DNA of 64,000 nt. Source: Rhizomicrobium palustre. GTDB taxonomy: Bacteria > Pseudomonadota > Alphaproteobacteria > Micropepsales > Micropepsaceae. Location of the stretch: positions 3,162,139-3,226,138 of the forward strand of contig NZ_JAASRM010000001.1 in assembly GCF_011761565.1 (NCBI RefSeq). Reading direction: 5' to 3'. The position numbers were made by a program, and so were the translations under genes. Below, piece after piece: positions 1 through 64,000 of this stretch (positions are counted from its first letter, which is position 1; each line of letters starts with the position of its first letter). The notes beneath the pieces were generated by a model. It ran no database searches. It had not been told where the DNA came from and saw nothing but the letters and a program-made list of their open reading frames with translations.

Positions 1-2
1 AT

Positions 3-1382
3 GCCAGCGGCCGCCATTTGAAGGCCACCTTGCGCTGGTGGCATCTCCTCATGATGGGCGTGGGCGCCATTGTCGGCACCGGCATTTACACGCTCACGGG
101 CATTGGCGCGGGCCTCGCAGGTCCAGGCGTGCTTCTGTCCTTTGTGGTCTGTGGTGTGATCTCGACTTGCGCGGCGCTGTGTTATGCCGAAATGGCGACG
201 GCCATTCCTGCCTCGGGCAGTGCCTACACTTATACATATACGGTGCTGGGTGAGGCGCTGGCTTGGATCGTCGGCTGGAGCTTGATCCTGGAATATACGG
301 TTTCGGCAGCCGCAGTGGCCGTCGGTTGGTCGGGCTATTTTTCCGAATTCATCCATACGGCGGGGATCGCGGTGCCCGAAGTGCTGCTGCATGGCACCTT
401 TGCGGGTGGCTGGATCGATATTCCCGCGGTCATCCTCTCCGCTATTGTGACTTTGCTGTTGATCCTCGGCACCCGCGAAAGCGCACTTATCACCACCGTG
501 CTGGTGCTGGTGAAACTGGCGGCACTGCTGCTGTTCGTGGTCATCGCCTTTCAGGGCTTCAATCTTGCGAACTTCCATCCTTTCCTGCCCTCAGGCATCG
601 GCGCGCATGTCGATGGGGATGGCGTCAAGCGCGGCGTGCTTGCAGCCTCGGCCCTGATCTTCTTCGCCTTCTATGGTTTTGACGCGGTGTCGACCGCGGC
701 TGAGGAAACCAAAGATCCGCAGCGCGATTTGAAGATCGGCATCATCGGCTCAATGGCGCTGTCCTCCTCCATCTACATGCTGGTGGCGCTGGCAGCTTTG
801 GGCGCGTGCTATTACACCGATCTTTCCAAAGCCGCGGCGCCGCTCGCCCATGTTCTCAACATGCTGAACAACCCCTTGGCGGCACAGATCGTCTCGATGG
901 CGGCGATCATCGCGCTGCCGAGCGTGATCCTGGTGGTGATGTATGGCCAGAGCCGCGTGTTCTATGTGATGGCGCGTGACGGGCTTCTGCCGCGCTCGCT
1001 CGCCAAGGTCAGCGAGAACCGGGGCACGCCGGTCTTCATCACCGCGGTCACGGGTGTCATTGTGGCGTTGCTCTCGGCCACGCTGCGCCTCGACAACATC
1101 GCGCTTCTGGCCAATGCGGGCACGCTCTTTGCGTTTATCGCTGTGGCGGCGTCTGTGCTGATGCTGCGCTGGCGCGCGCCGGAGCATAAGCGGACGTTCA
1201 AGGTTCCGGCCCCTTGGCTGGTGGCGCCGCTCTGCATTGTTGGCTGTTCGTATCTCTTCGTGAACGGGCTTCCGGCCACGACCCAGATCTGGTTCCTGAT
1301 CTGGAATGGTATTGGGTTAGTGCTCTATTTCGCTTATGGCGCGCGCAGGTCTGCCCTCGCGGCGCCCCAAGCGGCGGAGTAA
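3..1382 (+). CDS. APC-family amino acid permease, 5' end outside window
   Basis: Inner-membrane amino acid/proton transporter of the APC superfamily, closest in style to the cationic amino acid transporter group. The first in-window residues run into the family's typical N-terminal LRWWHLL and GAIVGTGIY (first helix, substrate-binding loop), followed by about twelve hydrophobic segments. The frame stays open to the window edge, and family members usually have 20-30 residues before this point, so the gene is 5'-truncated by the window; a TTG at 18 is only the first possible start inside it. It ends 3 bases from the converging flavoprotein gene of the hydroxyproline pathway. Uptake of hydroxyproline, proline or small peptide-derived amino acids is inferred from context only. 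Confidence 0.88.
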   Translation, partial: ASGRHLKATLRWWHLLMMGVGAIVGTGIYTLTGIGAGLAGPGVLLSFVVCGVISTCAALCYAEMATAIPASGSAYTYTYTVLGEALAWIVGWSLILEYTVSAAAVAVGWSGYFSEFIHTAGIAVPEVLLHGTFAGGWIDIPAVILSAIVTLLLILGTRESALITTVLVLVKLAALLLFVVIAFQGFNLANFHPFLPSGIGAHVDGDGVKRGVLAASALIFFAFYGFDAVSTAAEETKDPQRDLKIGIIGSMALSSSIYMLVALAALGACYYTDLSKAAAPLAHVLNMLNNPLAAQIVSMAAIIALPSVILVVMYGQSRVFYVMARDGLLPRSLAKVSENRGTPVFITAVTGVIVALLSATLRLDNIALLANAGTLFAFIAVAASVLMLRWRAPEHKRTFKVPAPWLVAPLCIVGCSYLFVNGLPATTQIWFLIWNGIGLVLYFAYGARRSALAAPQAAE

Positions 1383-1385
1383 GGC

Positions 1386-2615
1386 TCAGAACCTTTCGAT
1401 ATCGAAGGCGGGGCAGGATTGGGATTGCCCCGTCACCATCGAAGCAATGCGTTCGGCGGTAAGCGGGCCCAAGGTCAAGCCAAGATGGTTATGCCCGAAA
1501 GCATAGAAGAGATTGGCGGCAGCGCGGCTTTTGCCGATCGCGGGCAGATAGTCGGGCAGGGTGGGGCGCGATCCAACCCATTGCGAGGTTTCCGCGCCCG
1601 CTTTCAAACCCAGATCGCGCACCGTGCGCGTGATGCGGCGCCATTTGGCGGGATCGGCGGGCAAATTCTCTTTGCCGAATTCGACAAAGCTTGCCGCGCG
1701 CAGGCTGGAGGCAAAGCGGGTGACGATGGTCGCGTAATCCTCGAACACCACCGGAGGCATCATTTGCGGCCAGGCTTGCGCCTCATATTGCACGTGATAA
1801 CCGCGCTCCGCGATCATCGGCACTTTATGGCCGGCTGTTTCCAGAAGCGCGCGCGAGCCGAAACCTGCCGCTACCACGATCACATCCGCGGTGATCACCT
1901 CGTTATCGAGAAGAATGCGCGCGGTGTCGTCCTCACGCTGAAGCGCCCGCACTTTGCCGTTCAGGCGCGTAATTCCGGCGGCCGAAAACGCGCTCTCCAG
2001 TTTTGCGAACAGCGCGGCCGGATCGCTGATCTGTCCGCTGCCGATACAGCGTACCGCGCCTTCGATCTTCTTGGCCGAGAGCGCCTGCAGCGCTTCCATC
2101 TCCTCTTCCGACGCGTCGCGAATGCTCGCTGTGCCGGTATCGCTTTCCATCCAATGCTGGCGGCCCGCAGCCGCGCTCTTGGCACTGTTCCAAACGATGA
2201 AATGGCCATCGCCGCGCATCAGCTCTGGCGCGCAAAGGCTTTCTGTAAAGCGTTTCCAAGCCGGAACTGCTTCCGCCAGAAGCAAGGCCAAGGCGCGGCT
2301 GCCGCGCTCAAAACTCTTGGGCTGAGCCGCCTTCAGAAGACGAATCGAAAAGGGCAGCCATGCATCAATGGCATTAAGCGGCAGGGACAAGGCGCCATGA
2401 GGCGAGAGAAGGCGGCGAGGGGCGCCGAGGACAGTCGCCATAGACGCGATAGGTGCAACTTGCTCTACTGCAATATGGCCTGCATTTCCCCAGGACGCAC
2501 ATTTTCCATGCGAAGGCGGCGCATCGATCAGCGTCACGTCCAGGCCCGATTGGCGCAATTTCAACGCCACTGCCGAGCCGATAATGCCTGCGCCGGTGAC
2601 AACCGCTTTCGTCAT
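1386..2615 (-). CDS. FAD-dependent D-amino acid dehydrogenase, probably cis-4-hydroxy-D-proline dehydrogenase
   Basis: Predicted to oxidise cis-4-hydroxy-D-proline to 1-pyrroline-4-hydroxy-2-carboxylate, the second step of hydroxyproline catabolism. The 409-residue protein opens with a Rossmann FAD motif (VTGAGIIGSA) and has the DadA-like SWGNAGH segment near residue 45; the C-terminal FGHNHLGLTLGP segment is typical of DAO-fold oxidoreductases. The ATG at 2615 is chosen because the dinucleotide fold begins there and GGGA lies 5 bases upstream; the frame stays open upstream to 3050, but that stretch is antisense to the deaminase gene. It is divergent from the deaminase-epimerase-dehydrogenase operon across 66 bases that hold a predicted GntR operator. 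The specific substrate is inferred from neighbours. Confidence 0.87.
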   Translation of the reverse strand: MTKAVVTGAGIIGSAVALKLRQSGLDVTLIDAPPSHGKCASWGNAGHIAVEQVAPIASMATVLGAPRRLLSPHGALSLPLNAIDAWLPFSIRLLKAAQPKSFERGSRALALLLAEAVPAWKRFTESLCAPELMRGDGHFIVWNSAKSAAAGRQHWMESDTGTASIRDASEEEMEALQALSAKKIEGAVRCIGSGQISDPAALFAKLESAFSAAGITRLNGKVRALQREDDTARILLDNEVITADVIVVAAGFGSRALLETAGHKVPMIAERGYHVQYEAQAWPQMMPPVVFEDYATIVTRFASSLRAASFVEFGKENLPADPAKWRRITRTVRDLGLKAGAETSQWVGSRPTLPDYLPAIGKSRAAANLFYAFGHNHLGLTLGPLTAERIASMVTGQSQSCPAFDIERF

Positions 2616-2639
2616 AACAATTCCCACATTGAAAGCCGA

Positions 2640-2657
2640 AATATTATACCGTATACC
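2640..2657. promoter_or_regulatory. Predicted GntR operator (site 1)
   Basis: AATATTATACCGTATACC contains the odd palindrome TATAC-C-GTATA (2645-2655). Read on the minus strand it gives GGTATAATATT, one base off the shared CGTATAATAT core. It sits midway between the divergent flavoprotein (start 2615) and deaminase (start 2682) genes. Binding by the regulator at 15904-16611 is inferred. Confidence 0.7.
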
Positions 2658-2681
2658 GGTACCACTGCAACGGAGGTTTGA

Positions 2682-3602
2682 ATGGCTGCGAAAGTACTGT
2701 GGAAGGGTGTTTATCCTGCCGCGACGACTCAATTTGATAAAGATTTGGCCGTTGATGTGCCCGCCACACAAAAGGTTTTGGATGCGCTGGTGACGGATGG
2801 CGTGGATGGCCTCGTCGTGCTGGGCACTTGTGGTGAGAATAATTCGCTGGAACCGGAAGAGAAGCGCACGGTTCTGGCCGCAGCCGCCGAAACCGTTGCC
2901 AAGCGCGTTCCTATCGTCGCCGGTGTTTCCGAGCTCACCACCGATCGCGCGGTGAAATATGTGCGCGATGCCGAGAAGCTTGGCGCCGATGCGCTGATGG
3001 TGCTTCCGGCCATGGTCTATGTGCCGACGGAAGATGAGCTCCTCGCGCATTTCAAAAAGATCGCGGCTGCGACCTCGCTGCCGATCATGATCTACAACAA
3101 CCCCATCGGCTATCGCGTCGAGATCAGCCTCAAGCTGCTCGAGCGTCTGGCCGAAATTCCGAACGTCGTCGCCGTGAAGGAAAGCGCCCCCGATACGCGC
3201 CGCTTCACCGATGTGATCAACGCCTTCGGCAAGCGCTTCACGGTTCTCGCCGGTCTTGATGACGTTGCGCTGGAAGGCTTGATGATGGGCGCCTCGGGCT
3301 GGGTCTCCGGTCTTACCAGCGCCTTCCCGAAGGAATCCGTGGCGATCATCCGCTTGCTGGATGAAGGTAAGTTAGAGGAAGCTCGCGAAATCTATCGCTG
3401 GTTCATGCCGCTCCTCCATCTCGATTCCTGCCACGATCTCGTGCAGGGCATCAAATTGGCGGAAGAATTGATGGGCCGCGGCTCCGAGCGCGTGCGTCTG
3501 CCGCGCCTGCCGCTCGCAGGCAGCCGCCGCGAGCAGGTCATCGCGATGGTCAAACATGCTGCCGCCACGGCGCCTTGCAGCAAGCTTTCCTCCGCGGCTT
3601 AA
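2682..3602 (+). CDS. lhpC: DHDPS-family 1-pyrroline-4-hydroxy-2-carboxylate deaminase
   Basis: Class I aldolase-fold lyase of the DapA family, predicted to deaminate and dehydrate 1-pyrroline-4-hydroxy-2-carboxylate to 2-oxoglutarate semialdehyde. The 306-residue protein has a GTCGEN loop in place of the usual GTTGE phosphate/carboxylate motif, the YNNP motif with Tyr138, and the Schiff-base Lys166 in VVAVKES. ATG 2682 follows GGAGG at a good distance. It heads an operon with the epimerase (17-base gap) and the aldehyde dehydrogenase (7-base gap). True dihydrodipicolinate synthase is unlikely, because all three partners belong to hydroxyproline degradation and the enzyme is encoded next to the D-amino acid dehydrogenase. 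Confidence 0.88.
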   Translation: MAAKVLWKGVYPAATTQFDKDLAVDVPATQKVLDALVTDGVDGLVVLGTCGENNSLEPEEKRTVLAAAAETVAKRVPIVAGVSELTTDRAVKYVRDAEKLGADALMVLPAMVYVPTEDELLAHFKKIAAATSLPIMIYNNPIGYRVEISLKLLERLAEIPNVVAVKESAPDTRRFTDVINAFGKRFTVLAGLDDVALEGLMMGASGWVSGLTSAFPKESVAIIRLLDEGKLEEAREIYRWFMPLLHLDSCHDLVQGIKLAEELMGRGSERVRLPRLPLAGSRREQVIAMVKHAAATAPCSKLSSAA

Positions 3603-3619
3603 GGGGTTAGGCTCCCGCC

Positions 3620-4618
3620 ATGAAGAACATCTTCTTTTGCATCGATGGGCACACGGCGGGAAACCCCGTGCGCCTTGTCGCGGGTGGGGCGCCTTTGCTC
3701 CATGGGGAAAATATGGGAGAGCGCCGGAAGGATTTTCTGGCGCGCTTCGATTGGATCCGCACCGGCCTGTGCTTTGAGCCGCGCGGGCATGACATGATGT
3801 CAGGCGGGTTCCTCTATCCACCGACCCAAGCCGATACCGATATCGGTATTCTCTTCATGGAGACCAGCGGCTGCTTGCCGATGTGCGGTCATGGCACCAT
3901 CGGCATCATCACCTTTGGTATCGAGCATGGGCTGATTGTGCCCCGTGAGCCCGGTCGTCTGAAAGTGGAAGTTCCTGCGGGCATCATCGACATCGAATAC
4001 GGCACTGAGGGCAAGAAGGTGACCTGGGTGCGCATCCGCAATGTGCCCGCTTATGTCGCCGCGACCGGCATCAAGATCGATGTGCCCGATTTCGGGCCGC
4101 TCACGGTCGATATCTCGTATGGCGGCAATTACTACGCCATCGTCGAGCCGCAGGGCCCCTATGAAGGGCTCGACGCGCTCAACGCCGACCGTATCAAGGC
4201 GCTCAGCCGCACCATCCGCGCCCAGCTTCAAGCCATCATTGATCCGGTGCATCCGGTCGATCCGCGCATTCACGGCGTCAGCCATGTTTTGTGGGCCGAT
4301 AAGCCGATGAGCGCTGATGCTGATGGCCGCAATGCGGTTTTCTATGGTGACAATGCCATCGACCGCAGCCCGTGCGGAACGGGAACCTCAGCGCGGCTTG
4401 CCCATCTGGTTTCCAAGGGGCGGTTGAAAAAAGGCGACCGCTTCATACATGAAAGCTATATCGGCAGCCGCTTCATTGGCCGGGTGGAAGACGTCACAAA
4501 ATTGGGCGGGGTGGATGCTATCATCCCGTCCATCGAAGGCTCGGCGATAGCCACCGGATACAACACCATTTGGATCGATCAGGACGATACGTTCGCGGCC
4601 GGATTTAGCGTGAAGTGA
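3620..4618 (+). CDS. lhpA: 4-hydroxyproline 2-epimerase (proline racemase family)
   Basis: Epimerises trans-4-hydroxy-L-proline to cis-4-hydroxy-D-proline, the entry step of the pathway; cytosolic and cofactor-free. The 332-residue protein carries both catalytic cysteines of the family: Cys89 in the MCGHGTIG motif and Cys252 in SPCGTGTSA. Retention of the second cysteine argues against trans-3-hydroxyproline dehydratase, which has threonine there. The N-terminal DGHTAGNPVRLV stretch is the usual family opening. It is the middle gene of the deaminase-epimerase-dehydrogenase operon. Proline racemase cannot be excluded by sequence alone, but the neighbours make the hydroxyproline activity much more likely. 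Confidence 0.92.
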   Translation: MKNIFFCIDGHTAGNPVRLVAGGAPLLHGENMGERRKDFLARFDWIRTGLCFEPRGHDMMSGGFLYPPTQADTDIGILFMETSGCLPMCGHGTIGIITFGIEHGLIVPREPGRLKVEVPAGIIDIEYGTEGKKVTWVRIRNVPAYVAATGIKIDVPDFGPLTVDISYGGNYYAIVEPQGPYEGLDALNADRIKALSRTIRAQLQAIIDPVHPVDPRIHGVSHVLWADKPMSADADGRNAVFYGDNAIDRSPCGTGTSARLAHLVSKGRLKKGDRFIHESYIGSRFIGRVEDVTKLGGVDAIIPSIEGSAIATGYNTIWIDQDDTFAAGFSVK

Positions 4619-4625
4619 GATATCA

Positions 4626-6065
4626 ATGACTGAGACCATCACCCTGCAGCATCATGTGGCGGGCAAGCTCGTATCGGGCGCCACCGCCTTTGAGCAGCCC
4701 AATCCTGCCGATCCAAACGATCTCGTCATCGTCGGCCCGGAAGGCGATACGGCGCTTGCTGATGAGGCGAGTGCGGCGGCGCGTTCGGCGGTGGCTGCTC
4801 TGGCAGCGGGTGGGGTGGAAAAGCGTGCCGATAGCCTGGCCGCGATTGGCCGTACACTGATGGCCCGCGTGCCGGAACTCGCCGTGTTGATCGCGCGCGA
4901 GACCGGAAAGACAGTGCCGGATGCCAAGGGTGAAATCATCCGCGCGGCGCGCCTGTTCGAATTCTTCGCGGGCGAAACCATCCGCAATGTGGGTGAGATG
5001 TTCGATTCCACCCGTCCGGGCGTGACGGTGGAAGTGAGCTACGATCCCGTCGGTGTGGTCGCGGCGGTGACGCCGTGGAATTTCCCGATTGCCATTCCGG
5101 CCTGGAAGATCGCGCCCGCCATCGCCTTTGGGAATGCGGTTCTGTGGAAGCCCTCGGAATATTCCTCGGCCACCGCCGCCGCCTTGATGGAGGTGATCGC
5201 TGGCGCCGGACTTCCCGATGGCGCGGTGAACATGATTTTGGGTGCCGGTGGGGCAGGCAAGGCCGTCACCGAAGCTTCTGGCGTGGATGCGGTCTCCTTC
5301 ACTGGTTCCGCCACTACGGGCCAGCTCGTGCGCAAGGCCGCCGCGGCCAGCGGGCGCCGCATGCAGCTTGAGATGGGCGGCATCAATGCGCTGGTGATCG
5401 CGGCCGATGCCGATATCCCGAGCGCGGTGGAATGTGCGCTGAATGGCGCCTTCTTCGCGGCGGGCCAGCGCTGCACTGCCACCTCGCGTATCATTGTGGA
5501 TGACAGCATTGCCGATGCCTTCGTCGCTGCGCTCACGGCTCGGATGCAGAGCGTTGTTGTGGGCGATCCGCGCGATGCCAAAACGCAAGTTGGCCCGCTG
5601 GTGTCCTTGCGCCAGAAGGCGGCGATCTCCGCGCTCACAGAGCGCGTGGAAGCGGTGACGGTACCGGTGATCGGCGGCACGAAACAGGAAATGCCGCATG
5701 CCTTCTTCGCGCTGACCTTGTTCGATGGCCTGACGGGCGATCACATCTTTGGCGCCGATGAAATCTTCGGGCCGGTGGCGGGTGTCTATCGTGCCAAGGA
5801 TTTTGATGAGGCGCTGGCGCTGGTGAATGGCTCTAAGGCCAATCTCTCCGCCGGGCTCTGCACCAAATCGCTGAAATATGCGCAGGTGTTCAAGAAGAAG
5901 GTGCATGCGGGCGTGGTGACGATCAACCTGCCGACCGCGGGCATCGATTATCACGCGCCCTTCGGCGGCGTCGGGGCTGCAAGCTATGGCCCGCGCGAGC
6001 AGGGGCGGTCGGCGCGCGATTTCTACACCGAGCTGAAGACGACCTACCTCAGCCCGGGCGTCTAA
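4626..6065 (+). CDS. 2-oxoglutarate semialdehyde dehydrogenase (aldehyde dehydrogenase family)
   Basis: NAD(P)-dependent aldehyde dehydrogenase predicted to oxidise 2-oxoglutarate semialdehyde to 2-oxoglutarate, feeding hydroxyproline carbon into the TCA cycle. The 479-residue protein shows the substrate/cofactor motif TPWNFPIAIPAWK, the general base Glu249 in LEMGG and the nucleophile Cys283 in GQRCTATSR. It is the last gene of the operon and is followed at once by a strong intrinsic terminator. A vanillin or succinate semialdehyde dehydrogenase reading is possible from sequence alone; the operon decides the call. Confidence 0.9.
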   Translation: MTETITLQHHVAGKLVSGATAFEQPNPADPNDLVIVGPEGDTALADEASAAARSAVAALAAGGVEKRADSLAAIGRTLMARVPELAVLIARETGKTVPDAKGEIIRAARLFEFFAGETIRNVGEMFDSTRPGVTVEVSYDPVGVVAAVTPWNFPIAIPAWKIAPAIAFGNAVLWKPSEYSSATAAALMEVIAGAGLPDGAVNMILGAGGAGKAVTEASGVDAVSFTGSATTGQLVRKAAAASGRRMQLEMGGINALVIAADADIPSAVECALNGAFFAAGQRCTATSRIIVDDSIADAFVAALTARMQSVVVGDPRDAKTQVGPLVSLRQKAAISALTERVEAVTVPVIGGTKQEMPHAFFALTLFDGLTGDHIFGADEIFGPVAGVYRAKDFDEALALVNGSKANLSAGLCTKSLKYAQVFKKKVHAGVVTINLPTAGIDYHAPFGGVGAASYGPREQGRSARDFYTELKTTYLSPGV

Positions 6066-6084
6066 TTCTCCACACCGGAATCAG

Positions 6085-6113
6085 ATGGGCCGCCACCGCG
6101 GCCCATTTTTTTT
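6085..6113 (+). terminator. Rho-independent terminator of the hydroxyproline operon
   Basis: A 9-bp stem ATGGGCCGC/GCGGCCCAT with a CACC loop is followed by eight T residues. It lies 20 bases after the dehydrogenase stop codon and should isolate the operon from the TonB receptor downstream. Confidence 0.92.
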
Positions 6114-6196
6114 GCCTTCGGCGCTGCTTGCAATCGCGTCAGGCCGTCCAGGGGGATCGAAAGCGCGCGCGGGAACCCATTCGCCCGCAATCCTTT

Positions 6197-6210
6197 GTAG
6201 TATACTATTT
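6197..6210. promoter_or_regulatory. Predicted GntR operator (site 2)
   Basis: Contains TAGTATACTA (6198-6207), a perfect 10-base palindrome matching the TNGTATACNA pattern known for FCD-type GntR regulators. It lies about 285 bases before the receptor start, so it may be a distal or auxiliary site. Confidence 0.55.
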
Positions 6211-6430
6211 TCATGCCAGGGTACCGTGTTGTCTGACATAATAATCGCCAGCCCTCATACGGGCACATCAGCCTTAATGCGCAGAAGAGGCATATTTACT
6301 GCGCAAAAATGGTAACGATAGCATCTATATTGCACAAATTGGCGGCGAACCGGGTAGATGCTTGCATATGCGCCGCAAAAAAATTGTCATCTAAATGCCG
6401 AACGTGCCCTGCGACCGATTGCGTGCAGTC

Positions 6431-6447
6431 GTATATCGTATAATATT
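6431..6447. promoter_or_regulatory. Predicted GntR operator (site 3)
   Basis: GTATATCGTATAATATT shares the 12-mer ATCGTATAATAT exactly with the site at 13099-13115, and its reverse complement matches 15 of 17 positions of site 1. It sits 45 bases before the receptor start codon, a position suited to repression. Confidence 0.68.
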
Positions 6448-6491
6448 TTTCTCAGCGTTTTGTAATAATGAGGGAAAGGGGCACATTCTCC

Positions 6492-9275
6492 ATGAAGCTT
6501 AAGACCAAACTCTTGGCCGCGACCAGTCTTGCCGCGGGCGTGTTCAGCTTCCAGGCGTCCATGCAGCTTGCCTATGCGCAGGCTGCGCAGGAACCCGAGA
6601 CCATCGAAACCGTGGTGGTGTCAGGCATCCGCGGCAGCTTGACCAAATCGGCCCAGATCAAGCGCGATTCCAAGCAGATCGTTGACGTCGTGTCCGCCGA
6701 AGACGTTGGTAAGCTCCCGGACAACAATGTCCCGGAAGCCCTGGCCCATGTCACCGGCGTGCAGATCGAGCGCATGCATGGCGAAGGTTCGTCCATCTCC
6801 ATTCGCGGTCTCAGCAGCGTTGCAACCACCTTGAACGGCAACGCGGCCAGCTCCGGTTCGGATCGCGCGATGAACCTGTCCGATATTCCGGCGGAATTGT
6901 TGAAGGCCGTGACGGTTTATAAATCCCGCTCCGCCGATCAGGTTGAAGGCGGTATGGGCGGCACCGTGAATGTCGATCTACGCCGGCCGCTGGATCTGCC
7001 GTTCGGCTGGACTTTGGCAGGCAGCGTGCGCGGCGTTTACAGCGACCTTGGTGGCACCTACAGCCCCTATACCAGCGCGCTGATTGCCAATCGCTTCGAC
7101 ACCGCGCTGGGCGAGATGGGTTTCCTGCTGAACCTCTCCTATACCCAGAACAATTACTTCGAGAATTTCATCGAAAGCGAGTCCCCGGATCCGTTCTTTG
7201 ACAAGGATCAGTCGACTCTGCCGGGCAATATCCATGCCTTGAATGGCGGTGTCGGCCCGATCGCGCCCTATGCGATCAATTACGGCGTCGAGCAGGGTGC
7301 AACCACGCGTCCCTCCGTCAATCTTTCGACGCAGTGGAAAGCAAACGATCATCTCGATTTCGTGCTGGAAGGTGCTTACATCTCCAGCAAGGACAAGCTG
7401 CACCGCGATCGCCTGCATATGGTGGTGCGCAACGGGACCTATAATCTCTCGAATATCCAGATGATGCCGGACGGGCAGACGCTGAAATCGGCGACCTTCA
7501 CTTCCGCGGATGGCACCAGCCCAGTCAATGGCGGCCCGGAATCCTATTTCACCCGCACCAACCGCGACGAGTTCAACACCAATCTCGAAGCGCATTACCA
7601 CTTCGACCGTTTGCAGGTGAATGCGAGCGCGCAATATAACTGGAGTTCGTCCAAATACTTCACGCTCGGCACCTATTCGCGTTTCCAAGGCGCGACGTCG
7701 GCTGTGGTGGACGTGAATTCCTCCACGGTTCTTGGCGGCGGGCCCTTCGTCCAATTCAACAACACCGATTTGAACGACGTCTCGCAATACCGCTTGTTCC
7801 AGCTCCATGACGAAGTGGGGCACTCCAAGAGCCAGGAATTCGATACCCAGGCCGATGCGACCTATCAGGTGAGCGAGGATTGGTATCTGCGTAGCCTGCA
7901 AGCGGGCTATCGCTACTCCAACCGCCATACGCAGAAGGATTTCGGCTATCGTGACGCCATTTTCTACGATAGCGCCACGACGAAGAACAACACGCACTAT
8001 ATGCCGATGAGCGCGTTCCCGTCCTGCGGTAATGCCAGCGAGAAGGTCAAGCCTGATGTGTCGGGGGCGGATATTCCCTCCTGGTATCGTCTGTCATCCT
8101 CCTGCATTCTCGATAATTACGCGGCGGTGCGTAACTACATCGCTACCTCGCCGATGGCTTCGAAGGGCCGCTACGATTGGTCGAGCAATGAGCCGCCGAA
8201 TATCGATCTGACCAATTCCTATAACGACCACGAATACACTTTTGCCGGCTATGCCCAGGCAAATTGGGGCGCCAATTTGTATTTCCCGGTTGAAGGCCAG
8301 CTCGGCGTGCGTGCCGTTCAGACCTGGGGCGATGTGCTCAGCACGGATTACACCGACAATCAGGATGCGAAGGGTAACTGGTTCACCACCATTACTCCGC
8401 ATTCGGCGAATAAGAGCTATTTCGACGTGATGCCGAACGCCAATGCACTGGTGCATTTCTCGGATAAGCTGCAGCTTCGTCTGTCCTATTTCTATCAGGT
8501 GGACCGTCCCGCGTTTTGGGATGCCTCGGCCTGGCAGAGCATCAACGTTCCCAACAAAATCATTTGGGCGGGCAATCCTGATCTGCACTCGATGCGTGAG
8601 CATAATTACGACGCATCGCTGGAATACTTCTTCGGCAAGGCGGGCCAGGTCTCGCTTGGCTACTTCCTGAAGAAGCCGCATGGCTGGTTCTACTATGCGG
8701 GCATTCCGATCAACGATCCGAGCAGCCCCTATAACGGCTACACGCTCTATCAGAATCGCAATGCCAAGCCCGGCACCTTCGAAGGTCTGGAATTCTCTAC
8801 CCAGAGCTTCTTTGATTTCCTGCCTGGCTTCTGGTCGAACTTCGGCGCCAGCGCCAACGGCACGCTCATGACGTCGTACACCATCATGTACGACTATCTG
8901 AATCCCAAGGTGAACACCGACCTTGCGAGCGTTCCGGGGGTCTATAACGCCGAAAACGTTTCGCGCTACACCTATAACCTTGCCTTGTTCTATGACACGC
9001 CGGAGTTCAGCGCCCGTTTGGCCTATAACTACCGCGCCAAATGGCGTGTCAGCGTCTGGCAGGATGCGGTGGCCTATTCGCCGTATAACGATGCCACCTC
9101 GCGGCTCGATGCGGCGGTCAACTTCACGCCCTACAAGTGGGTCACCTTCAGTGTCGAAGGCTCCAACCTGCTCGGCGAGAACAACCGCACGCAATGGGGT
9201 AAGGACGATAAGATGCCGCTCGGTCTGCGCATGCAGGCGCGTACAGTTCAGTTGAGCGCGCGCTTCCGCTACTAA
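6492..9275 (+). CDS. TonB-dependent outer-membrane receptor, likely for glycopeptides or glycans
   Basis: Outer-membrane beta-barrel receptor that would import large hydroxyproline-glycopeptide fragments by TonB energy. The 927-residue protein has a signal peptide ending near AYAQA, a TonB-box-like ETVVVSGIRG segment, and a plug domain with the KLPDNNVPEALAHVTGV motif typical of large carbohydrate receptors of Proteobacteria. It ends in aromatic-rich beta strands with a terminal LSARFRY. ATG 6492 is preferred to the ATG at 6468 because AGGGAAAGGGG lies 9 bases before it and a clean signal peptide begins there. There is no STN domain, so control is more likely by the GntR-type operator at 6431 than by a sigma/anti-sigma relay. 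The substrate is inferred from context. Confidence 0.9.
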   Translation: MKLKTKLLAATSLAAGVFSFQASMQLAYAQAAQEPETIETVVVSGIRGSLTKSAQIKRDSKQIVDVVSAEDVGKLPDNNVPEALAHVTGVQIERMHGEGSSISIRGLSSVATTLNGNAASSGSDRAMNLSDIPAELLKAVTVYKSRSADQVEGGMGGTVNVDLRRPLDLPFGWTLAGSVRGVYSDLGGTYSPYTSALIANRFDTALGEMGFLLNLSYTQNNYFENFIESESPDPFFDKDQSTLPGNIHALNGGVGPIAPYAINYGVEQGATTRPSVNLSTQWKANDHLDFVLEGAYISSKDKLHRDRLHMVVRNGTYNLSNIQMMPDGQTLKSATFTSADGTSPVNGGPESYFTRTNRDEFNTNLEAHYHFDRLQVNASAQYNWSSSKYFTLGTYSRFQGATSAVVDVNSSTVLGGGPFVQFNNTDLNDVSQYRLFQLHDEVGHSKSQEFDTQADATYQVSEDWYLRSLQAGYRYSNRHTQKDFGYRDAIFYDSATTKNNTHYMPMSAFPSCGNASEKVKPDVSGADIPSWYRLSSSCILDNYAAVRNYIATSPMASKGRYDWSSNEPPNIDLTNSYNDHEYTFAGYAQANWGANLYFPVEGQLGVRAVQTWGDVLSTDYTDNQDAKGNWFTTITPHSANKSYFDVMPNANALVHFSDKLQLRLSYFYQVDRPAFWDASAWQSINVPNKIIWAGNPDLHSMREHNYDASLEYFFGKAGQVSLGYFLKKPHGWFYYAGIPINDPSSPYNGYTLYQNRNAKPGTFEGLEFSTQSFFDFLPGFWSNFGASANGTLMTSYTIMYDYLNPKVNTDLASVPGVYNAENVSRYTYNLALFYDTPEFSARLAYNYRAKWRVSVWQDAVAYSPYNDATSRLDAAVNFTPYKWVTFSVEGSNLLGENNRTQWGKDDKMPLGLRMQARTVQLSARFRY

Positions 9276-9292
9276 GTTCATCTTTCCTATGG

Positions 9293-9327
9293 AATGGGCA
9301 ATCGGTCTTCGCCGGTTGCCCATTTCT
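9293..9327 (+). terminator. Intrinsic terminator after the TonB receptor
   Basis: A 13-bp stem with one T-G wobble (AATGGGCAATCGG paired with CCGGTTGCCCATT) and a TCTTCG loop, followed by a weak T-rich tail. It ends about 30 bases before the S9 peptidase start. Confidence 0.8.
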
Positions 9328-9357
9328 GTCTAGCTCTGATTTGGTGAGGGGGAAAAG

Positions 9358-11562
9358 TTGCGTACACGCTTCGCTGCCTTTGGCGTTTTGGCTTTGCTGC
9401 TCGGGCCTGCTTGGGCCGCGCCGGGAGAAGAGGTCAATCTTTCCTCCCTGGTCACCAACTTCGAACTCGGAGCGCATTTTGTTTCCGGAAGTGCCGTTCT
9501 TTATCGATTGAACCGCGAGGAAATTCGGCTCGCTGATCCCAAGAGCGGGAACAGTGAGCTCATCGCGCGGGTGTCCGCCATCAAGGCGCTGCTTGCCGCC
9601 AAGCTCACGGATAAAGACGATGTCACGCCGCTGGATTACGATGCAGCCAAAAAAACGCTGAAGCTGAGGGCTGGGGGCAAGATTTGGTCTTATGACCTTG
9701 CCAAGAATTCCGTCAGCGAAGCGGGCGGCGAACCACCGCGTGCTGAAAAGCAGACCGAAGTGGAATCCCCTGACCACAAGCACAAGGTCATTGCCAGAAA
9801 CTACAATCTCTATCTGGTCGACAAAGCGACGGGCAAGGAAACCGCGCTGACGGCGGATGGCTCTTTTGATCGCCATTACGGCCAGAATTATGCGCTGATG
9901 GCCGATATGGTGGAGGCGAACAGCGAAACCCCACCGATCAATCTGGCGGTGCAGTGGTCGCCGGATTCCAAGAAGCTTCTCACCTATCGCCTGTCACGCA
10001 ACAACGCCTATATCTGGCACGCGATTCAGCAAACCCCGAGGGATAGCCGCTTTCCGCGGACCTTCACTTTCGTTTATCCCACCGCGGGCGCCAAGGATGT
10101 GCCGCAGATCGAGCCGATCCTGATCGATGTGGAAAAGGCGATAGCGAAAAAGAAAACCGCGATCACCACGCTGAAAGTGCCCGCGCTCTCGCTTTTGTGG
10201 CCCGGTGATCCGCCGCTGTGGTGGGAGGGGGACCATATTCTTTATGAATGGACCGCGCGCGGTTATGGCGAGGTCAATCTTTACGAAATCGATCCCGTCA
10301 CGGGTGTAGCGACGGTGCGTGTGCATGAAGCCGTTAAGCCGCTGGTCACGGTCACCTCCAGCGCCATTCGCAGCGAGCCGGAGCTGGGCGGCTATCTCAA
10401 TATCTCCGAGCGCAATGGCTGGGCGCAGCTCTATTACCTTCCAAAAGGCAGTGATCCCGCGGGCGGGCGGGCACTGACCTCCGGTGCTTGGGAAGTCTCA
10501 GAAATTCTGCGTACAGAGAAGAGCCGCGTGCTTTTTACCGGCAATGGCCGCGAGGCGAATTCAAACCCTTATAACCACGCGCTCTATAGCGTCACGCTGG
10601 ATGGCACGCTGAAGCTCCTCACGCCGGAGCCTTACGACCATCGCGTCACGCTGTCGGAGGATGGCGCCTGGTTTATCGACCGCATGTCCTCACCAGCGCT
10701 GCCGTCGCAAACATTGCTGCGCTCGACCGAAGACGGAAAGATCGTCGCGCGGCTGGGTGAGGCCGATCCAACGCCGCTGAAAGAGGCGGGCTATGCCCCG
10801 GTCGAACCGTTTGAAATGCTGGTGGAGGATGGCAAGACCAAACTCTACGGCGCGATCTTCCGGCCCAAGAATTTCGATCCTTCCAAGAAATATCCGGTAA
10901 TCGATTACGTCTATACCGGGCCGACCACGCATAACTATCCCGAAAGCTATGGCGCCAGCTTGGGCCGGATGGAAAGCACGCTGGCCTCGCTTGGCGTGAT
11001 CGTCACGGTGATCGATGGGCGCGGCACCTCGCAGCGCGGCCAAGCCTTCCGCCTTCCGGCTTATCAGAATATGGGCGAGGTGGGAATCGATGATCACATC
11101 GCCATGATGAAGGCGATGGCGGCGAAGTATCCCTACATGGATCTCAGCCGCGTTGGCGTTTATGGCCATTCGGCGGGCGGTTATGATGCCGCGCGCTTCA
11201 TCTTACGCCGGCCGGATTTCTTCAAGGCGGCTGTGGCAAGCGCGGGCACGCATGATCTGCGTCTCGACAAAGCCTGGTGGCCGGAAGTGACCATGGGTCT
11301 TGCCGATGACGCCACTTGGGATCGCAACTCCAACATTGCGGTGGCGGGAAATCTGAAAGGCAAGCTCCTCATCGTGCATGGCGAGACGGACGACAATGTC
11401 CCGATCACCGCCTCGCTGCGCTTGCACAAGGCGCTCATCGATGCAGGTAAGCTGCATGAATTCGTGATGGTGCCGAACAGCACCCACCACACGGTGTTCC
11501 AGCCTTATTACTGGAAGATGCTGCTCGATTTCTTCCAGCGCAATTTGGTGGAGGCGAAATAG
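9358..11562 (+). CDS. Secreted prolyl dipeptidyl peptidase IV-type serine peptidase (S9)
   Basis: Periplasmic serine peptidase predicted to release Xaa-Pro (possibly Xaa-Hyp) dipeptides from peptide N-termini. The 734-residue protein has a short signal peptide ending in PAWA, a DPP-IV-type beta-propeller over roughly residues 90-440, and an alpha/beta hydrolase domain. The triad is Ser605 in GHSAGGY, Asp678 in GETDDNVP and a C-terminal histidine in the NSTHHT segment (710 or 711). A TTG start follows GGGGGAAAA. It ends 3 bases from the converging GH27 gene. Together with the M24 and DUF885 peptidases it gives the locus a proline-oriented peptide-degrading set. Tolerance for hydroxyproline is an inference. 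Confidence 0.9.
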   Translation: MRTRFAAFGVLALLLGPAWAAPGEEVNLSSLVTNFELGAHFVSGSAVLYRLNREEIRLADPKSGNSELIARVSAIKALLAAKLTDKDDVTPLDYDAAKKTLKLRAGGKIWSYDLAKNSVSEAGGEPPRAEKQTEVESPDHKHKVIARNYNLYLVDKATGKETALTADGSFDRHYGQNYALMADMVEANSETPPINLAVQWSPDSKKLLTYRLSRNNAYIWHAIQQTPRDSRFPRTFTFVYPTAGAKDVPQIEPILIDVEKAIAKKKTAITTLKVPALSLLWPGDPPLWWEGDHILYEWTARGYGEVNLYEIDPVTGVATVRVHEAVKPLVTVTSSAIRSEPELGGYLNISERNGWAQLYYLPKGSDPAGGRALTSGAWEVSEILRTEKSRVLFTGNGREANSNPYNHALYSVTLDGTLKLLTPEPYDHRVTLSEDGAWFIDRMSSPALPSQTLLRSTEDGKIVARLGEADPTPLKEAGYAPVEPFEMLVEDGKTKLYGAIFRPKNFDPSKKYPVIDYVYTGPTTHNYPESYGASLGRMESTLASLGVIVTVIDGRGTSQRGQAFRLPAYQNMGEVGIDDHIAMMKAMAAKYPYMDLSRVGVYGHSAGGYDAARFILRRPDFFKAAVASAGTHDLRLDKAWWPEVTMGLADDATWDRNSNIAVAGNLKGKLLIVHGETDDNVPITASLRLHKALIDAGKLHEFVMVPNSTHHTVFQPYYWKMLLDFFQRNLVEAK

Positions 11563-11565
11563 CTT

Positions 11566-13074
11566 TCAAGGCCAAGCGCGCAGCAGGATCACGCCATGGG
11601 CGGGAACATCATACTGCGCACTGGCCGTCACATCCTGATGCGCCCAGAGATCGCGCAGCTTGGCAGGCACGGGCAAGCCGATCTCCTGCCAATTCAGCGC
11701 GATCTCTTGTGGCGTAGCGCTGCGATTAAAGAGGCCAACCGCGACCGAACCATCGGCCAATTTCTTGGTCCAGATCTCGCGCGAGCCGGACTTCTTGACC
11801 GGCAAGCCCTGCGTACCCGCCTTGTCCTGATCGATGGCGATGACCTCCCGATTGCTCAGTATCTCCAGCGTTTGTGGAGACATCTTGCGCACATCATTGC
11901 CCAGGATCAGTGGCGCGGCCATCAGCGCCCACAGGCTGAAATGGGTTTTGTATTCGTCGGCGCTCATGCCGCCATTGCCGACTTCCAGCATATCGGGATC
12001 GTTCCAGCCATTGGGGCCGGTATGGTTGGGTATGCCATTCTTATCGAAGCCGATCTTCGCCATGGCGGCGTAGCTATCTTCGATATCGCCGGTGGTGCGC
12101 CACAAATGCCCGCCCACCGCGCGGCCCCAGCTTCCCACATCAAAACGGCCATATTCGCATAAGGAATAGACGATGGGGCGCCCCGCCGCCGCCAAGGCTT
12201 CGCCCATTTCCTGATAAGTGCCATAGACGGTATCGGCGGTGTTATAGAAGGCCTCACCGGAGCAAAGATCGTATTTCAGATAATCGATGCCCCATTGCGC
12301 GAAGCTCTTGGCGTCTTGTTGGATATGCCCATAAGAGCCTTCGAAGCCAGCGCAGGATTTCGGCCCAGGCGAAGTGTAGATGCCGAGCTTCAGGCCTTTC
12401 GCGTGCACATAATCGGCCAGCGCCTTCATATCGGGAAATTTTGCGTTCGGCTGCAAGCTGCCATCCTTGGCGCGCGTGCCCTGCCAGCCATCGTCGATGT
12501 TCACATATATATAGCCAGCATCGCGCAAGCCGGAGGAGACCAGCGCATCGGCGATCTCACGGATCGAGCGGTCATCGATGTCGGTGGCGAATTTGTTCCA
12601 GGAACTCCAGCCCATGGGCGGAGTGGCGGCGAGATTTTGCTGTGGCACAACCCGGCGCGGGGGCAGGGTGGTGGTTTTGAAATCGAGCGCCTGCAGCGCT
12701 TTCGCCGTTCCCTTATGCGCTTTGACATCGAAGACCTGGTCCCACAGCTTGCCGCGCATGGAGAGGGAGGCGCCGTGACGCTCCAAAACAATGTCTTCCA
12801 TTTTTACGCGCGGATTGCCGTTGAAGAGGTGGAAGATCAGCTTGCCGTCCTCCACACGCATGTCGCGCATGGTTAGGTCGCCATACCAGCGCGAGGTGAC
12901 CATGCCTTGCCACGCCCCATCGTGTTGTTGAACGGTGATGCGGGTGAAGCCGGGAAAGTCCGGCGAGGCTTCCACAATCCAGCCGCCGCTTAAGGCGGGC
13001 GAAGCTGCCGAGGCTGATGAGGCGAGTAACAGAGCCGTGAAGGCCACGCCAATCTTGGCAATTCGTGTGCGCAT
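11566..13074 (-). CDS. Secreted GH27 alpha-galactosidase (or beta-L-arabinopyranosidase)
   Basis: Retaining clan GH-D glycosidase. The 502-residue precursor has a signal peptide ending near ASA, a beta-rich N-terminal domain of about 120 residues, a TIM barrel from about 150 (PPMGWSSWN, NIDDGWQ) and a C-terminal beta domain. By comparison with characterised GH27 enzymes the nucleophile is Asp269 in LKYD and the acid/base is Asp330 in TTGDIED. ATG 13074 is preferred to 13098 because GGGGA lies 8 bases before it. A predicted operator is 25 bases upstream, shared with the divergent DUF5695-like gene. Extensins carry alpha-galactose on serine, so this enzyme could remove it. GH27 also contains beta-L-arabinopyranosidases, which would suit arabinogalactan proteins. 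Confidence 0.9.
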   Translation of the reverse strand: MRTRIAKIGVAFTALLLASSASAASPALSGGWIVEASPDFPGFTRITVQQHDGAWQGMVTSRWYGDLTMRDMRVEDGKLIFHLFNGNPRVKMEDIVLERHGASLSMRGKLWDQVFDVKAHKGTAKALQALDFKTTTLPPRRVVPQQNLAATPPMGWSSWNKFATDIDDRSIREIADALVSSGLRDAGYIYVNIDDGWQGTRAKDGSLQPNAKFPDMKALADYVHAKGLKLGIYTSPGPKSCAGFEGSYGHIQQDAKSFAQWGIDYLKYDLCSGEAFYNTADTVYGTYQEMGEALAAAGRPIVYSLCEYGRFDVGSWGRAVGGHLWRTTGDIEDSYAAMAKIGFDKNGIPNHTGPNGWNDPDMLEVGNGGMSADEYKTHFSLWALMAAPLILGNDVRKMSPQTLEILSNREVIAIDQDKAGTQGLPVKKSGSREIWTKKLADGSVAVGLFNRSATPQEIALNWQEIGLPVPAKLRDLWAHQDVTASAQYDVPAHGVILLRAWP

Positions 13075-13098
13075 CGCGCATTCCCCAGTAGTCTTCAA

Positions 13099-13115
13099 AA
13101 TCGTATAATATATAC
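13099..13115. promoter_or_regulatory. Predicted GntR operator (site 4)
   Basis: AATCGTATAATATATAC contains the same 12-mer ATCGTATAATAT as site 3. It lies between the divergent GH27 (start 13074) and DUF5695-like (start 13169) genes, so one bound dimer could control both. Confidence 0.68.
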
Positions 13116-13168
13116 TTGAAGGCGATTGCCTATGCCGATTAGATGGCGGACGTCTTTATTTTGAGGGA

Positions 13169-15865
13169 ATGATGAAGCGGAGCGTTGCGCGAAAATCCTT
13201 GGTGGGCTTGGGGCTGGCGGCGATCGTGTTGATGTTCCCGGTCGCGGCAAAGCCCGTTGCCGATACGGTCACGCAGAAGTTCGAGACGCCCGAATTCCGT
13301 CTCTCGCTGCAACAGAATTCGCAGACCCTGGTCTCCCTGGCGCCAAAAGCCGCCTCGGATGGGTTTGATTTCGCGCCCTCAGGCCGTTTCAAAACCCGCC
13401 TTGGCAATGGCGCCTATCGCTTGGGCGATATCGACCTGCGTGTCCGCAGCGCGGGCGAGGCGGAGTGGCATGATTACTCCAGCGCCTTCAAGCGCGCGGC
13501 GGTCAAGCCGCTGGCGAAAGAGGCGGGTGTGCTGGCAGCGGCCGATATCTCGGCAAGTGTTGGTGGGCCAATAAAAGTCGAGCGCCGCTGGGTGCAAGAG
13601 GGGGGCAAGCTCGCGCTGCGTTTCACCTTGACCAACACCTCGGAGGTGGCGGTGGAAGTTGGCGGCCTCGGCATCCCGATGATCTTCGACAATATCATCA
13701 CCGGCCGCACGCTGGATGAAGCGCATGAGAAGGCGTCGTTCTATGATCCTTATGTCGGGCGTGATGCGGGTTATCTGCAGGTGAACCGGCTGAACGGCAG
13801 AGGCCCCTCCTTGCTGGTGCTGCCGGAAGCCGGAACGCCCTTCGAGCTCTATAAGCCCATCCTGAATGCGCGCAACGCGGACAAGTCGCTCAAGATTTAT
13901 AACGACCCCGAACAGCGCAATATGACCTTCGAAGGCTTTTATGACTGGATGGTCACCTCGAAAGGCTTCGCGGATACGGAATGGAAGGGCGTTTCGCAAT
14001 GGAATGAAACGACCTCCTTCACCTTGGCGCCGGGTGCGAGCCGCACCATCGGTGTTCGTTTTGTCACCGCGCCATCGGTGCGCAAGATCGAAGCCACGCT
14101 GATAGCGGAGGGGCGCCCCGTCGCCGTCGGCCTGCCGGGCTATATCGTGCCGACCGATATGAAGGCACAGCTTTTCCTGCACGCGCCCGCCGCGGTGAAA
14201 TCGGCTGAGGTTTTCCCAGCGGGTGCCTTGAAGCTTGGCACGCCGGAAGCCGTACGCGATGGCTGGATGAAATATTCCGTGCAAGGCGTAAGTCTTGGCC
14301 GGGCGCGTCTCACGCTCACCTATGCTGATGGCACGGTGCAGACCATCCATTATCTTGTGACCAAGCCTGAAGCTGAGGCGGTCGCCGATATGGGCCGTTT
14401 CCTCTTTTCCAAGCAGTGGTATGAAAATCCCAACGACCTCTTTCATCGCAGCCCCTCGGTGATGGGCTATGACAAGGAAGAGGGCCATATCATCACGCAA
14501 GATAACCGCGTCTGGGTCGCTGGCCTCAGTGATGAAGGCGGGGCGGGCGGCTGGCTCGCCGCGGCGATGAAGGAACTCGATAATCCGGTGCCGGAGGAGG
14601 TCGCCAAATTCGAGCGCTTCGCCAACGAGACCTTGTGGGGCCACATCCAGGTCAGCGAAGGCCCGGAGAAATACGGCGTCAGGAAATCCATCTTCTATTA
14701 CGACCCGGAACATTTCCCGGCGGGCACCTATGATCCCAAGCTGAATTGGAAAACCTGGGCCTCGTGGGACAAGAAGGGCGCGGATGATATCGGCCGCTCC
14801 TTCAACTATCCCCATGTCGCCGCCGCATGGTGGATGCTCTATCGCGTCGGGCGTTATCATGAAGGCTTGGTGACCCAGCCCTGGCAGACTTATCTGACGC
14901 GCGCCGCTGAGACCATCAAGGCGATGATGGTGAAGGCACCGTACTACACCCAGTTCGGCCAGATGGAAGGCGATGTCTTTGTTGCCATCCTGAAGGATCT
15001 GAAGCGTGAGGGCATGACGGCTGAGGCGTCCGAGATCGAAGCCTTGATGAAAACCCGCGCCGATCATTGGAAGACGCTGAAATATCCCTTCGGCTCGGAA
15101 ATGCCGTGGGATTCCACCGGCCAGCCGGAAGTCTATGCCTGGATGCGGTATTTCGGCTATCAGGATCAGGCGGCGGCGACGCGCGAGGTGATCCTCGCTT
15201 ATGATCCCACCATCCCGCATTGGGGCTATAACGGTTCGGCGCGCCGCTTCTGGGATTTTCTCTATGCCGGGAAAATCTCGCGTATTGAGCGTCAGCTCCA
15301 TCATTACGGCTCATCCAACAACGCGCTGCCACTGTTCGATTCCTATCGCGCCAATCCGGAGGACTTCTATCTCTTGCGCGTGGCCTATGGCGGCTTGATG
15401 GGTTCGCTCAGCAATATCGACGAAAACGGTTTTGCCTCGGCGGCCTTCCATTCCTTCCCCGATATGATGAAGTTCGATCCCATCAATGGCGATTACGGCT
15501 CAAGCTTCTTTGCCCATGCTTATGCGGCGGCATCCTATCTCGTGAACCATCCGGTCTTCGGCTGGGTCGGCATGGGCGGCAATGTCTCGGAGGCCAATGG
15601 CAAGGTCGTGATCGCGCCCAAGGATAGCGCGCGCACCCGTCTCTTCATCGCGCCGGAAAAGCTCTGGCTCACGCTGGACGCGGGCAAGATCGACGCGGCT
15701 GCCTATGATCCCAAAAGCGGCTCCGTGGTGCTGACGCTCGCGCCCAAGGATGCGCACACGTCAAAGGCAGTGCTCAACATCGCGGGCGGTTATCACCTCG
15801 CGCAAGGTGGTACTGTGGTCGCGCTGGATGCTAAGCCCGTTGAGGTCATGTTGGTGAAGAACTAA
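13169..15865 (+). CDS. Secreted DUF5695-like protein, candidate glycosidase
   Basis: A large exported protein of 898 residues with a signal peptide (hydrophobic stretch ending near VAAKPVA). The segments SLQQNSQTLVSLAP, FDFAPSG and YRLGDIDLRVR near the N-terminus resemble what I recall of the DUF5695 family; this is from memory and not from a search. The middle and C-terminal half (about 400-780) is rich in Trp, Tyr and His with repeated helical pairs, compatible with an alpha/alpha six-hairpin glycosidase barrel, preceded by beta-rich domains. The catalytic residues cannot be named. It shares an operator region with the GH27 gene and is flanked by the regulator of the locus, so a role in trimming plant glycoprotein glycans is a reasonable guess. 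Confidence 0.75.
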   Translation: MMKRSVARKSLVGLGLAAIVLMFPVAAKPVADTVTQKFETPEFRLSLQQNSQTLVSLAPKAASDGFDFAPSGRFKTRLGNGAYRLGDIDLRVRSAGEAEWHDYSSAFKRAAVKPLAKEAGVLAAADISASVGGPIKVERRWVQEGGKLALRFTLTNTSEVAVEVGGLGIPMIFDNIITGRTLDEAHEKASFYDPYVGRDAGYLQVNRLNGRGPSLLVLPEAGTPFELYKPILNARNADKSLKIYNDPEQRNMTFEGFYDWMVTSKGFADTEWKGVSQWNETTSFTLAPGASRTIGVRFVTAPSVRKIEATLIAEGRPVAVGLPGYIVPTDMKAQLFLHAPAAVKSAEVFPAGALKLGTPEAVRDGWMKYSVQGVSLGRARLTLTYADGTVQTIHYLVTKPEAEAVADMGRFLFSKQWYENPNDLFHRSPSVMGYDKEEGHIITQDNRVWVAGLSDEGGAGGWLAAAMKELDNPVPEEVAKFERFANETLWGHIQVSEGPEKYGVRKSIFYYDPEHFPAGTYDPKLNWKTWASWDKKGADDIGRSFNYPHVAAAWWMLYRVGRYHEGLVTQPWQTYLTRAAETIKAMMVKAPYYTQFGQMEGDVFVAILKDLKREGMTAEASEIEALMKTRADHWKTLKYPFGSEMPWDSTGQPEVYAWMRYFGYQDQAAATREVILAYDPTIPHWGYNGSARRFWDFLYAGKISRIERQLHHYGSSNNALPLFDSYRANPEDFYLLRVAYGGLMGSLSNIDENGFASAAFHSFPDMMKFDPINGDYGSSFFAHAYAAASYLVNHPVFGWVGMGGNVSEANGKVVIAPKDSARTRLFIAPEKLWLTLDAGKIDAAAYDPKSGSVVLTLAPKDAHTSKAVLNIAGGYHLAQGGTVVALDAKPVEVMLVKN

Positions 15866-15872
15866 GCTTAAA

Positions 15873-15899
15873 AAAGGCCGCCTCAAAAGGGCGGCCTTT
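15873..15899. terminator. Bidirectional intrinsic terminator
   Basis: The 10-bp stem AAAGGCCGCC/GGCGGCCTTT has a 7-base loop, with A-rich and T-rich flanks. It sits between the convergent DUF5695-like and gntR genes and can work for both strands. Confidence 0.88.
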
Positions 15900-15903
15900 A
15901 ATA

Positions 15904-16611
15904 TTAGCTGTTCTGGATTTCGATCTGGTTTCGCAAATCTTCCAGAGTGGAGGCGATGTGGTCATACATCATGCTCTCGACCACTTTGGATTGCCCGGCG
16001 CACCAGGCCTCGAACATCTCAGTATGTTCCTTCTTGGCGCGCTTGCGGCGGCCAGCCGGTTCCAGATGCTTATGCACATAGCGTTCGGCGATCAGGTTCA
16101 GCCGCTCAATAATGCTGACGGTGATCAGCTGGCGGATCGGGCGCACCAGCGTCATATGAAATTCGCGGTTCAAACGGCCCACGGCAACGCGATCGTTGGC
16201 GGCGGCTTTGTCGAGCAGGTTCAGCGCGGTCCGTGCGATGGCCTTGTCTTCGGCGGTCGCTTTCTTGGCCGCGCGGCCCACCGCTTCCGGCTCCATCTTC
16301 AGGCGCAAGGCATAGACTTCCTCTGCCTCTTTGGCCGAAAGCGGGTAGACGAAAAAGCCGCGATTGGTGACCGACTGCAAAAGCCCATCTCGTTCGAGCC
16401 GCGCAAAGGCTTCACGCAAGGGGATTTTGCTGACGCCCAGTTCCTTGGCCAGCGCGTCCTGCCGGATGGGAAGATTGGCGGGCAGCTCGTTCGACAAGAT
16501 CCGGTCGCGGACCAAGCTGTAGACTTGCTCCGACAGGGTCTTGGCGACGATCGTCATTCTCGGTTTTTCCGCGTTTTCGGGTGCTGAGGCGCTGTGCTCT
16601 GTCGACATCAT
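15904..16611 (-). CDS. GntR-family regulator with FCD domain
   Basis: DNA-binding transcription regulator of the FadR/FCD subfamily, 235 residues. An N-terminal winged helix (about residues 25-90) has the typical QVYSLVRDRILS start and the LAKELGVSKIPLREAFARLERDGLL recognition region; an all-helical FCD ligand domain follows from about 95. Two adjacent ATG codons (16611, 16608) are possible starts, with GGAA upstream. FCD regulators often bind TNGTATACNA sites and respond to small organic acids. Six such sites occur in this locus, one in its own divergent promoter, so autoregulation and control of hydroxyproline and glycan genes are predicted. The inducer may be hydroxyproline or a pathway intermediate; this is inference. 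Confidence 0.92.
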   Translation of the reverse strand: MMSTEHSASAPENAEKPRMTIVAKTLSEQVYSLVRDRILSNELPANLPIRQDALAKELGVSKIPLREAFARLERDGLLQSVTNRGFFVYPLSAKEAEEVYALRLKMEPEAVGRAAKKATAEDKAIARTALNLLDKAAANDRVAVGRLNREFHMTLVRPIRQLITVSIIERLNLIAERYVHKHLEPAGRRKRAKKEHTEMFEAWCAGQSKVVESMMYDHIASTLEDLRNQIEIQNS

Positions 16612-16684
16612 CTGTTTCCAGCGGTTACCCGCCGTTCTGGCCTTGGGGACGAAGGCTATTGTGGCTGGCGATCGTTGCCAGATA

Positions 16685-16695
16685 ACGTATACTAT
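16685..16695. promoter_or_regulatory. Predicted GntR operator (site 5)
   Basis: ACGTATACTAT contains CGTATACTAT, one base from the 10-base core of sites 3 and 4. It lies in the divergent region between gntR (start 16611) and the M24 peptidase (start 16782). Confidence 0.65.
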
Positions 16696-16781
16696 CAGGC
16701 CGTCTCCCTCCAAGAAAGACCGTGCTTGTCGCTCCCTTTGGCAAGGCGGACGGCCTTTTCCCAACTGGATATGAAGCCCAA

Positions 16782-17963
16782 ATGACGATCGAAGCTGTTC
16801 TTGCTGAACTGACCCCGCCCGTAAGCCTTGCTGCCCCCATTTCCCGGGATGAGCGCCTGGCCCGACTCGAAAAGGCGCGCCGCCTGACGCGCGATTTGGG
16901 GGCTGAGGCGCTTTTGATCAATGCCGGGTCAAGCATCGACTATTTCACGGGGCTGCGCTGGGGTGTTTCGGAGCGTTTGACGGCGCTGTTCTTACCCGTT
17001 TCGGGCGACCCCATCATTGTTTGTCCCTATTTCGAACGCGGCTCGGTTTTGGCGGGACTGCAGGTCGAAGCCGATTTGCGGCTTTGGCAGGAAGATGAGA
17101 GCCCCTATGCCCTGATCGGGGATGCCATGCGCGCCAAGGGGCTGACGAAGCTTGCGGTCGATCCCTCCATCTCCTTCGAAATGGTCCATGCGCTGGGCAA
17201 ACAAACGGGGCTTTCGATTCTGGAAGCCGGGCCGGTCATTCGCGGCTGCCGCCTGTGCAAGTCGCCCGGCGAGCTCGCCATCATGCAGCAGGCGATGGAC
17301 ATGACCTTGGCGGTGCATAAGGCGACTCAAAAGATCCTCCGCGAAGGCATCACCACGGCGGAAGTCGAGAATTTCATCGAAGCGGCGCATCGGAAAATGG
17401 GCGCCTCCGGCAATTCCTTCTGCATCGTGCAATTCGGCCGTGGTACGGCCTATCCCCATGGGTTGCCGGGCGTGCAGGCCCTGAAAGAGAATGACCTTGT
17501 GCTGGTGGATACCGGCTGTTTCGTGCAGGGCTACACCTCCGACATCACCCGCACCTATAGCTTCGGCAAGCCGACTGATCGCCAGCGCCAGATTTGGGAT
17601 ATTGAGAAGGAAGCCCAGGCGGCCGCTTTCGCCCGCGTTGCGGTGGGCGTACCCGCCGAAGAGGTGGATGCCGCCGTGCGCCGCGTGCTCGAAAAGCATG
17701 GGTTGGGGCCGGAGTATAAACTTCCGGGCACGCCGCATCGCACCGGCCATGGCATCGGCCTATCGATCCATGAAGCGCCGTTTATCGTGCGGGGCGACAA
17801 GACGCTGCTCGATGTCGGCATGTGTTTTTCGGATGAACCGATGATCGTGGTGCCGGGCGAGGATGGAACCGAATTCGGCGTTCGCCTGGAAGACCACATC
17901 CACGTAACAGAAAAAGGGGCCGCGTGGTTCACGCAGCCCCAGCAAGATATCTTTACCGCCTGA
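16782..17963 (+). CDS. M24 Xaa-Pro aminopeptidase/dipeptidase
   Basis: Cytosolic dinuclear metallopeptidase with the creatinase/prolidase fold, cleaving Xaa-Pro bonds and plausibly Xaa-Hyp. The 393-residue protein has an N-terminal creatinase-like domain (about 30-170) and the pita-bread domain (about 180-385). All five metal ligands are visible: Asp243 and Asp254 in VDTGCFVQGYTSDITRTY, His323 in TGHGIGL, Glu352 in DEPM and Glu370 in RLEDH. The ATG at 16782 is used because family similarity begins near it; earlier in-frame starts run into the operator region. It has no signal peptide. It would liberate free hydroxyproline from imported dipeptides for the catabolic operon, and it is divergent from gntR with a shared operator. 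Confidence 0.9.
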   Translation: MTIEAVLAELTPPVSLAAPISRDERLARLEKARRLTRDLGAEALLINAGSSIDYFTGLRWGVSERLTALFLPVSGDPIIVCPYFERGSVLAGLQVEADLRLWQEDESPYALIGDAMRAKGLTKLAVDPSISFEMVHALGKQTGLSILEAGPVIRGCRLCKSPGELAIMQQAMDMTLAVHKATQKILREGITTAEVENFIEAAHRKMGASGNSFCIVQFGRGTAYPHGLPGVQALKENDLVLVDTGCFVQGYTSDITRTYSFGKPTDRQRQIWDIEKEAQAAAFARVAVGVPAEEVDAAVRRVLEKHGLGPEYKLPGTPHRTGHGIGLSIHEAPFIVRGDKTLLDVGMCFSDEPMIVVPGEDGTEFGVRLEDHIHVTEKGAAWFTQPQQDIFTA

Positions 17964-17971
17964 TATCCGTC

Positions 17972-19738
17972 TTATTCTTCGTCGGGGTAGGGGCCTTTGC
18001 CCCCCTCGGCGATGAATTGATCGATCCGCGCCTCGAGCACCGGCAACGGCACCGAGCCCAAGGACAGTACGGTGTCGTGGAAGGCGCGGATGTTGAACTT
18101 TTCGCCCAGCGCGGCCTCGGCCTTATGGCGCGCTTTCCAGATCGCCATCTCACCGAGGTAATAAGAAAGCGCCTGTCCCGGCCAGGCGATATAGCGATCC
18201 ACCTCGGTCGCGATTTCATGATCGGCGAGCGCCGTGTTGTCGTGCAGGAATTGGCGGGCCTGTTCGCGCGTCCAGCCTTGGCTATGAATGCCGGTATCGA
18301 CCACCAGCCGTGCTGCGCGCCACATCTGATAGCTCAGCATGCCGAAACGTTCATAAGGCGTCTCGTAGATGCCCATCTCCACACCCAGCCGCTCGCTATA
18401 AAGCGCCCAGCCTTCGCCATAGGCCGAGATGAAGCTGTCACGGCGGAAGGGCGGCAGGTTCTTGTTTTCCGACGCTAGCGGCATCTGGAAGGCATGACCC
18501 GGCGCGGATTCATGCAAGGTCAGCGCAGGCAGGGAATAGAGCGGGCGCGAGGGCAGGTTATAGGTGTTGACGAGATAGATGCCTGGGCCACCGCGGCCAC
18601 CCGTATAGAAAGGTGCGATATCATCCGGTACTGGCTTGATGGCAAAACGCTGGCGCGGCAGATGGCCGAAATACTCGCCTGAGACGGCATCGAACTTTTT
18701 GGAAATCCAGGCCGCGCGATCCAAGAGGTCTTGCGGCTTCTTCACATAGAATTGAGGATCGGTACGCAGGAAGGCGAGGAAGGCGGCAAGATCGCCTTCG
18801 AACTTCACTTCCTTCATCACCTCGGCCATTTCGGCGCACAGAGAGGCGACTTCCTTCAGCCCGACCTCGTGAATATGCGCCGGATCGTCATGCATGGTGG
18901 TGTATTCGTAGATCTGCGCTTTATAGAAGTTCTTGCCATCCGGCAGGTCATACGCGGCGAGGGATTTTTGCGCGCCTGGCACATATTCATCGCGCAGGAA
19001 TTTCAGCAGATTTTGATGCGCCGGAATCACGCTGTCTGAGATCGCCTTGCGGGCAGCCGCGCGCAGCTCTTCCTGTTTGGCGGCTGGAAGGCTCGCCAGC
19101 ATGGTCTTGAACGGCGTGTAGTAGATGTTCTCTTCCACGTTCGGCGCGTTCAGCACCGATTGCACCGTGGCGTCGCGCCCTTCTAGCGTGACCTGGGGCA
19201 GGGTGAAGCCGCGCTTTAGGCCGGCCCGCATATTCTCGATATTCTCCTGGAAATAGCGGGGAATATCGTTCAGTTGGCTGATGTAATTGCGATAGTCCTC
19301 TTCGCGGCGGAAGCTGCCGCGTGCCATGCTGGCCAGATCGCCCCAGAAGGAGGTGTCGCCGGAAAGCGGGCGTTGATAGGTCTTATAGACCTGATCGGAA
19401 ATCAGGGTCTCGATCTGATAGCGATAGACCTTGAAATCCACGCCGCGCTGCGCCGAGAGTTTGGCCGTGTCGATCTTGTCCAGGCGGTTCAAGACCTCGC
19501 GCCAATGGGCAAGGCGCTTTTGCTGCGCGGCTTCATTCACCACCGGCAGATGGGCTGTATGCGTTGCATTGGGCGTGTCTTCATCCGCCGCGAATTGATG
19601 CTGCCTCCATGTCCATTCCGCCTTGTACAGAGCTTCGAAAGCTTTGTTTTCGTCGTGCTTGGCGGTTGCGGCTTGGCTTGGAAGAATGAGATCACACATG
19701 CAGATTGCCGTCATCACTATGGGTAGGAACGCTTTCAC
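17972..19738 (-). CDS. Secreted DUF885-family metallopeptidase
   Basis: A 588-residue exported protein with a signal peptide ending near SQAATA. It has the DUF885 zinc motif LTLHESAPGH (His409, Glu410, His415) and a downstream GEGWALYSERLG segment that supplies the third ligand region. Proteins of this family are thought to be zinc carboxypeptidase- or dipeptidase-like enzymes, but their substrates are poorly known. It converges on the M24 peptidase with only 8 bases between stop codons and is divergent from the GH127/146 gene across a predicted operator. A role in trimming deglycosylated Hyp-rich peptides in the periplasm is inferred. Confidence 0.85.
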   Translation of the reverse strand: MKAFLPIVMTAICMCDLILPSQAATAKHDENKAFEALYKAEWTWRQHQFAADEDTPNATHTAHLPVVNEAAQQKRLAHWREVLNRLDKIDTAKLSAQRGVDFKVYRYQIETLISDQVYKTYQRPLSGDTSFWGDLASMARGSFRREEDYRNYISQLNDIPRYFQENIENMRAGLKRGFTLPQVTLEGRDATVQSVLNAPNVEENIYYTPFKTMLASLPAAKQEELRAAARKAISDSVIPAHQNLLKFLRDEYVPGAQKSLAAYDLPDGKNFYKAQIYEYTTMHDDPAHIHEVGLKEVASLCAEMAEVMKEVKFEGDLAAFLAFLRTDPQFYVKKPQDLLDRAAWISKKFDAVSGEYFGHLPRQRFAIKPVPDDIAPFYTGGRGGPGIYLVNTYNLPSRPLYSLPALTLHESAPGHAFQMPLASENKNLPPFRRDSFISAYGEGWALYSERLGVEMGIYETPYERFGMLSYQMWRAARLVVDTGIHSQGWTREQARQFLHDNTALADHEIATEVDRYIAWPGQALSYYLGEMAIWKARHKAEAALGEKFNIRAFHDTVLSLGSVPLPVLEARIDQFIAEGGKGPYPDEE

Positions 19739-19787
19739 AATAAGACCCCCGCTGCCTGGAACAAGAGAAGAGAACCGATTGCAGCGT

Positions 19788-19805
19788 AATCGTATACAGT
19801 ATATC
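19788..19805. promoter_or_regulatory. Predicted GntR operator (site 6)
   Basis: AATCGTATACAGTATATC holds ATCGTATA, shared with sites 3 and 4, and a GTATAC core. It lies 50 bases before the DUF885 start (19738) and 33 bases before the GH127/146 start (19838). Confidence 0.65.
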
Positions 19806-19837
19806 TAACAAGAGATGCTTCCGAGAAGGGGACTTGA

Positions 19838-22213
19838 ATGCCGCGCCTTCACCGCCGTGATCTGTTGCGAAGCTCCGCATCTATGGCTGCGTTTGCAGCG
19901 CTATCTGGCGGAACGGCTCTAGCCGCACCGCAGCAGGGCCTCGCGCACCCCGTCGCACTGAAGAATGTGCGTCTCTTACCCTCGCCATACCGCACGGCGG
20001 TTGAAGCCAACCTCAAATACCTTCTGTCGTTGTCGGCGGATCGCTTCCTGCACAACTATCATAAGTTCGCAGGCCTCCCCGTGAAGGGCGAGCTTTATGG
20101 CGGCTGGGAAGCTGACACCATCGCGGGCGAGGGGCTTGGCCATTATTTGAGCGCTTTGGCGCTGATGTATGCCCAGACTGGCAATCAAGAGTGCAAAACC
20201 CGCATCGCTTATATCGTTTCGGAAATGGCCAAGGTGCAGGCCGCGCAAGGCGATGGCTATGTCGCCGGATTCTTGAGGAAGCGCAAAGACGGCACCATCG
20301 TGGATGGCAAAGAAATCTTCGCCGAAATCGCTGCGGGCGATATCCGCTCCACCGGGTTCGATCTGAACGGCGCCTGGTCGCCGCTCTACAACATCCACAA
20401 GGTGCTGGCGGGTTTGTTGGACGCCGAGGAACTGGTGGGCAATAAGCAGGCGCTGACCGTCTGCCTCGGCTTCGCCCGCTATCTCGATAAAGTGTTCGCG
20501 AAGCTCTCCGACGCGCAGATGCAGGATATGCTCTCCTGCGAATATGGCGGCATCAATGAAAGCTTTGCCGAGCTTTATGCCCGCACCAAGGATGCGCGTT
20601 GGCTGAAACTTGCTGAACGCATCTACGATAAGAAGAGTCTCGATCCCGTGCTGGCGGGCGAGGATCATCTCCCCAACACCCATGCCAATACCCAGATTCC
20701 GAAGATCATTGGCCTTGCGCGGATCGCGGAAGTCGGTGGGCCCGGCAGCTTCAAGCAAGGCGCGGCGTTCTTCTGGGATACCGTAGTGCACCATCACAGC
20801 TTTGTGATCGGCGGCAATGGCGACCGCGAATATTTCTTCGCGCCCGATACCACGGCGGATCATCTCACCGAACAGACCTGCGAGCATTGCGGCAGCTACA
20901 ATATGCTGAAGCTGACGCGGCACCTCTATGCCTGGAAGCCGGATGCGGCGCTGTTCGATTATTACGAGCGCACCCAGCTCAATCACATTCTCGCGGCGCA
21001 GAATCCCAAGACGGGCATGTTCACCTATATGACCCCGATGATGTCGGGGGCAGAGCGTGGCTTCTCCGGGCCAGAGGATGCCTTCTGGTGCTGTGTGCTC
21101 TCGGGCATGGAAAGCCACGCCAAGCACGGCGATTCCGTCTATTGGGAATCCGGCAACACGTTTTTCGTGAACCTCTTCATTCCCTCCGAAGTGAAAAGCA
21201 GCTTCGGTGCCTGGCAGCTCCAGACGCGCTATCCCTATGAAGGCGATATTCACCTCAAATTGAACGCGCTGCATGCGCCGAAGGTTTTCGCGCTAGCCCT
21301 GCGTATTCCGGGCTGGGCTGAAAGCGCCGACATCACCATCAATGGCGAGAAGGTCGAGGCCGTCCGCGAGCATGGCTATGCGGTCCTGCGCCGTACATGG
21401 AAGGCAGGCGATGCGGTGACGCTCTCTCTGCCGCTGGCGCTTCGTCTTGAAACGGCGCCGGGCAGTGAACGCGCGGTGTCGATCCTGCGCGGGCCTATGG
21501 TGATGGGCGCTGATCTCGGCTCTGCCGAGAAGCCCTTTGAAGGTGTCGCGCCCGCTTTGGTCGGCGCGGATTTGCTCGCGGGCATCAAGCCGGTAGCGCC
21601 GCAAGATGCGGTCTATCGCACCGAAGGTATCGGCCGCCCTGGCGAACTCACCTTGAAGCCTTTCTATGCCCAGTGGGAAGAACGTTCGGCGCTCTATTTC
21701 AATCGCTACAGCGAGCCGGAATGGGCGAAATACCAAGCCGCCTATCTCGCCGAGCAAGCCCGGTTGAAAGACATTGCCGCCCGTTCGCTGGATGTGATGC
21801 ATCTGGGTGAAATGCAGGCCGAGCATGATCACGCGCTGAAGGCGGAAACTTCCTATCCCGTGATTTATCGCGCCCGCAATGGCCGCGATGCGCGCGCTGG
21901 TGGCTTCTTCTCCTTCGAGATGGCCGCCCGCAAAGACGGCAAGGACCCTGGCGCGCTGATGCTCGCGGTCACCTATTGGGGCGGCGAGGTCAATCGCGAT
22001 TTCAATATCGAGGTCGATGGCGCGCTTGTCGCGCATCAGCTCCTCACCGGTCAAAAGCCCGGCGAATGGCTCGATCTCGAATATGCGATCCCGCTGGAGC
22101 TGACCAAGGGCAAGGACAAGATCACCGTCCGCTTTGTCAGCTTGAATCGTAAATCCGTTGGTCCGGTCTTCGGCGTCCGTCTCTTCACCGCCGCGCCTTC
22201 AGGGGCAAAGTGA
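19838..22213 (+). CDS. GH127/GH146-type beta-L-arabinofuranosidase
   Basis: Zinc-cysteine glycosidase predicted to remove beta-linked L-arabinofuranose, the sugar attached to hydroxyproline in extensins. The 791-residue precursor has an RRDLLRSSA twin-arginine-like signal peptide, an alpha/alpha barrel (about 35-430) and C-terminal beta domains. The Cys3-Glu site is visible: the EHC triplet (Glu349, Cys351) followed by GSYNML, and the double cysteine Cys418-Cys419 in FWCCVLSG. Glu331 in REYF is a candidate acid/base. The motif style (YNML, GMESHAKHG) is closer to GH146 than to the Bifidobacterium GH127 enzyme. It is the first gene of a three-glycosidase operon and overlaps the GH43 gene by one base. 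Confidence 0.9.
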   Translation: MPRLHRRDLLRSSASMAAFAALSGGTALAAPQQGLAHPVALKNVRLLPSPYRTAVEANLKYLLSLSADRFLHNYHKFAGLPVKGELYGGWEADTIAGEGLGHYLSALALMYAQTGNQECKTRIAYIVSEMAKVQAAQGDGYVAGFLRKRKDGTIVDGKEIFAEIAAGDIRSTGFDLNGAWSPLYNIHKVLAGLLDAEELVGNKQALTVCLGFARYLDKVFAKLSDAQMQDMLSCEYGGINESFAELYARTKDARWLKLAERIYDKKSLDPVLAGEDHLPNTHANTQIPKIIGLARIAEVGGPGSFKQGAAFFWDTVVHHHSFVIGGNGDREYFFAPDTTADHLTEQTCEHCGSYNMLKLTRHLYAWKPDAALFDYYERTQLNHILAAQNPKTGMFTYMTPMMSGAERGFSGPEDAFWCCVLSGMESHAKHGDSVYWESGNTFFVNLFIPSEVKSSFGAWQLQTRYPYEGDIHLKLNALHAPKVFALALRIPGWAESADITINGEKVEAVREHGYAVLRRTWKAGDAVTLSLPLALRLETAPGSERAVSILRGPMVMGADLGSAEKPFEGVAPALVGADLLAGIKPVAPQDAVYRTEGIGRPGELTLKPFYAQWEERSALYFNRYSEPEWAKYQAAYLAEQARLKDIAARSLDVMHLGEMQAEHDHALKAETSYPVIYRARNGRDARAGGFFSFEMAARKDGKDPGALMLAVTYWGGEVNRDFNIEVDGALVAHQLLTGQKPGEWLDLEYAIPLELTKGKDKITVRFVSLNRKSVGPVFGVRLFTAAPSGAK

Positions 22214-23754
22214 TGCTGAAAGCTCTTTTTCTCAGCGGCGCGGCTTTTGCCTTGCCGCTCGCCGCCGCCGAGCCCATCGCCGTGACCGCGCCGCATAATC
22301 CGATCTTGTCGGACGGCACTTCATTTTCCGCCGATCCCGCGCCGCTGGTGGTGGGCGACACGCTTTACATTCTCGCCGGGCATGATGAAGCCGCGCCAGA
22401 CCAGAATGATTTCATCATGAATGACTGGCAGCTTCTGGCGACCAAGGATGTCGCCTCCGGAAAATGGCTGCATTATCCGCGTTTCCTGAAACCCGAGGAT
22501 GTCTTCAAATGGGCGACGCCGGGCCGCGCTTACGGTGCCCAGATCATCCAGGCGCCGAACAAGAAATTCTATCTCTACGCGCCGGTGATGCAGGCGAACT
22601 GTTCAGATAAGGATTGTTTCGGCATTGGTGTCGCGGTTGCTGACAGCCCGCTTGGGCCTTGGACTGATGCCCATCCCGCAGGTCCCATCATCTCGCAGCG
22701 CGCCCCCGTCGCCAACACTATCCAGAACATCGATCCCACGCCTTTCGTGGATGAGGATGGCCGCGTTTATATCTATTGGGGCACCTTCGGACAGCTGCGG
22801 GGTATCGAACTCGCCGCCGATATGATCACGCCCAAAGGCGAAGAGGTTGCGGTTAAATCGCTGAAAGGCTTTTTCGAAGCGCCTTGGCTCTTTAAGCGCA
22901 ACGGCACCTATTACATGGCCTATGCGGGCAATCACGCGGGGCCGAACTCGGATTGCACCCCTGCCGTCTATCACGCCTGCATCGCCTATGGCTCCGCGCC
23001 GTCACCGCTCGGTCCTTGGACCTATCGCGGCGTGATCCTGCCGCCGGTCAGCTCCACCACTTCGCATGACGGGATCATTCAGTTCAAAGACAAATGGTAT
23101 CTCGTCTATCATACCGCGGATGCCAAAGGTGGCGGTCATTTCCGCCGTTCCGTCGCGATCGATGAGATGCAATGGGACGATAGCGTTACCCCCGCCGCGA
23201 TCAAACAGGTCACGCCGACGCCGCGCCCGCCTTCGGAAATCGGCCCGCAGCGCAATGTCGCCCCCGCTGCGAAAATCGTTGTCTCCAACGATCCCGTGCC
23301 GGTGCAATGTTGGAGCAAGGCGCTGAATGATGGCATCGTCCGGGTCAATCCGCTGCCACCCGATATGTGGGGCACCTGGAACGGCAATAACCCGCCCAAG
23401 CCCTGGATCGCTTATCAGTGGAGCGCGCCGGTCAAGCTGAACGCCTCGCGGATCACTTTCTGGGCGGATCATCCGGCAGGCGCGGGCGAGGGCGTTGCCC
23501 CGCCGAAATCCTGGCACCTTGAATATTGCGATGGCAGCGCCTGGAAGCCGGTCCATGCCACCTCCAGCTATGGCACCGAGACAGACAAATTCGTTGAGGT
23601 GACCTTTGAACCCGTCACCACCACATGTCTGCGAGCCGTTTTCGATGCCTCGCAGGCGGGGGGTGGCACGGCAGGCGTGGCGGTTGAGGAATGGGAGGCG
23701 CTATCGGTCGAACCCGTCAAGCTGCATCTCGGGGAAAGTCCGCAAGTTAAATAG
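22213..23754 (+). CDS. GH43 alpha-L-arabinofuranosidase with C-terminal beta domain
   Basis: Five-bladed propeller glycosidase, secreted, 513 residues. A signal peptide ends near LAAAEP. The GH43 residues are Asp41 (base, SADPAP), Asp174 (NIDPTPF) and Glu222 (acid, FFEAPWLF). After about residue 330 a beta-sandwich, possibly carbohydrate-binding, follows. The start is the ATG overlapping the preceding stop (TGATG), suggesting translational coupling to the GH127/146 gene. GH43 enzymes include alpha-L-arabinofuranosidases that remove the terminal alpha-1,3 arabinose of extensin side chains. Paired with a beta-L-arabinofuranosidase it resembles the division of labour known for the Bifidobacterium longum extensin enzymes. 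Beta-xylosidase activity is the main alternative. Confidence 0.88.
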   Translation: MLKALFLSGAAFALPLAAAEPIAVTAPHNPILSDGTSFSADPAPLVVGDTLYILAGHDEAAPDQNDFIMNDWQLLATKDVASGKWLHYPRFLKPEDVFKWATPGRAYGAQIIQAPNKKFYLYAPVMQANCSDKDCFGIGVAVADSPLGPWTDAHPAGPIISQRAPVANTIQNIDPTPFVDEDGRVYIYWGTFGQLRGIELAADMITPKGEEVAVKSLKGFFEAPWLFKRNGTYYMAYAGNHAGPNSDCTPAVYHACIAYGSAPSPLGPWTYRGVILPPVSSTTSHDGIIQFKDKWYLVYHTADAKGGGHFRRSVAIDEMQWDDSVTPAAIKQVTPTPRPPSEIGPQRNVAPAAKIVVSNDPVPVQCWSKALNDGIVRVNPLPPDMWGTWNGNNPPKPWIAYQWSAPVKLNASRITFWADHPAGAGEGVAPPKSWHLEYCDGSAWKPVHATSSYGTETDKFVEVTFEPVTTTCLRAVFDASQAGGGTAGVAVEEWEALSVEPVKLHLGESPQVK

Positions 23755-23851
23755 GGGATTATCGCCCTCGCGGGGGCCGCCTCACGGATTTGGGACTTTG
23801 CGGCAGGCAAAATTGCGCGCTTAACTAGAGTCTTGCACAAGCGAGGCTCCC

Positions 23852-26320
23852 ATGAAGCTGATCCGCTTTCTCGCCTTCGTCCTCTTCATCAGCCCCGCTG
23901 CGCTGGCGGCAGACAGTCTCGCAATCAACGGGGCGGGCTATTTTGAAAAGCCCGGCCTCAACGTCATGGTCTTCGATGATTTCTACCCCGAAGGCCATCA
24001 AGGCGGGGTGAGCATCATTCAGCAGGGCGTGCGCGTCGCGGCGCTGGGGGACCTTCGACTGGAACCTGCGCCAGGGCAGTGGTCGCCCATGCCCGCGATT
24101 GGCGCAAAGAAGATTGACCGCAAGACTGGAACCATCACCCAGTCGCTCTCTTACCCCGACCCCAAGCGCATTCACGCCACCGATAATCCGATCGTTTATC
24201 CCGACCTCGATTTTTCCTATCGCCTGCGTGTCACCGCGCTTTCCGGAGACAGTTTCAAGATCACTGTCGATCTCGACAAGCCGCTGCCGGAGGCGTGGAT
24301 CGGCAAGGTCGGCTTCAATCTCGAACTCTTCCCCGGCGATCTTTTCGGCAAGCCCTATTTGATGGACGGCTTAGGCGGGATTTTTCCGCGCCAGCCCAAT
24401 GGTCCCATCACCGGCAATAAAGAAGCCAAAATCGGTGCGCCGCTGGCGAGTGGCACCAGCTTCGTGGTCGCACCCGATGATGAGGCTCGCCGCCTGAAGG
24501 TGGAAAGCAAAACGGGGCCGCTTCAGCTCATCGATGGCCGCGTCACCTATAATAATGGCTGGTTTGTGCTGCGCAGCCTGATCGCGAAAGGCGCCAGCAA
24601 AGGCGCTATCGAATGGATCGTCACGCCGCACACCATTCCTGGCTGGAAATATCAGCCCGTCATCCAGGTCAGCCAAGTTGGCTACGCCAGCGCGCAGCAA
24701 AAACGCGCGGTGATCGAGCGTGACCCGCGCGATACCACGCCTGGGCCCGTAGTGCTCTATCGCTTGACCGAGAGCGGCAAGGAAGAGGTGCAGCGCGGCA
24801 CAGCGGAGCAGTGGGGCAAGTTCCTGCGCTATGATTATGCCACCTATGACTTCTCCAAGGTGACCCAGCCGGGCATGTATGTTCTCAGCTATGGCAGAGT
24901 GCTCTCGCATCCCTTCCGCATCGGATCGGATGTTTATGACCGCGACGTGTGGCAGCCGACGCTGGAATATTTCCTCCCCGCTCAGATGTGCCACATGCTG
25001 GTGCGCGAGGGCTATCGCGTCTGGCATGGGCTCGATCACCAAGATGATGCGCTGATGGCACCGGTCAACCACATGCATTTCGATGGCTATGCGCAGGGGC
25101 CCTCTACCTTGACCAGCTTTAAACCCTGGCAGCATGTGCCGGGGCTGGATGAGGGCGGCTGGCATGATGCGGGCGACTACGATTTACGTGTCGAATCCCA
25201 GATGGGCACCGTCTGGGCGTTATCCAAAATGGTGACGGAGTTCGGCCTCACTTACGATGCCACCACGATCGACGAAACCGCCAAGCGCACCGAAATTCAT
25301 GAGCCGGATGGCAAGAACGACGCCCAGCAACAGATCGTACACGGACTTTTAAGCGTGCTCGGCGGCTATCACGCGATGGGGCGGCTCTATCGCGGCATTC
25401 AGGATATTGATCTCGAGCAATATACGCTGCTGGGGGACATCTCCACCAATACCGATGGGCTTGTTTACGACGCCGCGCTCAAGCCAGGCGAGCGTACCGC
25501 CACCACTTCGGGCAAAAAAGATGACCGTCTGGTCTTTACCGAAGATAATCCCGACCGGGAGGTCGAAATGGCGGCACAGCTTGCGGCCGCCTCTGTGGCG
25601 CTCAAGAACTTCGACGCCAAGATGTCGGCGGATGCGCTGGATGTTGCCAAGAAGCTCGATGGCACCAGCTTTGCCCGCGCCAAATGGCTTTCCCCGCGCG
25701 TCTTCATGCTGAGCGAACTTTATCTCGCCACCGGCGATAAGAGCTATCTCACGCGGCTCATCGCGCTCAAACCGGAGATCGTCGCGCATATTGGCCAGGC
25801 TTGGGCGTTGGGTGAGGTGATCAATCAGATTGATGATGCCGCCTTCAAAGCCGATGTCGCCAAGGCGGTGGCCGCTTATCAGAAAGACCTCGCCGCCAAG
25901 CTCGCCAAGGCCTCACCTTATGGCGTGCCGTTTGATTGGCGCATCTGGGGCGTGGGCTGGCAGGTGCAGGAAGAGGCCGTGCATCAATACTTCTTCCGCA
26001 AAGGCTGGCCCGAGCTGACCACGCCGGATTTCGAACTCAACGCGCTCAATTATGATCTCGGCGTGCATCCGGGCGAGAATACCGAATCCTTCGCTTCCGG
26101 TGTCGGCGCGCGTTCGGCCACGGTGGCGTATGGCACCAATCGCGCCGACTGGTCTTACATTCCAGGCGGCGTCGTCTCCGGCACCGCGCTGATCCGCCCC
26201 GATCTGCCCGAGCTGAAAGTCTGGCCCTTCTTCTGGCAGCAAAAGGAATATGTCATGGGCGGCGGCGAAACCGATTTCATGTTCCTCGCCCTTGATGCGC
26301 GGAAGATGTTCGGGAAATAG
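23852..26320 (+). CDS. Secreted GH9 glycosidase with N-terminal Ig-like domain
   Basis: Inverting clan GH-G enzyme, 822 residues, signal peptide ending near AALAAD. It has an extended beta-rich N-terminal region, a CelD_N-like Ig domain around 275-370 (QVSQVGYASAQQKRAV) and an alpha/alpha6 catalytic domain from about 380. The GH9 motif GGWHDAGDYD gives Asp439 and Asp442, and Glu806 in GGGETDFM is the likely acid. GH9 is usually an endo-beta-1,4-glucanase family, with some exo-glucosaminidases and glucosidases, so the target here is unclear. It follows the GH127/146-GH43 pair by 97 bases and is probably cotranscribed. A second promoter is possible, since the gap has no operator-like site. Confidence 0.88.
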   Translation: MKLIRFLAFVLFISPAALAADSLAINGAGYFEKPGLNVMVFDDFYPEGHQGGVSIIQQGVRVAALGDLRLEPAPGQWSPMPAIGAKKIDRKTGTITQSLSYPDPKRIHATDNPIVYPDLDFSYRLRVTALSGDSFKITVDLDKPLPEAWIGKVGFNLELFPGDLFGKPYLMDGLGGIFPRQPNGPITGNKEAKIGAPLASGTSFVVAPDDEARRLKVESKTGPLQLIDGRVTYNNGWFVLRSLIAKGASKGAIEWIVTPHTIPGWKYQPVIQVSQVGYASAQQKRAVIERDPRDTTPGPVVLYRLTESGKEEVQRGTAEQWGKFLRYDYATYDFSKVTQPGMYVLSYGRVLSHPFRIGSDVYDRDVWQPTLEYFLPAQMCHMLVREGYRVWHGLDHQDDALMAPVNHMHFDGYAQGPSTLTSFKPWQHVPGLDEGGWHDAGDYDLRVESQMGTVWALSKMVTEFGLTYDATTIDETAKRTEIHEPDGKNDAQQQIVHGLLSVLGGYHAMGRLYRGIQDIDLEQYTLLGDISTNTDGLVYDAALKPGERTATTSGKKDDRLVFTEDNPDREVEMAAQLAAASVALKNFDAKMSADALDVAKKLDGTSFARAKWLSPRVFMLSELYLATGDKSYLTRLIALKPEIVAHIGQAWALGEVINQIDDAAFKADVAKAVAAYQKDLAAKLAKASPYGVPFDWRIWGVGWQVQEEAVHQYFFRKGWPELTTPDFELNALNYDLGVHPGENTESFASGVGARSATVAYGTNRADWSYIPGGVVSGTALIRPDLPELKVWPFFWQQKEYVMGGGETDFMFLALDARKMFGK

Positions 26321-26460
26321 CCCACCACCTCTCTGTCACAGGTGTAGACAATGCATGGATTGTTGGCGTTGTAGGGCGGTGCAACTCATTGTTGTTGCTC
26401 AGGGGTACCCGCTGGCATGGAGATTGCTCTTTAGCCTGGGCGGCTTACTCGGAGCTTACC

Positions 26461-27312
26461 ATGCACGGCAAACTCCCCTCTGACGAGACCGCGCAATTCC
26501 AACGTCTAGTCGCGTTCTTTTGCGCTCTGTTCTCCGGGCCTGATCCTTTGGCTTCGGCCGATTGCCGCGACTCTTTCAAAACCTATGTGCCCCATTATTA
26601 TCGCGACTGGTTCGGACCGGGCGTGGAAGGTCTGACGGCGCGTCATCTCAAATGGTTTCGCCGCCTGTCGCCGGTATTCGATCTGCCGCGCGGTTCAAGT
26701 GTGCTCGATTTCGGTGGCGGCTACGGCATGGATTCCATTTTCCTGGCGTCGCTGGGCTACAAGGTGACGTTCTACGAAGTCAGCATTCATCACATCGGCG
26801 TCGCCAAGGCGCTGGTGGCGAAGTATGTGGAGGAATTCGGCCCCTTGGACATTACCTTCATGCACGCCCGCAAGGATCCTCTGCCGACCGGGCTGGATGC
26901 GGTCCTGCTCGATGAAGTTGCCCATCATATCGAGCCGGTGGAGGAGGTTTTTGAGACCGCCGCACGCATGCTGAGACCCGGTGGTTCGCTGTTCCTGCTC
27001 GAACCCAATTTCCTGAGTGCGCCGGTGCAACTCCACTTCTTCCGCGTGCGCGGCTTCAAGGTCGTTGGATTGCAATGGGACATCGAGACCGGCGAGGTGC
27101 GCCCGCTTGGCCGCGAACATATCCGCATGCTGTTCGATTGGGTTGCCCGCGCCCGCAAATTCGGCTTCCAGCGTCTCCACACCGATTATGTCGTGCCCTG
27201 GCTGATCCGCAGCGCGCGGCCGAGCTGGCCGCGTCGCATCGTGGAACATGTGCCGCTGCTCCGCGACATCGCCGCCACGCATGTGACGATCCATTTTGCA
27301 AAGAATGGATAA
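26461..27312 (+). CDS. Class I SAM-dependent methyltransferase
   Basis: A cytosolic 283-residue protein with a Rossmann methyltransferase core. Motif I is VLDFGGGYGMDS (about residues 81-92), an acidic YEV follows at the end of the second strand, and MLRPGGSLFLLEP is the usual motif before the later strands. ATG 26461 is preferred to the earlier in-frame start at 26389 because GGAGC lies 5 bases upstream. The substrate is unknown. It lies on the same strand as the glycosidase operon but 140 bases away with no operator, so membership in that system is doubtful. Confidence 0.82.
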   Translation: MHGKLPSDETAQFQRLVAFFCALFSGPDPLASADCRDSFKTYVPHYYRDWFGPGVEGLTARHLKWFRRLSPVFDLPRGSSVLDFGGGYGMDSIFLASLGYKVTFYEVSIHHIGVAKALVAKYVEEFGPLDITFMHARKDPLPTGLDAVLLDEVAHHIEPVEEVFETAARMLRPGGSLFLLEPNFLSAPVQLHFFRVRGFKVVGLQWDIETGEVRPLGREHIRMLFDWVARARKFGFQRLHTDYVVPWLIRSARPSWPRRIVEHVPLLRDIAATHVTIHFAKNG

Positions 27313-27395
27313 GCGCCGAGGCCGCCGCGGATCGGAAATGAAATGGCGACAAGCCTAAGCGAAAAGCATCGCACAGCCGGTCATCCCGCGCGAGT

Positions 27396-27414
27396 ATTTA
27401 CTCCGACCCCGTAC
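27396..27414 (-). repeat. REP-like repeat, left copy
   Basis: ATTTACTCCGACCCCGTAC is the reverse complement, with one mismatch, of the copy at 27974-27992. GGGGTCAGAGTAAAT-type sequences are familiar from REP elements linked to RAYT transposases; that family link is from memory. Confidence 0.6.
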
Positions 27415-27445
27415 CTTCGCGTACCTCTGCGGGCTACAGATGATT

Positions 27446-27922
27446 TCACTTGTGTCTAATGGTTTTATACCAACGCGGTATTCGCTCGATCCGTATATTC
27501 TCTGCATTTTCTAGCAAAAATCGTGGTCTGCCGGGGTTCTCATTATTATGAAACATACCCGTTATCATAGCATAGGCCACCCATTCCTGACTGTCGGCTC
27601 CAGAATCGAAAGTCATCTTTTGGTTCATTGCGGTTGCTTTATCGACCGCGGTCGACAACGCCCGCAAATTTTGTCCATTCCCATGGGGGGCATCATATAT
27701 CCAAAGAAGTTTATATTGCTTGCATCGTATATCAACAAAACCTCTGTACTCACTTCCCGCCAGCTGCACCAAGCCTTCAAAGGCTACACGTCTCTCGTGA
27801 AACACCTCTGGCTTTGACAGGATATCGCACACACTTGTTTTTACCGTGTCTGCACTGGCCCCACTCAAAACTAAATTCAGAGCTCCAAGAATTACCCAGA
27901 CGACCGCTGTTCCGGCGCGCAT
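27446..27922 (-). CDS. Hypothetical secreted protein
   Basis: A 158-residue protein with a convincing signal peptide (hydrophobic VVWVILGALNLVL, cleavage near GASA) and two cysteines that could pair (VCDIL and DIRCKQ). The mature part has beta-type alternation and no motif I recognise. ATG 27922 is preceded by GAGGAG at about 9 bases, so translation is likely. Base composition is more AT-rich than in the neighbouring operons. It sits inside a 597-base unit bounded by inverted REP-like repeats, which suggests a separate origin. Function unknown. Confidence 0.65.
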   Translation of the reverse strand: MRAGTAVVWVILGALNLVLSGASADTVKTSVCDILSKPEVFHERRVAFEGLVQLAGSEYRGFVDIRCKQYKLLWIYDAPHGNGQNLRALSTAVDKATAMNQKMTFDSGADSQEWVAYAMITGMFHNNENPGRPRFLLENAENIRIERIPRWYKTIRHK

Positions 27923-27943
27923 AACATGATGCTCCTCTAATAT

Positions 27944-27966
27944 GGGGGGGCTGTCGGTCGGGGGGG
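27944..27966. repeat. Two G7 homopolymer tracts
   Basis: Seven G at 27944-27950 and seven at 27960-27966, separated by nine bases, just upstream of the minus-strand hypothetical gene. They could form G-rich structure or be length-variable. Confidence 0.6.
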
Positions 27967-27973
27967 ATGGGAA

Positions 27974-27992
27974 GTACGGGGTCAGAGTAAAT
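27974..27992 (+). repeat. REP-like repeat, right copy
   Basis: GTACGGGGTCAGAGTAAAT is the inverted partner of 27396-27414 with 18 of 19 matches. It lies about 25 bases from the stop codon of the RraB-like gene. Confidence 0.6.
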
Positions 27993-28017
27993 TCCTTTCG
28001 AAATGTGACTCACGCTT

Positions 28018-28335
28018 TCAATGAAGCACGCCCCATGAATCGCATACGCCCCCAAATTCGCTTAGTATGTCGGAAATTTTTTTTTGCACGCCCATGACAA
28101 ATTCATAAGTCAGGACATGGCATAGGCTGATCAAAATATAAGGGGCGGAGGCATCCACGACTTTATCCAACTGTGCCTCAGGATAAAGCTGCCATATCTT
28201 GTCTATGGCTTGATCAGGCGGAGGCCAATTTTCAAATTCGACATTGAACTCGATTTTGTAGGATTTTGAAAAATCAAATTTGGCTGCATCCAATCGACGA
28301 AATACATCGCCGTCGAGGTCGGGCGGCCATGTCAT
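28018..28335 (-). CDS. RraB-family (ribonuclease E inhibitor-like) protein
   Basis: A small cytosolic protein of 105 residues. The opening DGDVFRRLDAAKFDFSKSYKI and the end FGGVCDSWGV are characteristic of the RraB-like fold (regulator of ribonuclease activity B), seen widely as stand-alone small proteins. In E. coli RraB binds RNase E; whether this homologue does so is unknown. It is transcribed in the same direction as the orphan gene at 27446-27922, but a REP-like repeat and two G tracts separate them. Confidence 0.78.
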   Translation of the reverse strand: MTWPPDLDGDVFRRLDAAKFDFSKSYKIEFNVEFENWPPPDQAIDKIWQLYPEAQLDKVVDASAPYILISLCHVLTYEFVMGVQKKISDILSEFGGVCDSWGVLH

Positions 28336-28790
28336 GTTTCCTCACGTGTTTAATGGTTGCGTGGAGCATACGGTTATACCCTGGCCCAGCAAGTTCGAGA
28401 TCAGGGTATATGCTCTGGTTGATCGATTTATGCAGGATTTCGCGCGCTCAAGCTATCTGCGTCCGCTTCTCACCCGCCATTCTGTCCGTACTCTGTCCAC
28501 GCCATGAAATCTCGCCGCTTCCTCTTGGCGGCGGGGCGGGCGGTCCCCATCTATGGGAATCGTCTGAAGTGACCCTCAAAAAAGTTTTTTTGAAAATCGC
28601 ACCGTACCAATGTCGTCTGAGGTCGCCTTAATGCGGGTTAACAGCAAGGCGTTTGTTCTTTGAAATCGCGAGGATAGAGGAAAAATTCGGGATTTGAATT
28701 CGCGTTTTTCACGTCACCCCTGGCCCGCCGCAATTGGAGGAGGGGGGAGGGGAAGGAAAATCCCAGCACAATTATATTGCTGAAACCGCT
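28336..28790. other. Intergenic region without recognised features
   Basis: 455 bases upstream of the RraB-like gene and downstream of the FlhB-like gene. Short ORFs here have no plausible start signals or recognisable product. No clear terminator hairpin with a T tail was found; the promoter of the RraB-like gene presumably lies here. Confidence 0.5.
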
Positions 28791-29054
28791 TCAGCGCAGA
28801 TGCCCGGCGGTGCGCAGCAGGTAAGCGAGGACCTGCGCTACCGCTCTATAGAGCGCTTCGGGAATTTCCTGGTCGACTTCCAGGGTGGAGAGGGCTTCGG
28901 CCAGGGCAGGGTTCTCTTGCACCGGCACGCCGCTCTCTCGCGCCTTCTCGATGATGGCTTCGCCGACCGCGCCTTTGCCTGATGCCACCACGCGCGGGGC
29001 ATGGGACTTTTCATATTTCAGCGCGACCGCGATGGTGTCTTTCTTTGCCGCCAT
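28791..29054 (-). CDS. Stand-alone FlhB C-terminal-like protein
   Basis: An 87-residue protein resembling the cytoplasmic C-terminal domain of FlhB/EscU export switch proteins (VALKYEKSHAPRVVASGKG, IIEKARESGVPVQENPALAEAL, VDQEIPEALYRAVAQVLAYL). It has no membrane segments, and the NPTH autocleavage site is absent. Such FlhB-related proteins are commonly found beside a FliK-like gene, as here. The ATG overlaps the stop of the preceding gene (TGATG), so the two are translationally coupled. A role in flagellar export specificity is likely but unproven. Confidence 0.85.
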   Translation of the reverse strand: MAAKKDTIAVALKYEKSHAPRVVASGKGAVGEAIIEKARESGVPVQENPALAEALSTLEVDQEIPEALYRAVAQVLAYLLRTAGHLR

Positions 29055-30157
29055 CACACCGTGCTCTTACCATAAGCGCCCAGCGTCCCGCCGGCTGATC
29101 CGCCAGATGTGCCGTAGGCGGATGATTTAGCGGGGGCGGCGGAGACAAAGGCGATATCGGCCTCGAGATGGCTGCCGCTCAGCGCGTCGTTCAGCCAGCC
29201 AGCGCCTTGCTTAAGCTCAGTCAGCGCGTCGGGCCGGTCTGCGGCGATGGTGATCCAGGCGTGGTCGCCGGAAAGCGCGAGGTTGGCGCGCACCGGGCCT
29301 AAGGGTTCGATGGTCAATGCGAGGCCCACGCGCCATACCGGCTCGGGATGCTCGGCGCTGCGCCCGGAGCTGTCACGCTGGATGATGAGCTGCGCCACGG
29401 CGGGGCCTTGCGGCGTCATCAGCGGCAGATCGACGACATAGCGCGGGTCGGGTGTTCGTGTGCCACGGCTCTGCGGATCGGCATCTTCCGGCAGGCTCGC
29501 TAGCTGCAGCAGATTTTGGCGCGCCAAAGCGGCCTCGCTGCCGGTGATGAGAAGCTTGGCCGCATCCACGGGGCTGGAGCCTGCAGGCAGGCTTGGGCTT
29601 GCGGGGCCTTGCGCCACGGGGTGGCGGCCCGGCGGCGGCACGCTGGCGCCACCGCTCGGGATTTCGCTCTCACCACTTTGGGCCGCCCATTGCCGCGCAG
29701 CCTCAGCGAGTTTGCCGAGCGCGGATTTCTGATCCCTCGGCGCTTCACCTTGTTTGGCGAGGCCTGACTCAGTGAAGAGGCCCGATTGCGCCAGCGCCGT
29801 TTTGATATCGTCCGCAGACGGAGCTTTGTTGGTCGGCAAAGCAAGGCTGACGAGCTGCTGCACCGCGGCTTGCACCGGTGGCGGCAGCAGGCCCGCGCGC
29901 GCCGCCGCCAGGGCATTGGCCAGAAGCGGGGCCATGCCGTCCTGCTTAGCGATGCTGGTTTGGCGCGTGAGCGCGATGGCGCTTTGCAGGGCGGCGACGG
30001 GATCGGGCGGCGCGATGGGCGTGGCGATCTGGGGCAAGCCTTGGCTGGCAGATTGAGGCGCCTGCGCGACCTGACCGGTACCCGCGGGCGCGGGCGGCGT
30101 CGGCAACGACGGCGGAAAGGAAATAGTCACAGCGGCACCTGCAGGCTTGCGGCCCAA
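29054..30157 (-). CDS. FliK-like flagellar hook-length control protein
   Basis: A 367-residue protein with a low-complexity Pro/Ala/Gln-rich N-terminal two thirds and a compact C-terminal domain (about 245-345: VVDLPLMTPQGPAVAQLIIQRD, LGPVRANLALSGDHAWITIAADRP) in the style of the Flg_hook domain of FliK. The TTG at 30157 is chosen because GGAAGG lies 6 bases before it; GTG at 30130 is an alternative. The overlapping FlhB-like gene supports the assignment, since FliK and FlhB work together in switching export from hook to filament substrates. No other flagellar genes lie in the window. Confidence 0.75.
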   Translation of the reverse strand: MGRKPAGAAVTISFPPSLPTPPAPAGTGQVAQAPQSASQGLPQIATPIAPPDPVAALQSAIALTRQTSIAKQDGMAPLLANALAAARAGLLPPPVQAAVQQLVSLALPTNKAPSADDIKTALAQSGLFTESGLAKQGEAPRDQKSALGKLAEAARQWAAQSGESEIPSGGASVPPPGRHPVAQGPASPSLPAGSSPVDAAKLLITGSEAALARQNLLQLASLPEDADPQSRGTRTPDPRYVVDLPLMTPQGPAVAQLIIQRDSSGRSAEHPEPVWRVGLALTIEPLGPVRANLALSGDHAWITIAADRPDALTELKQGAGWLNDALSGSHLEADIAFVSAAPAKSSAYGTSGGSAGGTLGAYGKSTV

Positions 30158-30311
30158 GGCTAGCCTTCCAAATCTTAATAACCCGATGCCGCTTGGCTAA
30201 GCGGTTCCCGCATTGGTGGCGGGTTTGTCTTGAAACCGCTCAATCTTGGGACAAGGCCCTTTTGGCCCCGCGCCGGCCTCGCTAGGGTGCGGTCCTCAAA
30301 AGGACCTTCCC

Positions 30312-30839
30312 ATGCGGACCAAACTTCTCGGCGCGGCGGCGCTTTCTGTTCTCGCGCTGGTGCTCTCGGCCTGTGGCGGCGGCGGGGAGCGGATGCCGGT
30401 GCATGTGGGCGAGGAGTGGCACGGGCCGATTCTGATCCTGCGCCGCTATGCCGGGCCAGATGGCTATCTCACCCGCAAGCAATTGGAGGAGGGGCTGCGC
30501 AAGGATTTCGACGCTGCCGACCTCAACCATGATGGCGTGCTGCAGCCGGACGAGGCGCGGGTGGTAAATCAGGCGCGCTGGAAAGAGGATCAATCGGCGA
30601 TTTCGCCGCTGCAGGATTGGAATGGCGATGGGGTGATTGACTTCAATGAGTTCGCCGCCACCGCCCGGGCTCTGTTCAACCAGGTGGACCGGGACGGTAA
30701 TGGCGTCCTGACGCCGCAGGAGCTGCGAATCTCCGGCAAGGATGGGACGAAAACCGGCCCCGATGACGCTCCCCAAGACGGAAAACAGGGGGCTCCGGAG
30801 CGCGAACACCGCCGCGGCGGCCACGGAACAGCGGGATAA
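30312..30839 (+). CDS. EF-hand calcium-binding lipoprotein
   Basis: A 175-residue predicted lipoprotein: the signal peptide ends with the lipobox LSAC, followed by a Gly linker. Three EF-hand loops are visible: DLNHDGVLQPDE, DWNGDGVIDFNE and DRDGNGVLTPQE. The charged C-terminus has no assigned role. ATG 30312 is chosen for the compact lipoprotein signal; the upstream in-frame start at 30246 would bury it. It probably binds calcium at the cell envelope; no partner is suggested by the neighbours. Confidence 0.8.
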   Translation: MRTKLLGAAALSVLALVLSACGGGGERMPVHVGEEWHGPILILRRYAGPDGYLTRKQLEEGLRKDFDAADLNHDGVLQPDEARVVNQARWKEDQSAISPLQDWNGDGVIDFNEFAATARALFNQVDRDGNGVLTPQELRISGKDGTKTGPDDAPQDGKQGAPEREHRRGGHGTAG

Positions 30840-31001
30840 TGCTGGGTAATTCGCGCTAAACGGGCCAATTTGCGCGGTATCAGCCGGTCTTTCCAAAAAA
30901 AATGGCGAGAGGGCAAAAAGAGCTAATCGCCTGCTTGACTTAGGAAAGCTGGCCCCCTACATCAGCGCTCCTTCGCGGGGACACCTCGCGAAACCGCCCG
31001 C

Positions 31002-31078
31002 GGGGGCGTAGCTCAGTTGGTTAGAGTGACGGCCTGTCACGCCGTAGGTCGCGGGTTCGAGCCCCGTCGCTCCCGCCA
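31002..31078 (+). tRNA. tRNA-Asp (GTC)
   Basis: A 77-base cloverleaf with acceptor stem GGGGGCG/CGCTCCC (one G-T pair), D arm GCTC...GAGT, anticodon stem ACGGC/GCCGT with loop CTGTCAC (anticodon GTC), T arm GCGGG-TTCGAGC-CCCGT, discriminator G and encoded CCA. A perfect hairpin follows at once. Confidence 0.97.
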
Positions 31079-31105
31079 TTAACTTCCAAGGGAAGTTAAT
31101 GTTTT
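31078..31105 (+). terminator. Terminator of tRNA-Asp
   Basis: A 10-bp perfect inverted repeat ATTAACTTCC/GGAAGTTAAT with a 3-base loop, then GTTTT. The rest of the gap to 31426 holds an 8-bp hairpin (31141-31165) without a T tail and nothing else recognised. Confidence 0.85.
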
Positions 31106-31426
31106 CAAAGGTGGTTCTGGAATTTTCCAGCCCCCCTCCACGTTCAGCACCGCGACCGCTGAACGCCAAATCCCTGGTCAGATATGCCCTCAACCCATCG
31201 CCGTTGCGGCGGGTGTCTTACTTTCGAAGACCTGCGCGGCGCATCAGCCCTCAGCGGTAAGGGCTTGAATGCCATTGCACAATAAATATGATAAATGCAT
31301 GGCTGCCGCAGCGAAGAACGGCAGCGGCCTCGAGCGCGCAGGTACAGGGCCGTCTCCGGGGAGCCTAAAACAGGGAAGGGAAGAAAAGTGCCAGATTTTC
31401 ATAATAAGCTGGAACGGAGTCGTCTT

Positions 31427-33028
31427 GTGCGTGGCATGCGGACGATCGTCTCCGCAGCGGCTTTGGGGGCTATGGTAGCAAGCGGTGCCGTCGCTGCGGA
31501 GGCGCCCCGGATTGTCCAAAAAGATGGCCGTCATGCGTTGTTGGTAGATGGAAAGCCCTTCCTGATGCTGGGCGGGCAAATTCACAACTCCAGCGCTTGG
31601 CCGGTCGAATTGGGACAGGTCTGGGAATCGGCCGCAGCCCTGCACGCCAATACGGTTGAAGCCCCTATTTATTGGGAGCAGTTCGAACCGCAGCAGGGGC
31701 ATTTCGACACCACCAATATCGATGCGCTGATCAAAGGCGCGCGCGCCCATAACCTGCATTTGGTTCTTCTCTGGTTCGGAACCTGGAAGAACGGCAACAT
31801 GCATTATGTGCCTTCCTGGGTGAAGGAGGATAGCAAGCGCTTCCCGCGCACAATCCGCCCCGATGGTGAGCCCCTTGATGTGCTTTCTCCGCTGGGGCGC
31901 AACACGCTCGCGGCCGATAAGGCTGCCTTTGTGGCCCTTATGAACCATCTCAAGAAAGTGGATGGCGACGAACACACCGTGCTGGTGGTTCAGGTGGAAA
32001 ATGAATCGGGCAATATCGGCAGCGTGCGCGACAATTCACCTGAGGCCAATGCACTGTTTGCCAGTCAGGTTCCTGCTGATCTTCTCGCGGCGGCGCATAA
32101 GTCTGCAGGGACCTGGAAAGAGGTCTTCGGCAGCGAGGCGGATGAAACCTTCCAGGTTTATTATCAGGCTAAATACATCAATGAAATCGCGGCGGCCGGC
32201 AAAGCCGTGTTCAACATTCCCTATTCGATCAATGTCTGGGTGTCTTATCCGCCTAACGCGCTCGCGCAACGCGCCGTGGAGCAGCCGGGCATAGGCTATC
32301 CCAGCGGCGGAGCGGTTCAGAAAATGGTCGGCTTGTGGAAGGCTCTTGCGCCATCCATCGATGTTATCGGGCCGGACATCTATGGCGATGGGCGCGATTT
32401 TGTCGAAAACCTGCTACAGACTTATGCACGCCCGGACAATCCTCTGATGATCCCTGAAATTGGGCGCAGCGATAATTTCGCAAAGATCTTCTATAAGGCG
32501 CTTGGTCATGGCGCGATCGGCTTTGCACCCTTCGGTATCGACCGGACAGGCTGGAACATTCTGGGCGACGAAGCCTGGCCCGCACATGCGCGCAATTTCC
32601 GGCTTTTCGCCCCGATGAGCCGCGAAGTCGCCAAGCTGGAATTCGAAGGCAAGGTGAAGACCGCTGTCGAGGAACCCGGTAAGCCCACGCAGGAAATTGA
32701 TTTCGGCGAGTGGCAGGCGACGGTCGCCTATGGCTATCCGCAACGGGATGGCGAGACCCCGCCAGGTACAAAAGACCATCATGGCGCGGCCTTCATCGCC
32801 CAGCTTGGACCGGACGAATTTCTGGTTACGGGCCTAGATGCCAGTGTGATCTTTCATTTGAAGGATAAGAAGCCTTGGATGCGCAGCCAGTTCGTCACGG
32901 TGGAGCAGGGTAGCTTTGAGAAAGGCGTCTGGAAGCCGGTGCGGCTTTGGAATGGCGACGAAACCGATCGCGGCCTTTGCTTCCACCAAGACGTCGAAGT
33001 CGTGCGCGTGAAAATGCAGAAATTCTAA
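31427..33028 (+). CDS. Secreted GH35-type beta-galactosidase with DUF5597-like C-terminus
   Basis: A retaining TIM-barrel glycosidase, 533 residues, with a signal peptide (SAAALGAMVASGAVA). Barrel motifs include LMLGGQIHNSSAW and NTVEAPIYWEQFEP. The acid/base is the first glutamate of QVENESGN and the nucleophile is the glutamate of MIPEIGRSD. The C-terminal 150 residues look like the beta-rich DUF5597 domain found in GH35 enzymes acting on plant xyloglucan; that comparison is from memory. GTG 31427 is used because CGGAG lies 7 bases upstream; ATG 31436 is the alternative. It stands alone between tRNA-Asp and a strong terminator, and no GntR-type operator is seen near it. Confidence 0.85.
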   Translation: MRGMRTIVSAAALGAMVASGAVAAEAPRIVQKDGRHALLVDGKPFLMLGGQIHNSSAWPVELGQVWESAAALHANTVEAPIYWEQFEPQQGHFDTTNIDALIKGARAHNLHLVLLWFGTWKNGNMHYVPSWVKEDSKRFPRTIRPDGEPLDVLSPLGRNTLAADKAAFVALMNHLKKVDGDEHTVLVVQVENESGNIGSVRDNSPEANALFASQVPADLLAAAHKSAGTWKEVFGSEADETFQVYYQAKYINEIAAAGKAVFNIPYSINVWVSYPPNALAQRAVEQPGIGYPSGGAVQKMVGLWKALAPSIDVIGPDIYGDGRDFVENLLQTYARPDNPLMIPEIGRSDNFAKIFYKALGHGAIGFAPFGIDRTGWNILGDEAWPAHARNFRLFAPMSREVAKLEFEGKVKTAVEEPGKPTQEIDFGEWQATVAYGYPQRDGETPPGTKDHHGAAFIAQLGPDEFLVTGLDASVIFHLKDKKPWMRSQFVTVEQGSFEKGVWKPVRLWNGDETDRGLCFHQDVEVVRVKMQKF

Positions 33029-33079
33029 AAACTTGCGCTGAGGGCGATGGTTTACGCCCTGTAGATCAACAGATACTCG

Positions 33080-33110
33080 ATGGCCGAGTGCGAAAGCGCT
33101 CGGCCATTTT
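33080..33110 (+). terminator. Intrinsic terminator after the beta-galactosidase
   Basis: A 12-bp stem (33080-33091 paired with 33096-33107) capped by a GAAA tetraloop, followed by TTTT. It separates the glycosidase from the guanidine riboswitch transcript. Confidence 0.92.
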
Positions 33111-33302
33111 CTATTTAACACGCGTGCGTGCGCCGTTAACCGCCAGCCGATTTGCGTCAGAAGATATCTGCTTAGCGCAACTGAACTTTACAACCCTGGC
33201 AACGAAGGGGCGGGCAGGCTGAGCTAGCCTGAGCCTGACCCTCTGTTTGCGCAAGGGCGCCCGTCCCACGGGCGGCGTTCCCGATTTGGCGTTCAGGGTT
33301 CG

Positions 33303-33350
33303 TGCCGGGACGACCCGGTTTGCGCTCCTCACCGCCGGGACGGCCCGGCT
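33303..33350 (+). ncRNA. Guanidine-II (mini-ykkC) riboswitch
   Basis: Two adjacent hairpins with ACGR loops, the hallmark of this class: CCGGG-ACGA-CCCGG (33305-33318) and GCCGGG-ACGG-CCCGGC (33334-33349), joined by a 15-base linker. Each ACGR loop forms half of a guanidinium site in characterised examples, with the two hairpins docking loop to loop. The second stem ends 8 bases before the GGAG ribosome binding site (33358-33361) of the first deiminase gene, so ligand-dependent exposure of the ribosome binding site is likely. A further GC-rich hairpin (33258-33274, 7-bp stem, CCC loop) lies upstream in the leader. Confidence 0.92.
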
Positions 33351-33367
33351 CCATTTTGGAGATCGCC

Positions 33368-34183
33368 TTGGGCCAGAACGAACCAACGCCCGAAGAGTAT
33401 CGCGCACGCTATTTTGCGTTGAAAGCGCAGGCTCAACTTGCCAATGCTTCGCGCCCCGCCGCCAAACGGCTCGAAAATCCTACTGTGCTGCCGCCCGAAC
33501 TGATTGGGGTCGAGGAGATAATCCCGCCGGGCTGGTATTGGACCGGGCGTATCGCGCGCGGGCAATCGCTGCGCCTGATCAATGCGGAAGCCTCAGCGGG
33601 CGTCGCCGCGTTGTTCTGGAATGCGCATGACACCTCTGAGCGGCTCAATCCCGGCGATACGGTGAAGGTACAGTGGACGGCGCGGATATCTCGCGGGCAT
33701 CTTCTACTGTCGGATATGGGCCGAGCGATCGCCTCCATAACTGAGGACACTTGCGGCTACGCAGATCTGATTGCCAACGGCACCACACGCAAGGCCTTAG
33801 AGCGCAAATACGGCGCTGATGTCTATCGCCGTAACAGCCATGACAATTTCATTCTGGCGGCTGCAAAGCACGGGCTGAGTGAGCGCGATGTTGGGCCCTG
33901 CATCAGTTTCTTTGCGCCGGTGGTGACCGACGAAGCGGGAAATTTCTTCTGGAATGCCGATGCGTTGAAGCCGGGCGCATATGTCGATCTGCGCGCAGAG
34001 ATGGATCTCATCGTTGCTCTTTCCAATTGTCCGCATCTTTTGAGCGGCGGAGTGGAGGCAAAGCCGGTGCGCCTGCAAATCTGGAATTCGCCCCCCGCGC
34101 AGTTGGACGACTTCAACCGCACTGCCACTGAGGAAACGGTGCGCGCCTTCGAAAACACAGATGCCTATCTCGCTGGATATTGA
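33368..34183 (+). CDS. Carboxyguanidine deiminase subunit (DUF1989, urea carboxylase-associated family)
   Basis: A 271-residue cytosolic protein of the DUF1989 family, long annotated as urea carboxylase-associated protein and shown elsewhere to be a subunit of a heteromeric carboxyguanidine deiminase. Segments seen are YWTGRIARGQSLRLIN, EDTCGYADLIANGT, HDNFILAAAKHGL and NCPHLLSG, with conserved Cys and His that may bind metal. The TTG at 33368 has GGAG 6 bases upstream. The frame is open upstream to 33302, but that stretch is the riboswitch itself, so the longer start is rejected. It leads a tightly packed four-gene operon. Which named subunit (CgdA or CgdB) it is was not decided. Confidence 0.87.
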   Translation: MGQNEPTPEEYRARYFALKAQAQLANASRPAAKRLENPTVLPPELIGVEEIIPPGWYWTGRIARGQSLRLINAEASAGVAALFWNAHDTSERLNPGDTVKVQWTARISRGHLLLSDMGRAIASITEDTCGYADLIANGTTRKALERKYGADVYRRNSHDNFILAAAKHGLSERDVGPCISFFAPVVTDEAGNFFWNADALKPGAYVDLRAEMDLIVALSNCPHLLSGGVEAKPVRLQIWNSPPAQLDDFNRTATEETVRAFENTDAYLAGY

Positions 34184-34194
34184 GGAGACAGAAG

Positions 34195-34836
34195 ATGACT
34201 CTTTCCACCTCCACTCTTGATCCGGCCAAGGCTGTTTACGACCAGTCGGTTCCGGCGCGCGCGCCGTGGTCGCATCTGATTAAAAAAGGGCAAATACTGC
34301 GCATTGTCGATGCTAAAGGCCAACAAGCGGTGGACACGTTGTTTTATAGCGCCGAAAAGCCGGAAGAGCGCTACAGCGCCCAGGACACGCTGGCCGAACA
34401 GGGCTCTGCGTATGTCACCACCGGCACGCGGCTGATTTCCAATGCCGGAAATCTCATGGCAACGGTCATCGCTGATACGAGTGGTGATCACGATACATCG
34501 GCAGGGGCGTGCAGTTGCGAAGCCAACACGGTTCGTTTCGGGCATCAGACCAAATACATGCATGCATGCCGGGAGAATTTCGTGGTCGCACTCGCCGGCC
34601 ATGCCATGAGCAAGCGCGATATCGTCTCCAACATCAACTTCTTCATGAATGTTCCAGTGCTTCCCAATGGCGAACTCGCGATTGTGGATGGCATGTCTAA
34701 GCTAGGCGACTATGTTGAAATCCGGGCCGAGATGGATGTGATCTGCGCCATTTCCAACTGTCCGCAGGTGAACAATCCTTGTAATGGCTTCAACCCCACT
34801 CCAATCCAAATATTAATCTGGGATGGCCCTGCCTGA
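34195..34836 (+). CDS. Carboxyguanidine deiminase second subunit (DUF1989)
   Basis: A 213-residue paralogue of the previous gene: WSHLIKKGQILRIVDAKGQQAVD, CSCEANTVRFGHQTKYMHACRENF and CPQVNNPCNGFNPTPI. The two subunits together hydrolyse carboxyguanidine, the carboxylase product, to allophanate and ammonia. ATG 34195 has GGAG 8 bases upstream and starts 11 bases after the previous stop. The carboxylase begins 3 bases after its stop. The N-terminal CSCEANT cysteines and the C-terminal Cys pair are candidates for metal binding. Confidence 0.88.
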   Translation: MTLSTSTLDPAKAVYDQSVPARAPWSHLIKKGQILRIVDAKGQQAVDTLFYSAEKPEERYSAQDTLAEQGSAYVTTGTRLISNAGNLMATVIADTSGDHDTSAGACSCEANTVRFGHQTKYMHACRENFVVALAGHAMSKRDIVSNINFFMNVPVLPNGELAIVDGMSKLGDYVEIRAEMDVICAISNCPQVNNPCNGFNPTPIQILIWDGPA

Positions 34837-34839
34837 ATC

Positions 34840-37800
34840 ATGTTCAAAACGGTCCTCATCGCTAATCGTGGAGAGATTGCCGGCCGCATCATTCGCACGC
34901 TCGATAAGATGGGTATTGCGAGTGCTGTGGCTGCTTCCGATGCGGACCGTTTCACCCCGCCTATGTTGGCTGTTGGGCGCGTTATCCGGCTGGGCGGTGG
35001 CGGCGTTCAGGATACCTACCTCGATGCCGACAAGATAATCGCGGCGGCGCAAGCGGCAGGTGCAGATGCGGTGCACCCCGGCTATGGTTTTCTGTCCGAA
35101 AATGCCGATTTTGCGGAGCGTCTGAACCGCTCAGGTATCACCTTTATCGGGCCAAGGCCGGAACATATCCGCGCCTTTGGTTTGAAACATAGCGCGCGAG
35201 AAATTGCTTTGGCTTGTGGCGTGCGGTTGCTGCAGGGCAGCGGCGTGCTTCGCCACTTTGATGAGGCGATGGCTGAGGCGGCACGTATTGGCTATCCGGT
35301 GATGCTGAAAAGCACCGCTGGCGGCGGTGGCGTCGGCATGCAGCTTTGCCATTCGCCCGAAGAGCTAGCAGATCGGTTTGATCGCGTGGCGCGGCTCGCG
35401 GCGAGCAATTTCGGTGATGGCAGACTTTATATAGAGCGTTATGTGGCCAGCTCGCGGCATATCGAGGTGCAGATCTTCGGCGATGGTAAGGGCGGTGTTG
35501 TCACCTTGGGGGAGCGTGATTGTTCCTTGCAGCGGCGCCATCAAAAAGTGGTGGAGGAGGCACCGGCCCCCAATCTTTCTCAATCTCTCCGCCGGTATGT
35601 GCACGACGCCGCCATCGCGCTTGCGCGTCATGTCAATTATGCTTCCGCGGGTACGGTCGAGTTTGTTTATGATGTGGAACGCGCTGAAGCCTATTTCCTC
35701 GAAATGAATACACGCCTTCAGGTCGAGCACCCGATAACAGAAGAATTGTATGGCGTCGATCTCGTGGAATGGATGCTGCGGCAAGCTGCAGGTGAACTCG
35801 TCCTGCCGAACCAGGAAAGCCTGGTTCCGAGGGGCGCGGCGATAGAGGTGCGGCTATATGCAGAAGATGCCGTCCACGATTTCCGTCCTTCGACCGGCAC
35901 CATTACGGCCGTTCAATGGCCGGAAGGTACGCGGGTGGAAAGCTGGGTAGCGCCCGGTGTGGACGTATCGCGATACTACGATCCCATGCTCGCCAAGCTG
36001 ATTACGCATGGCGAAAGTCGTGATATAGCTTTGGAAAAAATGCGTGCTGCACTGGCGGAAACAAAGCTCTGGGGCATCACAAACAATCTTTCCTATCTCG
36101 ATGCGACGCTGTCGATGGAGGCATTTGTCGCGGGTGAGGTGGTAACCTCGAGCCTAAGCCACTTGGCATTTAGCCCTGGTGTTGTCGAAGTGATTGCTCC
36201 TGGAACCTTTACCGGCCTGCAGGACTGGCCGGGGCGCTTGGGGTATTGGTCTGTCGGAGTTCCGCCATCCGGGCCGATGGATGATCGCGCCCATTGTATC
36301 GTCAATCAAATCGTCGGCAACGCATCTGGCGCTGCTGCCCTGGAATGCACCTTAACCGGTCCAACTTTGCGATTTGGGCATGATTGTGTGATCGCGCTGG
36401 GCGGCGCAAAGATGCAGGCGATGCTGGATGGCCTGCCTGTTCCATATTGGCAGGCTATCGAAGTGCGTGCGGGGCAGGTACTCAGTTTAGGAGAAATCCA
36501 AGGCCCCGGGATGCGCAGCTATATCGCTGTGCGTGGCGGTTTTGACGCGCCACTCTATCTTGGGGCACGCGCGAGCTTTGCGTTGGGCGAATTCGGCGGG
36601 CCTGCGACCGGAATCTTGAAGGCGGGGCAACAGCTTTCCTTTGCGCAAGATTTCGTGGAGGGCCCGCCCGCCGTTGTGAGTGATATCCCTCAACTCACCC
36701 GCAACTGGGATATTGCTGTTCATTATGGACCTCATGGCGCGCCGGAGTTTTTCGCGCCAGATGATATCGATGATCTTTTCTCGGCCGAGTACGAGGTTCA
36801 TTTCAACAGTGCGCGCACTGGCATTCGCTTGATTGGTCCTCAGCCGCGTTGGACGCGTGCGGATGGCGGCGAGGCGGGGCTGCATCCCTCCAATATTCAC
36901 GACAATGCTTACGCTATCGGCGCGATTGATTTTACTGGCGACATGCCAATTATTCTCGGCCCGGATGGCCCAAGTCTGGGCGGCTTCGTTTGTCCTGCCG
37001 TGGTGGCGAAAGACGAACTGTGGAAGCTCGGCCAGCTTCGCCCCGGCGATAAGCTCCACTTTCATCCTGTTGATCATGTCACTCGCAAACCCATAAAGCC
37101 GAAATCGGATCGTCTACGTGAGCTTCCGGATGTGGTTGTGCGCCGGGCAGGTGACGAAAACATTCTGGTCGAATTCGGCCCTATGGCGGTTGACTTTGCG
37201 AGCCGTCTGAAAGCGCATCTATTGATGCAAAGCCTGCAATACGAGAAGGGCCTTATCGACTGCACGCCAGGAATCCGCTCTCTTCAGATTCATTACAACA
37301 GCGAAGTGTGGCGCGAGGATAAGCTCCTCGACGCGATTAGCGAACGTGTCGCCGCTTTGCCTTCGCCCGAAAGCGTCATAGTGCCAAGCCGCATTGTGCA
37401 TCTGCCGCTCTCCTGGAATGATCCATATACCCAGCTTGCGATGCGAAAATATCAAGAGTTGGTGCGGCCCAATGCGCCGTGGTGTCCGGACAACATAGAG
37501 TTCATTCGTCGCATCAACGGGCTTTCGTCTGAAGCTGAAGTTCAGCGCGTGCTCTTCGACGCATCTTACCTTGTGCTTGGGCTTGGCGACGTCTATCTCG
37601 GCGCACCGGTGGCAACTCCGCTTGATCCGCGCCATCGCCTAGTGACCACAAAGTACAATCCGGCGCGCACCTGGACTCCGGAAAACGCGGTAGGAATTGG
37701 CGGCGCTTATCTTTGTGTTTATGGCATGGAAGGGCCTGGTGGCTATCAGCTTGTCGGACGCACCATTCAGATGTGGAACCGCTGGCGAAAGACGGCGTGC

Positions 37801-38325
37801 TTCGAAGAGCCATGGCTGTTGCGCTTCTTTGATCAGATCCGCTTCTTCCAGGTTTCGACAGCTGAGCTTGCCGAGGCGCGTGAAGCTTTCCCGCATGGCG
37901 CTTACCCCTTGCGGATCGAGACCTCGACCTTCTCGCTCGCCGCGCATCGGGAGTTTCTCTCCACGCATGCAGACTCCATTACAGCGTTCAAATACTGTCA
38001 GCAAAAAGCGTTCGAAATAGAACGGCAGCGCTGGTGCGACGATGGACTGGATATTTTGGTGGCCAACGGGGCCGCTGCAGATAGCGATGAAGCCATTCCG
38101 GTCGGTGCAACGCCGGTTTATGCGTCTACGGCAGGATCTGTTTGGAAACTGGAAACGGCACCAGGAGCCCATGTCGCCGCCGGTACAACAATTCTCATCA
38201 CAGAGACCATGAAAATGGAAATCGCTGTTACAGCACCCTGTAGCGGCAAGCTGCTGCAGTTGCGCTGCCAGCCCGGGCAAGTGGTGCAAGCCGGACAACT
38301 TCTGGCACTGATCGGAGTGACTTGA
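34840..38325 (+). CDS. Biotin-dependent guanidine carboxylase (urea carboxylase family)
   Basis: A 1161-residue multidomain enzyme that would carboxylate guanidine with ATP and bicarbonate. Biotin carboxylase comes first (about 1-450: NRGEIAGRIIRTL, ATP-grasp loop KSTAGGGGVGMQ, EMNTRLQVEHPITEE). Then come KipA/AHS2-like (about 460-770) and KipI/AHS1-like (about 780-1000) carboxyltransferase halves and a C-terminal biotinyl domain with Lys1125 in ETMKME. Sequence alone does not separate urea from guanidine carboxylase to my eye. The guanidine-II riboswitch and the two DUF1989 deiminase genes in the same operon make guanidine the likely substrate. Confidence 0.88.
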   Translation: MFKTVLIANRGEIAGRIIRTLDKMGIASAVAASDADRFTPPMLAVGRVIRLGGGGVQDTYLDADKIIAAAQAAGADAVHPGYGFLSENADFAERLNRSGITFIGPRPEHIRAFGLKHSAREIALACGVRLLQGSGVLRHFDEAMAEAARIGYPVMLKSTAGGGGVGMQLCHSPEELADRFDRVARLAASNFGDGRLYIERYVASSRHIEVQIFGDGKGGVVTLGERDCSLQRRHQKVVEEAPAPNLSQSLRRYVHDAAIALARHVNYASAGTVEFVYDVERAEAYFLEMNTRLQVEHPITEELYGVDLVEWMLRQAAGELVLPNQESLVPRGAAIEVRLYAEDAVHDFRPSTGTITAVQWPEGTRVESWVAPGVDVSRYYDPMLAKLITHGESRDIALEKMRAALAETKLWGITNNLSYLDATLSMEAFVAGEVVTSSLSHLAFSPGVVEVIAPGTFTGLQDWPGRLGYWSVGVPPSGPMDDRAHCIVNQIVGNASGAAALECTLTGPTLRFGHDCVIALGGAKMQAMLDGLPVPYWQAIEVRAGQVLSLGEIQGPGMRSYIAVRGGFDAPLYLGARASFALGEFGGPATGILKAGQQLSFAQDFVEGPPAVVSDIPQLTRNWDIAVHYGPHGAPEFFAPDDIDDLFSAEYEVHFNSARTGIRLIGPQPRWTRADGGEAGLHPSNIHDNAYAIGAIDFTGDMPIILGPDGPSLGGFVCPAVVAKDELWKLGQLRPGDKLHFHPVDHVTRKPIKPKSDRLRELPDVVVRRAGDENILVEFGPMAVDFASRLKAHLLMQSLQYEKGLIDCTPGIRSLQIHYNSEVWREDKLLDAISERVAALPSPESVIVPSRIVHLPLSWNDPYTQLAMRKYQELVRPNAPWCPDNIEFIRRINGLSSEAEVQRVLFDASYLVLGLGDVYLGAPVATPLDPRHRLVTTKYNPARTWTPENAVGIGGAYLCVYGMEGPGGYQLVGRTIQMWNRWRKTACFEEPWLLRFFDQIRFFQVSTAELAEAREAFPHGAYPLRIETSTFSLAAHREFLSTHADSITAFKYCQQKAFEIERQRWCDDGLDILVANGAAADSDEAIPVGATPVYASTAGSVWKLETAPGAHVAAGTTILITETMKMEIAVTAPCSGKLLQLRCQPGQVVQAGQLLALIGVT

Positions 38326-40112
38326 TGCAAGCCATAACTCTTGCCGGTTTGAAGGCGACGTATGCCAAAGGGACACGTGTAAGCGATGTGATGGCGGAGG
38401 TGCTGCGCCGTATCGATAGCTATAAAGATCCCGCGGTTTGGATTTCCCGTGCCAGCTCGGAGGCGGTCATGGCCCGTTCGGCGGCACTCGACGCAGATCC
38501 TTCGGCGCGCGCATTGTCGCTTTTCGGTGTGCCCTTTGCTGTAAAGGACAATATCGATTGTGCCGGCTTTCCCACAACGGCGGGTTGCCCGTCCTTCGCT
38601 TACGCGCCATCGGAAAATGCAACTGTAGTGGAGAAGCTGCTTGCGGCGGGCGCGATTTTGCTGGGAAAGACAAATCTCGATCAGTTTGCAACCGGTTTGG
38701 TCGGCACGCGTTCGCCTTATGGTGCGCCGCGCTCGGTGTATGATACGCGGTATATTTCGGGCGGCTCGAGTTCCGGCTCGGCTGTTGCGGTGGCGGCCGG
38801 TTTGGCGGCGTTTGCGCTCGGCACGGATACGGCGGGCTCGGGCCGTGTGCCAGCTGCCTTCAACAACATTGTTGGGCTCAAGCCGACGCGCGGGCGGCTT
38901 TCAGCACGCGGTGTTGTTCCAGCCTGTCGCAGCCTCGATTGTGTTTCGATATTTGCTAATACGGTAGGTGACGCGGCAATCATTGCAGCAGTGGCTGAAG
39001 GTTTTGATGCGGCTGATCCCTTTTCGCGGCCCATGCCCGCCGTGCTCGCGCCACCGGATGCGTTCCGGTTCGGCGTGCTACCAGTCGCCTCGCGCGATTT
39101 TCTCGGTGATGTGGGGTGTGCCGCGCTTTACGACGCGGCGATTGCGAGGCTTGTCTCTTGCGGTGGTACGCCGGTGGAGTTCGATTATGCGCCGTTCCGA
39201 GATGCTGCGGAACTTTTATATGATGGTGCTTGGGTGGCCGAGCGGACGGCGGCTGTTGGTGATTTCCTCGATGCCCACGAATCCGGTTTGGATCCGGTGG
39301 TGAAGGCGATCGTTGCCAGCGGGCGCCGGTTCAGTGCTGTAGATGCTTTCACAGGCAGTTATCGGCTTGCCGAATGCCGCAATAGGGCCGATGCGGAATG
39401 GGAGAAGATGGATCTCATGCTTCTTCCTACAGCGGCTGTGCATTATACCCTTGATGAAATCACCGCGGATCCTATTCGAAGGAATAGCCATCTCGGGCGT
39501 TTCACCAATTGGGTCAATCTTCTTGATGCTTCCGCCATCGCGGTGCCCGCGGGGTTTCGCGACAATGGCTTGCCTTTCGGCATTACTCTGCTGGCACCTG
39601 CGGGTGGGGAGGTCGGGCTTACAAATTTGGCGCAGCGCTTTCACGCTGCCAGCGCAACTGGGGCGGGGCTATCGCGCACGCCGGTCACGGTTGAGCCGTT
39701 GTCGCTGCTAGATAAGGGTGTCGATCTCTTCGTTGTTGGCGCTCATCTCAGCGATATGCCGCTGAACAAAGAACTGCGGGATCTAAAGGCGCGTTTTGTT
39801 ACCGCTGCGCAGACCGCACCGGATTATGAGCTGTACGCGTTGGCCAATACCACACCCCCAAAGCCAGGAATGGTGCGTGCGCCAAGCGCGGATGCGGCAT
39901 CTATCGCAGGCGAGGTGTGGCGGTTGACGCCGGAAGCCTTTGGCCGCTTTGTGGCGAAAATCCCGACACCGCTCGGAATCGGCAAGATCCACCTTAGCGA
40001 TGGAAGCGAAGTCAGTGGCTTTCTCTGCGAGCCTATTGCCCTTCAAGGCGCGCGTAACATCACAAGCTTTGGCGGCTGGCGCGCCTTTATCGCATCGATG
40101 ACGTCAATATAG
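38325..40112 (+). CDS. atzF: Allophanate hydrolase
   Basis: A 595-residue amidase-signature enzyme hydrolysing allophanate to ammonia and carbon dioxide, the last nitrogen-releasing step of the guanidine route. The Ser-Ser-Lys triad is visible: Lys74 in AVKDNID, the cis-serine in GGSSSGS (148-150) and Ser172 in DTAGSG. After about residue 460 a second domain typical of full-length allophanate hydrolases follows (LSDMPLNKELRDL, YELYALANTTPPKPGM). ATG overlaps the carboxylase stop codon (TGATG), showing translational coupling. Confidence 0.92.
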   Translation: MQAITLAGLKATYAKGTRVSDVMAEVLRRIDSYKDPAVWISRASSEAVMARSAALDADPSARALSLFGVPFAVKDNIDCAGFPTTAGCPSFAYAPSENATVVEKLLAAGAILLGKTNLDQFATGLVGTRSPYGAPRSVYDTRYISGGSSSGSAVAVAAGLAAFALGTDTAGSGRVPAAFNNIVGLKPTRGRLSARGVVPACRSLDCVSIFANTVGDAAIIAAVAEGFDAADPFSRPMPAVLAPPDAFRFGVLPVASRDFLGDVGCAALYDAAIARLVSCGGTPVEFDYAPFRDAAELLYDGAWVAERTAAVGDFLDAHESGLDPVVKAIVASGRRFSAVDAFTGSYRLAECRNRADAEWEKMDLMLLPTAAVHYTLDEITADPIRRNSHLGRFTNWVNLLDASAIAVPAGFRDNGLPFGITLLAPAGGEVGLTNLAQRFHAASATGAGLSRTPVTVEPLSLLDKGVDLFVVGAHLSDMPLNKELRDLKARFVTAAQTAPDYELYALANTTPPKPGMVRAPSADAASIAGEVWRLTPEAFGRFVAKIPTPLGIGKIHLSDGSEVSGFLCEPIALQGARNITSFGGWRAFIASMTSI

Positions 40113-40146
40113 AAAAGTGAGGTTGATTGTGGCGGAAGACAACACC

Positions 40147-41409
40147 ATGCGCCGGGCACCAAGAATTTTCAGCTTACCGATTGCGGCGTTGATTGGAATG
40201 TCGCAACTTTCCGCGGCGCCAGTACCCGCTTGGTCCGGCGATGGCGGGGTTCCGGCATTCTACACCTGGACCGGGGCCATACCCGTAAAGCCGGGCATTT
40301 TCCTCCGCGGTGAAGCATTGTCCTCCGAGATGTCGCTGCCGGATGCCGGTATAGCTTTGCGCATCCTCTACACCTCTACCGGCTGGCCGAAGGCGAAACC
40401 CATCACCGTCTCTGGGGCTCTCTTCATTCCGAAAGGAACACCGCCTAAAGGCGGCTGGCCTCTGATCGCCTGGTCGCATGGCACCACGGGTTATGCAGAT
40501 GTGTGTGCGCCATCGGCGCGGCCGCGTTCTGAGCGCGATGCCAAATATCTCAATGATTGGCTGAAGGATGGCTATGCCATCGTCGCCACCGATTATGCGG
40601 GGCTCGGCACGCCAGGGCCGCACCCTTATCTGCAATATAAGTCGGAAGGCATGTCTGTGCTTGACAGCATCCGCGCGGTACAGGCGAAATTTCCCGAGCT
40701 GAGCCGCGACGTGCTTACTATGGGTCAAAGCCAGGGATCTGGCGCCGCACTGGGCGCAGCCTTGATTGCGCCTGACTATGCGCCGGAGCTGGAGATCAAA
40801 GGCACGGTCGCCACCGGCATAGTTGCAGCCACCACGGCAATCGGCAACGCGCCGCAGGTGAAGGATGCTGAGATTTACACATCGCCCAAAGACTATAGCA
40901 ACACCGCTTATGAGGTCCTGTTCTTCCTCGGCACGGTGCGCGCGAGCAATCCCGACCAAATCAAACCCGACGATTACATTTCCAAGAGGGGCTGGCCAAT
41001 GCTGGAGAACGCGCAGCATAGCTGCTTTCGTGATCTGGCGAAGGACGCGCAGACCATGAAAATATCAGTCGCGGATTTCTATAAGCGCCCGATTGATAAT
41101 CTCGAGGCCATTGCCGATAAGACGAGAAACTTCCCGAACGTCCATATCAAAACGCCTGTTTTCATCGGCACGGGTTTGGCCGATACCTCCGCCAAAACCT
41201 CTAAGCAGTATAATTTTGTTTCGGCGATGTGCGCGGCAGGTACCACAGTGCAATGGCATTATTATCCGCACGCCACCCACAGCAGCGCCTTGCCGCGGGC
41301 GCGTGTGGATTCACCCACTTTCGTGAAGACTGTTATGCAGGGTAAACGTGCCGAGAATATGTGCGCCAAGCTTGTGCCTCCGGGGCCTATCCAGACGCCG
41401 GAAGAATAA
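40147..41409 (+). CDS. Secreted LIP-family alpha/beta hydrolase (secretory lipase-like)
   Basis: A 420-residue exported hydrolase. The signal peptide spans about residues 1-23. The triad is predicted as Ser195 in GQSQGSG, Asp346 in TGLADTS and His378 in PHATHSS, in the layout of the secretory lipase (LIP) family. GTG at 40129 is an alternative start. It begins only 34 bases after allophanate hydrolase and so probably lies in the same transcript, although a lipase or esterase has no evident part in guanidine use. A role in releasing a guanidino or amide compound from an ester is only speculation. Confidence 0.78.
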   Translation: MRRAPRIFSLPIAALIGMSQLSAAPVPAWSGDGGVPAFYTWTGAIPVKPGIFLRGEALSSEMSLPDAGIALRILYTSTGWPKAKPITVSGALFIPKGTPPKGGWPLIAWSHGTTGYADVCAPSARPRSERDAKYLNDWLKDGYAIVATDYAGLGTPGPHPYLQYKSEGMSVLDSIRAVQAKFPELSRDVLTMGQSQGSGAALGAALIAPDYAPELEIKGTVATGIVAATTAIGNAPQVKDAEIYTSPKDYSNTAYEVLFFLGTVRASNPDQIKPDDYISKRGWPMLENAQHSCFRDLAKDAQTMKISVADFYKRPIDNLEAIADKTRNFPNVHIKTPVFIGTGLADTSAKTSKQYNFVSAMCAAGTTVQWHYYPHATHSSALPRARVDSPTFVKTVMQGKRAENMCAKLVPPGPIQTPEE

Positions 41410-41435
41410 CAAGATAGTTCAGGGAAGACGCCAGC

Positions 41436-41466
41436 GCCGCGGAATCATTGCCCTCGATTCCGCGGC
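41436..41466. terminator. Hairpin between convergent operons, likely terminator
   Basis: An 11-bp perfect stem GCCGCGGAATC/GATTCCGCGGC with a 9-base loop, between the lipase-like gene and the converging ABC permease gene. The T tract is weak on both strands. Confidence 0.6.
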
Positions 41467-41471
41467 ATCTC

Positions 41472-42260
41472 TTATTCCTTGCCGCCGAGCAGTTTTGGCA
41501 GATCGCCAATCACCGCGATTAGGCTGAAGGCGCCGATCCCCACCAGCATGAATAGCACCGCGCCTACGCACATGGTCGGTTGAAATCCCATCCGCAGGCT
41601 GTTGAATACTTTGATCGGCAATGTCTGGATCATGAAGCCCGAGACCATATTGGCGATGATGTATTCATTCAGGCTGACAATGAAGACAAAGACAAAACCG
41701 CAAGCAACGTAAGGCGTGATGATCGGGCGTACCACGGTGCGCAGCACATCGCTCTCATTGGCGCCCATTAATGCGGCGGCTTCGATCAGCGCTGGATCTA
41801 TGGTGCGAAAGCCCATGCCGATAGTGGCCAGCGGCATAGTGGCAAACACAACCGCGTGGCTGAAGACGATATCCTCCAGACGGCCAATAATGCCGAGCCA
41901 GCTGAAGAACACCAGGAACACGATTGAAACAACGATGGCTGGCAGAAGAAAGGAGAGGCGGGCTAGCCCATCCAGTAATGCTCCAACGTGCGAAGCATAT
42001 TTCCAGATCGCGTAGCAGATCGGCAAGGCGATGCTGACCGATGCCAGCGCGGCAAGGATCGCGATCCGCAAGGAGTTGATAAAAGCAGCCATCCAGTCTG
42101 GATCATTAAAGAAATAGCTGTACCAGGTAAGGCTGGCATTCTCCGGTGGAAAGCGGATTTGCTGCACGTTGTTGAGGCTAACTCCGGCCACGATTAGAAG
42201 CGGCGTCAAGAGGAAGGATGCAAGCGTCATAAGAAAGAAAAAGCGCAGCGTGCGTGTCAC
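41472..42260 (-). CDS. ABC transporter permease, polyamine type (PotC-like)
   Basis: A 262-residue inner-membrane permease with about six transmembrane helices. The EAA loop for ATPase contact is present as EAAALMGANESDVLRTV. It overlaps the upstream permease gene by 4 bases (ATGA), so both are coupled in a binding protein-ATPase-permease-permease operon. The family imports spermidine, putrescine and related cations; here a guanidino compound or polyamine is an inference from the neighbouring guanidine operon. Confidence 0.88.
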   Translation of the reverse strand: MTRTLRFFFLMTLASFLLTPLLIVAGVSLNNVQQIRFPPENASLTWYSYFFNDPDWMAAFINSLRIAILAALASVSIALPICYAIWKYASHVGALLDGLARLSFLLPAIVVSIVFLVFFSWLGIIGRLEDIVFSHAVVFATMPLATIGMGFRTIDPALIEAAALMGANESDVLRTVVRPIITPYVACGFVFVFIVSLNEYIIANMVSGFMIQTLPIKVFNSLRMGFQPTMCVGAVLFMLVGIGAFSLIAVIGDLPKLLGGKE

Positions 42261-43102
42261 AGCCTTTTTTTCCTTCCGGTAAGGAGGAGAGTGAAGAGGG
42301 CAATGGTCGCAGTCGCCAGCATCAGCAAAACGGCCATGGCGGCAGCGCGCGGCAGGTCATGCCCGGCTTGTGCGGTCGATCCGATCAACACCGCCAGGGG
42401 CCATTGCTTTGGGGCTCCCAGAACAATCGGTGGCGCATAAGCGCCCATGGTGAAGATGATGGCTAGCAGCACGGTCATCGTCGCGGGCGCGCGAGCCATC
42501 GGCACAATCACGGAGAAGAAGGCCTTAAAGGGCGAAGCGCCCATGGTGCGCGCGGCTTCCACTAAGCTGTTGTCGAGGCGTGACAGCGAGGGATAGAGCG
42601 TCAGCACGGAAAAGGGGAGCATTAGATAGATGAGGCACGAAAGCACCGCTCCGCGGCTGGGTGTCAGCGACATGGGTTCGGCCATTATGCCGAGCATGAC
42701 CAGAATATTCGAAAGCCCAATTTTCTTGGACAACATAACCTGCCAAGCAAAGGCGATCAGCACGTCGGAAAGCGTCAGGGTGGTCAGAAGAAGAATGAGC
42801 CAAAGAATTTGCGCCCGCCGCCGCATGCGGGTGATGAAATAGGTCAGCGGAAAACCCAGAATTAGACTCGCCGCGGCCACTGAGGCGGAGAGCTCTATGC
42901 CGTTCAGTATGGCACCGAAAACTTCCGGCTGAACCAGCGCGCGATAGGCGGAGAGGGTAAAGCCTTCTGCCCAAAGCCCTGCGGGATCATAAGGCGCCAG
43001 CGAAATGCGCAGTAGAAGAAGAAAAGGGAACGCCGCAAGGCTGATGAGCAGAAAGCCGGGCCATGCAAGAAGCGCACTCTGTTTCAGCCAGCTCGTCTTC
43101 AT
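42257..43102 (-). CDS. ABC transporter permease, polyamine type (PotB-like)
   Basis: A 281-residue inner-membrane permease with about six helices, forming the translocation channel with the PotC-like partner. The cytoplasmic loop VEAARTMGASPFKAFFSVIVP is the EAA coupling motif. Its start overlaps the ATPase stop by 4 bases and its stop overlaps the next permease start by 4 bases. Confidence 0.88.
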   Translation of the reverse strand: MKTSWLKQSALLAWPGFLLISLAAFPFLLLLRISLAPYDPAGLWAEGFTLSAYRALVQPEVFGAILNGIELSASVAAASLILGFPLTYFITRMRRRAQILWLILLLTTLTLSDVLIAFAWQVMLSKKIGLSNILVMLGIMAEPMSLTPSRGAVLSCLIYLMLPFSVLTLYPSLSRLDNSLVEAARTMGASPFKAFFSVIVPMARAPATMTVLLAIIFTMGAYAPPIVLGAPKQWPLAVLIGSTAQAGHDLPRAAAMAVLLMLATATIALFTLLLTGRKKRL

Positions 43103-44139
43103 GTGGAGAGCACCGTTGCTGCGTCGGGCGAAATATTGATATGTACGCTCTCACTCCGGGCGTGCGCGTTCCACTGGGCTGGATCGAGGCTGGCGAGAAG
43201 CTCCTGATTTTGGCAGATCAAACGCAGTTCGATCCGTCCGCCCACATCACGTACAAATTTCACAGATGCCTCGATACCATCCTTGGCGAGGTAAATGCCT
43301 TCTCGGCGCACCGCGAGGGTAGCGTTGTCGCCACTCTTCAGTGCGGCCGGAACCGCTTTCACAGAAAGCGTGCTTTCACCCCAGACAACATTTCCTGCAT
43401 TGGCGACCTTTACCGGTAACAGATTGCTGCGGCCAATGAAGCTTGACACAAAGATGTTGGCAGGATTGCGATAGAGTTCGGCGGGGGCGCCGATCTGCTG
43501 CACCACGCCGTCGGCCATCACCACCATAATATCGGCAAGGGTCATAGCTTCCCGTTGATCATGGGTGACAAGGATGGTGGTGATCTTCAGCGCACGCTGA
43601 AGCTGGCGAAGTTCGACCTGCATGTGGTCACGTAGCTCCGCATCCAGTGCAGAGAAGGGTTCATCCATCAGGAACAGCATCGGTTCCTGGGCCAAGGCTC
43701 GAGCTATGGCGACCCGCTGACGCTGGCCACCAGAGAGTTCGCTGATTTTTCGGCCGCCAATATCCGGCAGCCTTATCAACGCGAGCAACTCATTGACGCG
43801 CGCCTTTTCCTCGCGGGAATCGTAATTGCGCAGTGAAAGCGCATATCCGATGTTTTCCGCCACCGTCAAAAAGGGGAACAGTGCCAGGGACTGGAACACC
43901 ATGGCGAAGTTGCGCTGATGCACCGGTCTTGCTGTGATATCGGCGCCATCGAGAAAAATGGCGCCGGATGTCGGCTGCTCCAGCCCCGCTATAATGCGTA
44001 AGAGGGTGGTCTTGCCGCAGCCTGATGGCCCCAGGATACAAACAAACTGACCTTGCGGCACGGTGAGGGAGGTGTCGTGCAGGGCGGTACGCTTGGCAAA
44101 AGCCTTGCGGATATTTTTGACCTCTAGGCCTAAGGGCAT
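43099..44139 (-). CDS. ABC transporter ATPase, polyamine type (PotA-like)
   Basis: A 346-residue ATPase. The Walker A is GPSGCGKTT, the signature LSGGQRQRVAIARAL, the Walker B LFLMDEPFSALD and the H-loop VTHDQREAMTLAD. The C-terminal 100 residues form a TOBE-like regulatory domain (PVKVANAGNVVWGE). It starts 4 bases after the binding-protein stop codon and overlaps the permease gene. Confidence 0.92.
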   Translation of the reverse strand: MPLGLEVKNIRKAFAKRTALHDTSLTVPQGQFVCILGPSGCGKTTLLRIIAGLEQPTSGAIFLDGADITARPVHQRNFAMVFQSLALFPFLTVAENIGYALSLRNYDSREEKARVNELLALIRLPDIGGRKISELSGGQRQRVAIARALAQEPMLFLMDEPFSALDAELRDHMQVELRQLQRALKITTILVTHDQREAMTLADIMVVMADGVVQQIGAPAELYRNPANIFVSSFIGRSNLLPVKVANAGNVVWGESTLSVKAVPAALKSGDNATLAVRREGIYLAKDGIEASVKFVRDVGGRIELRLICQNQELLASLDPAQWNAHARSESVHINISPDAATVLST

Positions 44140-44143
44140 CGGG

Positions 44144-45259
44144 TTATCCGGTGATCATGTTGGTGAAGCGCTGCTCGATATAGCTCGTGAATTTGAAGCG
44201 CGCTTCGGTGGCGGTCGGAATGGAGGGGATTTGTGAGGAGACCGCGGCGAATTCGGTATCGCTTAAGGAAAGCTTGCCACGCTCCATCACTGGGGCTGAG
44301 CCGACATGGCGCGCGATTAGCTCCTGTGCCCGTGGCGTGCACATGAAGTTAAGGAATTCCGTGGCTTCGTCGGTTTTGCGCGACGCGCTGGGCTGACACC
44401 AGGCATTGGTCGCCTCCACCGCGCCCTCCTTGGGGAATATCGAAACAACGTCAGAGCCGTTCCGGCGCATCACCATGGCGGTATCGTGCATATAGGTGCC
44501 GCCCAGAACCTCATCATTGATCAGAGCCGTCTGCATGGTGCCTTCGTCCTGCCACCACAATTTGACGTTGCTCTTCATCTCGCCGATCTTGGCAATGACC
44601 TTGTCGATACCTTCTTTGGTCTCCAAGATCTCATTTCCTCCGAAATGCAGCTTGGTGGCGATCTCCAGAATGAGCGAGGTCGATCCCGACATCACGCCAA
44701 AGGCTGCTTTGCGCGGCTGCCATAATACGCTCCAGCTATCGGGCGCTGGCTTCATCTCTTTGGGATTGACCACCAAGGTCATGTACCAGGACATCGCCGC
44801 GACATGATCGGGGTGTTGGCCGAAATCGGCGCTAAAGCGGGGCTTCAGCGCGCGGACATTCGACAGGCGTTGCGTATCTTGCACTCGCCATAGCCCTTGG
44901 GCCCGGCCGCGCAACACATCGACAGAAGACGCGCAGCAAACATCCATCGGAGGATTACCTGCCTTGTTTGCTTCTGCTAGTTGAAAAAGAAAATGTGCGC
45001 CTTCCGGTTGTTCCTGGGATTGCACGGCAATGCCGCTGGCCTTGGTGAATTCGGGATAGATGTATTGTGCAAAGCTGCGTTCGAAGAGGCCGCCGAAAGT
45101 GGAAACACGCAAGCTGCGTGTGCCGCTGTGTTTCACAAAAGGGGCGCCGGTGAGGGCATAAACGCCGCCTGCCAGTACAATGCCGCCTGCCGTCCAGCCC
45201 GCCTTGCGCAAGAAGTTTCGGCGACTGGCCCGTTGGCGGTGGTCGGTCGGAGGCGCCAT
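44144..45259 (-). CDS. Periplasmic substrate-binding protein, PotD/spermidine-putrescine type
   Basis: A 371-residue precursor with a twin-arginine signal (RRNFLRKAG followed by a hydrophobic stretch), so it may be exported folded. The mature protein shows the class of extracellular solute-binding proteins used with polyamine-type permeases (LRVSTFGGLFERSF, NKAGNPPMDVCCASS, WCQPSASRKTDEATEFLNF). AAGGAG lies 7 bases before the ATG. It is the first gene of the importer operon. The ligand is unknown; a cationic nitrogen compound is the natural guess. Confidence 0.87.
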   Translation of the reverse strand: MAPPTDHRQRASRRNFLRKAGWTAGGIVLAGGVYALTGAPFVKHSGTRSLRVSTFGGLFERSFAQYIYPEFTKASGIAVQSQEQPEGAHFLFQLAEANKAGNPPMDVCCASSVDVLRGRAQGLWRVQDTQRLSNVRALKPRFSADFGQHPDHVAAMSWYMTLVVNPKEMKPAPDSWSVLWQPRKAAFGVMSGSTSLILEIATKLHFGGNEILETKEGIDKVIAKIGEMKSNVKLWWQDEGTMQTALINDEVLGGTYMHDTAMVMRRNGSDVVSIFPKEGAVEATNAWCQPSASRKTDEATEFLNFMCTPRAQELIARHVGSAPVMERGKLSLSDTEFAAVSSQIPSIPTATEARFKFTSYIEQRFTNMITG

Positions 45260-45446
45260 GTCCTAGCTCCTTGCCTTGCGCATGCTTTGATCCCAGTCAT
45301 CAGGGTGATGGCAAGGCGAGAGGCCGGGGAATATCAAGCTGTACAACATCAGTTATCCGTAGACGAAACTATCACGCCACTCAGCCCCAACGTTGCGTGA
45401 AGCAGTGTGGGGCTCGTGGCGCCAAGATGAGGCTTTGCTGTGCAGC

Positions 45447-46400
45447 TCAGCCCAATTTTCCGGCATTCACACCCTCCTGCCGCCATGGCAAAGAACGCAC
45501 GCGCATAGCATCTACGATTTCGAGAAGCGCTAAGGTGCGCGGAGAAGAGGTGTCGCGGCGGGTGATCAGTTCGATGTCGGTCGTGAAGCTATAGACGTCC
45601 GGAATGATCGGCTTGAAGTTCTGCAGCCGCCAATGTGACTTGACATAGTGGTCCGGCAGCGAGCCGAGGTAATGCCCTGAGGCGATCATGATTGCGACGG
45701 ATTCCATCGTGTCCACCGAAGCAGTTTGGTGCAATTCGCTAGAGCGGAAACGATCGCTATCGGTAAGGAAGGTGTAGCCCGCCTTATCGCAGCTCTGAAC
45801 GTCTTCAACGGTCATGTCGCTCTTGGCATAGAGCGGGTGCGACGGCGCACAATAGAGGTTGGAATGCTCTTTATAGAGCAGGCGATGATCTAGCTGGTTG
45901 ATATGCCGACGTCCAATGACCATGCCCACATGCAGCGTGCCGTCCAGAACGCTCTGCTCAATTACATTCGATGTGGCCGTAGTTATATGAAATTCCACGG
46001 AAGGGTAGAGTTTGCGGAACTCGCCCAGAACCTCTGGAAAATTCATCGCCGGGTCGGCGAGAACGGAATCTATCACCCCGATCTCGATCGTGCCGCGCAG
46101 CTCGGTATGCATGCTGCGGATATTGGCTTCGAATTGCTCGAGATTTGAGATCAGGTGCAGGCTCGATGCATAAACATGCCGCCCCTCGTCGGTCAGGGAA
46201 AAGCCCGTCCGCCCGCGCCGGCACAGTCGCACCCCCAGACGGGTCTCAAGGTCTTTGACATAGCGGCTGATCGAGGGCAGGCCGAGTTGCAGTTCGGATT
46301 CCGCGGCCGCAAATCCTCCGCAGCGCACCACAGCGCAGAAAATCCGCAGGAGGCGGATATCACCATCGCCGATTCTGCCAGTGAAGGTTTTCAGCTTCAT
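45447..46400 (-). CDS. LysR-family transcription regulator
   Basis: A 317-residue regulator. The N-terminal winged helix (about 12-70: LLRIFCAVVRCGGFAAAESELQLGLPSISRYVKDLETRLG) is followed by a periplasmic-binding-like effector domain. ATG 46400 is chosen because the HTH begins there and GAGG lies upstream; the in-frame extension to 46616 would run into the divergent gene's control region. It is divergent from the isochorismatase gene and lies upstream of the ABC importer operon on the same strand, so it may control one or both. Confidence 0.9.
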   Translation of the reverse strand: MKLKTFTGRIGDGDIRLLRIFCAVVRCGGFAAAESELQLGLPSISRYVKDLETRLGVRLCRRGRTGFSLTDEGRHVYASSLHLISNLEQFEANIRSMHTELRGTIEIGVIDSVLADPAMNFPEVLGEFRKLYPSVEFHITTATSNVIEQSVLDGTLHVGMVIGRRHINQLDHRLLYKEHSNLYCAPSHPLYAKSDMTVEDVQSCDKAGYTFLTDSDRFRSSELHQTASVDTMESVAIMIASGHYLGSLPDHYVKSHWRLQNFKPIIPDVYSFTTDIELITRRDTSSPRTLALLEIVDAMRVRSLPWRQEGVNAGKLG

Positions 46401-46640
46401 AGTTTCGAACCTCGACAATCGTTTTTGTTCAACTCGCCATTCTCGCTCCCGCTTCAGCCCTTCAGTGTAAGGACCGTGCCCGGATGCGTGATCGATAACG
46501 CTGCAAGGCACATACCAATTTTGGTCCTCAACACAGGGTCCGCCAATTTGGGTCCGTATGACGACTGCCAGAGTGAGTGCCTCGTCGATGCCTGACTCCA
46601 AAACCGGCTCGAACATTTGAACGAAGGATGGCGTCTAGAA

Positions 46641-47297
46641 ATGAAGATGAAGCAGGATATCGCCAAGCAACCGATGATTGTCGGACAACCCGTGCTGGTC
46701 ATGGTCGACTTTCAGGGGAATGGCGGCAGCGGCGGATATGTGCCTGGCGTGGAAGGCGGCGTTCCGCATGTCGGCACGCTGGAAGAGCGCAAGCAGCGCA
46801 TGGCGCGCGCCAGAGAGCTGGTTGACGCTGCGCGTGATGCGGGAGTTCCGGTTGTATTCATCCAAGAAGTGCATCGTCCAGATGGCGTTGATTTCGGGCG
46901 AGAGCTTGATGGCGATGAGGATGTGCACTGCGTTGAAAATCTGCCTTCGACAGCGATCTCCATGGAAATAGGCTATCGCCCGGGTGATTATCACATTCCT
47001 AAGCGGCGCTATTCGGCCTTTTACGGCACCGATCTTGAAATCCTGCTCAAGGGCCTGAAGGCGCAGACCTTGATTCTCACTGGCGGCCTTACCGACGTCT
47101 GCGTGCACTACACCTTTGTCGATGGTCACCAGGGCGATTACTACTGCCGTGTGGTCGAGGATTGCGTCGGCGGTTCGAGCCAGGAAGCCCATGACGCCTC
47201 GCTGCGGGCAATGGAATATCTGCAGGCCGGCGCTCGCCGCAAAGCCGCAGAAATCCTCGAGGCGTTCAAGGCGATAAAGGCCTCGAAAGCTGCTTGA
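46641..47297 (+). CDS. Isochorismatase-family cysteine hydrolase
   Basis: A 218-residue cytosolic hydrolase with the Asp-Lys-Cys triad of the family: Asp23 in VMVDFQG, Lys121 in PKRRYSAF and Cys154 in TDVCVHYT. Members hydrolyse amides such as N-carbamoylsarcosine, ureidoacrylate, biuret and nicotinamide. ATG 46641 is used; a TTG at 46617 is a longer option. It starts an operon with the metallo-beta-lactamase gene and is divergent from the LysR regulator. Given the guanidine operon nearby, a carbamoyl or biuret-like substrate is possible but not shown. Confidence 0.88.
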   Translation: MKMKQDIAKQPMIVGQPVLVMVDFQGNGGSGGYVPGVEGGVPHVGTLEERKQRMARARELVDAARDAGVPVVFIQEVHRPDGVDFGRELDGDEDVHCVENLPSTAISMEIGYRPGDYHIPKRRYSAFYGTDLEILLKGLKAQTLILTGGLTDVCVHYTFVDGHQGDYYCRVVEDCVGGSSQEAHDASLRAMEYLQAGARRKAAEILEAFKAIKASKAA

Positions 47298-47317
47298 ACC
47301 ATAGCGGTCCTTTAACG

Positions 47318-48091
47318 ATGGCGCTTAAGCTGCCCATCGCTAAAGAGTGGTTTGTAGAAAAGCCGCTTGGCGATGGGCTGACGCTGATCCGCGAGCCGTA
47401 TGTTGCGCGCGTCCTGCGCTGCAATATCTGGCATCTGCGTGGCCGGGATCGCGATCTCCTGATTGATACGGGCATGGGAATCGTGAGCCTTATGGCGGCG
47501 TTCCCAGAGCTCTTTTCGAGGGCGCCGCTGGTAATCGCCACCCATGCGCATGGCGATCACATCGGCTCTCTATATGAGTTTTCCGAGCGTGCCGCGCATG
47601 CGGCGGCTTGTGCGATTCTATCCAATGCTAATGAATCCCGCAGTCTTCTTCGCGAGGACTGGCCCGCGCGTGCAGTCGAGATGCTGAGGCGGGCCGGGTA
47701 TCGCATTCCGCGCGCGCTCCTTTCCGCTGTGCCGCATGAGAGCTTTGATATCCGCAACTTGCCGCTTTATCCGGCGCCACCCACGCGCCTTTTAAATGAA
47801 GGCGACATAATCGATCTCGGAGACCGTCAGTTCTCGGTGCTGCATTTGCCCGGTCACACGCAAGACAGCATCGGGTTGTTTGAGGAAGCCACCGGCACCC
47901 TCTTTTCGGGCGATGCCATCTACGACGGGCCGCTCCTCTACGAACTGAGCGACAGTGATTTAAGCGCCTACGCCATCACGATGCGTCGCCTGATAGAATT
48001 ACCCATCCGGCTCGTGCATGCCGGGCATGATGCGAGTTTCGGAAAGAAACGCCTTTTATCGATTGCGCGAAAACATCTGGAGCATTGGTAA
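47318..48091 (+). CDS. Metallo-beta-lactamase-fold hydrolase
   Basis: A 257-residue cytosolic metal-dependent hydrolase. The zinc motif THAHGDH (about residues 77-83) is followed by the distal ligands LPGHTQDSIG, SGDAIYDG and a C-terminal HAGHD. ATG 47318 is chosen because family similarity begins soon after it; the gene then starts 20 bases after the isochorismatase stop. No signal peptide. The substrate is unknown. The pairing with an isochorismatase-type hydrolase suggests two steps of one catabolic route. A weak stem-loop (48124-48141) with T-rich sequence follows. Confidence 0.85.
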   Translation: MALKLPIAKEWFVEKPLGDGLTLIREPYVARVLRCNIWHLRGRDRDLLIDTGMGIVSLMAAFPELFSRAPLVIATHAHGDHIGSLYEFSERAAHAAACAILSNANESRSLLREDWPARAVEMLRRAGYRIPRALLSAVPHESFDIRNLPLYPAPPTRLLNEGDIIDLGDRQFSVLHLPGHTQDSIGLFEEATGTLFSGDAIYDGPLLYELSDSDLSAYAITMRRLIELPIRLVHAGHDASFGKKRLLSIARKHLEHW

Positions 48092-48308
48092 AGATGAAGC
48101 CTTGTGCAGCCTCTGCTCAATCGAAAGCCGATGCGGGCTTTTGTGCCTGCTTTTTTGGCGTCCACGGTGTTTTCGAAGCCATGGCTGTCATCGAAACTTC
48201 GCGGCGCGGGCAATTTCGTTTTCAAACGCAAAGATGCTTCAGCTTGGCTCATTTTGTTAGCGTCTACAACAGTGGGGAAGTTAGCCTCTTTGATTAAGGA
48301 GACTGGTA

Positions 48309-50621
48309 ATGTCCGCAGTGCATAAATTGAAAGAGTCTTTGTTATTGTGTTGTGCTGCGGTCGTTCTGACAGGGGGCGCCGTAGCCGCCGAGAATGCCGG
48401 CGGCACGACGACTATTCTGGAAACGGTGACGGTAACTGGGCAAAAGCGCACTGAAACCCTTCAGGAAGTGGCGCAGAGCGTCAGTGTTTTGGGCGGCATG
48501 CAGCTTGAGAACCAGCATATCGCGACCTATGCTGATCTCGCTTCAGCCATTCCAAATCTGTCTTTCACAAGCTTAGGTGCGCCGGGGCTCTCCAATCTCG
48601 AAATTCGCGGCATCTCTTCCGACGTGGGCACTTCGACTGTCGCTATCTACCTGGACGATACGCCGATCACTATTCGAAATCAGGCGTTCTATTCCGGCCA
48701 ATCTGAGCCGCAGCTCTTTGATCTTGCGCAGGTGGAAGTGTTACGCGGCCCGCAAGGCACGCTTTACGGCGCCAGTGCCATGGGCGGGACTATTCACTTC
48801 GTTTCAAACCCGGTGGATCTTTACAGCTATGGCGGGTCCGCTTCTGCTGATGTCTCCGGGACTGAGCATGGCGGTGCGAATTTCAGCGCCAAAGGCGTTG
48901 TCAATGTCCCATTAATCGATGGACAGCTTGGCTTGCGTATTGGCGTCGCCATTACCCATAACAGCGGCTATGTCGATCACGTCGACTCCAGTGGTCATAC
49001 CCTGCGCAACGACATCAATAGCGATGAAGAGAAGGTTGTGAAGGCTTCCATCCTTTGGAAGCCGACCGAGCGGATTTCCATCACGCCGTCGATTTTCTAC
49101 CAGCGCACGGCGATCGGCGATACCGGCCTGATTTCCCTGAACCAGGCTCCCTACAAAACGGACAAGCTGGTGAAGGAGAGCGGCGCCGATACGCTAGCCA
49201 TCCCGAGCCTGAAAGCGGAATATCACTTTGATTGGGCCGATCTTGTCTCGGTGACGAGCTATGCCTATCGCCATTTCCCACGCGTGACTGACGGCACGTA
49301 TTTTAACAGCGAATATATCGGCGGTTATGTTGACAACATGGGGGTCAAGGGGCTGGATGGCAAGCTCGATGGCGCCCAGCTTGGTGCGTTGCCCGGGCCG
49401 GTCTATAACGCGATTACCACGCGCCAATTCACCCAAGAGGTGCGTCTGGTCTCACAGCCTCACGATCCTAGCGCGGCGCTGCCCGTCACCTGGATTGCCG
49501 GCCTCTACTATTCAGAGGGCAATAAATACGGCAAGTCGTCCCAATATATCACCGACTTCAATACCACGGTCGCCAAGGTCTATGGCATGACCTCGAAGGA
49601 TCTTCTGGGGGATGATATTCCGAACGATCTTTTCTACCAGTTCGACAACCAGACCAAGGATTATGAATATGCGGCTTTTGGCGAGGGCTCCTATTATTTC
49701 ACGCCCGGTCTGAAATTCACCGCGGGGTTGCGTTATCTTTACGCCCGCTCGACCGGCTATGGCACTTCGAGCGGCTTCTTCGCGGGTGGCAGCAAGCCCG
49801 CATTGAAGGTGGCAAATTTCCACGCTCTCACGCCGAAGTTCTCGCTGAGCTATGACGTCCAGTCAAACCTCACGGTCTATGCCTCGGCGGGGAAGGGCTA
49901 TCGCCTCGGCGGCAATAATCCAAATGTTCCCTCTGGCTTTTGCGCCAAGGATTTGGCGAGCTATGGCTTAAGTGCCGCGCCCAAGACCTATGATCCTGAT
50001 GAGCTGTGGAACTACGAAGTGGGCAGCAAAGGTACATTCCTGGGCGGCCGCCTGTCACTCAACACCGCGCTCTATGACATCGAATGGAAACACATGCAGA
50101 TCGATGTGCCGCTTAATACCTGCGGCTTCGATTTCACGGGTAATATCGCCAATGCGCGCAGCTACGGTGTTGAGCTTGAAGCCATGGCGCAGATCAGTGA
50201 TGCACTATCGGCGGGCATCTCTGGCAACTATACCCATGCGACATTTACAGAGGATGTGGCGGGTCTCGGTGTGAAGAATGGTGACCAGGTGCCTGGCGCG
50301 CCGCGTTGGTCGCTTAATCTCTGGGCGGAATACCGTCGCAAGATATTCGAAGGCAGTGAGAGCTTCCTCAGGGCAAGCTGGCAGGCGACTGGTGAAAGCC
50401 ACGGCACCTTCAATGCCAAGAATGCCGATTTCAAACGTCCTGTCTACAGCACCATCAGCGCGCGCTTGGGCACGGATATCGGTAATTGGGAAGTTGCGCT
50501 TTACGGCCAGAACCTGCTCGACACATATAAGATCGTGCAGAGGCCATCCAACAATTATGTGCCTGGCGGCTATACGATGCGTCCGCGCACCCTCGGTATT
50601 TCCGCTTCAGTCAATTACTGA
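48309..50621 (+). CDS. TonB-dependent receptor
   Basis: A 770-residue outer-membrane receptor of the short type without an STN domain. It has a signal peptide ending near AVAAENA, a TonB-box-like ETVTVTGQKR, a plug (ADLASAIPNLSFTSLG, VEVLRGPQGTLYGASAMGGTIHF) and a barrel ending in LGISASVNY. It has the style of receptors for small hydrophobic or aromatic compounds common in sphingomonads and relatives. It follows the isochorismatase and MBL genes on the same strand, so it may import their substrate; an ABC exporter gene lies 70 bases downstream. Confidence 0.9.
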   Translation: MSAVHKLKESLLLCCAAVVLTGGAVAAENAGGTTTILETVTVTGQKRTETLQEVAQSVSVLGGMQLENQHIATYADLASAIPNLSFTSLGAPGLSNLEIRGISSDVGTSTVAIYLDDTPITIRNQAFYSGQSEPQLFDLAQVEVLRGPQGTLYGASAMGGTIHFVSNPVDLYSYGGSASADVSGTEHGGANFSAKGVVNVPLIDGQLGLRIGVAITHNSGYVDHVDSSGHTLRNDINSDEEKVVKASILWKPTERISITPSIFYQRTAIGDTGLISLNQAPYKTDKLVKESGADTLAIPSLKAEYHFDWADLVSVTSYAYRHFPRVTDGTYFNSEYIGGYVDNMGVKGLDGKLDGAQLGALPGPVYNAITTRQFTQEVRLVSQPHDPSAALPVTWIAGLYYSEGNKYGKSSQYITDFNTTVAKVYGMTSKDLLGDDIPNDLFYQFDNQTKDYEYAAFGEGSYYFTPGLKFTAGLRYLYARSTGYGTSSGFFAGGSKPALKVANFHALTPKFSLSYDVQSNLTVYASAGKGYRLGGNNPNVPSGFCAKDLASYGLSAAPKTYDPDELWNYEVGSKGTFLGGRLSLNTALYDIEWKHMQIDVPLNTCGFDFTGNIANARSYGVELEAMAQISDALSAGISGNYTHATFTEDVAGLGVKNGDQVPGAPRWSLNLWAEYRRKIFEGSESFLRASWQATGESHGTFNAKNADFKRPVYSTISARLGTDIGNWEVALYGQNLLDTYKIVQRPSNNYVPGGYTMRPRTLGISASVNY

Positions 50622-50641
50622 TCCCGCAACACCGCGCGACT

Positions 50642-50661
50642 CCCGGGCTTTGGGGCCCGGG
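50642..50661 (+). terminator. GC-rich hairpin, possible terminator
   Basis: CCCGGGC/GCCCGGG with a 6-base loop, 20 bases after the receptor stop, followed by TGTCTTG; the T tail is poor, so read-through into the ABC gene is possible. Confidence 0.5.
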
Positions 50662-50691
50662 TGTCTTGCCCCTTAGAACAGCGTCACTGCC

Positions 50692-52479
50692 ATGGCAAAA
50701 ATCGAAGTCGACGGCTCATTCTCAGTCGACATGTTCCGACGCGTTTTCAGCTTCTGTCTGCATCAGTGGAAGCGCCAGCCGATCCTGATCCCTTCGATGA
50801 TGCTGTCGATGCTGCTTGCGACGGTATGCGATGCCTTTGTACCGGTTTATGCGGGCCATCTGATCGATGCTCTGCAGTTGGGTCTTCGCGGGAAGGATGC
50901 GGCCTTTCACGCCATCTTGATGATCTTCGTGCTCGCGATGATCCTGGTCACTTTTCGCTATCTCGCGCTTTATCTTCTCAATCATTCTTCGACCAGAATC
51001 ATGCCGTGGATCATCGAGGGAGCCTTCGCGCGGGTACAGAAATTTTCGACAAGCTGGCACAATTCCAATTTTGCGGGTTCCACCGTGCGCAAGATCACGC
51101 GCGGGGTTTGGGCGTATGATCTTTTGGCCGACACGGTATTGCTTGGATTCTTTCCCGCTTTTGTGATGCTGGTCTCTGTGACCATTCTGATGGTTTGCCG
51201 CTGGCCGCTGATGGGTGGATTGGTGGCCGCGGGTATTGTCATTTTTGTGAGCGTATCGGCGGCCTTTGTGTTGCGCTTCATTGTGCCTGCAGCGCGCAAG
51301 GCCAATGCCGCCGACTCACGCATTGGTGCGGTTCTCACCGATGCCATTAGCTGCAGCGCTGCGGTGAAAGCATTCGCTGGTGAAGCGCGGGAGGAGGAAA
51401 GGCTGGCAGAAACCGCGGCTGTCTTTCGTAAGTTGACTTTCAACACCTGGAACCGCAGCTTGATTGCCGGTTCGACGCAAACCACCATGACGGCGTTGTT
51501 GCAGACGGGTATGGCCGTGTTCGCAGTCTGGCTTTGGCTGAACGGCAAAGCATCTACGGGCGATGTCGCCTATGTGCTTGCGACCTTCACCTTGATCCAG
51601 GGCTATTTGCGCGAGATGGCAACTCATTTCCGCAATTTGCAAAAATCCGTCAATGAGATGAGCGACGTAGCCGCCATTGCCATGCTGCCGGTGGAGGTGT
51701 GTGATATTCCCAGCGCGCGGCCGCTGATCACCAAGGCTGGGGCAATCCGCTTCGAGAATGTGCGCTTTCGCTATGCCGCCGGCGAGAAGGATATCTACGA
51801 GAATTTCTCCATCGACATTGCGCCAGGCGAGCTGGTCGGGCTGGTGGGGGCGTCGGGCAGTGGCAAAAGCACCTTCGTCAAGCTGCTGCAGCGCCTTTAT
51901 GACGTGCAGGAGGGGCGCATTTCTATCGACGGACAGGACATTGCCTCGGTAACGCAGGAGAGTTTGCGGCGTGCGATCTCTTTGGTGCCGCAGGAGCCGG
52001 TCCTCTTTCACCGCAGCCTTGCCGAAAACATCGCCTATGCCCGTGTGAATGCCACGCGTGAGGAGATTATCGCAGCGGCCAAACAGGCGCGGGCGCATGA
52101 CTTTATCGCGCATTTGCCGGAAGGCTATGAAACCCAAGTGGGCGAACGGGGCGCCAAAATTTCTGGTGGCGAGCGCCAGCGTGTAGCCATTGCCCGCGCG
52201 GTTCTATCCGATGCCCGCATTCTGGTTTTTGATGAAGCAACCTCGAGCCTCGACAGTGTTTCCGAAGCATTATTACAGCAGGCGCTCGAAACGATCATGC
52301 GCGGCCGTACCACATTGTTCATTGCGCATCGCCTTTCCACCTTGAAGGTGGCCGACAGGATTTTGGTATTCGATAATGGCCGCGTCGTCGAGATGGGGTC
52401 TCATTTGGAGCTTATGGCGCGGGCGGGGCAGTATCGAAGACTGTTTGATGTCCAAACAGATGGCTTGGCCGCGCAGTAA
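50692..52479 (+). CDS. ABC exporter half-transporter (TMD-NBD fusion)
   Basis: A 595-residue fusion of a six-helix exporter membrane domain (about 1-330) and an ATPase domain (about 345-590). The Walker A is GASGSGKST, the signature ISGGERQRVAIARAV, the Walker B ILVFDEATSSLD and the H-loop IAHRLSTL. Homodimers of this MsbA-like class export lipids, peptides or drugs. No peptidase domain and no partner membrane-fusion gene are seen. It may detoxify or secrete a product related to the preceding genes; this is only positional inference. Confidence 0.9.
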   Translation: MAKIEVDGSFSVDMFRRVFSFCLHQWKRQPILIPSMMLSMLLATVCDAFVPVYAGHLIDALQLGLRGKDAAFHAILMIFVLAMILVTFRYLALYLLNHSSTRIMPWIIEGAFARVQKFSTSWHNSNFAGSTVRKITRGVWAYDLLADTVLLGFFPAFVMLVSVTILMVCRWPLMGGLVAAGIVIFVSVSAAFVLRFIVPAARKANAADSRIGAVLTDAISCSAAVKAFAGEAREEERLAETAAVFRKLTFNTWNRSLIAGSTQTTMTALLQTGMAVFAVWLWLNGKASTGDVAYVLATFTLIQGYLREMATHFRNLQKSVNEMSDVAAIAMLPVEVCDIPSARPLITKAGAIRFENVRFRYAAGEKDIYENFSIDIAPGELVGLVGASGSGKSTFVKLLQRLYDVQEGRISIDGQDIASVTQESLRRAISLVPQEPVLFHRSLAENIAYARVNATREEIIAAAKQARAHDFIAHLPEGYETQVGERGAKISGGERQRVAIARAVLSDARILVFDEATSSLDSVSEALLQQALETIMRGRTTLFIAHRLSTLKVADRILVFDNGRVVEMGSHLELMARAGQYRRLFDVQTDGLAAQ

Positions 52480-52654
52480 CGCGGTCGCACTACAAGCCTC
52501 GATAGGCGGCTGCTTTGGCGAGGCGTGTTGTACTAGACGGCTAATGGCGTCACATACCCGCCGAGCGTCGCAAAAAATTCATACAGCGATTATTCGGGCA
52601 GGAAATTGCATCGCGCTGCTTGCCAATTGGCATTGCACTGTACTAGCTGGGGGC

Positions 52655-53254
52655 ATGAGCCGGGATTTTGACGAGAGAGCGCTATGGCTGGCGCGCGTTG
52701 TGCTACCGCATGAGCCAGCGCTTCGCTCCTGGCTCAAGACTCGCCGCGTCATCGCTTTTGAGATCGACGATATCGTCCAGGAGGCCTATGCCAAGCTGCT
52801 GTCCTTGGAGAATGTGGCCGATGTGCGCGATCCCAAGGCATACATATTCCAGGTAGCCCATTCGATTTTGGTAGATCATATCCGTCGCTCTCGGGTGGTG
52901 CCGATCCGGGTGGCAGGCGATATAGACCTCCTGGAGGTGGAATCCCCGGGGGCGTCACCCGAACGGCAATTAGCGGACCGAGACGAGCTGCGCGAGTTAA
53001 GCAGCGCCATAGCGTCTATGCCGAATAAGGTCCGGCTGGTGTTTGTACTGCGCCGCGTGCATGGGCTTGATCACCGCGAGATTGCGCGCCGTCTCGGCAT
53101 CAGCAAGAAGACGGTAGAAAAGCGCATGTCCGCGGGGATCCGGCATTTGACGAATTTTTTCACACAGGGAGGGGTTGGGCATCCTCAAACGTCTAACGAC
53201 AGGGGCAAGCCGTTGCGCGCGAGACATGATAAGACAGACACGGCAGAAAATTGA
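52655..53254 (+). CDS. ECF sigma factor (FecI-like)
   Basis: A 199-residue extracytoplasmic-function sigma factor. Region 2 has FEIDDIVQEAYAKLLSL and YIFQVAHSILVDHIRR; region 4 has MPNKVRLVFVLRRVHGLDHREIARRLGISKKTVEKRMSAG. ATG 52655 is chosen by homology, with a G-rich ribosome binding site directly upstream; the in-frame extension to 52376 overlaps the ABC gene. It overlaps the FecR gene and is followed by an STN-type receptor, the layout of surface-signalling systems in which the receptor signals through FecR to release the sigma factor. It is clearly paralogous to the sigma gene at 63077-63658. Confidence 0.9.
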   Translation: MSRDFDERALWLARVVLPHEPALRSWLKTRRVIAFEIDDIVQEAYAKLLSLENVADVRDPKAYIFQVAHSILVDHIRRSRVVPIRVAGDIDLLEVESPGASPERQLADRDELRELSSAIASMPNKVRLVFVLRRVHGLDHREIARRLGISKKTVEKRMSAGIRHLTNFFTQGGVGHPQTSNDRGKPLRARHDKTDTAEN

Positions 53255-54197
53255 CGATCTCGCTGCGGATTGGGCCGCCAAGCTGGACACGGGCGCGTTG
53301 TCGCCAGAGGATGATGCTGCGCTTCAGGCGTGGCTCAAGGCGGATCCACGCCATTTGGGGGCTTTCGGAAAGGCACGCGGGCTGGCGCTGTTCAGCGAGC
53401 GGGCTTGCGTACTGGGCGAGAAGGATCTGTTGCAAGCTCCTTCGCCACGCTTAGATCGGCGCAAATTGCTTTGGAGCTGCGGGGCCAGCATCGCGGCGGC
53501 GGCGTCTATCGCGCTTTATCCGCCAGTAGCTTCATGGATTATGGGCGAGCGGCTTTACACGACACGGGTTGGAGAAACCCATGTGGCGATTTTGGAGGAC
53601 GGTTCCGTCCTGACCTTGAACACCGATACCAAGATCGGGGTGCGCTTCAAAAAGGGCGAGCGCAACATCATGCTCTATCGCGGCGAAGCGCTGTTCGATG
53701 TCGCCAAGGATAGGAAGCGCCCGTTCATCGTGCATGCACGCGACACCCAAGTACGGGCCGTCGGTACCAGCTTTACGGTTCAGGATCTGCCGGGAAGGCC
53801 GGTGCAGGTCTTGGTGCGCGAGGGCGTTGTGGAAGTTCGGCTCAAAGATATGCCTGTTCCCGCCCGCCTTGCCGCCAATATGCAGGCCGTGGCGCTTCCA
53901 AATGCGGCAATCTCCAAGAAAGTCCTTCCGACCGGAGATGTTGAACGCGGGCTTGCTTGGCGTGCAGGCCGGATCGCGTTTGAGGGCATATCGCTTAAGG
54001 ATGCGATCAGCGAATTCGCGCGGTACAACGACACGCCCATTATCGTCGATGACCCTCAGCAGGCGGATCATCGCATTACCGGACTTTTTATCTCCAATGA
54101 TCCGGTGCGCTTCGCAAATGCTGTCGCTATCGCGCTCGACCTTGAAGTCGAAATGCGAGGTGACGCCATTCATCTGGTCAAGCCTTTGCGGCGCTGA
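53226..54197 (+). CDS. FecR-family anti-sigma factor
   Basis: A 323-residue inner-membrane regulator. The N-terminal cytoplasmic part (DDLAADWAAKLD, WLKADPRHLGAFGKA) should bind the sigma factor. A membrane segment lies at about residues 95-115, and the periplasmic FecR domain includes LEDGSVLTLNTDTKIGV and VRAVGTSFTV. ATG 53226 is used because family similarity starts right there; TTG 53175 is a longer alternative. The reading frame overlaps the sigma gene by 29 bases. It would receive a signal from the STN domain of the receptor at 54312. Confidence 0.88.
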   Translation: MIRQTRQKIDDLAADWAAKLDTGALSPEDDAALQAWLKADPRHLGAFGKARGLALFSERACVLGEKDLLQAPSPRLDRRKLLWSCGASIAAAASIALYPPVASWIMGERLYTTRVGETHVAILEDGSVLTLNTDTKIGVRFKKGERNIMLYRGEALFDVAKDRKRPFIVHARDTQVRAVGTSFTVQDLPGRPVQVLVREGVVEVRLKDMPVPARLAANMQAVALPNAAISKKVLPTGDVERGLAWRAGRIAFEGISLKDAISEFARYNDTPIIVDDPQQADHRITGLFISNDPVRFANAVAIALDLEVEMRGDAIHLVKPLRR

Positions 54198-54311
54198 GCC
54201 AGGGCGATCCTGTCGTCACCTTGTAAAACGTTTATGACATGCCGGGGGCATCTCGAAGCTCAACCGTCTCACTGTTGCACGGGATGGTGCTGTCTTTGAT
54301 GAGGGGGCTCA

Positions 54312-57300
54312 ATGTCGCAATTCAGAATGTTTCAGCTTTTGGTGGGCTGTTCCGCCATGGCTCTGCTGATGGCGAGTGGCGCGTCGGCGCAAACACGTAC
54401 TTATGATGTGCCCGCGCAAAGCGCGATAAAATCCATCCCGGAATTCGCCCGTCAGGCGGGAATCCAGATCGTATCTCCCGCAGACAAGCTTGACGGTGTT
54501 GCGACTCCTGCGGTCACCGGCACGATGGAGCTGCACGATGCGCTTGCCCATCTTGTGAGGGGCACGGGTTTGCGAGTTGCCTCCAATGATGACCAGACCG
54601 TGGTCCTGAAGCTTGCGGAGGCTAAAGAGGCTCGCAGCGGAAGTGCCGCGAATGCCGCTGAAATAGAAACAGTGACGATCACGGCCTCGCGCGTGATCTC
54701 TGATGCCGCCAACTCGCCCACGCCGCTGACGGTGTTGGGTGCGGAAGACATTGAGCTCAAAGCGGCGGTGAATATCGCCGATCAGATCGGCCTTTTGCCC
54801 GCCCTTGCGGCGACCAGCAATCCGCGCAACACAGCCAGCAATATTTCCGGCGGCATCGCGGGCATCAGCGCGCTGAATTTGCGCGGTCTTGGCCAGACGC
54901 GAACCCTGGTTCTCTTGGATGGGCAACGTCTTCCGGCAGCAACGCTTTCGGGCTGGATCGACATCAACACTATCCCGTCCGGCTTGATCAAACGCGTGGA
55001 TGTTGTAACCGGCGGCGCTTCAGCGGCCTGGGGTTCGGACGCTATCGCTGGTGTAGTCAATTTTGTCATCGATAAGAACTTCACCGGCTTGAAAGGTGAG
55101 GTGTTGGGCGGGGCAACGACCTATGGAGATGATCCAACTTTCAAGGCGTCGCTGTCTGCTGGCACTAGCTTTGCGGGCGGTCGCGGCCATGTCCTTCTGA
55201 GCGCGGAAACGTGGTATAATGGCGGGCTCACGGGCTTGCCGCGCTCCTGGTATCGTGGTTCCAAGCAGCTTTATAATCCGGCCTATACCGCCACCAATGG
55301 GCAACCGCAGATTTTGGTTCGCCAGAATGTCGGCTACACCACCATTGCTCCAGGCGCGATTGTCACTTCTGGGCCGATGCGCGGGTTATATTTCGGTGCC
55401 AATGGTGCTCCCGCGCAGCTTAATTATGGATCCTTGGTCTCCGACCCATTCATGGTCGGCGGTGACTGGAAATATACCGATTTCGGCAAAGACCCGCAGG
55501 ATCTCGATCCAGAGATCACTCATCAAAGCGCCTATGGCCGTGTTTCCTACGATGTCACCAATGGCCTGGAGCTCTATGGCGAGTTCACCTTTTCGCATGC
55601 CCACAGCAAAATATCTGGGACGCCGTATTTCAGCTTCGGCGGCCTGACCATTCAGCGCGATAACGCCTTCTTGCCCGCTTCTGTTTCGGCAAGCATGAGC
55701 CAGCTTGGCCTGAACTCTTTGACGGTTGGGTCGTGGAATGCCGATATGGGGCCGCTGCAATCGCAGACAGACCATACGCTGTACCGCTATGTGGTCGGCG
55801 CGAAGGGCGTGCTTCAAATTCTCGGCTCGGAATGGAGCTGGGACATTTATGGCAATCGCAATGTCAGCGAATTCTATGATGCAAGCCTGGAGCCGATTAA
55901 AGCCAATTATGCCAAGGCGATCGACGCGGTAATAGGCCCCAATGGCGCGATCGTCTGCCGCTCCAGCCTGGCCACGCCGGGCGATGGCTGTGTGCCGCTG
56001 AACATTCTCGGCACCGGCGTCGCTTCGCAAACTGCACTGAATTATGTCATGGGGAACAGCAACATCAACGCCCACATCACGCAAAGCGTTGTGTCGGGCA
56101 CGGTGCGGGGCGAACCTATCTCGACCTGGGCTGGACCTGTGGCGGTGGCTGCCGGTGTCGAATATCGCCGCGAAAGCGAGGGCGGGCGTTCTGATCCCTT
56201 GTCGCTCACCAATGGCTACTGGGCGGGCAACTATAAGCCGATCACGGGCTCCTATGACGTCACCGAGGGCTTCATGGAAGTGCTCGTGCCGCTCCTGCAG
56301 GATGGATTCCTGTCGAAGTCTTGGGATTTGAATGCCGCGGTGCGGGCGACCAATTATAGTACGTCGGGATATGTCACGACATGGAAGGTCGGTACGACTT
56401 ACGCGCCGTTTGAGGACGTAAAGTTCCGGCTGACCAAATCGCGCGACATCCGTGCGGCAAATCTCTCGGAGCTTTATACGCCGGGTGCCGCCGCCACAAC
56501 AACGCTGTCTGATCCCTTCCTTGGGAACAAATCCTACACCGTGTTGCAGCTCACCACAGGCAATCCCACCATTTCCCCTGAGAAGGCCGATACTTTCGAT
56601 ATCGGTGCTGTGCTGTCGCCGCAATTCCTGCCCGGCTTTTCGGCCTCGGCGGATTATTGGGATATCGATATTCGCGGGGCGATCTCCACATTGAGTGCGT
56701 CCACCACGGTGAACCAGTGCTATCTTGGTAACCAGGCGCTTTGCGGCAATATCGTGCGCGACGGTTCGGGGCAGATGACCCAGGTTTATCTGCGCCCCAT
56801 CAATCTCGCCAAGCGCCTGGCGCGCGGTCTCGATTTCGAAGCGAATTACCAGATCGCCGTCAGCGATATTTCTCCCGAACTCGGGGAGGGGCAGGTCTCG
56901 CTGCGCGCGCTTGTCACCCACTATCTGAAATCCGTGACGGATGACGGTATCAGCGGCGTGACCTCCTCATTGGGGGTGAATAGCGGCGGTGTTCCCCACT
57001 GGCTCTACTCGGCGCGTTTGACCTATGCGTCAGGACCGGTGACTCTATCGCTCACCGGCCGGGGCGTCAGCGCCGGGGTTCTGGATCCCTCCTATGTGGA
57101 ATGCTCGGCGAATTGCCCGGCTTCCACGGCGGCGCATCGCACCATCGATAACAACTCCATCGATGGCACCTTCGCGATTGACACCTCTTTTGCCTATGAA
57201 GTGTCTGAGCCTGTGCAGATGTTCCTGAATGTCGATGATATTACCAATGAGGTGCCCGCGCAGGTGGCCAATGGCATATCGATCGGCAGTGCGCAGCGCG

Positions 57301-57368
57301 GTGTTAGCAATTACTACTATGATCTGATCGGCCGGTCGTTCCGCGCTGGGGTCCGCTTCAAGTTCTGA
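54312..57368 (+). CDS. STN-domain TonB-dependent transducer receptor
   Basis: A 1018-residue outer-membrane receptor. After a signal peptide (ending near ASAQT) comes an STN signalling domain (about 30-100: YDVPAQSAIKSIPEFARQAG). A TonB-box region (AEIETVTITASRV), a plug (NLRGLGQTRTLVLLDGQRLPAA, AWGSDAIAGVVNFVI) and a barrel ending in RAGVRFKF follow. The STN domain together with the sigma and FecR genes directly upstream makes this a signalling transducer that induces its own transport genes. The ligand is unknown; the NLRGLG plug style occurs in large-substrate receptors. Confidence 0.92.
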   Translation: MSQFRMFQLLVGCSAMALLMASGASAQTRTYDVPAQSAIKSIPEFARQAGIQIVSPADKLDGVATPAVTGTMELHDALAHLVRGTGLRVASNDDQTVVLKLAEAKEARSGSAANAAEIETVTITASRVISDAANSPTPLTVLGAEDIELKAAVNIADQIGLLPALAATSNPRNTASNISGGIAGISALNLRGLGQTRTLVLLDGQRLPAATLSGWIDINTIPSGLIKRVDVVTGGASAAWGSDAIAGVVNFVIDKNFTGLKGEVLGGATTYGDDPTFKASLSAGTSFAGGRGHVLLSAETWYNGGLTGLPRSWYRGSKQLYNPAYTATNGQPQILVRQNVGYTTIAPGAIVTSGPMRGLYFGANGAPAQLNYGSLVSDPFMVGGDWKYTDFGKDPQDLDPEITHQSAYGRVSYDVTNGLELYGEFTFSHAHSKISGTPYFSFGGLTIQRDNAFLPASVSASMSQLGLNSLTVGSWNADMGPLQSQTDHTLYRYVVGAKGVLQILGSEWSWDIYGNRNVSEFYDASLEPIKANYAKAIDAVIGPNGAIVCRSSLATPGDGCVPLNILGTGVASQTALNYVMGNSNINAHITQSVVSGTVRGEPISTWAGPVAVAAGVEYRRESEGGRSDPLSLTNGYWAGNYKPITGSYDVTEGFMEVLVPLLQDGFLSKSWDLNAAVRATNYSTSGYVTTWKVGTTYAPFEDVKFRLTKSRDIRAANLSELYTPGAAATTTLSDPFLGNKSYTVLQLTTGNPTISPEKADTFDIGAVLSPQFLPGFSASADYWDIDIRGAISTLSASTTVNQCYLGNQALCGNIVRDGSGQMTQVYLRPINLAKRLARGLDFEANYQIAVSDISPELGEGQVSLRALVTHYLKSVTDDGISGVTSSLGVNSGGVPHWLYSARLTYASGPVTLSLTGRGVSAGVLDPSYVECSANCPASTAAHRTIDNNSIDGTFAIDTSFAYEVSEPVQMFLNVDDITNEVPAQVANGISIGSAQRGVSNYYYDLIGRSFRAGVRFKF

Positions 57369-57375
57369 GATGGGG

Positions 57376-57402
57376 AAGGGGCGCTTTGGGGCGCCCTTTT
57401 TT
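57376..57402 (+). terminator. Intrinsic terminator after the STN receptor
   Basis: GGGCGC/GCGCCC stem with A-T and G-T extension, loop TTTGGG, then six T. It lies directly before the FG-GAP gene, which then needs read-through or its own promoter. Confidence 0.85.
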
Positions 57403-57413
57403 GGGAGATTTGT

Positions 57414-58694
57414 ATGCGGCCTAGGCATTGTTTGTGGATAATCGCGGTGTTGCTGGCGCATCCGGCATATGCTTTCGATTGGCATAGCTGGGATACGGAT
57501 AAATCAACGCGCGAGACCACGTTCCTTCCGACCTGCACCGGCCCCTATCAGATCTCATCTGCGGATGTGAATGGGGATGGTTATCCTGATTTGATTATCC
57601 CGTGCCGGGGAGAGCTGTTGTCGCCCAAGCTTAAGCGTCCGGCGAATGATCAGCTCACGGTTTATCTCAATCCGGGCGCCAAAAAGGGTACGCCGTGGAA
57701 GCGGATGGATTTCACGGTTGGCTTTGGCCCGTACCATTCGGCGACGGCTGACCTCGATGGCGACGGTATTCCGGATGTGGTCGTGCCGAATTACCAGTCC
57801 AATGATGGGCGCGATATCGCCATTCTTTACGGGGCTAAGGATCGCAAGAAGGTTTTCGAACCGGCCGCCTATATTTCGATAGAAGGCGGACATTTCGTCA
57901 ACGATTATCCGCTGATGGATGATGGCGAGCCGCGCTATCCTACGCCGGGCCTGACCTCTGTGGCCATTGCCGATTTCAACCACGATGGCAGGCCTGATAT
58001 TGTCGCCGCCTCCTATCAGTCCAATTTCTTTGTGGTTCTTCTGAATGAGGGCGGCAGGAAGTTCCGTCAGATACGCTTTCCGCGTCAGGCGCCGCCATAT
58101 GACCTTTTATTGGCCGGGCCGCGCGACATCGCCGTTGCAGATTTTGACGGTGATGGCGAGTTGGATCTGGCATTCTCAATGTATGAGAGCAATCTGATTG
58201 AGGTGTGGAAGGGCGATGGGAAAGGCAACTTCTCGCCTTGGCGGCGTTCGCAGGCGATGGGCCGCATTCCCTATCATCTGAAGGCCGCGGATTTGGATGG
58301 CGACGGCAGGCCCGACATCGTTGTGGGAAATCGCAGTGTCAGTGACAATGTGGTTCTGCTGAAGAACGGGCTGGATCGCTTCACGAACGCGGGATCGTTC
58401 CGCCTTGACACGCCAAAGATCGGTGAAACGACGGCGGATGAAATTCGCGATGTATTCCTGGCTGATCTCGATCACGACAAGAAGCTCGATCTGATCGCGG
58501 CGGCGCGCGCCTCTGGTAAGGTCGTGTTTTGGAAGGGAACGGGGGATCTTTCCTATAACGAGGCTTTCGTGGACAGGAAGACGCTGCTCTTCCCGGAAAA
58601 GGGGCCACGCGGTATCGCGGTTATCCCGGGTGCCGTTGCGGTGATCTTCTACAACTCCAGCGAGGTGGGACTTATCCCTCTGCCCGAAAAGTAG
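57414..58694 (+). CDS. Secreted FG-GAP/VCBS beta-propeller protein
   Basis: A 426-residue exported protein with a signal peptide ending near AYA. At least six FG-GAP-type repeats with calcium-binding loops are visible: DVNGDGYPDLI, DLDGDGIPDVV, DFNHDGRPDIV, DFDGDGELDLA, DLDGDGRPDIV and DLDHDKKLDLI, spaced to form a propeller of about seven blades. There is no lipobox and no enzyme motif. GGGAG lies just before the ATG. It lies between two receptor cassettes, directly after one and converging on the other, so it may be a substrate-capturing or lyase-like partner of one receptor. Confidence 0.85.
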   Translation: MRPRHCLWIIAVLLAHPAYAFDWHSWDTDKSTRETTFLPTCTGPYQISSADVNGDGYPDLIIPCRGELLSPKLKRPANDQLTVYLNPGAKKGTPWKRMDFTVGFGPYHSATADLDGDGIPDVVVPNYQSNDGRDIAILYGAKDRKKVFEPAAYISIEGGHFVNDYPLMDDGEPRYPTPGLTSVAIADFNHDGRPDIVAASYQSNFFVVLLNEGGRKFRQIRFPRQAPPYDLLLAGPRDIAVADFDGDGELDLAFSMYESNLIEVWKGDGKGNFSPWRRSQAMGRIPYHLKAADLDGDGRPDIVVGNRSVSDNVVLLKNGLDRFTNAGSFRLDTPKIGETTADEIRDVFLADLDHDKKLDLIAAARASGKVVFWKGTGDLSYNEAFVDRKTLLFPEKGPRGIAVIPGAVAVIFYNSSEVGLIPLPEK

Positions 58695-58739
58695 GATGAT
58701 GTGGTGCTGTGTCGAAAGGGCCGCGCGCTGGTAGAGCGT

Positions 58740-61700
58740 TTAGAACGCGCCATGCAGTCCAAAGCTGATGGTCTGGCCGGTGCGGTAATACCGGCTGGTG
58801 GCATTGCTATATTGGAAATAGCTAAATTGCTTGGCGTGGAACAGGTTTTGAACGTTGAAAGTGATTTCGGGGTCACTGGGGATTTCTCCCAAAAACCGCG
58901 ATAGGCGCAGGCTGGATGAGAAGTCCGCCTGCCCATAGGCCGCGCTGAAGAGATATGCCCCCTCTGGGCATCCGCTTGCTGCCGCTTGGGTCGTCGGCAA
59001 ACAAACGCTATTCACATTGGAGCTTGTGCCATAGGAGCGCGCTCGGAAGGTATAGGAGAGGCGTGCCATCAGGCCGTTTCTTTCGTAATACCCCGTGAGA
59101 TTGAGGCTGTAGGGCGCTACGTCTGTGGCATGCACGGCAGCAGAGCCTGAGCTGGACTGTCCTGTGACCGTGGCATTTCCGGTGAAGCCGAAACCCGACA
59201 GACTGGAAAGAACGCCATCCAGCGGCTGAACATAGGTGATTTCCAGACCTTTGATTGTCTCTATGCCCGGCGCGTTGATTTGTTGGGTGACATTCACAAC
59301 GGCCGCGCAATCATCGTCCGATGTGCATCCGGCGCGAGCCGCGAGCGCGGATTGCTGCAAGGAGGTCAGGCTGCTCCAGGTGATGCCAAATTGTGAGAGA
59401 TATGAAAATGGCCGCGATACGATTTGGGCGACGGAAAAGCCGCTGATGTCTTTGCGGAAGAGTGCCAGGCTGAAATATCCCTCAAGACCGGTATAGGTCT
59501 CGACACCAATATCGATGTTGTTCGAGAAATAGGGCGTCAGACGCGGATTGCCCAGGGTGAGCGATTGCGCGGTGAAATCGCTGAAATTCACGGTTTGGAT
59601 CATTTGGGCGACGTTGGCACGGGTCATGGTTCGTGACCAGCTCGCGCGCACCATCGCATTCTTGTCGAGCTCATAAACGAGATTCATGCTCGGCAGATAG
59701 GCCTGATAGGTCCGCACCGTGTTGGGGAAGGTGTAATCGCCATTGGTCAATTTCGTTGGCGAGCGGATTTCCTGCCGGGTTTGGCTCCAACGCAAGCCGA
59801 GATTATAACTCAGTGTGCGCCGCGCCAGCTCGAAGTTGCCATCAACCTGGCCATATAGTCCTGTGCTGCGTTCTTCAAAACATCCAGATGTTGCGCCCGC
59901 TGCTGTGCCGGTGGAAAACCCGAAACCTTTCGGCTGGTCGACGCAAAGGCCATAGACGTTGTTGAAGCCAATATTTTTCTGCTCCTCATATTTTGAGGCG
60001 CGCTGGAAACGGGCGTAATCCAGAGAGACAAAGCCGCTCGGGCCCGGATAAAGATAGCTTGCCAGCTCTGCCTGCGGGATCAGCGACAGCGATCGTCCCG
60101 AACAAGCGCTATTATTGCCGTTCTGGCAGATATTGCTCTGCCATGTATCCGTTCTGTCGATGCCGACAATGCTGCGATACGCAACGTCATAAGCCGCGCC
60201 GAGCTTGAGAATAAGGAGGTCGTTGCGATAGGCCGCGTCCAGATGTGCTCCGTACGTGCTTGTATATCGCCGGTCGAGCAAGAGCTCCGCACGGCCGCCA
60301 TACCACTGGAAATTAGCCGGGTTATCGAGATCTATATTGGTCGTGATCGAGGGGATTGTCCTCGTATTGTCAAAATGGGCAGTAACCCCGCCTATGGGCG
60401 CAGCGCATCCAGGTAGGCCGCCAGGCACGCCGCTGGAGGGGCAGGTGACCAGATAGACGTTGGGCGTTTCCCGGAAGTAATGGCTGCGGCTGGCGCTTGC
60501 TTGCAATGCGATCATCATGCGGTCATCCGGCCGCCAAATGATGCCTGGATTGAGGCTGAGAAAATCGAAGCGCTCGTTATAATCGCGTGCCTCCAGGCCA
60601 AACTGCGCATTATAAAGCGTCGTCGTACGCACCACGCCGTTGCTGTAAAGCGTGCTCGCCGTGGGGATCATCGGCTGGGCGCCGGCTCCCGCCCGCACGC
60701 CAAGGCCGAGATCGGAACGGTCAAGACGGCGGAACTGGCGGCTCGCAAAGATGTCGAGATAGGCGTTCAGTTTTTCCGATGGGCGTATCTCCAGGCTGGA
60801 ACCTGCGTTGTAGCGATCGCGCGATCCGCGTTCATACATGCTGCGGGGCAGGCGTGGCAGAAGCATGTTGCTGATCTGCGTGATATCGAGACCGGGATTG
60901 AGCGCCTTCAGCATCGCGGCATTGACGGTCGTCCCAGCCGGCAAGTTTTGCAAGGCTACGTTGCTTGGAATGGTCGGAGCGATGGCCATGGCATCACCGC
61001 CGATGCTCACCTTGCTGCCAACAAGATCGCAGCCGCTCGTTGCGCCGCAAAGGGTTGCGTTGTTGATGGCCGGCGTTACCCAGCCTGCGTTACCGTCTTC
61101 CCATCCATTCGTATACTGATAGGACCTTCGTGCGGCGATCCCGATAAGAAGGCCAACCGAACCCAACACCGAATTGGTGTTGAATGTATCGCTCGCGATG
61201 AAGGCGCCACTGCCGCCCATCCCGTTGGAGAGGGTGTTGGAGTTGCCTTGCAGCGAATAGCTCATATGCGCGCCGGGATTGTCGAATGGCCGCCGCGTTT
61301 TCAGATTGATTGTGCCGGCGGCTCCACCTTCCAATATTTCCGCGCGTGCGGTTTTGGTCACCGTGATTTCAGAGAAAAATTCGCCCGGAAAAACATTCAG
61401 ATCCACTTCCCGGTTGGAGTTGCTGGAATCGATGATGCCTCCGCCCGCCACCATGATTGGCGCGTTGTTCAGGAGAATTCTCGTGTAATTGGTCGATAGG
61501 CCCCGGATGGCGACTTGCACGCCTTCGCCATCGGCATCGCGTTTCAGCAATATGCCCGGAATGCGGTTTATGGATTCAGCGATATTGGTATCGGGAAACT
61601 TGCCTATATCCTCGGCGAATATGGAATCGGTAAAGCTGATCGCTATCTTTTTTTGCGCGGCGGCATTGGCGAGGCTGGCGCGGAAGCCGGTGACGATCAC

Positions 61701-62063
61701 GGTTTCCGGGTGTGCCGCGTCCGCAATGGCGGAGGTGGCATCGGGGGACGCTGCATTTGCTTTGTTCGAAACAATGACAATCACTTTGCCGTTGTCGGAC
61801 AGCACCGTCAGGGGGGTGTCTCTCAAGAGCTCTCGTAAGCCAGCTTGAATGTCGAAGCGCCCATGCACCGCACGCGTCTTAAGGGTGTAGATATCCTCTC
61901 CCGGTGCGAGGATTTGGCGGCCCGCCTGCAATGCAAAGGCCGCGATGCCTTGTTCTGCGGGCTGTTCGGGAATGTCGAAGACGCGCAAATCCGCTGCCTG
62001 CGCGGCTTGTGCGCCGCCCAACGCAACGTATGCCCCCGCAACGAATGTGGGCAGTCTTCGCAT
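58740..62063 (-). CDS. STN-domain TonB-dependent transducer receptor (second system)
   Basis: A 1107-residue outer-membrane receptor. A signal peptide (ending near AQAAD) precedes an STN domain (about 27-100: LRVFDIPEQPAEQGIAAFALQAGRQ), then a TonB-box-like ETVIVTGFRASLANA. The plug has the KFPDTNIAESINRIPGI and AGTINLKTRRPFDN motifs of carbohydrate-type large receptors, and the barrel ends in SFGLHGAF. It follows its sigma and FecR genes (63658 to 62113) on the minus strand with a 49-base gap. Several cysteine-containing barrel loops (TLCGATSGCDLVG, CQNGNNSACSG) suggest disulphides on the outer surface. The ligand is not identified. Confidence 0.92.
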   Translation of the reverse strand: MRRLPTFVAGAYVALGGAQAAQAADLRVFDIPEQPAEQGIAAFALQAGRQILAPGEDIYTLKTRAVHGRFDIQAGLRELLRDTPLTVLSDNGKVIVIVSNKANAASPDATSAIADAAHPETVIVTGFRASLANAAAQKKIAISFTDSIFAEDIGKFPDTNIAESINRIPGILLKRDADGEGVQVAIRGLSTNYTRILLNNAPIMVAGGGIIDSSNSNREVDLNVFPGEFFSEITVTKTARAEILEGGAAGTINLKTRRPFDNPGAHMSYSLQGNSNTLSNGMGGSGAFIASDTFNTNSVLGSVGLLIGIAARRSYQYTNGWEDGNAGWVTPAINNATLCGATSGCDLVGSKVSIGGDAMAIAPTIPSNVALQNLPAGTTVNAAMLKALNPGLDITQISNMLLPRLPRSMYERGSRDRYNAGSSLEIRPSEKLNAYLDIFASRQFRRLDRSDLGLGVRAGAGAQPMIPTASTLYSNGVVRTTTLYNAQFGLEARDYNERFDFLSLNPGIIWRPDDRMMIALQASASRSHYFRETPNVYLVTCPSSGVPGGLPGCAAPIGGVTAHFDNTRTIPSITTNIDLDNPANFQWYGGRAELLLDRRYTSTYGAHLDAAYRNDLLILKLGAAYDVAYRSIVGIDRTDTWQSNICQNGNNSACSGRSLSLIPQAELASYLYPGPSGFVSLDYARFQRASKYEEQKNIGFNNVYGLCVDQPKGFGFSTGTAAGATSGCFEERSTGLYGQVDGNFELARRTLSYNLGLRWSQTRQEIRSPTKLTNGDYTFPNTVRTYQAYLPSMNLVYELDKNAMVRASWSRTMTRANVAQMIQTVNFSDFTAQSLTLGNPRLTPYFSNNIDIGVETYTGLEGYFSLALFRKDISGFSVAQIVSRPFSYLSQFGITWSSLTSLQQSALAARAGCTSDDDCAAVVNVTQQINAPGIETIKGLEITYVQPLDGVLSSLSGFGFTGNATVTGQSSSGSAAVHATDVAPYSLNLTGYYERNGLMARLSYTFRARSYGTSSNVNSVCLPTTQAAASGCPEGAYLFSAAYGQADFSSSLRLSRFLGEIPSDPEITFNVQNLFHAKQFSYFQYSNATSRYYRTGQTISFGLHGAF

Positions 62064-62112
62064 TCTGTGCCCCGGAATTTCCAGCCCTTTACTCTACATA
62101 CTGGACTGAGAA

Positions 62113-63090
62113 TTATTTGTCTGCTTTATTCCTTTGGGCGGAGAGCAAGACTGTATTGCCTTTCTGATCGAAGGAGAGGTGGAACGCCTCTGCGGTGGCC
62201 TTGGCAAATCCCACCGGGTCGTTTGCCTTGAAAAGGCCGCTCACCACGCGGTTTGAAACGGCTGGATCCGCCATGGTGATCGTGATTGGGCTATAGCGTG
62301 AAAATTCGGCTGCGGCTTCGGCCAGGGTTCGGCGCGAAAGAAAAATATAGCCCTCGCGCCAAGCCAGGGCGTTGGTGACTTCGGCCGTGGAAGCGGAAGT
62401 CATTGTGACTGCGCCGTTATCAGTGATGATCACCTTGCGGTTGGCCGGAGCTTGCAACGTGTGATTGCCGCTTGAATCGTGGGTTTCAATCGCCACGACA
62501 CCTTCGCGAACCAGCACTTCAATGGGCGAACCTGCAACATTCTTGACGGAGAAGCTGGTGCCGACTGCGCGCACATGGGCATTTCGCGCTGCGACCCGGA
62601 AGGGACGAAGCTTGTTTTTGGCGACGTCGAATAAAGCTTCACCCTTGGCGAGGGTCACGTCTCGGGAGAGCAGGGCGTATTGAATCTCCGCCTTGCTGCC
62701 CGAATTCAACGTCATGGCAGAGCCATCCGACAGCGCCACGACCTCCATATGCCCGAGTGTCGTGGAATAGTGATGGTTTTCCAGGCTGAGGCGGAAGAGC
62801 CCGGCGTACATCGCCACAATGAGGCTCGCCGCGATAGCGCCGATCATGACAAAACGCGTTGCGCTTTTTGGTCTGGCGGTGACGGCGGGCGCCAGTTCGG
62901 GATGCGCTTTACCCATTTTCTCGAGGTGAATCTGGACTGCCAGCGCTTTCATGAAAGCGCCCTTATGGCGCGCATCGGCCGCCAGCCAGCGCCGGAAAGC
63001 CAGTTCATCCGCGGCGGGCACTTGTCCATGATCGGACTTCGCTGCCCATTCGGCCGCTTGCCGGTCGATTTCGCTGCTAGCTGCGCTCAT
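62113..63090 (-). CDS. FecR-family anti-sigma factor (second system)
   Basis: A 325-residue inner-membrane regulator with the N-terminal sigma-binding part (DRQAAEWAAKSD, WLAADARHKGAFMKA), a membrane segment at about residues 78-98 and a periplasmic FecR domain (LSDGSAMTLNSGSKAEI, VRAVGTSFSV). ATG 63090 is preferred to 63120 because it gives the usual short N-terminus. It overlaps the sigma factor stop by 14 bases, so the pair is translationally coupled. Confidence 0.9.
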   Translation of the reverse strand: MSAASSEIDRQAAEWAAKSDHGQVPAADELAFRRWLAADARHKGAFMKALAVQIHLEKMGKAHPELAPAVTARPKSATRFVMIGAIAASLIVAMYAGLFRLSLENHHYSTTLGHMEVVALSDGSAMTLNSGSKAEIQYALLSRDVTLAKGEALFDVAKNKLRPFRVAARNAHVRAVGTSFSVKNVAGSPIEVLVREGVVAIETHDSSGNHTLQAPANRKVIITDNGAVTMTSASTAEVTNALAWREGYIFLSRRTLAEAAAEFSRYSPITITMADPAVSNRVVSGLFKANDPVGFAKATAEAFHLSFDQKGNTVLLSAQRNKADK

Positions 63091-63658
63091 GGGCTCCACC
63101 AAAATACGCAATATTGCCAACGTCCTCGGCTGGTGCGGCTTGCGCTTTCCGGCCGAACCGCGCCATCAAATGCAGGATGGCGCGGGCAAGATGGCGTTCG
63201 ACGGTGCGATCAGAGATGGCCAGGCGTTGTGCCGTCTCCTGCTCCGTCAGTCCCTCCACCCGTCTCAGCCAAAGAACTTCGCGCGTGCGCTCTGGAAGTT
63301 CAGCCAGAACCTGCGCCACTGCCTGAACTTCTTGGCGCAGAACTATGGCTTCTTCGGGGTCGGCCGCGGCTGAAGGGGTGCCCAGCGCGTCCAAATCGCC
63401 ATTCGCGGTGACAGACACGATCCGCGGGCGGCGGATGTGGTTCATAACGATCGAATGCGCGACGGTTTTGGCATAATGCAGCGGGGTGCGAATGGCGGAA
63501 ACGTCCTCCATGGCCCCGAATTTCGCATACATCTCCTGAATAACGTCGTCGATATCCAGCTCTGCGATGCGGTACCGCGACAACCAGGCGCGTATACGCG
63601 GTTCATGCGGCAGCAAATTTTCCTCGATCCATGCGGCACGCTTCCACAACTCACTCAT
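63077..63658 (-). CDS. ECF sigma factor (second system)
   Basis: A 193-residue FecI-like sigma factor with region 2 (LDIDDVIQEMYAKFG, AKTVAHSIVMNHIRR) and region 4 (LPERTREVLWLRRVEGLTEQETAQRLAISDRTVERHLARAI). It shares the LLPHEP...RAWL...IDDVIQE...VAHSI..NHIRR framework with the sigma at 52655, showing common ancestry. It heads the minus-strand sigma-FecR-receptor operon. Confidence 0.92.
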   Translation of the reverse strand: MSELWKRAAWIEENLLPHEPRIRAWLSRYRIAELDIDDVIQEMYAKFGAMEDVSAIRTPLHYAKTVAHSIVMNHIRRPRIVSVTANGDLDALGTPSAAADPEEAIVLRQEVQAVAQVLAELPERTREVLWLRRVEGLTEQETAQRLAISDRTVERHLARAILHLMARFGRKAQAAPAEDVGNIAYFGGAHERS

Positions 63659-64000
63659 GACGCGTCGGACCAGTGTTGCCCGCCATGCCCGGGCAATTTT
63701 GTACCGGTATCAGTAAAAAAAATCGCGCCCTCGATCGGTGGGGCAGGCTGGAGATGTGAGATGGCTACATCGTACTGCGGCATATTGAGCGGTCGTCCCT
63801 GCCGAGGCTTCTAACGAGCCTCTGAAACATGTGCCGGAAAAAGCTGTCAGGCCCCCCGGCGACTATCCTGCTCTTTATTATATCCCGCGCTGCATCGCTA
63901 GGCTGTTGTAGGGGCGCCACAGCTCGCACATGCCTCAAAAAAAGTTTGTCGGGTTTTGGGGGCGTCAGGTGTCTTGGATGCGAGAACATAAAAAAGAATT
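63659..64000. other. Upstream region of the second sigma factor gene
   Basis: 342 bases to the window edge. Short ORFs here have no recognisable product. The promoter of the sigma operon presumably lies close to 63660-63760; an A-run (63715-63722) and no clear hairpin were seen. Confidence 0.5.

Follow-up and report, generated by a model that had tools for sequence, protein, structure and literature searches.

A conserved locus in Rhizomicrobium palustre that probably joins removal of plant hydroxyproline-linked glycans, proline-type peptidases, and hydroxyproline catabolism

Hydroxyproline-rich glycoproteins (HRGPs) form a large, protected pool of nitrogen and carbon in plant walls. Bacterial use of their protein backbone, in soil or on leaves, is little described in the literature searched. 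Some HypR regulons for hydroxyproline (Hyp) catabolism are reported to take in upstream functions as well, namely collagenases, prolyl peptidases, and a TonB receptor (PMC5343134); collagenases are described in those of Alteromonadales and Streptomyces, and prolyl peptidases also in those of Alteromonadales (PMC5343134, PMC6608401). In Xanthomonas, HRGP de-arabinosylation is described together with a neighboring prolyl oligopeptidase gene (PMC6085000). The X. euvesicatoria enzyme is assigned to GH146, Araf-β1-Hyp is reported as the main substrate of XCV2724, also a GH146 member, and another GH146, Bll3HypBA1, is placed in an AGP cluster (PMC10850190). The novelty claim of an earlier note on the DNA analyzed here, which knew of no described Gram-negative TonB-type system joining glycan removal to Hyp catabolism, needs trimming in view of these precedents (PMC5343134, PMC6085000), although no paper was found on the fusion of a HypR regulon with HypAA/HypBA enzymes in one regulon.

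The window, a 64,000-nt stretch of Rhizomicrobium palustre (GTDB lineage Bacteria; Pseudomonadota; Alphaproteobacteria; Micropepsales; Micropepsaceae), covers positions 3,162,139–3,226,138 of the forward strand of NZ_JAASRM010000001.1 (assembly GCF_011761565.1). The locus occupies window positions 1386–26320 and reaches further left to an amino acid permease gene with the same operator, whose frame begins 85 nt ahead of the window. Pfam searches covered 30 window proteins and NCBIfam searches 20, and each gene named earlier proved to be an intact open frame (Table 1). The locus is probably one regulon for living on Hyp-O-glycosylated plant (or green-algal) proteins or peptides. This reading draws on gene content, catalytic motifs, conserved linkage, common operator-like sites, and the fold of the DUF5695 protein in a predicted model. 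From these we infer the substrate, the direction of transport, the site-binding protein, the inducer, and the specificity of each enzyme, which sequence alone does not reveal; a plant origin of the substrate is read from the enzyme families.

Table 1. Genes and operator-like sites of the locus (positions in the window, or in L086 where so marked)
Feature	Position	Strand	Evidence
Amino acid permease (APC/CAT type)	3..1382 (L086 17055-18521)	+	PF13520 181 bits
Operator-like site, upstream of permease	L086:17040		15.1 bits
FAD-dependent D-amino acid (putative cis-4-D-Hyp) dehydrogenase, HypO-like	1386..2615	-	PF01266 151.5 bits; GAGIIG motif
Two overlapping GTATAC-type sites, oxidase/hypD gap	2639..2661		19.8 and 14.6 bits
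Putative Pyr4H2C deaminase (HypD), DHDPS family	2682..3602	+	PF00701 201.7 bits; specificity from context
4-Hydroxyproline 2-epimerase (HypE)	3620..4618	+	NF010578 536 bits, cutoff 376
Putative α-ketoglutarate semialdehyde dehydrogenase	4626..6065	+	PF00171 418 bits
Operator-like site before TonB receptor	6195..6210		21.3 bits
Second operator-like site before TonB receptor	6433..6448		23.6 bits
TonB-dependent receptor, TonB-Xanth-Caul type	6468..9275	+	TIGR01782 497 bits, cutoff 310
Exported DPP IV-like S9 peptidase	9358..11562	+	PF00930, PF00326; GHSAGG
Exported GH27 α-galactosidase-family enzyme	11566..13074	-	PF16499 241.8 bits; KYD, WNDPD, GDIEDS motifs
Operator-like site, GH27/DUF5695 gap	13098..13113		23.6 bits
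DUF5695, exported putative carbohydrate-active enzyme	13169..15865	+	PF18951 1254.8 bits
GntR/FCD regulator	15904..16611	-	PF07729, PF00392; start 16611 or 16557
Operator-like site, gntR/prolidase gap	16682..16697		19.2 bits
Cytosolic M24 Xaa-Pro dipeptidase (prolidase)	16782..17963	+	PF00557 199 bits
Exported DUF885 protein	17972..19738	-	PF05960 520.6 bits; HESAPGH ... EGWA
Operator-like site, DUF885/GH127/146 gap	19787..19802		20.4 bits
Exported (RR-type signal) GH146-like β-L-arabinofuranosidase with DUF6805	19838..22213	+	PF07944 404.9 bits
Exported GH43, candidate α-L-arabinofuranosidase	22210..23754	+	PF04616 124 bits; catalytic motifs
Exported GH9-like protein with CelD_N domain	23852..26320	+	PF00759 41.6 bits (weak), cutoff 27.7

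HypE carries both Cys motifs, MCGHG and SPCGTGT. The oxidase, deaminase, and semialdehyde dehydrogenase genes adjoin hypE, as in a HypR-type 4-hydroxyproline regulon. None of the three products reaches a curated NCBIfam equivalog cutoff (the best match of the dehydrogenase is AlphKGSA_gudD, at 385 bits against a cutoff of 770), and gene context suggests their substrates, D-Hyp in the case of the oxidase. The oxidase is present as first described, although its start is probably near the ATG at 2615 rather than at 3050.

Among the exported glycosidases, the protein first labeled GH127/146 does have the GH127 fold, but its closest solved structure is 5opj, a GH146 enzyme, at 430.7 bits; among chains labeled GH127, the top score is 92.5 bits. 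Its E349-x-C351 and C418-C419 agree with the Zn ligands, the Zn-Cys feature of GH127 and GH146. C-terminal residues 369–503 of the GH43 protein match HypBA2 residues 1161–1288 (8e-11); these 135 residues, at 40 bits against a cutoff of 3200, are the only HypBA2-like stretch in the 20 proteins searched with NCBIfam, which includes the HypBA2 model, and no GH121 β-L-arabinobiosidase was found among them. The GH9-like gene is present, with a weak family score and no upstream operator of at least 8 bits; it is probably peripheral rather than core, because none of 80 related loci reaches the 200-bit GH9 threshold.

The AlphaFold model of the DUF5695 protein (pLDDT 88.6) combines a β-sandwich with an α/α barrel, and this predicted structure has the N-terminal β-sandwich and (α/α)6 barrel of the PL27 fold. 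Its best fold match is PL27 BACCELL_00875 (5no8; Z 33.7, 3.1 Å, 645 residues aligned, 17% identity), and a profile comparison of the sequences gives E 3e-5 and 25 bits, at 16–17% identity. An identity of 17% across a common fold does not give the substrate. BACCELL_00875 is described as an L-rhamnose-α-1,4-D-glucuronate lyase that frees rhamnose from gum arabic (PMC8377490). Since DUF5695 resembles PL27, and PL27 is a gum-arabic or AGP lyase, extensin is not singled out as the target. The earlier proposal of an enzyme here for each extensin linkage is not established: no GH121 appeared in the 20 proteins searched with NCBIfam, DUF5695 has a PL27-like fold, GH9 is not conserved in related loci, and galactosyl-serine is no more than a putative substrate of GH27.

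The receptor probably takes up glycopeptides, and the permease is probably an inner-membrane importer of Hyp or proline. The S9 peptidase best matches solved bacterial DPP IV structures (2ecf, 155.9 bits; 5olj, 155.3 bits). The prolidase scores 462 bits against the proline dipeptidase 4r60, and no clear signal peptide was seen in it. The AlphaFold model of the DUF885 protein (pLDDT 84) matches the solved lipoprotein 3o0y (Z 39) and M32, M3, and M2 peptidases (Z 9–12); it is probably a metallo-oligopeptidase. A point against the full reading is that the scanned proteins include no endoprotease.

A GTATAC-centered palindrome lies upstream of transcription units in both the Hyp and the glycan halves. 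The motif was derived from the window itself, which makes its enrichment across the genome of the window circular. Asticcacaulis and Sphingomonadaceae served as held-out tests. Sites precede 41–53% of the genes tested there, versus at most 1.0% (0.1–1.0%) in shuffles. For the Hyp half they occur in 16/30 upstream regions in Asticcacaulis and 24/50 in Sphingomonadaceae, and for the glycan/peptide half in 18/37 and 88/213, the latter including 39/41 before GH127. The common site stands before both halves in 24 of the 38 loci in which both are visible. No site precedes hypE, a gene inside the operon (0/8 in each group), and sites are absent or rare before M24 (0/7 in Asticcacaulis, 1/23 in Sphingomonadaceae) and before sphingomonad DUF885 (0/39), GH43 (2/19), and GH27 (0/4). 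Most sphingomonad Hyp loci without DUF5695 have the same sites before hypD; six of these 19 loci keep GH127, five with a site before it. Acidobacteria have none in 16 upstream regions, and Sphingobacterium shows no enrichment (1/8 and 1/8). A GntR/FCD gene with predicted operators before the hyp genes is a feature of HypR-type regulons, and the regulator is probably a HypR-type repressor. Genes of this family scoring at least 190 bits occur in 26 of 80 DUF5695-centered loci. As to orthology with S. meliloti HypR, the best of the Sinorhizobium matches listed is only 33% identical to the window regulator, and the window epimerase has no match in the single region viewed.

The linkage sample comprised 80 genomes chosen solely for DUF5695, and the comparison samples were 96 family genomes, 387 Alphaproteobacteria, and 199 Sphingomonadaceae. 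A full-length proline-racemase-family gene is present in 73/80, compared with an epimerase-family match over cutoff in 110/387 Alphaproteobacteria (Fisher 1e-26, kinship ignored). Within the Sphingomonadaceae, such a gene is found in 8/8 DUF5695 genomes and 19/191 others. Co-occurrence in related genomes, the absence of which would have counted against the proposal, was found: where DUF5695 and the epimerase-family gene share a contig (53 genomes), they lie within 30 kb of each other in 50, out of the 80 sampled. This proximity exceeds chance for a domain found in 2/96 family genomes and 2/387 Alphaproteobacteria, the genome of the window being in both counts. It recurs in several genera and two phyla; Alteromonas has the single-strand run GntR-oxidase-HypD-HypE-KGSADH-GH2-DUF5695, and Sphingobacterium gobiense has permease-DUF885-oxidase-HypE-ALDH-HypD adjoining DUF5695. 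Epimerases from 56 proteobacterial members group together in a single clade (support 100/100). Near DUF5695, KGSADH is found in 1/80 and a close relative of the window receptor in 7/80, and other TonB receptors do occur. An epimerase-family gene within 30 kb of DUF5695 was not seen in 11/12 Acidobacteria, both Duganella, both Acetobacter, Shewanella, Sphingosinicella, or 2/3 Novosphingobium. Only the genome of the window has both genes among the 96 family genomes; Rhizomicrobium electricum, despite belonging to the same genus and having DUF5695, GH127, GH27, DUF885, M24, GntR, and the sites, has no epimerase. Some relatives are plant-linked by name or source (Leaf242, Root241, tomato, Chinese cabbage). 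The earlier view that genes for glycan removal, proline-type peptidases, and Hyp catabolism belong to a single locus is supported: from linkage and common sites, that locus is conserved and probably co-regulated.

In the proposed mechanism, a HypR-type GntR/FCD repressor would bind the palindromes before most transcription units and be released by Hyp or a Hyp product. The exported GH146-like and GH43 enzymes would strip β- and α-linked arabinofuranose, GH27 would take off α-galactose or β-L-arabinopyranose, and DUF5695, with its PL27-like fold, may attack a further linkage. Glycopeptides would enter the periplasm through the TonB receptor, where the DPP IV-like peptidase and DUF885 would trim them. 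Hyp or small peptides could then be imported by the permease, X-Hyp and X-Pro dipeptides cleaved by the cytosolic prolidase, and Hyp converted to α-ketoglutarate by the epimerase, D-Hyp oxidase, deaminase, and semialdehyde dehydrogenase. The earlier description of a path from sugar coat to TCA cycle suits Hyp but not arabinose, as the single araA found is 1.29 Mb away.

A narrower reading, at somewhat less than even probability, is that the target is AGPs (or gum-type AGPs) rather than extensins, with DUF5695 removing acidic or rhamnose caps and GH146, GH43, and GH27 removing side-chain arabinose and galactose; it would refine the main reading, not negate it. The fold match to the gum arabic enzyme (PMC8377490), the AGP cluster around Bll3HypBA1 (PMC10850190), and GH2, GH97, or GH35 neighbors in Alteromonas, Asticcacaulis solisilvae, Stakelama, and the window all favor AGPs. 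However, neither GH79 nor GH30 was found by Pfam in 30 window proteins, a β-arabinofuranosidase with GH43 and prolyl peptidases suits extensin-type Hyp-arabinosides equally, and 17% identity to PL27 over a common fold does not give a substrate.

It is quite improbable that a Hyp operon and a pectin or arabinan locus lie side by side by chance. Such independence would fit the unlinked araA and the DUF5695 loci of R. electricum and most Acidobacteria, which have no nearby epimerase-family gene, but not the proximity repeated across genera and phyla, the same site before both halves in the 24 loci noted above, or the way genes of the two halves intermingle in Alteromonas and Sphingobacterium. More improbable still is a regulon for scavenging animal, collagen-type Hyp with the glycosidases as passengers, a reading suggested by the collagenases reported in HypR regulons of Alteromonadales and Streptomyces (PMC5343134, PMC6608401). 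Against it, Pfam found no collagenase in 30 window proteins, and some relatives have plant names or come from plant sources. Collagen is not known to offer a substrate for L-arabinofuranosidases.

The locus connects deglycosylation, peptide cleavage, and Hyp breakdown through a common operator-like site, which makes bacterial use of the HRGP backbone testable. The preferred reading, use of Hyp-O-glycosylated plant proteins or peptides, offers a substrate class for DUF5695 and DUF885, both of them domain families of unknown function, and predicts where new Hyp-glycan enzymes may be sought. Many Sphingomonas and Asticcacaulis become candidate consumers of HRGP-type glycoproteins, and similar gene sets recur in many other bacteria. 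An extended reading, which is unlikely, is that of a mobile, cross-phylum nutrient regulon dedicated to Hyp-O-glycosylated plant peptides, in which a module for deglycosylation and a new, PL27-like CAZyme family, DUF5695, came under the control of HypR, usually a sensor of free Hyp. On that reading, exopeptidases and TonB uptake, seen with no endoprotease in the scanned proteins, would match a diet of short Hyp-arabinosylated peptides, and plant glycopeptide hormones (CLE, PSY, and HypSys types) could also be eaten in the root zone or on leaves. Extension to signaling glycopeptides would bear on plant development and immunity.

A Bacteroidota SusC/SusD locus has a SusD-like lipoprotein beside its receptor, whereas Pfam found no SusD-family match among 30 window proteins, the neighbors of the receptor included. 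DUF5695 and BACCELL_00875 have RxYNY, WD....GK, and HYxS stretches in common, but DUF5695 is a separate Pfam family with extra C-terminal strands past the aligned part. HypBA1, HypBA2, and HypAA of Bifidobacterium longum follow an equal sugar logic on Hyp-arabinosides, but in a Gram-positive system whose description, as far as it extends, does not name peptide or Hyp use. XeHypAA, XeHypBA2, and XeHypBA1 of X. euvesicatoria are, like the window genes, Gram-negative and adjacent to a prolyl oligopeptidase gene, and the GH43 and GH146 proteins are of similar length (528 and 791 residues there, 514 and 791 here); unlike the window, that set has a GH121, its peptidase gene is a pseudogene, and its description as used here mentions neither Hyp catabolism nor DUF5695 (PMC6085000). 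The HypR regulons of Sinorhizobium, Alteromonadales, and Streptomyces share the GntR-family repressor, epimerase, D-Hyp oxidase, deaminase, and KGSA dehydrogenase; where their known upstream enzymes are collagenases, the window has putative glycosidases for arabinosylated or galactosylated glycoproteins, together with DUF5695 and DUF885.

The locus lies in a single-contig genome of 4.26 Mb, and its host, a member of the Micropepsaceae, shares a GTDB genus with Rhizomicrobium electricum. All genes that the earlier note listed are found between the amino acid permease and the right-hand end, with open frames and the expected motifs. By simple hydropathy, judged by eye, the glycosidases, S9 peptidase, DUF885 protein, and DUF5695 protein have hydrophobic N termini as for export, and the hydroxyproline (Hyp) enzymes and M24 prolidase have no exported look; the hydrophobic N-terminal stretch of the oxidase is its GxGxxG segment. 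The GH9 gene, also named in that note, is not conserved and is probably not a core member, as none of the 80 DUF5695-centred loci reaches 200 bits. About 5 kb past the locus, just after a tRNA-Asp gene, lies a GH35/DUF5597 β-galactosidase-like gene with a relative in the Stakelama locus (L016); this region is possibly an island boundary or an additional part of the locus. Farther right are a urea carboxylase/allophanate hydrolase set with a UAAP1 protein, a lipase-like protein, and an ABC transporter with a solute-binding protein.

Coordinates of the locus and other features (C1, contig of the window's own genome; L-handles, individual loci)
Feature	Sequence	Position
Window	C1	3162139-3226138
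Locus, from permease (start just left of window)	window	to 26320
tRNA-Asp	window	31002-31078
GH35/DUF5597 gene	window	31295-33028
Urea carboxylase/allophanate hydrolase region	window	33302-45259
Arabinose isomerase	C1	1875461
Tandem operator-like sites	C1 (L147)	3718203-3718246
Site match within a frame	C1	385025
Site match, ambiguous position	C1	2293042
R. electricum locus	L013	1-15729
GH2, Alteromonas	L048	6726-9875
GH97, Asticcacaulis solisilvae	L083	6288-9485
DUF6055, Sphingobium limneticum	L026	12757-14712
Ldh-family gene, Sphingomonas plasmid	L153	16386-17381
Ldh-family gene, Asticcacaulis taihuensis	L007	4982-5995

The two halves of the locus, Hyp catabolism and glycan/peptide breakdown, carry the same operator-like site. 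A 16-bp near-palindrome around GTATAC occurs 5' of the permease, twice 5' of the receptor, and in the oxidase/hypD, GH27/DUF5695, gntR/prolidase, and DUF885/GH127 gaps; window positions of these sites include 2646, 6433, 13098, 16682, and 19787. Its form fits a target of the GntR/FCD repressor, the putative binding protein. A matrix made from six window sites was tested on other genomes in upstream windows of ∼350 nt, with a threshold of at least 14 bits. Sites precede genes of the Hyp and glycan/peptide halves, respectively, in 16/30 and 18/37 cases in Asticcacaulis, 24/50 and 88/213 in Sphingomonadaceae (including GH127 in 39/41 and hypD in 9/11), and 2/9 and 3/14 in Caulobacter; dinucleotide shuffles for these three groups give 0 to 1.0%. 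Alteromonas has 3/4 and 1/2 (shuffles 10% and 0), and R. electricum has 1/1, at its own GntR gene, and 3/5. The Sphingobacterium counts, 1/8 and 1/8, are near the shuffle levels of 12.5% and 8.8%, so there is no enrichment in that genus. Acidobacteria have none (0/1 and 0/16), and the distant epimerase controls have 1/15. Where both halves are visible, 24 of 38 loci have sites 5' of both. Some genes seldom have a site of their own, including HypE (0/16), M24 (1/30), and GH43 (2/19) in Asticcacaulis and Sphingomonadaceae, and DUF885 in sphingomonads (0/39); some genes without a site are inner operon genes.

A search for further regulon members in the host genome yields mismatch-free matches outside the locus in three areas, none clearly 5' of a gene. 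One of these holds two identical tandem sites, 28 nt apart, past the ends of both flanking frames. When the S. meliloti HypR system was used for comparison, the match region in S. medicae had no annotation and no epimerase match.

Linkage across genomes provides a second line of evidence. When the collection was scanned with DUF5695 as the sole query, 106 relatives were confirmed, and 80 of their loci were analyzed; these are not independent, 34 of the 80 being from Sphingomonas. A full-length proline-racemase-family gene is present in 73 of the 80 genomes. It is on the DUF5695 contig in 53, same-contig status being inferred from equal contig sizes, and within 30 kb in 50 of these 53. In several of the 20 cases assigned to another contig, the contigs are short and a nearby gene may simply be out of view; for one genome (L014) the assignment is unproven, as it has a second epimerase-family contig. 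An epimerase-family gene lies within 30 kb in Asticcacaulis (7/8), Sphingomonas (27/34), Sphingobium (5/6), Sphingobacterium (4/4), Stakelama (1/1), Alteromonas (1/1), proteobacterial MAGs (2/2), Caulobacter (1/2), Novosphingobium (1/3), and Acidobacteria (1/12); within that distance there is none in Duganella or Acetobacter (0/2 each) or in Sphingosinicella, Shewanella, or R. electricum (0/1 each). The curated epimerase model, applied to proteins from the window, Alteromonas, and one Sphingobacterium, places all above its cut-off, and the acidobacterial and Duganella family members are only 32-36% identical to that of the window. KGSADH is seldom linked to DUF5695, and receptors differ among loci. 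In 12 Acidobacteria (L034, L046, L051, and others), DUF5695 has no orthologue-level match to other genes of the set nearby, so its role there is not tied to hydroxyproline.

Could the two halves be chance neighbors? Background frequencies and control regions bear on this question. The epimerase family is above cut-off in 110 of 387 sampled Alphaproteobacteria and DUF5695 in 2, including the window's genome; among 96 genomes of the window's own family the counts are 13 and 2, with both genes together only in the window's genome. Of 199 evenly sampled genomes from the family of a Sphingomonas, 8 have DUF5695, all with a full-length epimerase-family gene, which is within 18 kb in 6; two of the eight overlap with the DUF5695-centred set, and their exclusion leaves 6/6. 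The epimerase-family gene is present in 19 of the 191 genomes without DUF5695. Control epimerase regions were taken from 10 distant Alphaproteobacteria and 19 sphingomonads, of which three are <8 kb and three have epimerase-family proteins only 31-34% identical. The ten distant regions contain no glycosidase, peptidase, or receptor of the set at E 1e-20. In the sphingomonad controls, which lack DUF5695, GH127 adjoins the Hyp genes in 6/19, with a site before GH127 in 5 of the 6; glycan-Hyp coupling is thus wider than the DUF5695-bearing loci. Taken together, the linkage and site tests make a chance neighborhood unlikely. The modules are nevertheless separable, as R. electricum has the glycosidases, a GntR gene, and strong operator-like sites with no epimerase match in its genome, and so a regulon that lacks the pathway it is named for; its regulator may sense something else. 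Within the reading of a joint regulon, extensin and AGP targets are indistinguishable by sequence.

Another proposal, that arabinose and Hyp share one KGSADH, finds no support. The genome has an arabinose isomerase gene, unlinked to the locus, and only two ILVD/EDD matches, making a non-phosphorylating L-arabinose route unlikely from the predicted gene set.

Gene order and epimerase phylogeny were compared across loci. In Alteromonas confluentis, GntR, oxidase, HypD, HypE, KGSADH, GH2, and DUF5695 genes follow one another on a single strand; the last four are separated by gaps of 43 and 63 nt and, at the remaining junction, overlap by 1 nt. In Sphingobacterium gobiense, a divergent DUF5695 adjoins a single run of permease, DUF885, oxidase, HypE, aldehyde dehydrogenase, and HypD genes. 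In an epimerase tree of 82 rows, with short or broken matches left out, 56 proteobacterial cluster members form a single clade (100/100), the sister of the window's protein is that of Stakelama (96/98), Sphingobacterium forms its own clade, and Duganella and Sphingosinicella are placed elsewhere. These placements suggest transfer of the cluster, in a tree without epimerases of the window's own family. The cluster label requires 3 changes on this tree rather than 1. DUF5695 is on four plasmid records (three Sphingomonas, one Novosphingobium); the one examined has permease, GntR, DHDPS, DUF885, and GH127 genes adjoining. An Ldh-family oxidoreductase, which might be a pyrroline-carboxylate reductase or a sugar-acid enzyme, adjoins GH127 or the epimerase in Asticcacaulis taihuensis and on a Sphingomonas plasmid (L153).

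The individual enzymes were compared with solved or curated relatives. The window epimerase is above the cut-off of the curated model and retains two cysteine motifs, presumably the sign of an epimerase/racemase and not of a trans-3-Hyp dehydratase. The S9 peptidase has bacterial DPP IV as its top solved chains (2ecf, 155.9 bits; 5olj, 155.3 bits); 2ecf is the S. maltophilia enzyme, reportedly, by the title of its paper, active on a 4-Hyp substrate. The prolidase scores 462 bits against solved proline dipeptidases. The DUF885 protein has HESAPGH and EGWA motifs, and its predicted model matches the solved lipoprotein 3o0y (Z 39) and the solved DUF885 protein 3iuk (Z 33.7); scores with M32, M3, and M2 metallopeptidases (Z 9-12) may reflect a common helical arrangement. 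A literature search for DUF885 specificity gave nothing usable. The closest solved chains of the GH127-fold protein, 5opj/6yqh/8qf8, are presumably BT0349 of GH146. In the window protein, the E-x-C and CC residues agree with the published Zn site of GH146 and GH127 enzymes. The GH146 enzyme XCV2724 reportedly has Araf-β1-Hyp as its main substrate (PMC10850190).

The DUF5695 model, predicted from an alignment of 40 sequences (pLDDT 88.6), has as its top match among those listed the PL27 protein BACCELL_00875 (5no8; Z 33.7, 3.1 Å, 645 residues, 17% identity). The same protein as 5nok gives Z 26.6, and the next different protein listed gives Z 19.0; Foldseek returns BACCELL_00875 at E 8e-29. Profile agreement between DUF5695 and PL27 is weak (E 3e-5), with RxYNY, WD....GK, and HYxS stretches aligned. 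This fold, together with the profile agreement, indicates that DUF5695 is probably a carbohydrate-active enzyme, a candidate lyase at most. PL27 reportedly frees rhamnose of gum arabic through β-elimination (PMC8377490). Invariant residues of DUF5695 include R543, Y547, D696, H712, and Y713. Accessory enzymes adjoining DUF5695 vary, including GH2 in Alteromonas and GH97 in Asticcacaulis solisilvae, and DUF6055 adjoins it in Sphingobium limneticum. Two members of the Sphingomonas family (G584:C17, G721:C33) have a second, distant DUF5695 paralogue (∼155 bits), encoded on the opposite strand less than 12 kb from the first.

The earlier note knew of no described Gram-negative TonB-type system joining glycan removal to Hyp catabolism. 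Among titles and abstract openings in the open-access literature, no report joins Hyp catabolism with plant-glycoprotein glycosidases, and the main text of a proline racemase superfamily neighborhood survey lacks the terms glycoside, glycosyl, TonB, extensin, and plant (PMC4113996). To this extent the claim holds, but its components have precedents. Collagenases, prolyl peptidases, and a TonB receptor already belong to published HypR regulons (PMC5343134), and a Streptomyces HypR regulon also includes a collagenase (PMC6608401). Xanthomonas de-arabinosylates HRGPs, with a prolyl oligopeptidase gene adjacent (PMC6085000), and GH127 of Latescibacteria is assigned to extensin (PMC4454575). DUF5695 is mentioned, in the open-access text searched, in one fungal study only. 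Given the known HypR regulons and Xanthomonas system, the locus is therefore a variation on known systems, and the DUF5695 proteins within it are probably a new family of carbohydrate-active enzymes.
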